DNA of 42,308 nucleotides from an uncultured Clostridia bacterium (GTDB lineage Bacteria > Bacillota > Clostridia > TANB77 > CAG-508): positions 1-42,308 of the forward strand of contig CALXEU010000049.1 in assembly GCA_944387395.1 (NCBI GenBank), written 5' to 3'. This document shows, piece after piece, positions 1-42,308 of the stretch. The notes beneath the pieces are model-generated. The model saw only the letters and a list, made by a program, of their open reading frames with translations. It did not search any database and had not been told where the DNA came from. Every line of letters begins with the position of its first letter. Within the stretch, counting starts at the first letter, position 1. The position numbers and the translations under genes were made by a program.

Positions 1-1
1 C

Positions 2-295
2 TTTATAAATATAGTTGCATGGAACAAGACTGCAGAATTTGTTAGTAAGTACTTTAAAAAAGGTCAACAAGTTGCCGTAGTTGGAAGATTACAAACAAGA
101 ACTTGGGACGACGATAAAGGACAAAAACACTACATAACAGAAGTTATAGCAGAGGAAACATACTTTGCAGACAGCAGACGTGATGGTTCACAGAGTGGAG
201 ATGATTTTGGAACTAGCTTCGGAATTGAAGGTCAAATACCTCAGAGTGCTGATTCGGAATTTGAAGTATCATCTGGAGATGACCTACCATTTTAG
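2..295 (+). CDS. ssb: Single-stranded DNA-binding protein, C-terminal part (5' end outside window)
   Basis: The reading frame is open from base 2 to the TAG at 293-295 and encodes the end of an OB-fold protein followed by a flexible acidic tail. The visible part contains the typical SSB strand segments 'GQQVAVVGRLQTRTW' and 'YITEVIAEE'. It ends in DDLPF, the conserved acidic tip through which SSB recruits replication and repair proteins. The protein binds exposed single-stranded DNA at forks. It lies 33 bp before rpsR, and the common order rpsF-ssb-rpsR suggests rpsF lies just outside the window. The N-terminal half is not visible, so paralogue status cannot be judged. Identification by motif and context is strong. 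Confidence 0.95.
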   Translation, partial: FINIVAWNKTAEFVSKYFKKGQQVAVVGRLQTRTWDDDKGQKHYITEVIAEETYFADSRRDGSQSGDDFGTSFGIEGQIPQSADSEFEVSSGDDLPF

Positions 296-328
296 TTGAA
301 AATAAATAGAATAGGGAGGATATAAAAA

Positions 329-598
329 ATGGCAGATAAGAGACAAAAAAGAAATAACAATGATGAAGATTTTAACCCAAAATTCAAAAAAGCAAGAAAA
401 AAAGTTTGCCCATTATGTGCAAATAAAAATCTTGTTTTAGATTACAAAAATGCAGACCAATTAAAAAAGTTCATCAACGATAAAGGTAAAATTCTACCAA
501 GAAGAGCAACAGGCGCTTGCGCAAAACATCAAAGAGACATTACTATAGCAGTAAAAAGAGCAAGACAAATTGCTATATTACCATATACACAAGAGTAA
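329..598 (+). CDS. rpsR: Small ribosomal subunit protein bS18
   Basis: An 89-residue basic protein with the bS18 core '[10 protein letters not shown]' and '[14 protein letters not shown]'; it is a component of the 30S platform next to bS6. A GGGAGG ribosome binding site lies about ten bases before the ATG. It carries a CPLC pair near residues 27-30 and a C-x-x-H (CAKH) near residues 64-67, together a plausible zinc site. This matches the cysteine-containing (C+) version of S18 described for several ribosomal proteins, rather than the cysteine-free form in Bacillus. It follows ssb as in most Firmicutes. The zinc binding is inferred from residue spacing only. Confidence 0.97.
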
Positions 599-675
599 AA
601 TTAAATTATTTAATACTGATTTTATATGTTACTATTTTGTAATTTTTTTGAAAGAATATTGTAATTAAAAAAATA

Positions 676-704
676 TTGACTATATAAAAAAAGAATAGTA
701 AAAT
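676..704 (+). promoter_or_regulatory. Sigma-A-type promoter for the LPXTG protein gene
   Basis: TTGACT at 676-681 and TAAAAT at 699-704 are separated by exactly 17 bases, a near-consensus housekeeping promoter. It lies about 50 bases before the ATG at 752, so the small surface protein is probably transcribed on its own rather than from the rpsR operon. Confidence 0.75.
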
Positions 705-751
705 TAAAAATGAAGATAATAATATTAGTATTAAATGAGAAGGAGAAAAAA

Positions 752-1123
752 ATGATGAAAAATAGTTCAAAAGTATTAATTGGAATCTTAATGTTTGCAG
801 TAATTGTACTAAGTGCATCAATGTCGCAAGCTGTTAATGAAATAACTATTATAGGTGGAAATGCAACAACTACCGAAAATAGACAAAATACTACTAATAC
901 ACCAGTCATTGTTGGTGGAAACACAACAACAACAAATACTGCTGTAAACAGAGTTGTAAACACATCAACCTCATATAATACTGTTCCTACAGTAAATAAT
1001 GCTCAAGCTACTTTACCTCAAACAGGAGAAACAGACATATATGTTGTAGCTGCTTTAGTTGTAGTATGTACAATTTCAGCAATATATGCTTATAGAAAAA
1101 TTCGTGATTACAATATAGACTAA
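752..1123 (+). CDS. Small LPXTG-anchored surface protein
   Basis: A 123-residue protein with all the parts of a sortase substrate. Residues 1-27 form a signal peptide (MMKNSSK, hydrophobic stretch, probable cleavage after SQA). Residues about 30-87 are a Thr/Asn-rich, low-complexity spacer containing two copies of a GGN-TTT motif. LPQTG lies at residues 88-92, followed by a membrane span and a YRKIRDYNID tail. The start at 752 is preferred over an in-frame ATG at 710 because AAGGAG sits just upstream of 752. A sortase gene faces it across a shared terminator, which suggests enzyme and substrate belong together. No binding domain is visible; it may be a short cell-wall stalk or spacer protein. 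The function beyond wall attachment is unknown. Confidence 0.85.
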   Translation: MMKNSSKVLIGILMFAVIVLSASMSQAVNEITIIGGNATTTENRQNTTNTPVIVGGNTTTTNTAVNRVVNTSTSYNTVPTVNNAQATLPQTGETDIYVVAALVVVCTISAIYAYRKIRDYNID

Positions 1124-1132
1124 TTATAAAAT

Positions 1133-1169
1133 AAAAAAACATCTCTTCAAACGAAGGGGTGTTTTTTTA
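1133..1169. terminator. Bidirectional terminator between LPXTG gene and sortase
   Basis: An A-run, the stem ACATCTCTTC / GAAGGGGTGT with loop AAAC (two G-U pairs when read on the plus strand), then seven T. The A and T runs on both sides let it serve both convergent genes. Confidence 0.9.
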
Positions 1170-1182
1170 TGCTCTTGGAAAA

Positions 1183-1869
1183 TCATTCCTCAATAGCTCT
1201 AACTATTATTCTTGTCCCTTTAAGACTATTACAAGTCATTAAAGTTATGAACCTTTTCCCTTGAGTATCTTGGGATGTACAAGATAAATCAGAACTATCA
1301 ACCTCAAATTTATCCGAAACTATATATCTCACACAATTTCCAGATAAATCATAAATTAAAATCTCATCATTTTGTTCTAAATTGCTAATTTTAGCAAAAA
1401 ATGTATTATCTATATAGTTATGCCCCGCAATACATAAATTTCCAACCTCGTTAGGAAGTGGACCTGCAAATCTACATGGAGCAATTTCTAGTAACTCATC
1501 AGAAACATCAGAAAGAATGGGGTAATCAATTTTTAAACTATCAATCTTAATAATACCAATTACAAAAGGAGAAGACTGACTTACAGTATTTTCGAAATTA
1601 GCTGTATAATTTTCATTACTTAAATACATACGTGAAATTGAAAAAGACTCTGCTAAAGTCTTAGCATTTTTATCTTTAAAATTTAAAAAATAAATTCTAA
1701 AAAAAATTAGAGCTAAAAAAAATATCAAAAATAAAACAGAAGTTATAAATAAAATAGTTAAAGATTTTTTATTCTTTTTATATAAATTATTATTAGAAGT
1801 ATCAATAAAACCCAAAATTTGATTCATAATTTTATTTCTTGAAAGCAAAATGCTTACACAATCCTCCAT
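1183..1869 (-). CDS. Sortase (class D/B-like, single membrane span)
   Basis: A 228-residue transpeptidase that cuts LPXTG-type signals and joins the protein to the cell wall. A cytoplasmic N-terminus is followed by one membrane span at about residues 37-62 and an outward catalytic domain. The catalytic triad is visible: His150 in IAGHNY, Cys213 in LMTCNS and Arg220 in GTRIIVRA. The strand pattern 'IDSLKIDYPIL' and 'APCRFAGPLPNEVGN' is typical of sortases. The class cannot be fixed by eye; the TC-N context and small size argue for D/E-like enzymes rather than housekeeping class A. The start is uncertain: no ribosome binding site precedes the first ATG, and GGAGG lies just inside it, so a later start (e.g. 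Met15) is possible. The convergent LPQTG gene is its likely substrate. Confidence 0.9.
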   Translation of the reverse strand: MEDCVSILLSRNKIMNQILGFIDTSNNNLYKKNKKSLTILFITSVLFLIFFLALIFFRIYFLNFKDKNAKTLAESFSISRMYLSNENYTANFENTVSQSSPFVIGIIKIDSLKIDYPILSDVSDELLEIAPCRFAGPLPNEVGNLCIAGHNYIDNTFFAKISNLEQNDEILIYDLSGNCVRYIVSDKFEVDSSDLSCTSQDTQGKRFITLMTCNSLKGTRIIVRAIEE

Positions 1870-2025
1870 AAAAGATTAATAAAAAATAATAAAAATTGCA
1901 TACTAATATTATTAGTTTAAACAAAAATACTAAAAAAATGTTGTAATAATAAAATAAAAATTCCATTTATTAAAAAAATAATAAAAAAAATCAAATAAAG
2001 ACTATAATTTCTAAAATATATATGA

Positions 2026-2090
2026 TAGAATATAAAAGATTTTAAAAGTAAGGAGGAAAAGAATACTACTTAAGTTAGTATTAAGAAAAG
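2026..2090 (+). promoter_or_regulatory. pyrH leader: extended -10 and ribosome site displaced by a hairpin
   Basis: TGATAGAAT (TAGAAT at 2026-2031 with an upstream TG) is a plausible extended -10. AAGGAGG at 2050-2056 is a perfect ribosome binding site, but the ATG of pyrH is at 2092, 35 bases further on. Between them AATACTA (2062-2068) and TAGTATT (2076-2082) form a perfect 7-bp stem with a 7-base loop. With the stem folded the effective spacing falls to about 14 bases. No closer ribosome binding site exists. Confidence 0.65.
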
Positions 2091-2091
2091 T

Positions 2092-2805
2092 ATGGAAGAA
2101 GTAAAGTATAAAAGAATTCTATTAAAACTTAGTGGTGAAGCTTTAGCTGGAGACAAAAAAAGTGGAATTGATACAAAGGTTTTAGGAGATATCTGTGACG
2201 AAATAAAAAAAGTTAAAGAACTAGGTGTACAAATTGCAATAGTAGCTGGAGGGGGAAATTTCTGGAGAGGAAAAAACGGAACAGAAATGGAAAGAGCTAC
2301 ATCGGATTATGTGGGAATGCTAGCAACGGTAATGAATAGTTTAGCACTTCAAGATGCATTAGAAGCAAGAGGAATGTATACAAGGGTTCAAACAGCAATA
2401 GAAATGAGACAAATAGCTGAACCATATATAAAAAGAAAAGCACAAAAACATCTTGAAAAAGGAAGAATTGTAATATTTTCTTGTGGAACAGGAAATCCAT
2501 ATTTTACAACAGATACAACAGCAGCACTTAGAGCAGCAGAAATAGAGGCAGATGTAATTTTAGTTGGAAAAACAATAGATGGAGTATATTCAGCAGATCC
2601 AAAAATAGATCCTAATGCTGTAAAATATGATAAAATAACGTACTTAGATATATTAAATAAAGACTTAAAAGTAATGGATTCAACTGCAACTTCATTATGC
2701 AGAGATAATAATATACCATTATTAGTTTTTGCAATAGCAGATCCTAAAAATATAGTGCGAGCTGTTAAAGGTGAAAAAATAGGAACTGTAGTTGTTGCAG
2801 AGTAA
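2092..2805 (+). CDS. pyrH: UMP kinase
   Basis: A 237-residue amino-acid-kinase-fold enzyme that phosphorylates UMP to UDP, the first step from UMP to all pyrimidine nucleotides; bacterial forms are hexamers regulated by GTP and UTP. Diagnostic motifs are '[14 protein letters not shown]' at the N-terminus, the glycine-rich 'AGGGNFWRG' near residues 52-60, and '[20 protein letters not shown]' in the middle. The length equals that of Bacillus PyrH. It heads the pyrH-frr pair conserved across bacteria. The ATG is the canonical family start, which makes the distant ribosome binding site real and unusual. Confidence 0.97.
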
Positions 2806-2878
2806 TAAAAATTTTTATATAATAAAAAATAATAATAAAAATGGTTATTAAAATTAAAAAATAATAATATAAAATTAG

Positions 2879-2920
2879 AAAGGAGTAGCTGGAAAAACAA
2901 AAATACCAGCACATAAAAAA
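2879..2920 (+). promoter_or_regulatory. frr ribosome binding site displaced by a hairpin
   Basis: AAAGGAG at 2879-2885 is followed after two bases by GCTGG (2888-2892) and CCAGC (2906-2910), a perfect 5-bp GC-rich stem with a 13-base loop, and then ten bases to the ATG at 2921. Linear spacing is 35 bases, but about 12 if the stem forms. The ten bases directly before the ATG contain no alternative ribosome binding site. Confidence 0.65.
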
Positions 2921-3469
2921 ATGGATTATAATAATATAAAAGAAAAAATGGAGAAAACAATTAGTGTATATGAAGAAAATTTATCAGAAATAAGAGCAGG
3001 AAGAGCAAACCCAAACATACTTAATAAAATTACAGTTGACTACTACGGAGTTGCAACACCAATAAACCAAATTGCAGGAATATCAGTTCCAGAAGCTAGA
3101 ATGATAGTAATTCAACCTTGGGATGTTAGTGTACTTAAAGAAATTGAAAAAGCTATAAATATGGCAGAAATAGGAATAAATCCAAACAATGATGGAAAAG
3201 TAATAAGACTTATATTCCCAGAACTTACAGAAGAAAGAAGAAAAGAAATTGTAAAAGATGTAAGAAAGTTAGCAGAGGAAGCTAAAATTTCTATAAGAGC
3301 AATAAGAAGAGATGGAATAGATGAATTTAAGGCAAAACAAAAAGATGGAGAAATTACAGAAGACGAATTAAGGAGTGCAGAAGAAAATATTCAAAAAATA
3401 ACAGATCAAAAAGTAGATGAAATTAGTAAAATTGCAGAGAACAAGGAAAAGGAAATATTGAGCATATAA
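2921..3469 (+). CDS. frr: Ribosome recycling factor
   Basis: A 182-residue, mostly helical protein that, with EF-G, splits the post-termination ribosome into subunits. The family signatures 'LSEIRAGRANPNIL' (residues 21-34), 'YYGVATPINQIA' and 'ISIRAIRRDGIDEFK' are present, and the length is within a few residues of the usual 185. It follows pyrH by 115 bp and precedes ispA by 25 bp in the same direction, so it is probably part of one operon. Nothing in the protein itself is unusual; the leader is. Confidence 0.97.
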   Translation: MDYNNIKEKMEKTISVYEENLSEIRAGRANPNILNKITVDYYGVATPINQIAGISVPEARMIVIQPWDVSVLKEIEKAINMAEIGINPNNDGKVIRLIFPELTEERRKEIVKDVRKLAEEAKISIRAIRRDGIDEFKAKQKDGEITEDELRSAEENIQKITDQKVDEISKIAENKEKEILSI

Positions 3470-3494
3470 TAAAATATAGATTATAGAGGAAAAG

Positions 3495-4376
3495 ATGGAT
3501 TTTAAAGTAGAGTTAAAAAAATATCAAGAACAAATAAATGAAGAATTATCAAAATATTTAAAAGAAGAAGATTCTCCCGAAAGAATATTAAACGATTCAA
3601 TAAAATATAGTCTAATGGCTGGAGGAAAAAGGCTAAGACCAATTTTAATGTTAAAGACTTACCAATTGTTTAATGATAATATAGAAAATTGCATGCCATT
3701 TGCAGTTGCTATAGAAATGATACATAATTTTTCTTTAATTCACGATGACTTGCCAGGAATTGATAATGATGATTTTAGACATGGAAAACTAACAAATCAT
3801 AAAAAATTTAATGAAGCAACAGCAATATTAGCAGGAGATTCACTACTTAATCAAGCATATATTGTAATTAGTAAATCATTATTACAAAATGAACAAATTG
3901 AAAGAAAAATAAAAGCACTATCAGAACTTAGTCATAGTGTTGACTGTATGCTTATTGGAGAATATGTAGATACAGAATATGAAGGAAAACAAATTTCGCA
4001 TGAGTATTTAGATTATATTCATAACAATAAAACAGGTGCTTTGCTAAAGGCGTGTTGTCGTATAGGGGCTATTTTAGCTGGAGCAGATGAAGAAGATATT
4101 AAAAATGTAACGGAATATGCAAATCATATAGGATTGGCATTTCAAATTAAAGACGATATCTTATCTGAAATTGGTGATGAAAAAATATTAGGCAAACCTG
4201 TTGGGAACGATAGAGAAAAAGGCAAATGTACTTATGTAACAAAATATGGACTAGAAGAATCACAAAAAAGATTAAGTGAGTTAACACAAGAAGCAATAAA
4301 AAAAATTGAAAGATATGGAGAAAAAGGAGAGTTCTTAAAAGAATTAGCACTATATATAATGGAACGAAATAAATAA
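3495..4376 (+). CDS. ispA: Polyprenyl (farnesyl/geranyl) diphosphate synthase
   Basis: A 293-residue trans-prenyltransferase that condenses isopentenyl and dimethylallyl diphosphate to geranyl and farnesyl diphosphate. The first aspartate-rich motif is in 'LIHDDLPGIDNDD' (about residues 81-93) and the second is 'QIKDDILSEIGD' (about residues 218-229). 'GGKRLRPIL' near residue 44 is the usual diphosphate-binding arginine region. The short-chain size class fits IspA. The product length cannot be fixed by eye. It stands directly before uppS, which uses farnesyl diphosphate as primer, so the two genes make a coherent step pair for undecaprenyl diphosphate. AGAGGA provides the ribosome binding site. 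Confidence 0.93.
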   Translation: MDFKVELKKYQEQINEELSKYLKEEDSPERILNDSIKYSLMAGGKRLRPILMLKTYQLFNDNIENCMPFAVAIEMIHNFSLIHDDLPGIDNDDFRHGKLTNHKKFNEATAILAGDSLLNQAYIVISKSLLQNEQIERKIKALSELSHSVDCMLIGEYVDTEYEGKQISHEYLDYIHNNKTGALLKACCRIGAILAGADEEDIKNVTEYANHIGLAFQIKDDILSEIGDEKILGKPVGNDREKGKCTYVTKYGLEESQKRLSELTQEAIKKIERYGEKGEFLKELALYIMERNK

Positions 4377-4394
4377 TTAAGAAAGAGGTATTAA

Positions 4395-5102
4395 ATGGAA
4401 AATATAGATAATATACCAAGTCATATTGCTATTATTATGGATGGAAATAGAAGATGGGCAAAGAAAAATAATCTGCAGGCAGCACAAGGACATAAAGAAG
4501 GAGCAGAAAATCTAAAAAGACTGTCAAAATTTGCAAATAAGCTTGGAATAAAATATATGACTGTATATGCATTTTCAACTGAAAATTGGAAACGAACAGA
4601 AGAAGAAGTAGGAGCTATAATGAAACTACTTAAATTCTACATTTTGGACTTTTTTAAATCAGATGACAATAATATAAAGGTAAAAGTTATCGGAAGAATG
4701 GAAGACTTACCAAAAGATTTATCTAATGAAATTAAGAAAATTGAAGAAAAAACTAAAAACAATACAGGAATGACACTTAATATTGCTTTTAACTATGGTG
4801 GAAGAGATGAAATTGTAAGGGCAACAAGGAATATAGCACAGAAAGTTAAAAACAATGAAATAGAAATCGAAGACATTAATGAAGATTTAATTTCAAATAA
4901 CTTATATACAGCAGGACAGCCAGATCCAGATTTATTAATTAGAACTTCTGGCGAAGAAAGAATAAGCAACTTTTTGCCTTGGCAAATTTCATATTCAGAA
5001 TTTGTATTTACAGATAAATATTGGCCAGAATATTCTGAAGAAGATTTACTAGAATCAATAGCAATTTATCAAAAACGTACAAGAAGATTTGGTGGAAAAT
5101 AA
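4395..5102 (+). CDS. uppS: Undecaprenyl diphosphate synthase (cis-prenyltransferase)
   Basis: A 235-residue cytosolic, membrane-associated enzyme that extends farnesyl diphosphate with eight isopentenyl units to form the C55 carrier lipid for peptidoglycan and surface glycans. It has 'IAIIMDGNRRWAK' near residue 11-23 with the catalytic Asp, 'YMTVYAFSTENWKR' and 'RTSGEERISNFLPWQ' with the diphosphate-binding arginines. Spacing to ispA is 18 bp and to cdsA 25 bp. The gene sits in the classic frr-uppS-cdsA order, here with ispA inserted before it. The glycan cluster at 18-28 kb would depend on its product. Confidence 0.97.
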   Translation: MENIDNIPSHIAIIMDGNRRWAKKNNLQAAQGHKEGAENLKRLSKFANKLGIKYMTVYAFSTENWKRTEEEVGAIMKLLKFYILDFFKSDDNNIKVKVIGRMEDLPKDLSNEIKKIEEKTKNNTGMTLNIAFNYGGRDEIVRATRNIAQKVKNNEIEIEDINEDLISNNLYTAGQPDPDLLIRTSGEERISNFLPWQISYSEFVFTDKYWPEYSEEDLLESIAIYQKRTRRFGGK

Positions 5103-5127
5103 ATATACGAAAGGTTTATAAAAAATT

Positions 5128-5931
5128 ATGAAAAGAGTTTTATCAGGCGCAATAATTTTTGTAGCAGTACTTGCAATTTTTTTAACAGGAAATATATATG
5201 TAGTAGATTTAGCAATATGTCTTATATCAATAAGATGTATTAAAGAACTATTTGATGCATTTGAAAAAAAAGACTATCATCCAATAAAATGGGTAGCATA
5301 TTTAGGAGCAATTTTTGCAGCAGTAACAAATTTACTTCCAAATGAATTAGGAAATTTTTTAATTAAATTGCTAATTCCAGCAGTTACTGTAATTTCATTT
5401 ATATATTTAATTTTAAAATCTGAAAAGATAAATATAATGGATGTTCTAATTACAATATTTGGAATGCTATACATAGTATTATTCTTAAATGTACTTACAA
5501 AAATTACTGCCATGAATAATGGCAATTTACTAATATGGTATGTATTTATACCAGCGTGGATTACAGATGTGTGTGCACTATACACAGGTAAAACAATAGG
5601 AAAACATCATTTTACCAAAATAAGTCCTAATAAGACAATAGAAGGTTGTATAGGTGGAACTATTGGTGCAATATTAGTAACTTTGTTATATACAATACTA
5701 TTTAATCAAATTGTAGATTATAAAATAAACTATATTGTAATAGGTATAGCAGCATTTGTATTAAGTATTATAGGTCAAATTGGAGACCTAGCTGCATCAT
5801 CTATAAAAAGATACGTTGGAGAAAAAGATTTTAGTAACTTAATACCAGGACATGGTGGTATGTTAGATAGAATAGATAGTATAATATTTATAGCACCTTT
5901 TGCATATTTATTATTAACAGTACTAATATAA
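5128..5931 (+). CDS. cdsA: Phosphatidate cytidylyltransferase
   Basis: A 267-residue integral membrane protein with about seven or eight hydrophobic spans, making CDP-diacylglycerol from phosphatidate and CTP, the branch point to phosphatidylglycerol and other phospholipids. The C-terminal signature is clear: 'SSIKRYVGEKDFSNLIPGHG' leading into GGMLDRIDS near residues 230-255. The length is typical. The gene lies between uppS and rseP in the usual order, but dxr, which often follows cdsA, is absent and only 30 bp separate cdsA from rseP. Confidence 0.96.
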   Translation: MKRVLSGAIIFVAVLAIFLTGNIYVVDLAICLISIRCIKELFDAFEKKDYHPIKWVAYLGAIFAAVTNLLPNELGNFLIKLLIPAVTVISFIYLILKSEKINIMDVLITIFGMLYIVLFLNVLTKITAMNNGNLLIWYVFIPAWITDVCALYTGKTIGKHHFTKISPNKTIEGCIGGTIGAILVTLLYTILFNQIVDYKINYIVIGIAAFVLSIIGQIGDLAASSIKRYVGEKDFSNLIPGHGGMLDRIDSIIFIAPFAYLLLTVLI

Positions 5932-5961
5932 AAATGCATTGTAATTCAAGGAGGAGAAAAA

Positions 5962-6732
5962 TTGTTTTTTGGATTAATAAGCACTATAAAAATAATAATA
6001 TTGTTGGGATTCTTAATTGGAATACATGAAACAGGTCACTTAATTGCTGCTAAACTTTGCAAGGTAAAGGTAAAGGAATTTGCAATAGGATTTGGTCCAA
6101 CAATATGGAATAAGCAAGGAAAAGAAACGAAGTATTCTCTTAAACTAATACCACTTGGTGGATTTGTTAGCATGCTAGGAGAAGAAGAACAAATAGATGA
6201 AGAAGGCTCATTTAGCAAAGCTCCAATATTAAAGAGAATGGCAATAGTAGCAGCTGGTGCATTTGTAAACATTGTATTTGCAATTATTATATATTTTATC
6301 CTAGCATTAACTATAGGAAATTATGAAGAAATACTTGAAATAGATTCACCTTTAAATAGAATAAAATATTCTCTTGATGCATGTGGTGAATTTATAAATA
6401 TTACTATTCAAGGTTATAAACAGTTATTTACAGGAATAAACATTGCTGAACAGTTTGTTGGGCCAGTTGGCATTTCTGAAATAATTGTTAAAACAAATGG
6501 ATTTAGAGAATTTATATACATTCTAGCAATAATATCTATGTCGCTCGGCATAACAAATTTAATTCCATTTCCACCATTAGACGGAGGGAAAATACTATTT
6601 CTACTAATAGAAGCAGTCAGAAGAAAACCATTAAAACAAGAAACAGAAATAAAAATTCAGCTACTAGGATTTGCAGTTTTACTTAGCTTAGCTATATTTA
6701 TTACCTACAATGATATAATAAAAATTATATGA
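5962..6732 (+). CDS. rseP: RseP/SpoIVFB-like site-2 protease lacking a PDZ domain
   Basis: A 256-residue membrane metalloprotease of the M50 family. The zinc motif HETGH is at residues 22-26 in the first span, and the third zinc ligand region 'NLIPFPPLDGG' lies near residues 197-207. TTG is the start, with AAGGAGGAG just upstream. Most RseP proteins have about 400 residues with one or two PDZ domains between these motifs. Here the central segment is short and no PDZ fold is evident, so it is either a compact RseP or closer to other small S2P enzymes. The position after cdsA supports RseP. The missing PDZ suggests substrate gating differs from the classical sigma-factor pathway. Confidence 0.85.
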   Translation: MFFGLISTIKIIILLGFLIGIHETGHLIAAKLCKVKVKEFAIGFGPTIWNKQGKETKYSLKLIPLGGFVSMLGEEEQIDEEGSFSKAPILKRMAIVAAGAFVNIVFAIIIYFILALTIGNYEEILEIDSPLNRIKYSLDACGEFINITIQGYKQLFTGINIAEQFVGPVGISEIIVKTNGFREFIYILAIISMSLGITNLIPFPPLDGGKILFLLIEAVRRKPLKQETEIKIQLLGFAVLLSLAIFITYNDIIKII

Positions 6733-6737
6733 AACTA

Positions 6738-6766
6738 TTGACAGTGAACATAAAATGATATATAAT
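6738..6766 (+). promoter_or_regulatory. Perfect-consensus promoter of GC-rich cassette 1
   Basis: TTGACA at 6738-6743, a 17-base spacer, and TATAAT at 6761-6766: both hexamers are exact consensus. It lies immediately after the rseP stop codon and drives the GC-rich small gene at 6813. Confidence 0.9.
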
Positions 6767-6812
6767 GTTATTGTTCGAAAGTACACACTCTAATGTATCG
6801 GGAGGAACAGTT

Positions 6813-7067
6813 ATGTCACTCAGCTACAAAGAATCCGAGAAACTCAAGGAGGCCATCGAAGATGGCCTGAGAGCATGGAAAGGAGAAATGCCCGATCTGT
6901 CTGAAAAGACAGAAATGATCTACGAGGAACTCGTGATCGGTCGGACGTGGATTTCTTCGTCCGTTATTGAGAGGGACAATGAAGGCCGGGTTTGCTCGGC
7001 TGGAGTGAAGTTCAAGGTTAAGAGTGGAGACAAATTTACCATCTTGGCCAATTTCAAGGAGGACTAA
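6813..7067 (+). CDS. Small hypothetical protein of GC-rich cassette 1
   Basis: An 84-residue soluble protein beginning MSLSYKESEKLKEAIEDG. I do not recognise the family. The N-terminal 40 residues look helical and acidic; the C-terminal half ('GRVCSAGVKFKVKSGDKF') looks like alternating beta strands. The ATG at 6813 is chosen over an upstream in-frame start at 6765 because GGGAGG sits seven bases before it and the upstream codons overlap the promoter. Base composition stands out: 31 of 60 bases are G or C at 6841-6900, against 16 of 60 at 6661-6720 within rseP. It uses codons such as CTC, CGG and CCC that its neighbours avoid. It has its own perfect promoter and terminator, hence probably acquired as a single unit. 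Confidence 0.75.
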   Translation: MSLSYKESEKLKEAIEDGLRAWKGEMPDLSEKTEMIYEELVIGRTWISSSVIERDNEGRVCSAGVKFKVKSGDKFTILANFKED

Positions 7068-7077
7068 CATTAGAGAA

Positions 7078-7110
7078 GGGGAGCTCATGTTCATTATGAG
7101 CTCCCTTTTT
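7078..7110 (+). terminator. Terminator of GC-rich cassette 1
   Basis: The stem GGGAGCTCAT (7079-7088) / ATGAGCTCCC (7096-7105) has a 7-base loop and is followed by five T. It is a strong intrinsic terminator that would insulate polC from the cassette's promoter. Confidence 0.93.
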
Positions 7111-7164
7111 AAAATTTAAAAAAATAAATATGATTCAAACTAATGCTTTGAAAGGAGCAGAAAA

Positions 7165-10100
7165 GTGGAAGAAACAAAAGTATATAAAAATGTTAAAGAA
7201 GTTTTTAAAGATTATAACTCAAATAGTTTTGAATTAAACGCAGCAAAAGTTATAGGAATAAACTTATATAAAAGAAAACAAGAACTAGAACTTATAATTG
7301 AATCCGATAAAATGATAGATATAAAAGATATTTTGGCAATGGAAAAGTATATGGAAAACCGCTTTCAAGTTAAAGATGCTAGAATAACAATAAAATACTC
7401 TATTCCAAATGGTGAAGAAACAGACGAAAAAGTTTTAAATCAATGGTTAGATATTGTAGAATACATTTCATTTAAACACCCAATAGCAAAGGCATTTTTA
7501 AAGGGAAGCAGTATAAATATAACAAAAAATAAAATATGCGTAACATTAATATCAAAAGGAAAAGAGTTTTTAGAAAGCAATAAATTTAATGATGTTTTTT
7601 CTAAAATAATTGAAAACATTTATAACAAAAAATACGTAATGGAATACAGTGAAAAAGTTCCAGAAGTAAGTATAGAAAAATACAAAGAAATACAAAAGAA
7701 GTTACAAGAAGAAGTAATACATCAAATAACAAGTAATGTGGATTTTTCTGCACATAATAAAACAACAGTAGAAAATAAAAGCAAACAATATTCTAATAAA
7801 TCTACGAATAAACAATACATAAATAAAACATCAAATAAACAAAATACAGTAACTCCAAATAAAACTGAACAATACAAAAATAAAACAACACCAGGAGCAG
7901 ATTTACCTTGGGAAGCAGCTCCTGCTCCAAATTTTGAGCCGGCTCCAAGTCCTGCAGAGGCCAATATACCACAGCAAGAAGAAGATACACCTTTAATTTA
8001 TGGAAGAAGTTTAAATTTAAAGGACGCTATAACCAAGATACAAGATGTAGGAGTTGATAGCGGAAACGTAATAATAGAAGGAGAAATATTAACAGTAAAA
8101 CTTGACGACAAAGATGAGGATATTAACTTAGGAATAAAAGTAAAAGAGCTAAAAACAGGAAAGTTCTTAATAACATTTAGCGTTTATGACGGAACAAATA
8201 CTATAGATTGTAAAGTATTTTCTCAAGCAGACAAAGCCGATAAACTAAAAAAACGCCTAAAAGATGCAAAAAGAATTAGAATTGCAGGAACCGCACAGTT
8301 TGATCCTTATGCAAAACAACTTGGAATTATGGCAAATACAATAATAGAAATGCCAGAAGAAAAGAAGATACAAAGAATGGATACAGCTGCTATAAAAAGA
8401 GTTGAATTACATATGCATACTCAAATGAGCACAATGGATGGTGTAACTCCTGTTAAGGATTTAATAAAGCGTGCTATGAAGTGGGGAATGAAGTCGATTG
8501 CAATAACAGATCATGGTAGTGTACAAGCTTTTCCTGATGCACATAAAATGCTTGGCGTAAACAATCCAGATATGAAAGTACTATATGGAGTAGAAGCATA
8601 TTTAGTACCAGACAAAGTACCATGTATTGGAAATGATAGAGGTCAAGATTTACATACTACATATTGTGTACTAGATTTAGAAACAACTGGACTTTCATTT
8701 AGAACAGAGAAAATAACAGAAATTGGTATTATGAAAATAAATGAGAACGGAGAAGTAATTGACGAATTTGAAACTTTCGTAAATCCAGAAAAACCAATAC
8801 CACAAAGAGTTGTTGAAGTAACGCACATTACAGATGAAATGGTAAAAGATGCAGAAACTATAGACAAAGTTTTCCCTAAAATGTTAGAGTTTATTGGAGA
8901 TAGCGTAATTGTAACACATAACACAGACTTTGATATAGGATTTTTAAAATACAATGCAAAGCAATTAGGATATACATTAGATAATACATATTTAGATACT
9001 TTGCGTTTGGCTAAAGACCTATTTCCAAATTATAAAAAATATAAGTTAGGTGTAATTGCAGAGAATTTAGGAATTGAAGTATTGGTAGCACATAGAGCAT
9101 TAGACGATGTAGATACAACTGTAAAAGTATTCAGAGTAATGCTTAAAATGCTTGACGAAAAGGGAGCAAAAAAACTTTCTGACATAGCAAAAGTAGCAGA
9201 AGGACAAGTAAACTTTAAAAAATTAAAAAGTTTCCATGCAGTAATTCTTGCAAAAGACTATATTGGATTAAGAAATTTATATAAACTTATATCAATTTCA
9301 CATTTGGACTACTTCTATAAAAGACCATTAATTCTAAAATCAATTTACAAACAATATTCTGAGGGCTTAATATTAGGAAGTGCATGCGAAGCAGGAGAAC
9401 TATATCAAGCAATAGAGCAAGGTAAAGACGATGATGAAATAGAAGCAATTGCAAGAGATTATGATTACTTAGAAATTCAACCAACAGGAAATAATATGTT
9501 CCTAGTTAGAAACGGAATTGTACCAGATGTAGAAGCTCTTCAAAATATAAATAGGAAAATAGTTGAATTAGGCGAAAAATTAGACAAACTAGTTGTTGCA
9601 ACATGCGATGTTCACTTTATGGATCCAGAAGATGAAATTTATAGACGTATACTAGAAGCAGGACAAGGCTATGCTGATTGCGATTTGCAAGCCCCACTAT
9701 ATTTAAGAACAACAGATGAAATGCTAGAAGAATTTAGTTATCTAGGAAAAGAAAAGGCTTATGAAGTAGTTGTAACAAACACAAATAAAGTTGCAGATAT
9801 GTGCGAACAGATAAGCCCTATTTCGCCAGAAAAATGTCCACCATACATAAATGATTGTGAGAAAACAATTAAAGATATAGCATACAATAAAGCACATGAA
9901 TTATATGGAGATCCACTTCCTCAAATTGTAGAAGAAAGGTTGGATAAAGAGTTAAATTCAATTATAAAAAATGGTTTCTCAGTTATGTACATTATAGCTC
10001 AAAAGCTGGTATGGAAATCAAATGAGGACGGATATATAGTTGGATCCAGAGGTTCTGTTGGTTCGTCATTTGTTGCAAATATGACGGGTATTACAGAAGT

Positions 10101-11724
10101 AAATTCACTTCCACCACATTATAGATGTCCACATTGTAAGTATTCAGATTTTACAGATTATGGTTATAAGAACGGATTTGACCTACCAGATAAAGAATGT
10201 CCGAAATGTGGACATAAATTAAAAAAGGATGGAATAGATATTCCGTTTGAAACTTTCTTAGGATTTAACGGAGACAAAGAGCCCGATATAGACTTAAACT
10301 TCTCAGGAGAATATCAAGCAAAAGCACACAAATATACAGAAGTAATATTTGGAAAAGGAACAACTTTTAAAGCAGGAACTGTTGGTACAGTAGCAGGTAA
10401 AACTGCTATGGGATATGTTCGTAAATACAATGAAGAAAGAGGAATACCAATTAACAATTCAGAAGTAATAAGAATAGCAGAAGGATGTACTGGAATAAAA
10501 AGAACAACAGGTCAGCATCCAGGAGGAATTATAGTTGTACCAAAAGGAAGAGAAATTTACGAATTTACACCAGTTCAACATCCTGCAGACGATCCAACAT
10601 CGGATATAATAACGACCCACTTTGATTATCACTCAATAGACCAAAACCTATTAAAACTAGATATTCTTGGCCATGATGATCCAACAATGATAAGAATGCT
10701 TTATGATATAACAGGACAAGACCCAACCAAAGTACCACTAGATGATAAGGCAACCATGAGTATATTTTCTTCTACAAAAGCATTAGGGGTAACTCCTGAA
10801 CAAATAAGAAGTGAAGTTGGAAGTTATGGAGTTCCAGAGTTTGGAACAAAATTTGTACGTGGAATGTTGGTAGACACAAGACCTAAAACCTTTGAAGAAT
10901 TAATACGTATATCTGGATTATCACATGGTACTGATGTATGGCTAAATAATGCTCAGGATTTAATTACTGCTGGAACTATAAAACTAGATGAAGCAATATG
11001 TACAAGAGATGATATAATGATATATTTAATAAAAGAAGGTTTGCCTCCACAAAAAGCATTTAAAATAATGGAGTTTGTTCGTAAAGGTAAACCTGCAAAA
11101 GACCCAGAAGGATGGAAGAAACATGAAGAAACAATGAGGGAATATAATATACCAGAGTGGTATATTGGATCTTGTAAAAAAATTAAATACATGTTCCCAA
11201 AAGCACACGCAGCAGCTTATGTTACAAACGCATTTAGAATTGCATGGTTTAAGGTACACATGCCAAAAGCATATTATGCAGCATTTTTCTCAATTAGAGC
11301 TGATGCATTTGATAGCGATATAATGTGTAATGGTGTTGAAAGAGTAAGAAACAAAATGAAAGAAATTGAACTAGCAGGAAAATCTGCAACTAAAAAAGAC
11401 CAAGATACATATTCTGCTTGCGAAATAGTATTAGAGATGTATGAAAGAGGAATTAACTTCTTACCAATTGATTTATATGAATCAGATGCTATTAAATTTA
11501 AAGTGTTACCAGAAGGAATTCGTCCACCACTAAATAGTATACCTGGACTTGGAACTGTTGCAGCACAAGGAATTCAAGAAGCAAGAAAAGATGGAGAATT
11601 TATGTCTATTGACGATTTAAAAATTAGAGCTAAAATTGGAAAGACTACAATAGAAATGCTAGAAAAAGTTGGTTGCTTAAAAGGAATGAGTCAGAGTAAT
11701 CAAATGAGTTTGTTTAACTTTTAG
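7165..11724 (+). CDS. polC: DNA polymerase III subunit alpha, PolC type (with 3'-5' exonuclease)
   Basis: The 1519-residue replicative polymerase of Gram-positive bacteria. Domain order: N-terminal region (1-about 200); Asn/Lys/Gln- then Pro/Ala-rich linker (about 205-275); OB domain (about 300-390); first PHP part ('VELHMHTQMSTMDG', about 411); inserted DnaQ-like exonuclease with 'LDLETTGLS' (about 502), 'THNTDFDIGFL' and 'AHRALDDVDTT'; second PHP part; zinc ribbon 'CPHC...CPKCG' (about 988-1016); polymerase core with 'PDIDLNFSGEYQ' (about 1040); C-terminal helix-hairpin-helix region. It is roughly 80 residues longer than Bacillus PolC, largely because of the low-complexity linker. The GTG start has AAAGGAG upstream. 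proS, usually between rseP and polC, is missing; a GC-rich cassette sits there instead. Confidence 0.98.
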   Translation: MEETKVYKNVKEVFKDYNSNSFELNAAKVIGINLYKRKQELELIIESDKMIDIKDILAMEKYMENRFQVKDARITIKYSIPNGEETDEKVLNQWLDIVEYISFKHPIAKAFLKGSSINITKNKICVTLISKGKEFLESNKFNDVFSKIIENIYNKKYVMEYSEKVPEVSIEKYKEIQKKLQEEVIHQITSNVDFSAHNKTTVENKSKQYSNKSTNKQYINKTSNKQNTVTPNKTEQYKNKTTPGADLPWEAAPAPNFEPAPSPAEANIPQQEEDTPLIYGRSLNLKDAITKIQDVGVDSGNVIIEGEILTVKLDDKDEDINLGIKVKELKTGKFLITFSVYDGTNTIDCKVFSQADKADKLKKRLKDAKRIRIAGTAQFDPYAKQLGIMANTIIEMPEEKKIQRMDTAAIKRVELHMHTQMSTMDGVTPVKDLIKRAMKWGMKSIAITDHGSVQAFPDAHKMLGVNNPDMKVLYGVEAYLVPDKVPCIGNDRGQDLHTTYCVLDLETTGLSFRTEKITEIGIMKINENGEVIDEFETFVNPEKPIPQRVVEVTHITDEMVKDAETIDKVFPKMLEFIGDSVIVTHNTDFDIGFLKYNAKQLGYTLDNTYLDTLRLAKDLFPNYKKYKLGVIAENLGIEVLVAHRALDDVDTTVKVFRVMLKMLDEKGAKKLSDIAKVAEGQVNFKKLKSFHAVILAKDYIGLRNLYKLISISHLDYFYKRPLILKSIYKQYSEGLILGSACEAGELYQAIEQGKDDDEIEAIARDYDYLEIQPTGNNMFLVRNGIVPDVEALQNINRKIVELGEKLDKLVVATCDVHFMDPEDEIYRRILEAGQGYADCDLQAPLYLRTTDEMLEEFSYLGKEKAYEVVVTNTNKVADMCEQISPISPEKCPPYINDCEKTIKDIAYNKAHELYGDPLPQIVEERLDKELNSIIKNGFSVMYIIAQKLVWKSNEDGYIVGSRGSVGSSFVANMTGITEVNSLPPHYRCPHCKYSDFTDYGYKNGFDLPDKECPKCGHKLKKDGIDIPFETFLGFNGDKEPDIDLNFSGEYQAKAHKYTEVIFGKGTTFKAGTVGTVAGKTAMGYVRKYNEERGIPINNSEVIRIAEGCTGIKRTTGQHPGGIIVVPKGREIYEFTPVQHPADDPTSDIITTHFDYHSIDQNLLKLDILGHDDPTMIRMLYDITGQDPTKVPLDDKATMSIFSSTKALGVTPEQIRSEVGSYGVPEFGTKFVRGMLVDTRPKTFEELIRISGLSHGTDVWLNNAQDLITAGTIKLDEAICTRDDIMIYLIKEGLPPQKAFKIMEFVRKGKPAKDPEGWKKHEETMREYNIPEWYIGSCKKIKYMFPKAHAAAYVTNAFRIAWFKVHMPKAYYAAFFSIRADAFDSDIMCNGVERVRNKMKEIELAGKSATKKDQDTYSACEIVLEMYERGINFLPIDLYESDAIKFKVLPEGIRPPLNSIPGLGTVAAQGIQEARKDGEFMSIDDLKIRAKIGKTTIEMLEKVGCLKGMSQSNQMSLFNF

Positions 11725-11899
11725 ATATATGTATATTTTTAAATTTTTTGTTCTTGTTGTCGAAGCCTATAATCATGAAAAATAAAAATATTTTTTATTT
11801 TCATGGAAGGAAGGCTTCTCCAATTGTCGCACTCGCATTAAAATGCTCGTTTGCTTGCTACGCGAACTGCAAAATTTCTCAAAATATACATATATCTAA
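11721..11899. repeat. 179-bp MITE-like element with perfect 19-bp inverted ends
   Basis: TTAGATATATGTATATTTT at 11721-11739 recurs as its exact reverse complement at 11881-11899. The polC stop TAG (11722-11724) lies inside the left arm. Inside are a strong hairpin with GAAGCC (11763-11768) / GGCTTC (11813-11818) enclosing an AT-rich palindrome beginning and ending in CATGAAAA/TTTTCATG, and smaller stems (GCATTAAAATGC; GTTTGC/GCGAAC). There is no open reading frame of note. ACTT occurs next to both ends (11717-11720 and 11899-11902), possibly a short target duplication. It could be a non-autonomous mobile element or a structured 3' region of the polC transcript; copy number elsewhere would decide. 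Confidence 0.6.
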
Positions 11900-11940
11900 C
11901 TTATTTAAAAAATTAAAGGGAAAATAAAGGAATATAAAAA

Positions 11941-12237
11941 ATGAATATACAAAATATTTTTACATTAGAAAACATAATAATATATTTAATAATTATCAAT
12001 ATAATTGCATTTTTAGCGATGCTTATAGATAAGAAAAAGGCAGAAAGAGGTAGCTGGAGAATAAAAGAAAGTACACTTTTAACTTTAGCACTAATTGGTG
12101 GAAGCATTGGTGCAATTGCTGGAATGTATAAATTCAGGCATAAAATTCAAAAAGCAAGATTTTTTATAGGACTTCCTATAATTATAGTATTACAGATTTT
12201 ATTAGTTATTGCAGTGATTACTAATACGGTTAAATAA
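11941..12237 (+). CDS. DUF1294 family small membrane protein
   Basis: A 98-residue protein with three hydrophobic spans. The family pattern is clear: 'MLIDKKKAERGSWRIKES' after the first span, then 'LIGGSIGAIAGMYKFRHK' and 'KARFFIGLPI'. DUF1294 proteins are widespread, membrane-embedded and of unknown function. AAAGGA provides the ribosome binding site. It is a monocistronic gene between the inverted-repeat element after polC and a perfect terminator at 12253. Nothing in the context indicates a pathway. Confidence 0.88.
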   Translation: MNIQNIFTLENIIIYLIIINIIAFLAMLIDKKKAERGSWRIKESTLLTLALIGGSIGAIAGMYKFRHKIQKARFFIGLPIIIVLQILLVIAVITNTVK

Positions 12238-12252
12238 AGAATAATAGAGTTT

Positions 12253-12282
12253 AAAAATAGCAAGAATAACCTTGCTATTTTT
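12253..12282 (+). terminator. Terminator after DUF1294 gene
   Basis: AAAAATAGCAAG (12253-12264) and CTTGCTATTTTT (12271-12282) form a perfect 12-bp stem with a 6-base loop, ending in a T-run; it may work in both directions. Confidence 0.92.
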
Positions 12283-12326
12283 ATGTTTTTAAAGTAAAAT
12301 AGAAACATGAAAGCGAGGGTGAGATT

Positions 12327-14006
12327 ATGAAAAAATTACCTAAAGGAATAAGTAATTACGAAGAGCTAATTGAAGATGGATATTATTATGTAGATAAGAC
12401 AATGTATATAGAAAAACTAGAATCTTTGGCAGATAAAAGAATAATGTTTTTAAGACCAAGAAAATTTGGAAAAACATTATTTACGAGTATGATTGAAAAT
12501 TATTATGACATACAGAAGGCAGAAAAGTTTGAAAAACTATATGGAGAGACATATATAGGAAAAAATCCAACAAATCTAAAAAATAGCTATTACATATTAA
12601 AGTTTAACTTTTCGGGAATAAATACGGAAAGTGAAGAAACAACAATGAAAGGATTTAGAGAAAAAGTAATAACCTCAATAAAAAGTTTTGTAACAAAATA
12701 TAATCTAGATTTCTATATAAACGAAGAACAAACAACAGAAGGAATGTTAAATAGCTTATTTGAAGCATTTACATATCAAAGACTGCATGGAAAGATATAT
12801 GTAATTATAGACGAATACGACCATTTTGCAAATGAGTTATTAGGATTTAATACAGAAAAATTTAAGTCATTGGTATCAAAGAATGGAAGAGTTCGTAAGT
12901 GGTATGAAATACTAAAACAAGGAACAGAAAGCGTAGTAGATAGAATATTTATAACAGGAGTAGCACCAATAACACTAGATAGCTTAACATCAGGATTTAA
13001 TATTAGTGCAGATATAACAAAAGATAGAAAATTTAATGAAATGATGGGATTTACACAAGAAGAATTAAAAAAATTAATGAATGAGCAAAACATAAAACAA
13101 GAAGAACAAGAAAAGTTATTACCAATAATGAAAGAAAACTATGATGGATATAAATTTTCTATAGAAGCGACAAGTAAAATTTATAATTCAAATATGGCTT
13201 TATATTTTTTAAATGAATATGTACAATACAAAGAAATACCAAAACAATTAATAGATGTAAACATAGCAAGTGATTATAGCAAATTAGAAAAAATGTTAGA
13301 TTTATGTCAAGACGAAGAAAGAGAAAGCATAATAAAGAAAACAATAGCAGGAGAAGGAGTGCTAACAGAAATAACAGAAAAATTTAACCCTGCAATGGAA
13401 TTTACAATAAAAGATTTTTCGTCAATGTTATTTTACTTAGGATACTTAACAATAGTAGAGGAAAGATTAGGGAAAGCAGAATTACAAATACCCAATAATG
13501 TAATGAGAGAAATATATTCTTCATATTTTCTAGACAGAATAACTAAAAAAGGAGAACTAAAAGTATCAGAAGAAATATATAATAAAATATTAGAAGAAAT
13601 AGCATTAGAAGGAAAAATAGATAAAATTGTAGAAGTATTACAAATGTATTTAAATAACCTATCGAACAGAGATTTTCAAAACTTTGATGAAAAATATGTT
13701 AAATTAATATTTTACTGTATAGCAATGAATTTAAAAATATACTCCGTAAAATCAGAAATGGAAGTAAACAGAAAATATCCAGATATATTAATGGTACCAA
13801 GAGAAAGAGAAAAGGGTTATAATGTAATAATGGTAGAATTTAAATATTTAAAAAAAGGTGAAGAAAAGAAATTAAAAGAAAAACAAAAAGAAGCAAGAGA
13901 GCAAATGGAAGAATATTCAAACTTTGAAGATATTAAAGACATAGAAAAATTAAACAAGTATACAATTGTAACAGTAGTAGATAAAATATATTTGGAAAAA
14001 TTGTAA
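12327..14006 (+). CDS. AAA-ATPase-like protein with C-terminal PD-(D/E)XK nuclease-like domain
   Basis: A 559-residue protein of the AAA-ATPase-like plus PDDEXK_9 architecture (Pfam PF09820 and PF08011, formerly DUF1703). The Walker A-like segment is 'FLRPRKFGKTLF' near residues 42-53, in which RPRKFGKT replaces the classical GxxxxGK[ST]. Walker B is 'YVIIDEYDHF' near residues 157-166. The C-terminal nuclease-like motif is 'YPDILMVP' (about 484) followed by 'MVEFKYLKKG' (about 502), the D and E-x-K of the restriction-endonuclease fold. The family is very abundant in gut bacteria and has no proven function; DNA processing or defence has been suggested but is not shown. GAGGGTGAG precedes the ATG. 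It stands alone, with no toxin, methylase or partner gene beside it. Confidence 0.9.
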   Translation: MKKLPKGISNYEELIEDGYYYVDKTMYIEKLESLADKRIMFLRPRKFGKTLFTSMIENYYDIQKAEKFEKLYGETYIGKNPTNLKNSYYILKFNFSGINTESEETTMKGFREKVITSIKSFVTKYNLDFYINEEQTTEGMLNSLFEAFTYQRLHGKIYVIIDEYDHFANELLGFNTEKFKSLVSKNGRVRKWYEILKQGTESVVDRIFITGVAPITLDSLTSGFNISADITKDRKFNEMMGFTQEELKKLMNEQNIKQEEQEKLLPIMKENYDGYKFSIEATSKIYNSNMALYFLNEYVQYKEIPKQLIDVNIASDYSKLEKMLDLCQDEERESIIKKTIAGEGVLTEITEKFNPAMEFTIKDFSSMLFYLGYLTIVEERLGKAELQIPNNVMREIYSSYFLDRITKKGELKVSEEIYNKILEEIALEGKIDKIVEVLQMYLNNLSNRDFQNFDEKYVKLIFYCIAMNLKIYSVKSEMEVNRKYPDILMVPREREKGYNVIMVEFKYLKKGEEKKLKEKQKEAREQMEEYSNFEDIKDIEKLNKYTIVTVVDKIYLEKL

Positions 14007-14106
14007 AAAATATTAGAAATGCAATGAAAAATTAATATCTACTATAATATTATAACAGTAAAAATGTTAAGAAAAAATAAATTTAGTAAGATATAATTAG
14101 AAAAAA

Positions 14107-14262
14107 CGAAGGAAATTTTAAAGGTTGAAAAACAATTAAAATTTTGGCGTTGTCAATCTTCATTCTAAATTTAATCAACGTACAAATTAGTACGCCTCAT
14201 AAATTTAAAATTCGTTTTCCTAGCCAAAATTTAATTCTTTTCCAACCAAATTTATGCCTTGA
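14107..14262. repeat. Long imperfect inverted repeat in the AAA-ATPase/rpiA interval
   Basis: The 275-bp gap 14007-14281 holds one large palindromic structure. The left arm 14123-14148 (GGTTG ... ATTTTGGC) pairs with 14223-14247 (GCCAAAAT ... CAACC) over 25 positions with two mismatches and one bulge. Weaker pairing continues outward from 14107 and to 14262 (AAGG/CCTT). A second arm lies inside, capped by the perfect CGTAC (14179-14183) / GTACG (14190-14194) hairpin. No open reading frame is apparent. It could be a folded RNA leader of rpiA, a terminator region, or a palindromic mobile element. Confidence 0.55.
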
Positions 14263-14281
14263 GGAAGGAATGTGAACAAAA

Positions 14282-14977
14282 ATGGATTGGAATAGAGAAA
14301 TATTACAAAAGCCACAATGGAAGGAAGAAATTACAAACAGAGAGCAAAAAGAAAGAGTAGCAAAAATAATTGCGGAGAAAGTGCAAGAAGGAGATGTTAT
14401 AGGTTTTGGATCTGGTTCTACATCATATTTAGCAGCAATAGAAATTGCAAATAAAATTCAAACAGAAAATATAAAAATTACTGCAATACCAACTTCATAT
14501 GAAATAGAAATGCTATGCACATATTTAGGGATACCAACTGCGTCACTTGAAAACAAGAAACCAGATTGGTGTTTTGATGGTGCAGATGAAGTAGACAATG
14601 ATAACTGGATGATAAAAGGTAGAGGTGCTGCCATGTTTAATGAAAAGTTAAACATTAAATCGGCAGGCAAAATATACATATTAATTGATGAATCTAAAAG
14701 AGTAAATAAATTAGGAGAAAAATTTCCAATACCAGTTGAAGTAAATCCAAATGCCTTAAACTATGTAAAACAAGAGATTAGCAATATGGGAGTAACAAGC
14801 ATAGAACTAAGAATGGCACTTAAAAAAGATGGACCTGTTATAACACAAAATGGAAACTTAATTTTAGATGTTAGATTTAATGATATAGACTATATGTTAG
14901 AGAAGAAGTTAAAAGAAATAACAGGAGTTATAGAAACAGGGTTATTTATTGGATATAATGTAGAGGTAATTTCATAA
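14282..14977 (+). CDS. rpiA: Ribose-5-phosphate isomerase A
   Basis: A 231-residue enzyme interconverting ribose 5-phosphate and ribulose 5-phosphate in the pentose phosphate pathway. Motifs: 'VIGFGSGSTSYLA' (phosphate loop, about residues 39-51), 'WCFDGADEVDND' (about 97-108, catalytic Asp), and 'MIKGRGAAMFNEK' (about 110-122, catalytic Glu-Lys). The length matches RpiA (about 220-230). The ribosome binding site GAGGAAGGA precedes the ATG. The first 30 residues (MDWNREILQKPQWKEEITN) extend slightly beyond the usual start. No other pentose phosphate gene is nearby. Confidence 0.96.
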   Translation: MDWNREILQKPQWKEEITNREQKERVAKIIAEKVQEGDVIGFGSGSTSYLAAIEIANKIQTENIKITAIPTSYEIEMLCTYLGIPTASLENKKPDWCFDGADEVDNDNWMIKGRGAAMFNEKLNIKSAGKIYILIDESKRVNKLGEKFPIPVEVNPNALNYVKQEISNMGVTSIELRMALKKDGPVITQNGNLILDVRFNDIDYMLEKKLKEITGVIETGLFIGYNVEVIS

Positions 14978-14985
14978 AAAATGTA

Positions 14986-15014
14986 TTGCAAATAAAAATA
15001 TGTTATGTTAGAAT
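14986..15014 (+). promoter_or_regulatory. Promoter of the structured leader before the pilin-like gene
   Basis: TTGCAA at 14986-14991 and TAGAAT at 15009-15014 are separated by 17 bases. Transcription would start near 15021, giving a leader of about 260 bases before the pilin-like ATG at 15279. Confidence 0.7.
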
Positions 15015-15053
15015 AAAGAAGTAAAAAGAAACGCAAAGGAGAGAAGTAAAATT

Positions 15054-15101
15054 ATGCTAAGCCTTAAAAGCCTTGATACTCTAGAGAGAGAGAGAGCTTA
15101 A
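15054..15101 (+). CDS. Possible 15-residue leader peptide
   Basis: ATG at 15054 opens MLSLKSLDTLERERA and stops at TAA 15099-15101. AAAGGAG lies 12 bases upstream, slightly farther than ideal. The C-terminal codons are an alternating GAG/AGA run. The peptide has no recognised homologue. Translation would unfold the surrounding stem and could influence the downstream terminator, but it may be a chance ORF in a folded RNA. Confidence 0.35.
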   Translation: MLSLKSLDTLERERA

Positions 15102-15177
15102 CTTTAGTAAACGAAGATAAAGCTTATTTAGCATACAAAAAATTTACTCTTCAAGAAATAAATAAAAAATTTTTAAA

Positions 15178-15217
15178 GATAGAAATGTTATAAAAATATA
15201 ACACTTCTGTCTTTTTT
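15178..15217 (+). terminator. Intrinsic terminator inside the pilin leader
   Basis: GATAGAAATGTTATA (15178-15192) pairs with TATAACACTTCTGTC (15197-15211) over 15 positions with two G-U pairs and a four-base loop, followed by six T. It lies upstream of the pilin-like gene, so expression of that gene needs read-through or another promoter. Confidence 0.88.
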
Positions 15218-15278
15218 GCGTTTAAAAAAGCTAACTCATACCTAAAATGAGAAAATTAAATGAAAGGAAGAAAAAACA

Positions 15279-16382
15279 ATGGAAAACAAGAGAAAAACAA
15301 AAAGTCAAATGAAAGGAATAACACTAATAGCATTAGTTGTTACGATAGTTATTTTGCTAATACTTGCAGGAGTAAGTATTAATTTAGTATTAGGTCCAAA
15401 TGGGCTAATAAGTAAGGCACAGGAGGCTGCATTAAAGACAGAAGAGGCAGAAAAAAATGAAGAAAATATTTTGAATGGTTATGAAGATATAATAAATGAA
15501 TACGTAGGAATTGATTGGGATACTGTATTAGCTAATGCTGAAATGCATCCAGACCAAAAAAACAGTACAGCAATAGGAGTTGGAACAGATGGAAGACCAG
15601 TGAACATGGATTTATGGATATATAGCGTATATGATAATGGATATGCATTAAATAGTTCTGAAGTATTATCAGGTAGTATACAAAATGCAAGTTATGATAA
15701 TTATAATATAGAAACAGATCCTACAAAAGAAGGCTATGGAAAAATACAAGGAACTATACCAACATATATTAGTGAAGATAATGGAGAAAGTTGGAAAACA
15801 GTAGTAAATTTAAATAGGACTTTTTATCATTGTACTAATTTAATTTCAATGCCTGAAATTCCAACAACTGTAGTAGAACTAGTGGGTACTTTTATGGGGT
15901 GTACATCTTTACAAAATGTAACAACTATTCCAAATAGTGTAACAAATATGCAAAGTACTTTTTATAATTGTACTTCTTTAAAAGAAATTAAACAACTTCC
16001 TAATAATTTGATAAATATGAAACAAACATTTTATGGATGTACTTCTTTACAAGATATTTGTGAAATACCAGATAGTGTGACTAATATGTATGCAACTTTT
16101 AGAGATTGTGTATCACTTAGTGAAGTTAATATTACAATTCCTGCAGATGTAACTAATATAAGACATTTATTTAATGGTTGTACTCACCTATATGGAAATA
16201 TAAACATATTAGCAAATTTATCTTTAGAAAAAGAAGAAGATGGATTCTATTCTTATGATGGTTGGCTATTCAATACTGCTACAGAAACTTCAGAAATATT
16301 ATTTTTGGGTCCACCTGAAAATAAAACTTTAATTGAACAAATAAAACCCAATAATGACAATATAAAAGGAACCTGGGAATAA
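15279..16382 (+). CDS. Pilin-like surface protein with BspA/DUF285-type leucine-rich repeats
   Basis: A 367-residue secreted or surface protein. Residues about 12-35 are a type IV prepilin-like N-terminus, 'KGITLIALVVTIVILLILAG', with Gly before the hydrophobic helix but Ile/Thr-Leu rather than the classical Phe-Thr-Leu-x-Glu. A helical heptad-like stretch follows (to about residue 75). Residues about 185-315 hold five repeats of about 23 residues of the type 'TFxxCTSLxxIxxIPxSVTN', typical of BspA-like leucine-rich repeat surface proteins. AAAGGAAG precedes the ATG. It may be a minor pilin or a membrane-anchored adhesin. No pilus assembly ATPase or prepilin peptidase gene is in the window. 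A structured leader upstream and a homologous truncated gene downstream suggest variable or regulated expression. Confidence 0.8.
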   Translation: MENKRKTKSQMKGITLIALVVTIVILLILAGVSINLVLGPNGLISKAQEAALKTEEAEKNEENILNGYEDIINEYVGIDWDTVLANAEMHPDQKNSTAIGVGTDGRPVNMDLWIYSVYDNGYALNSSEVLSGSIQNASYDNYNIETDPTKEGYGKIQGTIPTYISEDNGESWKTVVNLNRTFYHCTNLISMPEIPTTVVELVGTFMGCTSLQNVTTIPNSVTNMQSTFYNCTSLKEIKQLPNNLINMKQTFYGCTSLQDICEIPDSVTNMYATFRDCVSLSEVNITIPADVTNIRHLFNGCTHLYGNINILANLSLEKEEDGFYSYDGWLFNTATETSEILFLGPPENKTLIEQIKPNNDNIKGTWE

Positions 16383-16443
16383 TTGTGGAATTAAAACATA
16401 GAGAAATTTCTAATGTATCATATTCCTGTGTTATGAGAAAATT

Positions 16444-16478
16444 AAAATAAGAAATTCAATTATGAGTTTCTTATTTTT
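16444..16478 (+). terminator. Terminator after the pilin-like gene
   Basis: AAAATAAGAAA (16444-16454) and TTTCTTATTTT (16467-16477) form a perfect 11-bp stem with a 12-base loop, continued by T. Confidence 0.85.
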
Positions 16479-16519
16479 CATTGTTATTCAAATATGAAAA
16501 CAATAAAATAATGCACTAA

Positions 16520-16533
16520 ACTGCGTACGCAGT
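16520..16533. repeat. Perfect 14-bp palindrome before the truncated pilin cassette
   Basis: ACTGCGTACGCAGT is its own reverse complement and GC-rich in an AT-rich spacer. It lies 59 bp before the point where similarity to the intact pilin gene begins. It may be a recombination or protein binding site, or a scar; nothing in the window repeats it. Confidence 0.5.
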
Positions 16534-16560
16534 GGTAGTAAATTGAAAAATATATCTTAA

Positions 16561-18090
16561 AATAAAAATAGAATAAATGCAGGAGTAAGTATTAATCTAG
16601 TATTAGGACCAAATGGACTAATAAGCAAAGCTCAGGAGGCAGCATTAAAAACAGAGGAAGCTCAAGAAAAAGAAGGAATAGAGATGGCTATAACATCAAG
16701 TAAAATGGAAGATGTTAATACACTAGAAATATCTAAAGATAGTTTAGAAAACGCACTAAGAGAACAATTTGGAAACAACAAGGATTTTACAGTAACAGAT
16801 AATGGAGACGGAAGTTTCTTAATAAATATGAATGACACACAAAGAAGTTACTATGTAGAAAGCACAGGAGACATAATAGATGAAAGTAGTATGATAGAAA
16901 TAGGAACAGCAGAAGAACTAAAGGCATTTAGAGATGATGTTAATAGTGGAAATACCTATGAAGGAAAATATGTAAAATTAACTAATGATATAACATTAGA
17001 TATAGAAGAAGAATGGGAGCCAATAGGACTATATTTAAATGATAATGCTAATCCTTATGATGAATCTAATATACCTTTTAAAGGAACATTTGATGGCAGA
17101 AATCATGAAATTGATGGAATGTATATAAATACAACTAATAAAGCACAAGGTTTATTCGGACTTATAAATAATGGAAAAGTAATGAATGTCAATATAGGAA
17201 AAAATTGTAGTATAACTGGAGGAAAAGCAACAGCAGGAGTAGTTGGATATGCTTATAATAATAGTGTAATTAGTAATTGCTCTAACGATACAAATATAAA
17301 TGTAGCATTTGGAGGAAGTATCGTAGGATGTGCAAAAGCTAATACAACTATAAAAAACTGTTATAATACGGGTAAAATTATTGGAACAAGCGATATGATA
17401 GGAGGAATAGTTGGATATTCTAATCAGGATTCTATTATAAAAGAATGTCATAATGAAGGTATAGTAACAGGAAATAAGAATGTTGGAGGAATCATTGGAT
17501 TAACTTTGGAGACTATATTCATAAAAAATTGTTATAATGAAGGAAATATCACAGGGAAATCTAGTATAGGTGGAATATGTGGTAATTTAAGCATGCAAGG
17601 AGAGATAAAAGAATGTTATAACACAGGAATAATAGAGGCAACAGATAAGAATACAAGTGGAAACTCTAATATTGGTGGAATTATTGGATTAAATCAATCT
17701 AATATAGAAAATTGTTATAATAGAGGGACGATAACAGGTGCATATGGTAATATTGGAGGAATTATTGGATTAAATAGAGGAACGTTAAAAAATAGCTATA
17801 ATGAAGGAAGTGTTAATGGAGAAATAGAAGCCAAGGGATGTTTGGTTGGAAATAATAATGAATTTTATTATTCAGAAACAGATACAACATATATTGGAAA
17901 AATTCATAACTGCTATTCACTAGAAGGATTATCAGAAAATTTGTATGGAATTAATAATTCAATAATTGGTAACGAATGTTCATTTAAAACTAGTACAGAA
18001 TTACAAAATCTATACTCAACATTAGGAGAAGCTTTTAAAGCAGATACAGATAATATAAATAATGGATATCCCATACTAAGTTGGCAATAA
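16561..18090 (+). pseudogene. Anchor-less pilin-type gene with GLUG repeats (truncated or silent cassette)
   Basis: The frame is open from just after TAA 16558-16560 but has no start codon before the pilin-like segment. From GCA at 16579 it encodes 'AGVSINLVLGPNGLISKAQE', the same residues as in the intact gene (from about base 15370), with near-identical DNA for about 90 bp. The hydrophobic 'KGITLIALVVTIVILLIL' part is missing. An internal ATG at 16684 with AAGGA upstream could yield a 468-residue protein, but without any export signal. The rest is about 50 residues of helix and linker, a region that starts 'IGTAEELKAFRDDVNSG', and then GLUG-type repeats ('NVGGIIGLTLETIFIKNCYN' and relatives, about seven) seen in bacterial surface adhesins. 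Either a decayed gene or a donor cassette for recombination. Confidence 0.7.
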
Positions 18091-18101
18091 AACGTAATTA
18101 A

Positions 18102-18150
18102 ACAAAAATAAACCTATGAAAAAGTAAAATTTTTATAGGTTTATTTTTGT
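18102..18150 (+). terminator. Terminator after the GLUG cassette
   Basis: ACAAAAATAAACCTAT (18102-18117) and ATAGGTTTATTTTTGT (18135-18150) form a perfect 16-bp stem with a 17-base loop; symmetrical A and T runs allow termination on both strands. Confidence 0.9.
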
Positions 18151-18195
18151 GCATATACAAGGTTTTAAAATATAAAAGAAATTATATGTAAATTC

Positions 18196-18224
18196 TTGAA
18201 AATAAAGGCACATTAATATATAAT
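18196..18224 (+). promoter_or_regulatory. Promoter of the glycan cluster
   Basis: TTGAAA at 18196-18201, a 17-base spacer and TATAAT at 18219-18224, 42 bp before the first glycosyltransferase ATG. It is the best promoter found for the whole co-directional run to 27921. Confidence 0.85.
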
Positions 18225-18266
18225 ACAGTAAAATTAAATTTTCTTAAAAATAATGAAAGGAATAAA

Positions 18267-19403
18267 ATGAAGAGATTACTTTTTTCAGCTGTTTCATTAG
18301 AAACTGGTGGAATAGAAAAAGCACTAGTAACACTATTAAATTATTTATCTCATCAAAGATCAAATGGTAAAAGTAAATATGAAATTACACTAGTATTAGA
18401 AAAAAAAGAAGGAATTTTTCTAAATGAACTAAACAAAAACATAAAAATCTTAGAATACAGGCCAAGTAATAACAAAATTGTATTAATTAGAAAGTTTATA
18501 AACTTTTTTAAAAGACTAAAATTTAAATCAAAGTACAAAAATAAATTTGACTTTGCCTGCTCGTATGCTACATACTCTTTGCCTGCATCATTTGTTGCAA
18601 GAGAAGCCTCAGAAAACACTTGCCTGTGGGTACACAGCGAATATATGTCCATGCTAAAAAACAATGAAAAAGAATATATAAATTTCTTTGAAAAGCTACA
18701 CATACAAGATTTTAAAAAAATAGTTTTTGTATCAAATAACAGCAGAGAAATATTTATAAATACATTTAAAAAAATAGAAAGTATAAAACAAGAATACAAA
18801 AACATAGAAGAAAAAACAGAAGTAATACATAATCTAATTAATTATACAGAAATAGTTACTAAATCAAACGAAAAAGTAGAAGATGTAAATAAAAGAGAAA
18901 TATATACATTCTTACATGTCGGAAGGCAAACTGAAGAAGATAAAAAAATAACTAGAATATTAAAATCTGCGCAAAAATTGAAGGAAGATGGATATAAGTT
19001 TAGAATACTACTAGTAGGAAAAGGAAAAAATACGGAAGACTATAAAAAAGAAGCAAAAAATTTAAATATAGAAAATGAGGTAATATTTTTAGGTCAAAAG
19101 AAAAATCCATACCCATATTTCAAATTATCTAATTGTCTAATATTAACATCAGAATACGAAGGGTTCCCAGTAGTATATACAGAAGCATTTATTTTAGAAC
19201 TACCAATAATAACGACAGATGTATCTGATGCAAAAACAGAAATAGAGGGAAAATACGGAATAGTAGTTGAAAAAAACATAAATTCAATATATAATGCAAT
19301 GAAAGAAGCTATAGAAAAAGGAATAACTATAAAAGAAAAATTTGATTATAAAAGATATAATATGGAAATAATAGAAAAAATTACAAAGTTAATAAATAAC
19401 TAG
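18267..19403 (+). CDS. Glycosyltransferase family 4
   Basis: A 378-residue GT-B fold enzyme, probably cytosolic or membrane-associated, retaining mechanism. The N-terminal domain opens with 'AVSLETGGIEKALVTLLNYL', the common acceptor-side motif of GT4 enzymes. The C-terminal nucleotide-sugar domain has 'FLHVGRQTEEDKK', 'ILLVGKGKNTEDYK', 'VIFLGQKKNPYPYFKLS' and the E-x7-E-type 'SEYEGFPVVYTEAF' near residues 296-309. It likely adds one sugar to a lipid-linked oligosaccharide. It is the first gene after the cluster promoter and is followed 16 bp later by the next transferase. Donor and acceptor cannot be deduced. Confidence 0.92.
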   Translation: MKRLLFSAVSLETGGIEKALVTLLNYLSHQRSNGKSKYEITLVLEKKEGIFLNELNKNIKILEYRPSNNKIVLIRKFINFFKRLKFKSKYKNKFDFACSYATYSLPASFVAREASENTCLWVHSEYMSMLKNNEKEYINFFEKLHIQDFKKIVFVSNNSREIFINTFKKIESIKQEYKNIEEKTEVIHNLINYTEIVTKSNEKVEDVNKREIYTFLHVGRQTEEDKKITRILKSAQKLKEDGYKFRILLVGKGKNTEDYKKEAKNLNIENEVIFLGQKKNPYPYFKLSNCLILTSEYEGFPVVYTEAFILELPIITTDVSDAKTEIEGKYGIVVEKNINSIYNAMKEAIEKGITIKEKFDYKRYNMEIIEKITKLINN

Positions 19404-19419
19404 ATATGGAGGAATTTTA

Positions 19420-21219
19420 GTGAAGAAAATTATACACTATTGTTGGTTTGGAGGAAAAAAAATACCGAACTCAGTAAAAAAATGCATAAAAACCTGGAAA
19501 AAATATTTACCAGACTATGAAATAAAAGAATGGAACGAAGAAAATTTTGATATTAATGTATGCCCATTTGTAAAAGAAGCATATGAAAATAAAAAGTGGG
19601 CAATGGTAAGTGATTATGCAAGAATATATGCATTATATCAAGATGGAGGAATATATCTAGATACAGATGTAAAAATACTTAAAAATATTTCAAATATAAC
19701 CGACAAAGAAATGTTTATGGGATATGAAGATAGTGGTTATGTAGGAACTGCCGTTATTGGTGTAAAAAATCCAGGAAGCAAATACATGAAGCAAATATTA
19801 GACTTTTACAATAATTTAGAACATTTCTATGTAGAAAGTATAAGCAACTACACAAATCCAATTATAATAACAAAAATATTAAATCAATATGAAGCAAAAA
19901 AAGATGAAGATAATATTACTATAATTGATAACGACATATACATATACCCTAGAGAATACTTTTACCCACTAAGTTATAACTATGCAGAAAAAGTATTTAC
20001 AAAGAATACTTGCATGGTACATTTATTTAAAGGCACATGGACTAGTAGAGGAGAAAAAAGAACAATTATAATTTATAGAAAATTTGGTTTAAAACTGGGG
20101 GCAGTTATAAATTCGATTATAAATTTTGTTTTCAATATAAAAAATAAAATAATAAACAAGCTAAGAAAATGGTTTAATGCGCTTGCAATGCAGTATTCTA
20201 TTCACATAAATAGAAATAAAAGAATAAAGAAAATAAGAGAAGAATTATCAAAACAAAAAACAAACTATGTAGCAATATGTCATCCAGATTGGATTGGAGT
20301 AAAAAATGCAACTAAATATACATTTGGAAATGAGATATTAGTAGTAAGAGAACAATACACAGAAAAAGAAGCAAGAATGATAGCTCAAGAGATAATAGAT
20401 GCAGGAAAGAAACTGGTTATATTTAATGCATTTGCAAACGGATGGGAAAAAATAGTTCTAGCACTTAAAGAAATAAATCCAAAAGTAAAAATAAAAATAT
20501 TAATACATGGAGGAAATGCGTTACTTGCTGAACCATATGACTGGAATGTACACAACATGATGTTAGACTTATATGGAAAAGGAAAAGTAGACGAATTAGG
20601 ATTTGTTAAAAAGAGCTTATATGAATTTTATAAAGCAAAAGGATACAATGCTAGTTTCTTGATGAATGATGTTATTATAGAAAACAAAGAACAGTACATG
20701 CCAATATCAAAAAGTAGAGATTTCATTAAGATAGGACTATATGCATCTGGAGATAGATGGGTAAAAAATACATATAATCAAATAAGTGCAATAAGTCTAA
20801 TAAAAAATGTAAAATTAGATTGTGTACCAATAAATGAGAAAATTTCTACACTTGCAAGACTATATGACGTAAATTTAACTGGACAAAATAAAAATATACC
20901 AAAAGAAGAACTATATAAAAGAATGGCTGATAATGACATAAATGTATATGTAACATTTACAGAATGTGCACCATTAATACCATTAGAAAGTTTAGAATTA
21001 GGAACTGTATGTATTACAGGAGACAATCATCACTACTTTACAGGAACCGAACTTGAAAAGTATCTAATTGTAAACAAAGAAGATGACATAATGGAAATAT
21101 ATAACAAAATTAATTATGCACTAGAAAACAGAAAAAAAATATTAGAATTATATAAGGATTGGAAAAAACAATACTCAGAAAAAGCAAAAGAAAGTATTAA
21201 GAAGTTTTTAGAAATATAA
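19420..21219 (+). CDS. Bifunctional-looking glycosyltransferase: GT32-like domain fused to a GT-B domain
   Basis: 599 residues in two parts. Residues 1-about 230 are a GT32/capsular sugar transferase domain, with 'IIHYCWFGGKKIPNSVKKCI' at the N-terminus and the metal-binding DxD in 'QDGGIYLDTDVKIL' near residues 76-88. Residues about 285-599 look like a second, GT-B-type transferase, with 'ICHPDWIGVKNATK' at its start and 'CAPLIPLESLELGTVCITGD' near residues 515-534, the donor-binding region of GT4-like proteins. A short basic helical linker separates them. The GTG start has GGAGG seven bases upstream. A fusion of two transferases implies two consecutive sugar additions by one polypeptide; this is inference. 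Confidence 0.85.
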   Translation: MKKIIHYCWFGGKKIPNSVKKCIKTWKKYLPDYEIKEWNEENFDINVCPFVKEAYENKKWAMVSDYARIYALYQDGGIYLDTDVKILKNISNITDKEMFMGYEDSGYVGTAVIGVKNPGSKYMKQILDFYNNLEHFYVESISNYTNPIIITKILNQYEAKKDEDNITIIDNDIYIYPREYFYPLSYNYAEKVFTKNTCMVHLFKGTWTSRGEKRTIIIYRKFGLKLGAVINSIINFVFNIKNKIINKLRKWFNALAMQYSIHINRNKRIKKIREELSKQKTNYVAICHPDWIGVKNATKYTFGNEILVVREQYTEKEARMIAQEIIDAGKKLVIFNAFANGWEKIVLALKEINPKVKIKILIHGGNALLAEPYDWNVHNMMLDLYGKGKVDELGFVKKSLYEFYKAKGYNASFLMNDVIIENKEQYMPISKSRDFIKIGLYASGDRWVKNTYNQISAISLIKNVKLDCVPINEKISTLARLYDVNLTGQNKNIPKEELYKRMADNDINVYVTFTECAPLIPLESLELGTVCITGDNHHYFTGTELEKYLIVNKEDDIMEIYNKINYALENRKKILELYKDWKKQYSEKAKESIKKFLEI

Positions 21220-21266
21220 AAATATGAAAGGAAGTTTGCCAAGAGGCATACTAAGGAAATAATACA

Positions 21267-23396
21267 ATGAAATCAAACAATAAAACACAAAGAAGTAATG
21301 GAATAGAACTTACAGATATTATAATTTTCTTTATAGTTTTTATAATATTTGGAATGGCATTACTTTCATTCTTCCCAGGGCTACTAACTTCTGATAACGT
21401 AGATCAAATAAATCAAGCAATAACAAATAGCTATGTAAATGCACATCCAGTGCTACACTCGTTTATAATTGGAAATCTTACCAAGCTATCTGGTATATGG
21501 GTTCCAGCTCTTTTCCAAATATTAATATTTGCAATAGGCTGGACATATTGTTGCAAGGTTGCAAGAAAATATAACGATTCAGGAAGTAACAAAATATTTC
21601 AAATAATAGCAACACTTGCAATCTCAGTAATACCACTAAACTTTCTGTATTCAATTACATTGTGGAAAGACATTCTTTACTCATATTCCTTCCTGATTTT
21701 GCTTGCACAGATTTATATAGGAGTAAAAGAAAACTACAAATACACTATTCCACAAATGATACTTATAGCTATTTCAACTATTTCAATTATGAAACTTAGA
21801 CACAATGGAGTTCCAATTGGATTACTTATGTTTGCAATTCTACTTGTTTTAAACTTTATATTCAATAAAAAGTGGAAACAGAGTGTTTGTATGCTAATTA
21901 CATTCATAGTAACATTTATAGTATTCTCAATACCAGGTTGGACAATAAACATAACAAATACTGGAGGAACAGAAGTAGGAGGAGTTTTAGATTCTACAAA
22001 AATATACTGTATGGGAGCATTGCTAAATTCAGATATAGAATTCGAAGTAGAAGATTTAGAATTTTTAGATTCTATTTTTGACATAAATGACTGGAAAAAC
22101 TTATATTCACCATATGATGGAACATCAATTTTATTTAATACTAACTTAAATAAAGAAGTGCTAGAAACAGAAGAAGGAGCAGAAAGATTTAACGAGATAT
22201 TTATAAAATATGCAAAGCAAAAACCAGGAACTATTATAGTGCACTTCATAAAAGTAAATTCAATTTGGTGGAGTATTAAGGAACATGGAGCAATGCACAG
22301 CATAATTATAAACAACGGTTCTGTCTCAGAAATGTCAAATGGTATATACGATAACCATCCTATATGGTGGAAAGGAAACGATAAACTAGGAAATTATGCA
22401 ATAAACACATTGTCTACGAAAGTAGTATATAACATTATGTATAGACCTGCTGTAGCAATATGGGTTTCGCTTATCACAATTGTCGCAGTATGTATCAAGG
22501 AAAGAAAAAAAGGATATTTACTTATTTTGTTACCAATGATATTAAATATAGGAACATATGTATTTTTAATGTCATCTCAAGATCAAAGATATTTCTATCC
22601 TTGTTTTATGACTGAATATATATCAATAATTATATTTGCAAGTACATTTATAAAAAATGAAAAAATGAGAAATGTTAAAATAAATAAAAACATAAATAAG
22701 GAAAATCCAAAAACACTAATAATAATACCTGCATACAATGAATCGGAATCTATAGAAAAAACAGTAAATAGTGTATATGATGAACAGATAGAAAATTGTG
22801 ATGTTATAGTTATAAATGACGGTTCAAAAGATAACACTTTAGAAGTAGCTAAAAGAACAAACGCCAGAGTAATAGATCTACCAAACAATTTAGGCATAGG
22901 TGGGGCTGTACAAACTGGATACTTATATGCTCTAGAAAATGATTATGATATAGCAATTCAGATAGATGGAGATGGACAACATAATACAAAATATATAAGA
23001 AATGTAATAGAACAAATAAAAGAAGGAAATGACTTAGTTATAGGATCTAGATTTGTTGAAAAAACAAACTACAATCAAACATTTATGAGAATGCTTGGAA
23101 ACAACATAATTTCATTTACCATTAAACTCCTAACTGGTAGAAAAATTTGTGACACTACTTCTGGATATAGAGGAGCAAATAAAAATATAATAGAAGAATT
23201 TGCAAAATCATATCCATATGATTATCCAGAGCCTTGTACAAATATGAGAATATTAAAAGAAGGATATAAAGTAAAAGAAATACCTGTAATGATGAAAAAC
23301 AGAGAAACAGGAGTATCTTCTATATCTCCATCAAAAGCAGCTATATATATGATAAAAGTTACGCTAGCGATACTACTAATGGGATTAAAATATTAA
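21267..23396 (+). CDS. Polytopic membrane protein (DUF6020-like) fused to a GT2 polyprenyl-phosphate sugar transferase
   Basis: 709 residues. The N-terminal two-thirds contain about nine to eleven membrane spans, with the early loop 'FFPGLLTSDNVDQINQA' and 'HPVLHSFIIG', the signature of DUF6020-like GT-C-type membrane proteins. Residues about 485-709 are a GT2 domain related to dolichyl-phosphate-mannose synthase: 'LIIIPAYNESESIEKTV', 'VINDGSKDNT', 'AIQIDGDGQHNT' with the DxD, and 'CDTTSGYRGANK'. Such GT2 enzymes load a sugar on undecaprenyl phosphate, and GT-C partners transfer it outside the membrane, so the fusion would link both steps. AAGGA lies ten bases before the ATG. A DUF2304 gene follows, the usual partner of these GT2 proteins. 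Confidence 0.85.
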   Translation: MKSNNKTQRSNGIELTDIIIFFIVFIIFGMALLSFFPGLLTSDNVDQINQAITNSYVNAHPVLHSFIIGNLTKLSGIWVPALFQILIFAIGWTYCCKVARKYNDSGSNKIFQIIATLAISVIPLNFLYSITLWKDILYSYSFLILLAQIYIGVKENYKYTIPQMILIAISTISIMKLRHNGVPIGLLMFAILLVLNFIFNKKWKQSVCMLITFIVTFIVFSIPGWTINITNTGGTEVGGVLDSTKIYCMGALLNSDIEFEVEDLEFLDSIFDINDWKNLYSPYDGTSILFNTNLNKEVLETEEGAERFNEIFIKYAKQKPGTIIVHFIKVNSIWWSIKEHGAMHSIIINNGSVSEMSNGIYDNHPIWWKGNDKLGNYAINTLSTKVVYNIMYRPAVAIWVSLITIVAVCIKERKKGYLLILLPMILNIGTYVFLMSSQDQRYFYPCFMTEYISIIIFASTFIKNEKMRNVKINKNINKENPKTLIIIPAYNESESIEKTVNSVYDEQIENCDVIVINDGSKDNTLEVAKRTNARVIDLPNNLGIGGAVQTGYLYALENDYDIAIQIDGDGQHNTKYIRNVIEQIKEGNDLVIGSRFVEKTNYNQTFMRMLGNNIISFTIKLLTGRKICDTTSGYRGANKNIIEEFAKSYPYDYPEPCTNMRILKEGYKVKEIPVMMKNRETGVSSISPSKAAIYMIKVTLAILLMGLKY

Positions 23397-23408
23397 AGGA
23401 GGCAGCAT

Positions 23409-23777
23409 ATGATATATTATTTTGCAATAGTTTTTTCAGTTTTCTTCATAGCATTTATAATAAGTTTGGTAAAAAAGGACAAGTTAGACGAAAAATATTC
23501 TATATTATTATTATTATTTAGCATAGTAATACTAATTGTATCTATTTATCCAAAAATAATTACAATCGTAGCAAATGAGTTTAGTGTATATTATCCACCA
23601 TCATTACTCCTATTGTTTGCTATACTAATATTAGGAGCATATGTTTTGCATATAACAATAGTTATAACAAAACAAAATAAAATGATTGTTAAGCTAACAC
23701 AACAGACAGGAATTTTAAAACAAAGAATAGAAGAATTAGAGGACGAAGAACCAAAAAATAAAACAAAAAACGCGTAA
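23409..23777 (+). CDS. DUF2304 small membrane protein
   Basis: A 122-residue protein with three hydrophobic spans and a charged C-terminal coiled coil ('LTQQTGILKQRIEELEDEE'). The pattern matches DUF2304, found next to polyprenyl-phosphate GT2 genes in many Firmicutes. It starts 12 bp after the preceding fusion gene, with AAAGGAGG overlapping that gene's stop region, so the two are probably translated together. The role is unknown; a partner or flippase helper for the lipid-linked sugar is a reasonable guess from context. Confidence 0.85.
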   Translation: MIYYFAIVFSVFFIAFIISLVKKDKLDEKYSILLLLFSIVILIVSIYPKIITIVANEFSVYYPPSLLLLFAILILGAYVLHITIVITKQNKMIVKLTQQTGILKQRIEELEDEEPKNKTKNA

Positions 23778-23793
23778 AGAAAGAGTAAATAAA

Positions 23794-24585
23794 ATGCAAG
23801 AATTTAAAAACCATACATTTGCAATATGTGCATATAAAGAATCAGAGTATTTAGAAGAATGTGTAAAATCCGTATTAAACCAAACAGTAAAAAGTAATGT
23901 AATAATAACAACTTCAACACCCAATGATTATATAGAAGAAATTGCCAGAAAATATAATATAAAATTATTTGTAAATTATGGAGAAACAGGGATTGGACAA
24001 GACTGGAATTTTGCTGTTAGTAAAACAAAAACGGACTATGTAACAATTGCACATCAAGATGATATATATAATGAAAATTATTTAGAAAAAATTGTAGAAT
24101 ACTTAAATACAGGCAAAGATTTTATAATTGCCTTTGGAGATTACAGAGAAATAAAAAATGGAAAAGTAATAGATTTAACAAAAAATTTAAAGATAAAAAA
24201 ACTATTACTTTCTCCTTTAAAAAAGAATAATGATAAAACTTGGGCTAAGAATTTTGCATTAAAATTTGGAACAGCAATTTGTTGCCCATGTGTAACATTA
24301 AACACTAAAATTGTAGGAAAAACTCCATATTTAACAAACATGAAGTGTGACTTAGATTGGGAAACTTGGTATGAGTTTTCAAAACTAGATGGAGCTTTTC
24401 TATACATAAATGAAGAATTAATGAAACATAGAATACATGAAAATTCAGAAACTTCAAATCTTATAGAAAATAACGTAAGATTAGAAGAAGATTATGAAAT
24501 GTTTAAAAGATTTTGGCCAAAGCCAATAGCAAAAATACTTATGCATTTTTACAAAGGAGCAATAAAAACGAATAGTAATGGATAA
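23794..24585 (+). CDS. Glycosyltransferase family 2
   Basis: A 263-residue GT-A fold enzyme. The N-terminal nucleotide-binding part is 'FAICAYKESEYLEECVKSVL', a divergent form of the usual IPVYN motif; 'TDYVTIAHQDDIYNENYLEK' near residues 84-103 carries the metal-binding aspartates (QDD in place of DxD). The family is inverting and cytosolic. It overlaps the flippase gene by 8 bp, which indicates coupled translation. Substrate unknown. Confidence 0.88.
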   Translation: MQEFKNHTFAICAYKESEYLEECVKSVLNQTVKSNVIITTSTPNDYIEEIARKYNIKLFVNYGETGIGQDWNFAVSKTKTDYVTIAHQDDIYNENYLEKIVEYLNTGKDFIIAFGDYREIKNGKVIDLTKNLKIKKLLLSPLKKNNDKTWAKNFALKFGTAICCPCVTLNTKIVGKTPYLTNMKCDLDWETWYEFSKLDGAFLYINEELMKHRIHENSETSNLIENNVRLEEDYEMFKRFWPKPIAKILMHFYKGAIKTNSNG

Positions 24586-25819
24586 TAAAAAAAGTTTTAG
24601 AAGTAATTTTATATGGAACATACTAGGAACTGGTCTAAATGCATTCAATTCATTATTTCTATTAATTGCAGTAACACGAATTAATGGAATAAACGATGCT
24701 GGTATATTTTCAATAGCTTTTTCTACTGCATGTATTTTATATGTAATAGGTACTTATGCAGGAAGAGTATTTCAGGTAACAGATAATGATAAGTCAATAA
24801 CAAATATGGACTATGTAGCAAATAGATTAATTACATGTGTACTAATGGTTATTTGTGTGTTTGGATTTGTTTTAATAAAACAATATGATTCTTACAAGGC
24901 TGGAATATTTATATTATTAGCTATATTCAAATGTTTAGAAGCATTTAGTGATGTTCTTTATGGAGTACTGCAAAAAAACGATTTACTAAACAAAGTAGGA
25001 AAATCCTATTTTATAAAGGGAATACTGAGTATTGCAACATTTGTTATAGTTGACGCAATAACAAAAAATATATTTATATCATGCATATCAATGATTATAA
25101 TCTGGATATGTATCATTATATTCTACGATATAAAATATACTAAAGATTTGCTAGAGGTAGAAAATAAACCAAGAATAGAAAATATAATAAAAATATTTAA
25201 AACAGGCTTTTTTATATTTGCAATAACATTTTTAGGACTATATATACTAAATGCTTCAAAATATGCAATTGATAATTTTTTAACCGAAGACATACAAGCA
25301 ATTTATGGAATAATAATAATGCCTGCAACAGTTATGGCATTAGTAGGACAATTTTTAATACATCCATATTTAAATGAGATAACTAGACTTACATATGAAA
25401 AAAGAATAAAAGAACTTAATAAATTAGTATTAAAAATAATAATTTGTTTAGTAGGTTTTGGAGCATTTGCTTCAATTCTAGCGTATTTCTTAGGAGTACC
25501 AGTACTTGGATTTGTATATGGAATAGATTTAGTCGGTTATGAATTTGCATTACTTACAATAATTATAGGAGCAACATTATATAATATAGGAATAATTTAT
25601 TCTTCTGTATTAATTGTTATTAGAAAAACTTTTATACAGTTTATAATTTATATAGTTGTTTCTGTTGCCTCATTAATATCAGCAAACATATTAACCAAAA
25701 ATGTAGGAATAAATGGAGCAATATTTGCTTACTTTATAGTAATGCTTATCTATTTTTTTATATATTTGATAAGTACAAATATAATCCTAAAAAAATTAAA
25801 TAATTCTAAAGTTAAATAA
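24578..25819 (+). CDS. Flippase of the polysaccharide export (Wzx/MOP) family
   Basis: A 413-residue protein with about twelve hydrophobic spans, beginning 'SFRSNFIWNILGTGLNAFNS', the typical first-span motif of Wzx-type flippases in the MOP superfamily. These proteins move undecaprenyl-linked oligosaccharides across the membrane. Its start overlaps the previous gene by 8 bp. No Wzy polymerase is evident in the window, so the product may be a short glycan or teichoic-acid-like decoration, or the polymerase lies elsewhere. Confidence 0.9.
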   Translation: MDNKKSFRSNFIWNILGTGLNAFNSLFLLIAVTRINGINDAGIFSIAFSTACILYVIGTYAGRVFQVTDNDKSITNMDYVANRLITCVLMVICVFGFVLIKQYDSYKAGIFILLAIFKCLEAFSDVLYGVLQKNDLLNKVGKSYFIKGILSIATFVIVDAITKNIFISCISMIIIWICIIIFYDIKYTKDLLEVENKPRIENIIKIFKTGFFIFAITFLGLYILNASKYAIDNFLTEDIQAIYGIIIMPATVMALVGQFLIHPYLNEITRLTYEKRIKELNKLVLKIIICLVGFGAFASILAYFLGVPVLGFVYGIDLVGYEFALLTIIIGATLYNIGIIYSSVLIVIRKTFIQFIIYIVVSVASLISANILTKNVGINGAIFAYFIVMLIYFFIYLISTNIILKKLNNSKVK

Positions 25820-25832
25820 AAAGGAAAAATCT

Positions 25833-26837
25833 ATGAGCTTAGAAGAAAAAGAAAGAGTATCTGTAATAATACCCGTATATAATTCAGAAGAATATATTGG
25901 AAGATGCTTAGATAGTGTAATTAATCAGACATATAAAAATATAGAAATCCTTGCTTTTAATGATGGGTCAAAAGATAATTCATTAAAAATATTAAATGAG
26001 TATCAAGCAAAATATCCCAATGTTATTAAAGTAATAAATCAAGAAAATCAAGGAGTTGCTAAAACAAGAAATGATGGAATAAAAAAAGCAACAGGCAAAT
26101 ATGTAATGTTTATTGATAATGATGATTATATTAATACAAATTATATAGAAACATTTGTAAAAGAAGCGGAAAAAGAAGATTTAGATATTATACTTGGTGG
26201 CTATAAAAGAGTAAATTCGGAAGGTAAAACTTTAAGAGAAGTAAAATTAGAAAATACGGAATGGTCAAAACTTGTTATAATGGCTCCCTGGGCAAAGATA
26301 TATAAAAAAGAGTATATAATAGAAAAAGACATACAGTTTTTAGATAACAATATAGGCGAAGATGTTTACTTTAATTTGCAAGCAATGTTTTTAACAGATA
26401 AGATTAAAATAATAGACTATGTTGGATATAACTGGTTTTTTAATGAAAAAAGTGTATCTAATACTATTCAGAAGAATTTAGATAAAATTAATGTATTCAA
26501 TTTACTTGATAACTGTTACAATACATTAAAATCTAAAGAAGTACTAAAAAATAACAACAATATAATTGAGATGTTTTTCTTAAGATATTTAATATGGTTT
26601 TTATTATTTTCTACTAAAGGAGCATCAAAGCAGGAGATAATTACTATATATAATAAGTTATTTAAATGGTTAGGAGATAGATTTCCAAATTACAAAAAAA
26701 ATAAATATATATCGCTTACAAAACCAAAGGGTGAAAGTCCTATAATAAGAACACTAATATATACGTTTATGATATTACAGAAAATAAGAATGGATAAAAT
26801 ATTTATCATTATATGGAGTAAAATAGGAAGAAAATAA
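25833..26837 (+). CDS. Glycosyltransferase family 2 (paralogue A)
   Basis: A 334-residue GT2 enzyme with textbook motifs: 'VSVIIPVYNSEEYIGRCLDS' at residues 9-28, 'FNDGSKDNS' and 'YVMFIDNDDYI' near residues 91-101 for metal and donor binding, and the acidic 'GEDVYFNLQAM' that often contains the catalytic base. It is clearly a sister of the next gene: both share 'PWAKIYK', 'GED', 'GYNWF' and 'NEKSVSNTI' in the same order. AAAGGA provides the ribosome binding site. Confidence 0.93.
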   Translation: MSLEEKERVSVIIPVYNSEEYIGRCLDSVINQTYKNIEILAFNDGSKDNSLKILNEYQAKYPNVIKVINQENQGVAKTRNDGIKKATGKYVMFIDNDDYINTNYIETFVKEAEKEDLDIILGGYKRVNSEGKTLREVKLENTEWSKLVIMAPWAKIYKKEYIIEKDIQFLDNNIGEDVYFNLQAMFLTDKIKIIDYVGYNWFFNEKSVSNTIQKNLDKINVFNLLDNCYNTLKSKEVLKNNNNIIEMFFLRYLIWFLLFSTKGASKQEIITIYNKLFKWLGDRFPNYKKNKYISLTKPKGESPIIRTLIYTFMILQKIRMDKIFIIIWSKIGRK

Positions 26838-26853
26838 ATATAGAAATGGATAA

Positions 26854-26897
26854 ATAATTCTCAATAATGTTTTAGAAAAAATATTATTGAGAATTAT
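26854..26897. repeat. Perfect 15-bp hairpin between the two paralogous GT2 genes
   Basis: The 15 bases 26854-26868 (ATAATTCTCAATAAT) pair exactly with 26883-26897 across a 14-base loop. No T-run follows, so it is not a canonical terminator. It lies 16 bp before the ribosome binding site of the next gene and may protect or separate parts of the glycan mRNA. Confidence 0.75.
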
Positions 26898-26931
26898 AGC
26901 TTGTAGCCAAAAAAGGAAGGAGACTTTATAT

Positions 26932-27921
26932 TTGAAAATTTCTATAATTATACCAGTTTATAATGGAGAGAAATATTTATCTAGATGTTTAGATAGTATA
27001 ATAAATCAAACATATACAAATTTTGAAATAATAGCAATTAATGATGGTTCAACTGATAATTCAAAACAAATTCTAGAAGAATATGCTAATAAATACAAAA
27101 GTTTTTTTAAGTATATAGAACAATCTAATTCAGGAATTGCCATTACCAGAAATAACGGATTGAAAATGGTAACAGGAGAATATATAACATTTATGGATGA
27201 TGACGATTTTTTAGATTTAGATTATTTTGAAACATATATGAAATATGCTAATGAGTATAATTTAGATGTTATAGTTGGAGGATTTAAAAGACCTAATAGT
27301 AGTGGGAAGATAATAAAAAAAGTTAATTTACCAACTGGAGAAAAAGAATCTAAATGGGCTAAGTTTAGATATCTAACTCCATGGGCTAAAATATATAAAA
27401 CAAGCTATATTAATGAAAATAATATAAAATTCTTAGATATAAATGTGGGGGAAGATTTATATTTTGAATTACAAGCTTTGCTTATGACTGACAAAATAAA
27501 AGTTATAGATTATGCAGGATATAACTGGTTTTATAACGAAAAAAGTGTGTCAAATACAATTCACAAAAATATTAGACAAGTAGATTTTTATAGATTATTA
27601 AATGAGAATTATAACATTTTGAGGCAAAGAAATTTGTTAGAAAAGAACTATGATTATATAGAAACTTACTTTTTCATATTTTCAAATTGGTTTCTAATGT
27701 ATTCTACTAAAAAAATGCCATATAAAATTATTTGTGAAGAATATAACAAACTAAATTTATGGCTATTAGAACATTTTCCAAACTTCAAGAAAAATAAATT
27801 TATTAGAATAGGAAATCTAAAGGGAGAGGAGCGAGTAAATCAAATTGCATATTTTATAATAATGTGCGGATATAAATTACACTTTGGTAAACAACTTGTA
27901 TGGCTATATAGTAAAATATAA
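26932..27921 (+). CDS. Glycosyltransferase family 2 (paralogue B)
   Basis: A GT2 enzyme of 329 residues starting at TTG 26932, chosen because AAGGAAGGAG lies nine bases upstream and the family N-terminus 'KISIIIPVYNGEKYLSRCL' follows at once. An upstream in-frame TTG (26887) would fall inside the hairpin. Metal-binding motif 'YITFMDDDDFL', then 'GEDLYFELQALL'. It is similar to the preceding gene over its whole length, so a tandem duplication is likely; differences in the donor region ('MDDDDF' versus 'IDNDDY') suggest a changed or related sugar specificity. It is the last gene of the glycan run. Confidence 0.9.
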   Translation: MKISIIIPVYNGEKYLSRCLDSIINQTYTNFEIIAINDGSTDNSKQILEEYANKYKSFFKYIEQSNSGIAITRNNGLKMVTGEYITFMDDDDFLDLDYFETYMKYANEYNLDVIVGGFKRPNSSGKIIKKVNLPTGEKESKWAKFRYLTPWAKIYKTSYINENNIKFLDINVGEDLYFELQALLMTDKIKVIDYAGYNWFYNEKSVSNTIHKNIRQVDFYRLLNENYNILRQRNLLEKNYDYIETYFFIFSNWFLMYSTKKMPYKIICEEYNKLNLWLLEHFPNFKKNKFIRIGNLKGEERVNQIAYFIIMCGYKLHFGKQLVWLYSKI

Positions 27922-27945
27922 GAAATTTACTAGAAAGCATTTCCA

Positions 27946-27975
27946 TTGATTATGTAAACACCCAAATGCTATAAT
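27946..27975 (+). promoter_or_regulatory. Promoter of the ChW autolysin
   Basis: TTGATT (27946-27951), an 18-base spacer and an exact TATAAT (27970-27975) preceded by TG at the extended -10 position. An inverted repeat TGTAGA/TCTACA lies just after it, around the probable transcription start. Confidence 0.85.
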
Positions 27976-28022
27976 ATTACTTGTAGATAGAATTCTACAA
28001 AAATATTATAGGAGGATAACGC

Positions 28023-30164
28023 ATGGGAAGATTTAAGAAAATACTGTCTATTATTCTAATGACTGTATTAATACAATCTTTTATTGGAGTTAACTTTGTT
28101 TCTTTAGCAAGTAGTACATATAATCAAACTATGGCTACTGCTAATTCAAGTAACAACAACGGGATTGACGAATTCCCTGAGAGCTATCAAACATTACTTA
28201 GAAAATTAGTATCGAGTACAGGACGTACAAATTGGAAATTCATAGCTTTTAATACAGACATAGAATGGAAGGAACTAATAGAAAACGAAACAGATTGTTT
28301 GCATAATACAATATATAAAAGTCCTACTTCACCATATCCAGATTCTTGGTATGATGAATGTGGAAATAGGGGAGATGTAAATTTCTATTGTGCATCTGAA
28401 GAAATAATTAGTTATTATTTAGATCCAAGAAACTTCTTAACAGAGATTACGATATTTCAATTTTTAGATTTATCTAACAATCAAAAAGCATCACTTGCAC
28501 AAATTCAATCGGCAGTGAAAGGTACATATTTAGAAGGAAATGTAAATGGAGATTCTTATGCACAAATGATATATGATGCAGCAGAAGCATCTGGAGAAAG
28601 TGCTTTTAGTATAATTGTAAGAATATTTCAAGAGCTAGGAAGAGGAACAAGCCTGCCACATAATATTTCAGGAAAAGATAGTAAGTATCCGGGAGTATAT
28701 AATTTCTTTAATTATGGTGCAACAGATGGAGATGGAAGCTTAGAAAGAGCACTTGCTTATGCACAAAATGCTGGATGGACATCTGCAAGAAAAGCATTAA
28801 TAGAAGGTGCAAAATTAATATCTAATAACTACACAAAAGCAGGACAAGTTAATAAGTATTTATACAAATTTGACGTTGTTGGGACAACTAAAAGCCAGTT
28901 ATATAGACATCAATACATGACTAATGTTGAGGATCCAAATTCACAAGCATATAACTTATATTCTATGTATTCTTCAAACAATTGGTTAAAAAATGATTTA
29001 GTATTTGTAATTCCTGTTTATAAAAATATGCCTTCATATGTTAAGCTACCTTCAAAACAAACTGGAGATTTATACTATGTAAGTTCAAATTATACTCCAG
29101 TAACTTGGAGAAATGCACCAAACGGAGCAAGTATTGGAACATTAAAAAAAGATACTGTAGTTACGATGTTAGAAGCAAATGTTAATGGATTTGGAAAGAT
29201 TATGGTAGATGGTAAAATTGGCTATATGTCAATGCAATACTTAACAAAATTAGGAACAACACAGGATGGACAAAAACCATCAGGAGGTGGAACAACAACA
29301 AAACCAGGGGAAGAACATTTAGGTGGAGAAAAAGATTCTCAAGCTCTAATATCATATAAAGCTCAAATACAGGATATTGGATGGTCGTCTTGGGCAAGTG
29401 ATGGAGAAACAATGGGGACGATAGATAAATCAAAGAGATTAGAAACAATTCAAATAGAACTTAAAGAAGAATTAAAACAAAGTGGATTAAAATATAGAGT
29501 TCATGTGCAGGATATTGGCTGGATGAGTTGGAGTGCAAATGGAGAAACTGCAGGAACAGTTGGAAAGTCAAAAAGAATAGAGGCAGTTCAAATTGTGCTA
29601 GAAAACTCAGAGTTATATGATATTGAGTATAGAGTTTATGTACAAAACATTGGATGGATGAATTGGAGTAAAAACGGAGAAATAGCAGGAACAGTTGGAG
29701 CAGCACTAAGAATTGAAGCAATTCAAATCAGACTTGTAGAAAAAACAGCAAATAATAATATAAGTATCAAGTATTCATCTCATGTACAAAATGTTGGATG
29801 GACATCATATGTTGAAAACGGTAAAATTTCTGGAACAGAAGGAAAATCATTAAGATTAGAGGGAATTTCAATTAAATTAAGTGGAGCAAACACAACAACA
29901 TCAAATCTAATCGAATATAGAGTACATGTTCAAGATATAGGATGGATGAACTGGGTACAAGAAGCAGAACTTGCAGGAACAGTTGGAAAAGGAAAAAGAA
30001 TAGAGGCAATACAAATAAAAGTAAATAGTAAATTAGGAAAAAATATTAAATATAGAGTACATGTACAAGATATTGGATGGACAAAATGGGTATCTAATGG
30101 CCAGACTGCTGGAACAGAAGGACAATCAAAACGAATTGAAGCAATTGAGATTAAGTTAGAATAA
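28023..30164 (+). CDS. Secreted glucosaminidase-like autolysin with SH3 and six ChW repeats
   Basis: 713 residues. Residues 1-about 30 form a signal peptide. Residues about 50-345 resemble the LytG/GH73-like endo-beta-N-acetylglucosaminidase family: 'FPESYQTLLRKLVSSTGRTN' then 'WKFIAFNTDIEWKELIENE', 'YYLDPRNFLTEITIFQFLDL' and 'IIVRIFQELGRGTS'. Residues about 350-410 are a bacterial SH3-like domain ('VTWRNAPNGASIGTLKKD'). A Gly/Thr/Lys linker follows, then six ChW repeats of about 45 residues ('YRVHVQDIGWMSWSANGETA' and relatives) ending at the C-terminus. ChW repeats are typical of clostridial surface proteins and probably bind the cell wall. The enzyme would trim peptidoglycan. AGGAGG precedes the ATG. 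Confidence 0.88.
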   Translation: MGRFKKILSIILMTVLIQSFIGVNFVSLASSTYNQTMATANSSNNNGIDEFPESYQTLLRKLVSSTGRTNWKFIAFNTDIEWKELIENETDCLHNTIYKSPTSPYPDSWYDECGNRGDVNFYCASEEIISYYLDPRNFLTEITIFQFLDLSNNQKASLAQIQSAVKGTYLEGNVNGDSYAQMIYDAAEASGESAFSIIVRIFQELGRGTSLPHNISGKDSKYPGVYNFFNYGATDGDGSLERALAYAQNAGWTSARKALIEGAKLISNNYTKAGQVNKYLYKFDVVGTTKSQLYRHQYMTNVEDPNSQAYNLYSMYSSNNWLKNDLVFVIPVYKNMPSYVKLPSKQTGDLYYVSSNYTPVTWRNAPNGASIGTLKKDTVVTMLEANVNGFGKIMVDGKIGYMSMQYLTKLGTTQDGQKPSGGGTTTKPGEEHLGGEKDSQALISYKAQIQDIGWSSWASDGETMGTIDKSKRLETIQIELKEELKQSGLKYRVHVQDIGWMSWSANGETAGTVGKSKRIEAVQIVLENSELYDIEYRVYVQNIGWMNWSKNGEIAGTVGAALRIEAIQIRLVEKTANNNISIKYSSHVQNVGWTSYVENGKISGTEGKSLRLEGISIKLSGANTTTSNLIEYRVHVQDIGWMNWVQEAELAGTVGKGKRIEAIQIKVNSKLGKNIKYRVHVQDIGWTKWVSNGQTAGTEGQSKRIEAIEIKLE

Positions 30165-30181
30165 TATTGTATATTAATTAA

Positions 30182-30221
30182 ACCAGAAAGGTCAGCTGAA
30201 AAGCTGGCCCTTCTGGTTTCG
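30182..30221 (+). terminator. Terminator after the ChW autolysin
   Basis: AACCAGAA / TTCTGGTT outer stem and CAGCT / AGCTG inner stem with a GAAA loop, a GC-rich hairpin starting about 17 bp after the stop codon. The following T-run is short, so efficiency is uncertain. Confidence 0.75.
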
Positions 30222-30257
30222 TTAGCATGAAATAGCCTAAAAATTAAACTCCTAATA

Positions 30258-30286
30258 TTGATTTTTTATGTAATATATAGTAGAAT
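30258..30286 (+). promoter_or_regulatory. Promoter of the epimerase-like gene
   Basis: TTGATT (30258-30263) and TAGAAT (30281-30286) with a 17-base spacer, 36 bp before the ATG. Confidence 0.75.
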
Positions 30287-30321
30287 ATAAAAAGATTTCA
30301 TATGAAAGGAGAAAACCACTT

Positions 30322-31191
30322 ATGCAAAGTCAAATAATTACAACAAGCCTTGGTGGAGAACTAATAAGTTATAAACTAAATGGCGAAGAAAGAATACATC
30401 AGGGTGCAGACTGTGTAGATGAAAAAGGAAAACCATATTGGAAAAGACACTTTCCCGTACTATTTCCAACAGTTGGAAAACTAAAGCAAAACAAAACTAT
30501 AATAAATGGAAAAACTTATGAAATGAGCCAACACGGTTTTGCAAGAGACTTAGAATTTGAGCCAGTAACAAAACTAGACAACTTCCATTCATATGTATTA
30601 AGAAGCAATCCAAGCACATATGCAAAATATCCTTACGACTTTTCGCTTTATGTTACATACAAAACATACGAGAATGAACTAACTACAATATATAAAGTAG
30701 TAAACGAAGGCGATAGCAACATGATTTTTGGAATAGGTGGACATCCAGCATTTAAAATAGATCAAAAAGCATTATTAAATGGTGAATATTATCTAGAGTT
30801 CGAACAAGAAGAAGAAAAAGTACATTTTCTATATCTAATAGATGGACTAATAGGAACAGATTATGCTAAAAATATATTAATATATAAAAGAAGAATTCAA
30901 ATTGATAAAAACACATTTGACAATGATGCCATAATAATAAAAAATATGACTTCACATAAAATAAGCTTAAAACAAAGAACTGGAAATAAAACACTATTAA
31001 CTATGGATTTTGAAGGATTCCCATATTTAGGAATATGGTCTAAACCAGGGGCACCATTTATATGTATAGAACCATGGTATTCTACTGCAGACACTTTAAC
31101 AAGTTCTGGAGTATTTGCTCAAAAAAGCAATATGATATCTTTACCACCTAAAAAGGAATTCGAATGTAAATATACTGTAGAGTTTTTTTAA
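30322..31191 (+). CDS. Aldose 1-epimerase family protein
   Basis: A 289-residue beta-sandwich sugar mutarotase-like enzyme that would interconvert alpha and beta anomers of a hexose or hexose phosphate. The N-terminus 'TTSLGGELISYKLNGEERIH' and 'FPVLFPTVGKLK' are typical, 'MSQHGFARD' provides the first conserved His-Gly and 'FGIGGHPAFKI' the second conserved His. The C-terminal 'FICIEPWYSTADT' contains the catalytic Glu region. The substrate is unknown; phosphorylated sugars are possible given similarity to LacX-type members. AAAGGAG lies upstream. Only 24 bp separate it from the next small gene. Confidence 0.9.
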   Translation: MQSQIITTSLGGELISYKLNGEERIHQGADCVDEKGKPYWKRHFPVLFPTVGKLKQNKTIINGKTYEMSQHGFARDLEFEPVTKLDNFHSYVLRSNPSTYAKYPYDFSLYVTYKTYENELTTIYKVVNEGDSNMIFGIGGHPAFKIDQKALLNGEYYLEFEQEEEKVHFLYLIDGLIGTDYAKNILIYKRRIQIDKNTFDNDAIIIKNMTSHKISLKQRTGNKTLLTMDFEGFPYLGIWSKPGAPFICIEPWYSTADTLTSSGVFAQKSNMISLPPKKEFECKYTVEFF

Positions 31192-31215
31192 TGAAAGTGC
31201 ATAAGGGAAAATAAT

Positions 31216-31401
31216 ATGAAGGAAATAATTATAATACTAATTGGTGTGCTGATAAGCACTGTTGGAGTAGTAATGATTTATGATGCAAGAGCTATTGCTA
31301 AAGATAGGTTTAGTTCAAACGAAATAAACGAAACAACAAAAATGTTAAAAATAGTAGGATTTATAGTGGCTCTAATTGGAGCATTAATAATATACTTTTA
31401 A
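31216..31401 (+). CDS. Small two-span membrane protein, unknown function
   Basis: 61 residues with two hydrophobic helices (about 3-24 and 43-60) joined by a charged loop 'DARAIAKDRFSSNEINETTK'. AAGGGA precedes the ATG. I do not assign a family; similar short proteins are common in Clostridia. It is probably cotranscribed with the epimerase-like gene. Its stop codon lies inside a 14-bp hairpin. Confidence 0.7.
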   Translation: MKEIIIILIGVLISTVGVVMIYDARAIAKDRFSSNEINETTKMLKIVGFIVALIGALIIYF

Positions 31402-31612
31402 TTTATAGAAAATTGTATTTTCTATAAATTAAATATAATGCACAGAAAAATTACAAAGCAATTTTTCGCGGCAACAAATCTTATAACGCTTCTTGCTAGA
31501 CCATAAATTAATGCAGAAAATATAAATTACAAAGAAAAGGTCTAGCAAAGCTAGATTTGTTCTAAAATATAGGAACATGTTATTGCTCCTATAATTTCAT
31601 TAAAAATGAACA
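31399..31612. promoter_or_regulatory. Multi-hairpin region before valS
   Basis: Between the small membrane gene and valS five stems follow one another: a perfect 14-bp hairpin (31399-31412/31418-31431) containing the upstream stop codon; GAAAAATT/AATTTTTC (31445-31467); a two-tier structure with TTGCTAGACC/GGTCTAGCAA (31493-31502/31539-31548) inside AACAAATC/GATTTGTT (31473-31480/31554-31561); TATAGGA/TCCTATA (31568-31593); and TTCAT/ATGAA (31596-31610). No T-box sequence (TGGTACCGCG) is present. It may be an unrecognised valS leader, or a terminator plus a palindromic element. Confidence 0.5.
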
Positions 31613-31639
31613 CTTCTAAAAAATAGAGGAGGAAAATAA

Positions 31640-34297
31640 ATGTTAGAGGGAAAATTTGAACCAAAAGAGTTTGAGGATAATATTTATAAAAAATGGGAAG
31701 AGAAAGGCTATTTTAAGCCTAGTATGGATACAAGAAAGGAATCATATTGTATTGTAATGCCTCCACCAAATGTAACAGGAAAGTTACATATGGGACATGC
31801 ACTAGATGCTAGTATTCAAGATTTATTAATTAGATACAAAAGAATGAGAGGATATAATACTCTTTGGTTACCTGGAACAGATCATGCAGCATTATCTACA
31901 GAAGCAAAAATTGTTGCAAGTTTAAAAGAAGAAGGTCTAAAGAAAACTGATATAACCAGAGAACAATTCCTAGATAGAGCATGGGATTGGACAAAGTTAT
32001 ATGGTGGAACAATAGTAGCTCAGCAAAGAAAACTAGGAGCATCTTGCGACTGGTCTCGTAGTAGATTTACGATGGATAAAGGACTATCTAAAGCAGTAAC
32101 AGAAGCCTTTAAGCAATTATATAACAAAGGTTATATATATAAAGGAAAGAGAATGATAAATTACTGTACAGGATGTAAAACTTCTATATCAGATGCTGAG
32201 ATAGAGTATAAAGAAGAAACAACTCATTTATGGTATATTAATTATCAAGTAAAAGGAGAAGATAGATTTTTAACTGTTGCAACAACTAGACCAGAAACTA
32301 TGTTAGGAGACACTGCAGTAGCTGTAAATCCTAATGATGATAGATATAAGGACTTAATTGGAAAGACATGTATTTTACCAATTATGAATAAAGAAATTCC
32401 AATAATAGGAGACAGATTTGTAGAAACAGAGTTTGGTACAGGTGCAGTAAAGGTAACTCCTGCACATGATATGAACGATTACCAAGCAGGTTTAAATCAT
32501 AACTTACCTGTAATAGAAGTATTTGATGAAGATTTAAAAATGAACGATTTATGTCCAGAATTTGCCAGAATGAATATTTATGAAGCAAGAGAAAAGATAG
32601 TCCAAAAGCTAAAAGAATTAGGAAACTTGATAAAAATAGAAGATTATACACACAGTGTTGCAAAATGTGACAGATGCCATAGTACAATTGAACCAAGAAT
32701 TTCTGACCAATGGTTTGTAAAGATGAGTGAACTTGCAAAGCCCGCAATCGAAGCAGTAAAAAATGGAGAAGTTAAATTTGTTCCAGAAAGATATAGTAAA
32801 ACATATTTCAATTGGATGGAAAATTTAAAAGATTGGTGTATATCACGTCAAATTTGGTGGGGACATCAAATTCCTGTATATTACTGTGATAAATGTGGTC
32901 ATATAGAGGTAGGAGATGGTATGCCAGATAAATGTTCAAAATGCGGTGGCAATACCTTTACCCAAGATACAGACACGCTAGATACATGGTTTAGTTCAGC
33001 ATTGTGGCCATTTTCAACACTTGGTTGGCCAGATAAAAATTCAGAAGACCTAAAAACATTTTATCCAACAAATACTCTAGTTACTGGATATGATATAATC
33101 CAAAGCTGGGTATCTAGAATGATATTCTCTGGACTTGAATACATGGGCGAAAAACCATTTGAAAATGTTGTAATCCATGGAATTGTAAGAGATAGTCAAG
33201 GAAGAAAAATGTCTAAGAGTTTAGGTAATGGTATAGATCCAATAGAGATAATAGAAAGATATGGAACAGATGCCTTAAGATTTTCTCTAATAATGGGAAT
33301 TACACCAGGAAATGACATAAGATATATTCCAGAAAAACTAGAAAGTGCATCAAACTTTGCAAATAAATTATGGAATGCATCAAAATTTGTATTAATGAAT
33401 ATAGATAAAGAACAAATTAAAGTAAATAGTGAAATAAATGTAGAAGACTTAATGTATGAAGATAAGTGGATTTTATCTAAATTAAATACTTTAATTGAAG
33501 AAATAAATACAAATATAGATAATTTCGATTTAGGTGTATATGCTCAAAAAATTTATGATTTTATATGGAATGAATTTTGTGATTGGTATATAGAAATGGT
33601 AAAACCAAGATTATATAACAAAGGTCTAAATAAAGAAAATGATAAAAAGTCAAGTATAACTGCACAAAAAGTGTTAAACAAAGTTCTTTGCGATATATTA
33701 AAACTATTACATCCAATAATGCCATTTATTACTGAAAGAATATATCAAGAACTATGTAATAATGATGAAAGCATAATGATTTCATCTTGGCCAGTTGCAG
33801 ATAGTAAATATGCGTTTAAAGAAGAGGAAAATTATATAGAAGAATTAAAAAATATAATTGGACAAATAAGAAATGCAAGAACGGAAATGAATGTTCATCC
33901 ATCAAAAAAATCAGATTTAATCTTTGTAACAACAGAGTCTGAATTTGAGAAAACAATTCTAGATTCAAAATTATGGATTGAAAAACTTGGATTTTCAGAC
34001 AATATATTAGTACAAAAAGATGAAAAAGATATTCCTACAAAAGCCGTATCTGCTTTAGCAAATGGCATAAAAGTGTTTATTCCATTTGAAGAACTAATAA
34101 ATATAGAAGAAGAAAGAGCAAAGTTACAAACAGAAAGGAAAAAGTTAGAGGCAGAGGTACAAAGAAGCACAAAAATGCTTTCAAATCCTGGATTTTTAAA
34201 TAAGGCTCCTGCTGAAAAAGTAGAAGAAGAAAAACAAAAAATGAAGAAATATCAAGATATGCTAAAAGATACTATAACAAGATTAGAACAATTATAA
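31640..34297 (+). CDS. valS: Valyl-tRNA synthetase
   Basis: An 885-residue class I synthetase that charges tRNA-Val and edits misactivated threonine. HMGH signature near residue 50 within 'PPPNVTGKLHMGHALDAS', KMSKS near residue 524 ('GRKMSKSLGNG'), an internal zinc-ribbon-like 'CDKCGH...CSKCGG' near residues 416-438, and the ValRS-specific C-terminal coiled coil (about 815-885, 'EEERAKLQTERKKLEAEVQR'). The length is normal. AGAGGAGG precedes the ATG. There is no T-box upstream, unlike ileS in the same window. Confidence 0.98.
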   Translation: MLEGKFEPKEFEDNIYKKWEEKGYFKPSMDTRKESYCIVMPPPNVTGKLHMGHALDASIQDLLIRYKRMRGYNTLWLPGTDHAALSTEAKIVASLKEEGLKKTDITREQFLDRAWDWTKLYGGTIVAQQRKLGASCDWSRSRFTMDKGLSKAVTEAFKQLYNKGYIYKGKRMINYCTGCKTSISDAEIEYKEETTHLWYINYQVKGEDRFLTVATTRPETMLGDTAVAVNPNDDRYKDLIGKTCILPIMNKEIPIIGDRFVETEFGTGAVKVTPAHDMNDYQAGLNHNLPVIEVFDEDLKMNDLCPEFARMNIYEAREKIVQKLKELGNLIKIEDYTHSVAKCDRCHSTIEPRISDQWFVKMSELAKPAIEAVKNGEVKFVPERYSKTYFNWMENLKDWCISRQIWWGHQIPVYYCDKCGHIEVGDGMPDKCSKCGGNTFTQDTDTLDTWFSSALWPFSTLGWPDKNSEDLKTFYPTNTLVTGYDIIQSWVSRMIFSGLEYMGEKPFENVVIHGIVRDSQGRKMSKSLGNGIDPIEIIERYGTDALRFSLIMGITPGNDIRYIPEKLESASNFANKLWNASKFVLMNIDKEQIKVNSEINVEDLMYEDKWILSKLNTLIEEINTNIDNFDLGVYAQKIYDFIWNEFCDWYIEMVKPRLYNKGLNKENDKKSSITAQKVLNKVLCDILKLLHPIMPFITERIYQELCNNDESIMISSWPVADSKYAFKEEENYIEELKNIIGQIRNARTEMNVHPSKKSDLIFVTTESEFEKTILDSKLWIEKLGFSDNILVQKDEKDIPTKAVSALANGIKVFIPFEELINIEEERAKLQTERKKLEAEVQRSTKMLSNPGFLNKAPAEKVEEEKQKMKKYQDMLKDTITRLEQL

Positions 34298-34301
34298 ATA
34301 A

Positions 34302-34337
34302 AAAATCAACCGGGAGTCCAATGGGCTCCCGGTCTTT
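34302..34337. terminator. Convergent terminator of valS and GC-rich cassette 2
   Basis: ACCGGGAG / CTCCCGGT with an inner CCA/TGG step forms a very stable stem around 34309-34333. On the minus strand it is followed by TGATTTTTT, a good T-run, so it most likely ends the minus-strand gene and also stops valS. Its high GC fits the cassette rather than valS. Confidence 0.9.
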
Positions 34338-34350
34338 TGGATTACTGCTT

Positions 34351-34710
34351 TTACATCTGCTTAAGCTCCTTTTCGAGCTTATCAGCTTCCCGGAGTAAGA
34401 ACTCGCTCAGCATGTCCTTCTCTTCCTTACATGCTTCTGCTCTCTCGCGAAGACGAGCAATCCTTTCCCTCATCAGAAGGATTGAACTTTTTCTCTGGAG
34501 CTTACCCAAAAGGTCCAAGTTCAAAAGCATGCTGGGGTGGCCACAAATTACCACCTTTTTGGAATTGGGCACACTGTTCATCAAAGGATGAGCAGCACTT
34601 ACGACCTCAGGCAGAGAGTTTGCGTACTGGAGGAACTCTTGAGCCGAATCCTCTTTCGAGAATTCAAAAACATGAGTATTCACTCGTGCAGTAGTCCGGT
34701 TAGTAGTCAT
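34351..34710 (-). CDS. Small hypothetical protein of GC-rich cassette 2
   Basis: 119 residues from the ATG at 34710 (MTTNRTTARVNTHVFEFS). This start is chosen over upstream in-frame codons because AAAGGAG lies eight bases before it. The N-terminal half contains 'SKEDSAQEFLQYANSLPEVV' and 'KKVVICGHPSMLLNLDLL', possibly an alpha/beta fold; the C-terminal half, 'RKSSILLMRERIARLRERAE' onward, is strongly helical, probably a coiled coil. I do not recognise the family. About 47% G+C by hand count (28 of 60 at 34441-34500), far above valS. It has its own perfect promoter and terminator and lies opposite to its neighbours, which marks it as a separate acquisition. Confidence 0.75.
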   Translation of the reverse strand: MTTNRTTARVNTHVFEFSKEDSAQEFLQYANSLPEVVSAAHPLMNSVPNSKKVVICGHPSMLLNLDLLGKLQRKSSILLMRERIARLRERAEACKEEKDMLSEFLLREADKLEKELKQM

Positions 34711-34765
34711 AAACATGACTCCTTTCAAAAATTTTTTCAAGTGTGAAACACCTGTTAATATATAT

Positions 34766-34794
34766 ATTATAATACTAAAACTTTGATATGTCAA
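34766..34794 (-). promoter_or_regulatory. Perfect-consensus promoter of GC-rich cassette 2
   Basis: On the minus strand TTGACA (34794-34789), 17 bases, TATAAT (34771-34766): both hexamers and the spacing are ideal. Confidence 0.9.
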
Positions 34795-34858
34795 TGTATT
34801 TGAACGAATTTACATAAAATAAAAACTAAAAAGAAGAAAAATGTAATAAATTTATATA

Positions 34859-34897
34859 AAAAAGCCGCCCCGGCTCAAGTAGAGCAGGTGCGGCAGA
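34859..34897 (-). terminator. Terminator of GC-rich cassette 3
   Basis: On the minus strand GCCGCACCTGCTC and GAGCCGGGGCGGC form a 13-position stem with two mismatches and a 5-base loop, followed by six T. It lies just after the TAA of the zinc-finger-like gene. Confidence 0.92.
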
Positions 34898-34901
34898 GCG
34901 T

Positions 34902-35111
34902 TTATTTCCCTAAAATTTCCTCCTTTTCGGATTTTAACAGGTAGTCTGGATTAAACCAGGAACCTGGAACCAATCCAGATCCCCTACACCGAGGGCAAGT
35001 TGCTAATGTTGCTACAGATTTGCGAGAACCCGGTCTAGCTGGTTTAACACCTACTAGAACCCGTTTCAGACCCTCACAGGCCCTGCACTTTACCATTTCA
35101 GTATTCGGCAT
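34902..35111 (-). CDS. Small DnaJ-type zinc-finger-like protein of GC-rich cassette 3
   Basis: 69 residues from the ATG at 35111, placed ten bases after AAAGGAG. Two cysteine knuckles are visible: CRAC near residues 9-12 ('MVKCRACEGLKRV') and CPRCRGSG near residues 39-46 ('TCPRCRGSGLVPG'), the second identical in form to the CxxCxGxG repeats of the DnaJ cysteine-rich domain. Together they could bind one zinc ion. A basic segment (KPARPGSRKS) lies between. There is no J domain or substrate-binding domain, so this is not a chaperone gene; small stand-alone proteins of this kind may bind protein or nucleic acid. G+C is about 53% (32 of 60 at 34981-35040). Family unknown. Confidence 0.75.
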   Translation of the reverse strand: MPNTEMVKCRACEGLKRVLVGVKPARPGSRKSVATLATCPRCRGSGLVPGSWFNPDYLLKSEKEEILGK

Positions 35112-35153
35112 AGTAATACACTCCTTTTTCAAAATGTTCATACAAACAATTGT

Positions 35154-35182
35154 ATTATATACATTTTAGCACGTTCTAGAAA
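35154..35182 (-). promoter_or_regulatory. Promoter of GC-rich cassette 3 (good -10, weak -35)
   Basis: On the minus strand an exact TATAAT lies at 35159-35154; the -35 position holds TTTCTA, which is weak. It lies 42 bp before the ATG. Confidence 0.65.
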
Positions 35183-35213
35183 AAAATTCAACATATAGAA
35201 AAATATAAAAATG

Positions 35214-35242
35214 TTGATTATTTCAACGTTTTAGTGTATTAT
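35214..35242 (+). promoter_or_regulatory. Promoter of the tcdA-like gene
   Basis: TTGATT (35214-35219), 17 bases, TATTAT (35237-35242), divergent from cassette 3. Confidence 0.65.
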
Positions 35243-35300
35243 ATTTTATAAACATTTAAAGAGATAACTAATGTATTCTGTTGAAAGGGGAGAAGTATAA

Positions 35301-36017
35301 TTGGAAAAAGATGAAATAATAGAAGAACAACTTTCAAGAACTGAGTTATTGATTGGAAAAGAGAAAGTAGAAAAATTAAGAAAAGCAAAAGTTGCAGTAT
35401 TTGGTATAGGTGGAGTTGGATCATATGTTGTAGAAGCATTATGTAGAAGTGGAATAGAAAATTTTATTTTAGTTGATAAAGACGTTGTAGATTTAAGTAA
35501 TCTAAATAGACAAATAATTGCAACAAGAAAAACAATAGGAAAATCAAAAGTAGAAGTAAGTAAAGAAAGAATATTAGAAATAAACCCTAATGCTAAGGTA
35601 GAAACAATAAAAGAATTTTTTTCTACAAATAGTAAAGATTTATTTGATAACTGGATTTCATATGTAATTGATTGTGTAGATACTGTAACTGCAAAAATAG
35701 AACTAGTTGTAAGAGCAAAAAAGTTAAACGTGCCTATTATATCTTGTATGGGAACTGGAAATAAACTTGATCCTACTAAATTTGAAGTAACAGATATTTA
35801 CAAAACATCAGTATGTCCTCTTGCAAAGGTAATGAGAAAAGAACTTCGTGCAAGAAATATAAATAGCTTAAAGGTAGTGTATTCAAAGGAAGAACCAATA
35901 AATCTATATAATAAACCTAAAAAAGGAGAAAAACAAATTCCAGGTAGTATTTCATTTTTACCATCAGTAGCAGGATTAATAATAGCAGGAGAGGTAATTA
36001 AAGATATAATAAAATAA
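35301..36017 (+). CDS. tcdA: tRNA threonylcarbamoyladenosine dehydratase (TcdA/CsdL-like, ThiF/E1 family)
   Basis: A 238-residue E1-like adenylating enzyme. The ATP loop 'VAVFGIGGVGSYVVEALCRS' lies near residues 30-49, 'LVDKDVVDLSNLNRQ' near 55-70 with the conserved D-x-V and N-R-Q residues, and 'YVIDCVDTVTAKIEL' follows. 'KTSVCPLAKVMRKELR' near residues 169-184 is characteristic of the TcdA group, which cyclises t6A37 in tRNAs reading ANN codons. The TTG start has GGGGAG upstream. No cysteine desulfurase partner is adjacent. TcdA is preferred over ThiF or MoeB because of the short length and the RAxNI/LxVVYS ending. Confidence 0.9.
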   Translation: MEKDEIIEEQLSRTELLIGKEKVEKLRKAKVAVFGIGGVGSYVVEALCRSGIENFILVDKDVVDLSNLNRQIIATRKTIGKSKVEVSKERILEINPNAKVETIKEFFSTNSKDLFDNWISYVIDCVDTVTAKIELVVRAKKLNVPIISCMGTGNKLDPTKFEVTDIYKTSVCPLAKVMRKELRARNINSLKVVYSKEEPINLYNKPKKGEKQIPGSISFLPSVAGLIIAGEVIKDIIK

Positions 36018-36038
36018 TATTATTCTTTAAAATAATAG

Positions 36039-36067
36039 TTGATAAATTCAAAAAAAAGTAGTAATAT
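36039..36067 (+). promoter_or_regulatory. Promoter of the ftsZ gene
   Basis: TTGATA (36039-36044), a 17-base spacer and TAATAT (36062-36067), 42 bp before the ATG. Confidence 0.65.
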
Positions 36068-36108
36068 ATATGCAAGTTCTTAAAAGATAAAGAAAGGAAA
36101 CAAATATA

Positions 36109-37098
36109 ATGAGATACACAGAACAAGAAAGCGGAACAAATCCTGTAATTATTAAAGTAATAGGAGTTGGAGGAGCAGGAAACAATGCTATAAATAGAAT
36201 GATTGAGGAAGGAATAAAAAATGTTCAATTTATAGCCATAAACACAGAAGAACAAATATTAAAACAATCAAAAGCAGACTTTCAAATGAGTATTGGAAAG
36301 AATACAACAAAAGGGCTTGGTGCAGGAGCAAATCCAGTATTAGGAGAAATGGCTGCAAGAGAAGATGAAGAAAATATAAAGAAAATATTAAAAGGAGCAG
36401 ACATGGTGTTTGTAACAGCTGGTATGGGTGGAGGAACAGGCACAGGAGCAGCTCCAGTTATATGTGAAATTGCAAAAAGTATGGGAATACTAACAGTTGG
36501 AATTGTTACAAAGCCATTCATTTTCGAAGGAAAAAGAAGAAGAGATAATGCAATAAATGGAATTACAAGAATGAAACAAAATGTAGATGCATTAATAGTT
36601 GTAGAAAATAACAACCTATTAAAAGCAGTACCAAAGGGAACAACAATGGTACAAGCATTTAGTGAAGCAGACGGAATATTAAAAAAAGGTGTACAAGGAA
36701 TTACAGACTTAATAACAATCCCTGGATTTATTAACATAGACTTTGCAGATGTTAAAACTATAATGAAAGATAGTGGAATTGCGCACATGGGAATAGGCCT
36801 TGCAGAAGGAGACCAAAGAGCATTGGATGCAGCAATTTCAGCAATGGATAGCCCACTATTAGAAACATCTGTAAGAGGAGCAAAAGGACTTATTGTAAAC
36901 GTAACAGGAGGAATGGACTTAGGACTAAGTGAAGTCAGCACAGCAGTAAATTACATAAAAGAATTCTTAGATCCAGATGCAAACATAATCTTTGGTACAA
37001 TTGTTGACGAGAGAATACAAGATGCAGTAATGGTTACAGTAGTTGCAACAGGAATAGAAGAAAATGTTGAACAAAAAGTAATTAAATATAAAATATAA
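36109..37098 (+). CDS. ftsZ: Cell division protein FtsZ without the C-terminal tail
   Basis: A 329-residue tubulin-like GTPase that polymerises to the division ring. Motifs: 'IGVGGAGNNAINRMIEEGI' at the N-terminus, 'GLGAGANPVLG', the tubulin signature GGGTGTGAA near residues 105-113, and the T7 loop 'PGFINIDFADVKTIM' with the catalytic aspartates near residues 205-219. The protein stops right after the C-terminal sheet ('VMVTVVATGIEENVEQKVIK'), so the usual disordered linker and the conserved tail that binds FtsA, SepF or ZapD are missing. It lies outside any division gene cluster, between tcdA and ileS. It may be a second FtsZ or a minimal one; the GTPase core looks functional. Confidence 0.92.
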   Translation: MRYTEQESGTNPVIIKVIGVGGAGNNAINRMIEEGIKNVQFIAINTEEQILKQSKADFQMSIGKNTTKGLGAGANPVLGEMAAREDEENIKKILKGADMVFVTAGMGGGTGTGAAPVICEIAKSMGILTVGIVTKPFIFEGKRRRDNAINGITRMKQNVDALIVVENNNLLKAVPKGTTMVQAFSEADGILKKGVQGITDLITIPGFINIDFADVKTIMKDSGIAHMGIGLAEGDQRALDAAISAMDSPLLETSVRGAKGLIVNVTGGMDLGLSEVSTAVNYIKEFLDPDANIIFGTIVDERIQDAVMVTVVATGIEENVEQKVIKYKI

Positions 37099-37113
37099 AA
37101 ATCAAAAATAGAC

Positions 37114-37142
37114 TTGTATTTTAATACAAAATGTGGTAAATT
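37114..37142 (+). promoter_or_regulatory. Promoter of the ileS T-box transcript
   Basis: TTGTAT (37114-37119), 17 bases, TAAATT (37137-37142) with an extended -10 TG. The 16-base palindrome TTGTATTTTAATACAA overlaps the -35. Confidence 0.6.
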
Positions 37143-37149
37143 ATTAATA

Positions 37150-37428
37150 TTAACTAAATAGAAACTAAAAATGAAGATAAGGACACGATAAATAAATTAA
37201 AATTTTACAGAGAGCTAAGTATGGTGAAAATTAGCAAATTGTATTTATTTACCATCACCTTTGAATTGTTTATATGAAATAGTAGTAGTATAAATCGTAA
37301 ATCTTGCGTTAAGAGAAAAATGAGTGGGGAACAAATATGCAATTAGTATTTTAAGTTGTTCTCAATATAGGTGGTACCGCGAATATTAGCTAATTCGTCC
37401 TATATGTTAGGATAGAATTAGCTTTTTA
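37150..37428 (+). promoter_or_regulatory. T-box leader (tRNA-Ile sensing) of ileS
   Basis: The conserved T-box core TGGTACCGCG lies at 37372-37381 inside AGGTGGTACCGCG. Stem I contains the usual AGAGAG element (about 37210-37215) and GGTGAAAAT. The probable specifier is ATC (Ile) at 37254-37256, followed by A, in 'TTACCATCACC'. The terminator is AGCTAATTC (37388-37396) / GAATTAGCT (37415-37423) with TCCTA/TAGGA inside and five T after. Uncharged tRNA-Ile would pair with the specifier and the T-box bulge, favour the antiterminator and switch ileS on. The specifier assignment is by position, not folded computationally. Confidence 0.93.
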
Positions 37429-37484
37429 TATTTTAGAAAAAATTCATAATATTTTCATTTATATAAAAAAGAGGAGGTAAAATT

Positions 37485-40400
37485 ATGTATAAGAAAGTTG
37501 AACTTGGAAAAGATGGCTTTGTAGGAATGGAACACGAAGTCGCAAATATGTGGAAAGAAAAAAATATAGAAAAAAAGAATTTTTCTATGAATGAAGGAAA
37601 AAGATATTTTACATTTTATGATGGCCCTCCAACAGCAAATGGAATGCCACATGCAGGACACATTTTAACAAGAGTAATGAAAGACATAATTCCTAGATAC
37701 AAAGTAATGAAAGGATACAGAGTTATAAGAAAAGCTGGTTGGGATACACATGGATTACCTGTAGAACTAGAAATAGAAAAGAAACTAGGAATTTCTGGAA
37801 AAGAGCAAATTGAAGAATACGGTGTAGAAAAATTTGTAAAAGAATGTAAAGAAAGTGTATTCAAATATGTTCATGTTTGGGAAGAAATGACAAACAAAGT
37901 AGGTTATTGGGTAGATATGGAAAACCCATATATCACCTATGATAATAAATACATTGAATCAGTATGGTGGGCACTAAAACAACTATGGGAAAAAGGATTA
38001 CTATATGAAGGACATAAAGTTATGCCATATTGTCCAAGATGTGGAACAGCCCTTTCATCACACGAAGTAGCACAAGGATACAAAGATGTTAACGATTTAA
38101 CATGTATATCTAAGTTCAAACTAATAGGAGAAGACAAATATATACTTGCATGGACAACAACACCATGGACACTTCCATCAAACCTTGCACTATGCGTAAA
38201 CAAAGCATACACTTATGTAGATGCAAAAGTAAATGTTGGAACCCAAGAAGAACCAAAGCAAGAAATATATGTTGTAGCAAAGGACTTAGCACCAGTAGTA
38301 TTCAAAGGAAAAGAATATGAAATATTAAAAGAATATAAAGGCGAAGAACTACTAGGAAAGAAATATGAACCACTAATGCCTTTTGCAAAAGTAGAAGGAA
38401 AAGCATTTGTAGTAATTCATGGTGATTATGTAACCACAGAAGAAGGAACTGGAATAGTTCATATTGCACCTGCATATGGTGTTGACGATAGTCTTGTATG
38501 TAACAAAAATGGAATAACATTTGTAAACTTAGTAGATAAATCTGGAAACTTTGTAGAAGAAGTTACACCTTGGGCAGGAAGATTTGTAAGAGATTGTAAT
38601 GAAGATATCTGCAAATGGTTAAAGGAAAAAAACAAATTATTTGCAAAAGAAAAACACATGCACTCATATCCACACTGCTGGAGATGTGATACACCACTAT
38701 TATATTATCCAAAAGACAGTTGGTTTGTTGCAATGAGTAAGTTAAGAGATGAGCTTGTTGAAAACAACAACAAAGTAAATTGGTATCCAGAAACAATAAA
38801 AACAGGAAGATTTGGAAAATTCCTAGAAAACGTAATAGACTGGGGAATTTCAAGAGACCGTTATTGGGGAACTCCACTTCCAATTTGGACCTGCGAAGAT
38901 GAAAATTGTGGACACAGAGAATGTATTGGAAGCATTGAGGAATTAAAACAAAAAGGAATAAATGTTCCAGATGACATAGAACTTCATAAACCATATATTG
39001 ACAATGTAGAACTTAAATGTCCACACTGTGGTAAAAAAATGCACAGAGCAAAAGAAGTTATAGACTGTTGGTTTGACTCTGGTTCAATGCCTTTTGCACA
39101 ATGGCACTATCCATTTGAAAATCAAGAAATATTCCAAAATAACTTCCCAGCACAATACATTTCAGAAGCAATCGACCAAACAAGAGGATGGTTCTACACA
39201 TTAACAGCACTTGGAACAGCTTTATTTGGAAAAACACCATTTGAAAACTGTATAGTTTTAGGACACGTTTTAGATGGAAAAGGACAGAAAATGTCTAAAT
39301 CAAAGAAAAACGGAGTAGACCCAATAGTATTACTAGATACTGCTGGAGCAGATGCAACAAGATGGTATTTCTACACAGGTAGTGCACCATGGATTTCATC
39401 AAGATTATCACTAGAAAATGTTGAAAAATCACAAAGAGGCTTTTTATCAACATTATGGAATGTATATTCATTCTATGTACTATATGCAGAAATAGATCAA
39501 TTTAATCCATTAAAATACAAAAATCATAAATCAGAAAACATAATGGATAAATGGATAATATCAAAACTAAATACACTAGTAAAACAAGTTGATGAAAAAT
39601 TAAATGCATACGATATAACAGGGGCAGGACACTTAATTGAAAACTTCACAGATGAATTATCAAACTGGTATGTAAGAAGAAATAGAGAAAGATTCTGGGC
39701 AACTGATTTAACAGACGATAAGATTAGTAGTTATACAACTCTATACAGAGTATTAGTATCTTTAAGTAAAGTTGTAGCACCATTTGTACCATTTATGGCA
39801 GATGAAATATATCAAAATTTAGTAGTAGGATTAGATAAAGATGCACCAGAAAGCGTTCACTTATGTTACTGGCCTGAATACAACGAAAATGAAGTAGACA
39901 CAAGATTAGAAGAAGAAATGGATTTAGCATATAAAATAGTTGAACTTGGAAGAAGTGCTAGAAATTCAGCAAACATAAAAAATAGACAACCACTTTCAAA
40001 AATGCTAATTTCTGTAAGTTCACTTCCAGAATACTATGGAAACATAATAAAAGAGGAATTAAATGTTAAGGAAGTAGAATTAGGAGCAGAAATGTCTAAA
40101 TATGTAAACTTCGACATAAAACCTAATTTACCAGTACTTGGAAGAACACATGGAAAATATATTCCAAAAATAAAAGAAGAAATTGCAAAGATTAATCCAT
40201 TAGATTTAGCAAATGAAGTAAAATCAGGTAAAGGACATGTAATTTTCTTGGATGAAGATACAGAATTAGAACTAAATTCAGAAAATGTATTAATAACAAT
40301 GGAAGGAAAAGATGGATATTCATTTGCTGGAGAAGGAACAATAGGAGTAATGCTAGATACAACAATAACAGAAGAACTTCGTGAAGAAGGATATTTAAGA

Positions 40401-40634
40401 GAAATATTATCAAAAGTTCAAACAATGAGAAAAGACTCAGGATTTGAAGTAATGGATAATATAAACCTATACATTATGGGAGATGAAATTATTGAAAATA
40501 TCATCAAGAAATATGAAGAACAAATAAAGAAAGAGACTCTTGCAAAAGATGTAATATACAATAATGAAAACATAGAATATAATGATATTTCAATAAATGG
40601 ACTTGATGTAAAAATGAAAGTAGAGAGAATATAA
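37485..40634 (+). CDS. ileS: Isoleucyl-tRNA synthetase, type 2 (archaeal/eukaryote-like, IleS2)
   Basis: 1049 residues, longer than the about 920-940 of type 1 bacterial IleRS. Class I motifs: HAGH near residues 56-59 in '[20 protein letters not shown]', and KMSKSKKN near residue 602. The insert sequences '[20 protein letters not shown]', '[20 protein letters not shown]' and '[20 protein letters not shown]' match the archaeal/eukaryotic-like IleRS2 branch. IleRS2 enzymes are typically insensitive to mupirocin. The C-terminal part lacks the zinc cysteines of type 1 enzymes. AGAGGAGG precedes the ATG. Regulated by the T-box upstream and ended by the hairpin at 40644. Confidence 0.97.
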
Positions 40635-40643
40635 TACTAAAGA

Positions 40644-40688
40644 ATAATACAAAAAATAGCAGGTAAAGCTTGCTATTTTTTGTATTAT
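40644..40688 (+). terminator. Terminator after ileS
   Basis: An 18-bp perfect stem, 40644-40661 against 40671-40688 (core AAAAAATAGCA / TGCTATTTTTT), with a 9-base loop. Confidence 0.93.
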
Positions 40689-40760
40689 AAAGTATATTAA
40701 TAAATACAAGTACAAATAAATATATATTAAATGCTAAATAAAAACTCTAGGAGATAAAGT

Positions 40761-42308
40761 ATGTATTTAGAAAAAATAAATGGTCCACAGGATTTAAAAA
40801 AATTAAATATAGAACAGTTAAACATATTATCAATGGAAATGAGAAAAGCACTTCTTAACAGATTAAGTAAAATAGGAGGACATGTAGGCTCAAACCTTGG
40901 AATGGTAGAGGCAACAATTGCACTTCACTATGTTTTTAATTCACCAGTTGATAAAATTGTATTTGATGTTTCGCACCAAAGCTATAGCCATAAAATGCTT
41001 ACAGGAAGAAAAGATGCTTATCTTTATGAGGAAAAATATAAAGAAGTTTCTGGTTACACAAATCCAGACGAAAGCAAGCACGACTTCTTTAATGTAGGAC
41101 ATACCTCAACATCAATTAGTTTAGCCTCAGGCCTTGCAAAAGCAAGAGATTTAAAAGGTGATAAAGAAAATATAATTGCAATAATAGGAGATGGTTCTTT
41201 AAGCGGAGGAGAGGCTCTAGAGGGACTAGATTTTGTTTCCGAACTTAACAGTAACTTTATAATAATTGTAAATGATAATAGTATGGCAATTGCAGAAAAT
41301 CATGGTGGAATATATAAAAATCTAAAACAATTACGAGAAAGTAATGGAGAATATAAATGTAATTTATTTAAAGCAATGGGACTTGATTATATATATCAAG
41401 ATGAAGGAAATAATATAGAAAAATTAATAGAAACATTTTCAAAAGTTAAGGATATAGACCATCCAATTGTTGTACATATTAATACTATAAAAGGTATGGG
41501 ATATGAAAGAGCCGAAAAAGATAAAGAAATTTGGCATAGCAGGGGACCTTTTGATATAGAAACAGGGCAAGAGCACAGCCAAGAAAAATGTACCGGATAT
41601 TGTGAAATAACTCGAGATTTTCTATTAAATAAAATGGAAAAAGATAAGAAAGTTACAGCAATTGTAGCAGGAGTACCAAAAAGTATTGGATTTGCTAAAG
41701 AAGACAGAATTAAAGCAGGAAAACAATATATAGATGTAGGACTTGCTGAGGAACACGCAGTAGCGATGGCTTCTGGTATGGCAAAAAATAACACAAAGCC
41801 AGTACTTGCAATATATTCTAGTTTCATTCAAAGAACATACGACCAACTATCACAGGACTTATGTTTGAATAACAATCCTGCAACTATATTAGTAAATAAA
41901 GCCTCTGTATATGCGACAAAAGATGCAACACATTTAGGAATATTTGATATTCCACTTATTTCAAACATTCCGAATATTGTATATTTAGCTCCAACTTCTA
42001 AAGAAGAATATTTAGCTATGCTTGATTGGAGTATTGAACAAAAAAAATATCCAGTTGCAATCAGAGTTCCATGTAATGGTGTATTTACATATAACAAAGA
42101 AGTAGACAAAAATTATAGCAATTTAAACAAGTTTAAAGTTGAAAAAGAAGGCAGTAAGATAGCAATAATCGCATTAGGGGATTTTTATCAATTAGGAGAA
42201 AAAATTGCAAATGAAGTTGAAAATAAACTAAAAATAAAACCAACATTAATAAATCCAAGATACATAACAGGTGTAGACACAGAACTATTAAGTAGACTAT
42301 GTGAAACT
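40761..42308 (+). CDS. dxs: DXS-like transketolase (1-deoxy-D-xylulose-5-phosphate synthase family), cut by window end
   Basis: 516 residues are visible and the gene runs off the window. Thiamine diphosphate motif: GDG at residues 143-145 to NDN near 171-173. DXS-specific parts are 'GGHVGSNLGMVEATIALHYV', 'FNVGHTSTSISLASGLAKAR' and 'DVGLAEEHAVAMASGMA' with the catalytic Glu. However, the family differs from classical DXS: the segment between NDN and 'KAMGLDYIYQDEGN' is shortened, 'DRAG...DGxTHxG' is replaced by 'NKASVYATKDATHLG', 'YLRCIP' by 'PLISNIP', and 'RYPRG' by 'RVPCNG', so arginines that contact substrate phosphate in known DXS appear lost. It may make a different product or be a diverged paralogue. 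TAGGAGA precedes the ATG. Confidence 0.75.
   Translation, partial: MYLEKINGPQDLKKLNIEQLNILSMEMRKALLNRLSKIGGHVGSNLGMVEATIALHYVFNSPVDKIVFDVSHQSYSHKMLTGRKDAYLYEEKYKEVSGYTNPDESKHDFFNVGHTSTSISLASGLAKARDLKGDKENIIAIIGDGSLSGGEALEGLDFVSELNSNFIIIVNDNSMAIAENHGGIYKNLKQLRESNGEYKCNLFKAMGLDYIYQDEGNNIEKLIETFSKVKDIDHPIVVHINTIKGMGYERAEKDKEIWHSRGPFDIETGQEHSQEKCTGYCEITRDFLLNKMEKDKKVTAIVAGVPKSIGFAKEDRIKAGKQYIDVGLAEEHAVAMASGMAKNNTKPVLAIYSSFIQRTYDQLSQDLCLNNNPATILVNKASVYATKDATHLGIFDIPLISNIPNIVYLAPTSKEEYLAMLDWSIEQKKYPVAIRVPCNGVFTYNKEVDKNYSNLNKFKVEKEGSKIAIIALGDFYQLGEKIANEVENKLKIKPTLINPRYITGVDTELLSRLCET

Follow-up and report, generated by a model that had tools for sequence, protein, structure and literature searches.

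Three GC-rich, single-gene cassettes, each with a predicted promoter and terminator, amid the housekeeping genes of an AT-rich Clostridia genome

Results

The window analysed here is a stretch of 42,308 nucleotides from an uncultured Clostridia bacterium (contig CALXEU010000049.1) and holds three short genes, designated c1, c2 and c3 (Table 1). The first lies between rseP and polC, the other two lie side by side between valS and a gene for a ThiF/TcdA-type enzyme, and, as an earlier note on this DNA had stated, these flanking products (RseP, PolC, ValS and the ThiF/TcdA-type enzyme) are of housekeeping and not of phage type. The c1 cassette is situated within a co-directional row of genes in which no host terminator is visible.

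Table 1. Coordinates of the cassettes and of their flanking genes in the window.
Feature	Position	Strand	Remarks
rseP, left flank of c1	5962..6732	+	
c1 promoter, TTGACA-17-TATAAT	6738..6766	+	12/12 consensus positions
c1 ribosome site, GGGAGG	6800-6805	+	
c1 gene, 84 aa, near-orphan	6813..7067	+	ORF reading
c1 intrinsic terminator	7074..7110	+	hairpin -24.6 kcal/mol, z -7.2
polC, right flank of c1	7165..11724	+	
valS, left flank of c2	31640..34297	+	
c2/G192 unit, alignable span from upstream of the promoter to the terminator	34294..34833	-	both ends approximate
c2 terminator	34308..34334	-	hairpin -18.4 kcal/mol; near-identical to terminator of G192 relative
c2 gene, 119 aa	34351..34710	-	ORF reading
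c2 promoter, TTGACA-17-TATAAT	34766..34794	-	perfect
c3 terminator	34864..34894	-	hairpin -20.5 kcal/mol
c3 gene, 69 aa, two CxxC pairs	34902..35111	-	DnaJ CXXCXGXG-like, below cut-off
c3 promoter region, weak -35	35154..35191	-	9/12 consensus; TATAAT at 35154-35159
ThiF/TcdA-type gene, right flank of c3	35301..36017	+	TcdA model below its cut-off

The description of these segments as GC-rich, self-contained one-gene cassettes was confirmed, as their GC content peaks at 0.51–0.52 per 150 bases against 0.267 for the genome (679,510 sampled bases) and each gene is predicted to possess its own promoter and terminator. The two promoters said to match TTGACA-17-TATAAT perfectly are those of c1 and c2. 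None of 200 shuffled sequences folded as stably as the terminator of c1, c2 or c3, while the promoter scores of eleven cassettes (c1–c11) were modestly above those of 211 native genes (p = 0.013). The similarity reported between the leaders of c2 and c3 is real: the pattern TTTTGAAA..GGRG, common to both, occurs in four of 13 cassette leaders (those of c1–c3 and c10, together with nine leaders of the engB slot described below) as against one of 457 ORFs of at least 100 aa with a ribosome site, and in two of the 11 remaining cassette leaders when c2 and c3, which defined the pattern, are set aside. No tRNA genes were found at c1–c3, and Rfam returned no match at the cassettes.

The three segments are compositionally unusual and nearly unknown elsewhere. 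Third-position GC (GC3) amounts to 0.60 in c1, 0.53 in c2 and 0.36 in c3, compared with a mean of 0.15 (sd 0.03; 99th percentile 0.22; maximum 0.36) in 375 genomic ORFs of at least 200 aa, so that c3 just matches the genomic extreme. Clustering against large catalogues, which the earlier note had proposed, identified the proteins as near-orphans with one to three clusters each among 5.8 billion (three for c1 and two for c3). The c1 gene was found in its own genome alone among 95 searched, and c3 likewise among 195, five congeners being included in both cases. In the proposed comparison of flanks with those of relatives, the rseP-polC junction was without such a gene in all five relatives read, while blastn of cassettes with their flanks (c1–c6, c8–c10) disclosed no shared boundary sequence, c8–c9 being the sole cassette-to-cassette match. 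Short AT-rich matches to other loci (E 1e-4 to 0.01), considered as possible shared ends, were taken as chance; one of these links the c2/c3 border to the flank of locus L160.

The earlier note had recognised no family for the proteins; in Pfam and NCBIfam, nothing above cut-off was obtained for c1–c3, nor for c4–c10 in Pfam or for c4–c7, c9 and c10 in NCBIfam. PHROGs and PADLOC supply no cut-off; in these, c3 weakly matched phrog_6060 (anti-termination Q-like, E 0.0045) and PDC-M01B (E 0.011), and the other cassettes scanned had no match below E 0.1. A fold search with the models of c1 and c2 (pLDDT 61.5 and 68.9) gave no PDB match at E ≤0.001. Two suspected relationships, of c3 with L156 and of c4 with L157, were rejected as the similarity was not significant. 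A role for the cassette proteins in phage or plasmid conflict would be a guess.

The c2 protein contains a domain of approximately 80 residues that is also encoded at the engB-gltX slot in genus g2. Its relatives at this slot in genomes G192 and G179 display 31–33% identity (E 3–4e-6); its C-terminal extension is predicted to be helical from a low-confidence model. By virtue of similarity over this domain, c2 can be assigned to an engB-slot family defined in this work, whose g2 group may or may not be related to the engB-slot proteins of genus g1 (hhalign probability 46, E 2e-4). Despite the distance between the proteins, the DNA around the c2 gene, at valS-tcdA, resembles that of the G192 relative both upstream (69, where 300 shuffles scored no higher than 32) and downstream (49, where 300 shuffles scored no higher than 34). 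Such flanking DNA is clearly common to this pair only, as the corresponding scores were reached by 77 and nine of 300 shuffles for G179, by 49 and nine for G006, and by three and 172 for the first slot gene of G002. Since the likeness extends from promoter through gene to terminator, at a different slot in another genus, it indicates at the level of sequence that a c2-type unit changed place or was transferred whole, in agreement with the earlier suggestion that the cassettes could be mobile single-gene units. Given that this diverged relative retains matching flanks at its different location, it is likely that such units spread one gene at a time.

At least seven further genes of this kind are present in the same genome, and more in its relatives. 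The engB-gltX slot holds one or two genes with a GC3 of at least 0.29 at no fewer than nine of 16 loci. These small GC-rich genes are not the same from species to species, and in a congener (G001) the slot is empty at 52 bp; five more engB loci, at which no slot could be delimited (L260, L261, L263, L264 and L271), offered no clear case. Genes of this slot recur in genera g1, g2 and g12. For one pair (G004/G005) the pS of 0.31 is close to that of the host (0.36), yet GC3 is 0.72 and 0.64; because these genes diverged like the host while GC3 remained high, recent acquisition need not hold for each unit, and GC-rich codons may be kept by selection rather than reflecting recent arrival alone. Conversely, c8 and c9, located at polC-glyS in two genomes, exhibit a pS of 0.64 and a pN of 0.31, whereas PolC in these genomes gives 0.36 and 0.013, a difference for which simple vertical descent does not account. 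Possible direct repeats were noted at c8, in one case. Relatives of c5 adjoin uvrA in three genera and, like c2 and c7, c5 is encountered at different slots.

The sister families c7 and HD were found on their own at some sites and, at others, carried within elements that are bounded by a motif and have exact ends. The c7 family is present in eight of 195 genomes (its own included) and seven of 39 genera at many different sites, and no member of it was found in plasmids. A defined element end is present for c7 in G000 and for the gene of L226. Among 32 contexts of the end motif, a MobV relaxase match lies to the left in ten, one of them approximately 6.6 kb away, and a serine recombinase is complete in L208 and L215 and a remnant in L214; in many carrier copies MobV or the recombinase is missing. 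The motif lies beside host intrinsic terminators in 19 of 33 records as against 281 of 4000 intergenic controls (7%). It comprises a promoter-like sequence and two hairpins. Its best Rfam matches fell below the gathering scores. In many pairs the similarity breaks off at the motif, which favours its interpretation as the end of an element over that as an RNA. In the window, the motif was not found at c1–c3 with up to five mismatches, MobV gave no tblastn match, and none of the genes directly flanking c1–c3 is a serine recombinase. The shared delivery mechanism envisaged in the earlier note is therefore supported in part: mobilizable elements carry two sister families, but their end motif and MobV gene were not found at c1–c3.

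Discussion

Based on these findings, we consider it probable that c1–c3 are one-gene units of foreign composition that entered by way of mobilizable elements, whose remains have since decayed, with subsequent swapping through the flanks. The three are likely to have been acquired independently of one another and to have come to rest among housekeeping genes. Integrative mobilizable elements resembling Tn4451, with a serine recombinase and MobV, would ferry the units between cells and insert next to terminators; decay of the carrier would leave a naked promoter-gene-terminator unit, copies of which could later be swapped by recombination through conserved flanking genes. Since it would bring its own promoter and terminator along, such a unit would work at once and disturb its neighbours little. 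As the window cassettes are without the end motif, we infer their vehicle by analogy with the sister families, and mobility of c1 and c3 is likewise argued by analogy, neither having a known relative at another site. More tentatively, and with the balance of our judgement against it, one might envisage a family-wide traffic in AT-rich Clostridia, in which one-gene units from phage and plasmid pools are planted by a terminator-choosing mobilizable element, the carriers erode and the cassettes are still swapped between species, furnishing each species with a private set of ready-to-run orphans.

If correct, this explanation would show concretely how near-orphan genes can be acquired singly and in working order, a usual puzzle in orphan-gene studies. 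The route is testable, since specific slots, one unoccupied site and a candidate end of the carrier have been identified. Terminator-side insertion by the carrier, if right, would also be of use as a rule for where a family of recombinases inserts. Among the PMC matches listed, no title or abstract opening refers to single-gene cassettes at terminators, which leaves their absence from the literature unproven.

Several known systems bear a resemblance to the present one. Integron gene cassettes are likewise one-gene units that move, whereas the units here possess their own promoter and terminator and no common recombination site was detected at their ends by blastn (c1–c6, c8–c10). Integration hot spots, whose content consists of islands, similarly combine a fixed intergenic slot and exchange through conserved flanks with different accessory genes per species, but the slots described here hold one or two genes, mostly of 67–138 codons. 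Tn4451-type integrative and mobilizable elements are characterised by a serine recombinase and a MobV relaxase (PMC5704250), and the sister carriers resemble them in encoding a large serine recombinase and the relaxase, in occupying many insertion sites and in the variability of what they carry. They differ in that they carry one or two small genes, that their conserved end is found next to intrinsic terminators (the main text of that review does not contain the word "terminator"), and that many copies are without MobV or recombinase, while c1–c3 show no element parts.

Morons, which temperate phages carry as autonomous accessory genes, are typically small near-orphan genes with their own signals, and c1–c3 are similar to them in consisting of a single gene with predicted promoter and terminator, atypical composition, unrelated neighbours and absence from relatives. 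Accessory or moron loci are the stated subject of PMC7067206. The cassettes are moron-like in their working, yet membership of this class fails because no phage genome surrounds c1–c3, which lie between housekeeping genes; the earlier statement that they represent the definition of phage morons is accordingly not supported. They could nevertheless be phage-derived, either as remains of prophages that decayed or through the illegitimate recombination of DNA from phages, with no mobilizable element involved. Consistent with this are the small size and private signals of the genes, the weak PHROG match of c3, and relatives of c7 in four IMG/VR contigs (35–41%) and in a phage record of 595 kb (34%); judged by eye, the genes next to L204, L205 and L207 also resemble those of phages. 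However, clear viral relatives were found for the sister family c7 only: c1–c6 and c9 were unmatched in 50,697 phage records and c1, c3, c5 and c6 in IMG/VR, and with flanking genes that are not of phage we regard such an origin as unlikely.

The element-borne entry favoured above must also be weighed against long residence, whereby the genes would form a fast-evolving, lineage-specific set, GC-rich through codon or mRNA selection and inherited mostly vertically at fixed slots. The recurrence of engB-slot genes in g1, g2 and g12, the host-like pS of the GC-rich G004/G005 pair and the position of c5 relatives beside uvrA in three genera would accord with such a history, but c2, c5 and c7 occupy different slots, the G001 slot is empty, c8/c9 are too divergent for vertical descent, and c1 and c3 were not found in the other genomes searched, congeners included, rendering this explanation improbable. 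Chimeric assembly, or the joining of contaminant fragments to this contig, is conceivable in a fragmented draft of 86 contigs with a contamination estimate of 4.53% but very improbable, given that the c3 protein occurs on four contigs of which that of the window is the longest, that c1 (99% identical) and c2 (100%) have entries on contigs of 559 and 566 bases other than that of the window, that two genomes carry related cassettes at one and the same locus, and that the cassette leaders and promoters are AT-rich and host-like.

Composition and setting of the window cassettes

The ORFs and the predicted promoters, ribosome sites and hairpins of the three window cassettes (c1, c2 and c3) were examined from sequence, and an earlier note's description of them as GC-rich, self-contained one-gene units proved correct in nearly all details. 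Third-position GC content (GC3; see table) was compared with that of 375 ORFs, each 200 aa or longer, in a sample of 679,510 of the 1,239,783 bases of the window's own genome, G000 (the window plus at most 20 kb from each of contigs C1–C61); these ORFs have a mean GC3 of 0.15 (sd 0.03, maximum 0.36). The note's interpretation was partly right: c1–c3 are moron-like single-gene units in an unusual, phage-free setting where the neighbours encode RseP, PolC, ValS and a ThiF/TcdA-type enzyme. Such one-gene units are undescribed among the literature matches listed, in the parts available, and predicted structure models of c1 and c2 were of poor quality. The ThiF/TcdA-type gene itself matches those of G006, G063 and G065 (other genera and families) at 69–71% and those of congeners at only 55–60%, with none found in G002.

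Cassettes and other features of the window, its genome and relatives
Feature	Location	Position	Length (aa)	GC3	Remark
c1	window		84	0.60	
c2	window		119	0.53	
c3	window		69	0.36	
c4	L048		73		
c5	L080		77		
c6	L083		120		secreted-like, judged by eye
c7	G000:C56		167		two hydrophobic stretches, judged by eye
c11	L048				HD domain
ThiF/TcdA-type gene	window	35301–36017			
T-box leader	window	37165–37405			Rfam RF00230; upstream of 1049-aa ORF at 37485
purB gene	L117 (G003:C15)	11110–12570		0.32	convergent to valS
Tandem element ends	L052 (G000:C10)	354–1376			two copies ~954 bases apart, 128-aa low-GC gene between
Retroelement candidate	L054 (G000:C12)	1–2800			
Retroelement candidate	L055	11616–11987			
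Retroelement candidate	L084	9964–10497			
Retroelement candidate	L100	57–428			

Rarity of the cassettes and relatives of c2

Among 5.8 billion sequences searched, the protein clusters number three for c1, one for c2 and two for c3, the window's own counted. c1 was present in one of 95 genomes, its own, while c3 was present in one and c2 in three of 195; a GTDB r220 genome scan based on two short peptides, possibly with own records omitted, gave no relatives of c1. None of the three had a match among 50,697 phage records, c1 and c3 had none in IMG/VR, and the rseP-polC junction was free of a c1-like gene in all five relatives read (G002, G003, G004, G005 and G006).

For one of the three a relative at another place is documented. 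In genus g1, c2 lies at the 3' end of valS, and its relatives in G192 and G179 (genus g2) lie between engB and gltX. c2 and the G192 unit are also similar in their upstream DNA, with a score of 69 where none of 300 shuffles exceeded 32, and in the terminator region, with a score of 49 (best shuffle, 34), the terminator hairpin being almost identical; thus, related units, complete from promoter through gene to terminator, occupy different places in the two genera. The c2-type proteins of G179 and G006 are encoded between flanks with no clear likeness to those of c2, as the upstream score was reached by 77 (G179) and 49 (G006) of 300 shuffles and the downstream score by nine of 300 in each.

Further cassettes and slots with changing content

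G000 also holds other GC-rich islands with one small gene each (c4, c5, c6, c7 and c11). An automatic detector found five cassettes in this genome (c1–c5) with three false positives, one (c10) in 398,845 bases of G003 and just two native-looking genes in 399,400 bases of G006; these counts are low bounds because the detector accepts only clean hairpins, and c6, c7 and c11 escaped it. Relatives of c5 occur in six other genomes of the 195 searched: they adjoin uvrA in three genera, lie elsewhere in G034 and include two copies with an internal stop.

At least nine of 16 engB loci, a count that leaves G010, G011 and G017 unclassified, carry, directly 3' of engB, one small gene or two whose GC3 is at least 0.29: two each in G000 (GC3 0.34 and 0.57; outside the genome sample) and G002, and one each in G003 (c10), G004, G005, G006, G012, G016 and G192. 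The slot holds one gene of GC3 0.22 in G179, an ordinary gene in G008 and G014, and 52 bases only, with the host hairpin, in G001. In the G003/G001 alignment, the cassette lies between the engB end and the convergent gltX side, and its own hairpin stands where G001 has that of the host. The engB-slot proteins of g1 may have a distant relationship to those of g2 (hhalign probability 46). The 3' end of valS is another such slot: G000 has c2 and c3 there, G003 a purB gene and G006 an ordinary gene.

The polC-glyS cassettes of G005 and G004 encode proteins that are 55% identical (pS 0.64, pN 0.31) and have unlike terminators, the available part of PolC from these two genomes giving pS 0.36 and pN 0.013. 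They are too diverged for simple inheritance, so either one copy was replaced or both arrived separately. The engB-slot genes of the same genomes look inherited (pS 0.31) and their GC3 is still high (0.72 and 0.64), which shows that GC-rich codons persist and that recent arrival is not provable from composition alone.

A plausible mobilizable carrier of sister cassettes

c7 was found at many different sites, in eight of 195 family genomes including its own (seven of 39 genera) and, overlapping with these, at 19 loci in named GTDB records. Of these loci, 18 are in MAGs labelled Clostridia, Clostridiaceae or Peptococcaceae, many of whose isolate labels name an animal, and one is in an SR1 bacterium. 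Intact copies in a nine-locus set have their own promoter-like and terminator-like sequences, and c7 has viral relatives.

An end motif, TTGATTGATATTTGTATCAATCGTYAAGA plus the next ~40 bases ending in CACCA or CTCCA, delimits c7 in several genomes; the motif occurs in 20 of 56 relatives (reversed control pattern, no matches). Similarity between G000 and a rabbit MAG (L185; 82% over 1119 bp) begins at the motif base, that between G020 and G022 (99.7% over 1307 bp) ends there with unrelated DNA beyond, and homology stops at the motif in many other pairs. The cargo gene lies to its left, as does a MobV relaxase match in ten of 32 contexts (one ~6.6 kb off), eight of the 32 having fewer than 400 bases on that side; a serine recombinase occurs in three contexts, once as a remnant. 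The HD gene (c11) is the cargo in G020 and G022; in G000 no end motif was found within its contig, and the gene is common (40 of 195 genomes), with host-like GC3 in some copies. Two more genes adjoin an element end, in L052 (GC3 0.17) and L226 (GC3 0.29).

The DNA beyond the motif is host sequence, since the near-identical G020 and G022 elements differ there. An intrinsic-terminator-like hairpin stands directly beyond the motif in 19 of 33 site records; the corresponding figures are 281 of 4000 for intergenic controls and 127 of 3000 for positions anywhere. The location of c2, c3 and the engB slot, also at gene ends, fits this terminator-side placement; c1 lies within a co-directional gene row where no host terminator was seen. 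The shared delivery mechanism that had been suggested for c1–c3 is partly supported: a plausible carrier is known for the sister cassettes only, and at c1–c3 neither its end motif nor MobV was found.

The element family (L155–L184 and L208–L226) is spread over this bacterial order; its conserved double-hairpin end adjoins host intrinsic terminators, and in its left part the MobV gene is preceded by a further hairpin region. Separately, G000 contains a likely diversity-generating retroelement candidate, recognised by a reverse transcriptase (RVT_1) and an AAC-rich template-like repeat, together with several genes with variable C-termini (..GFRPVVVVL) on separate contigs.
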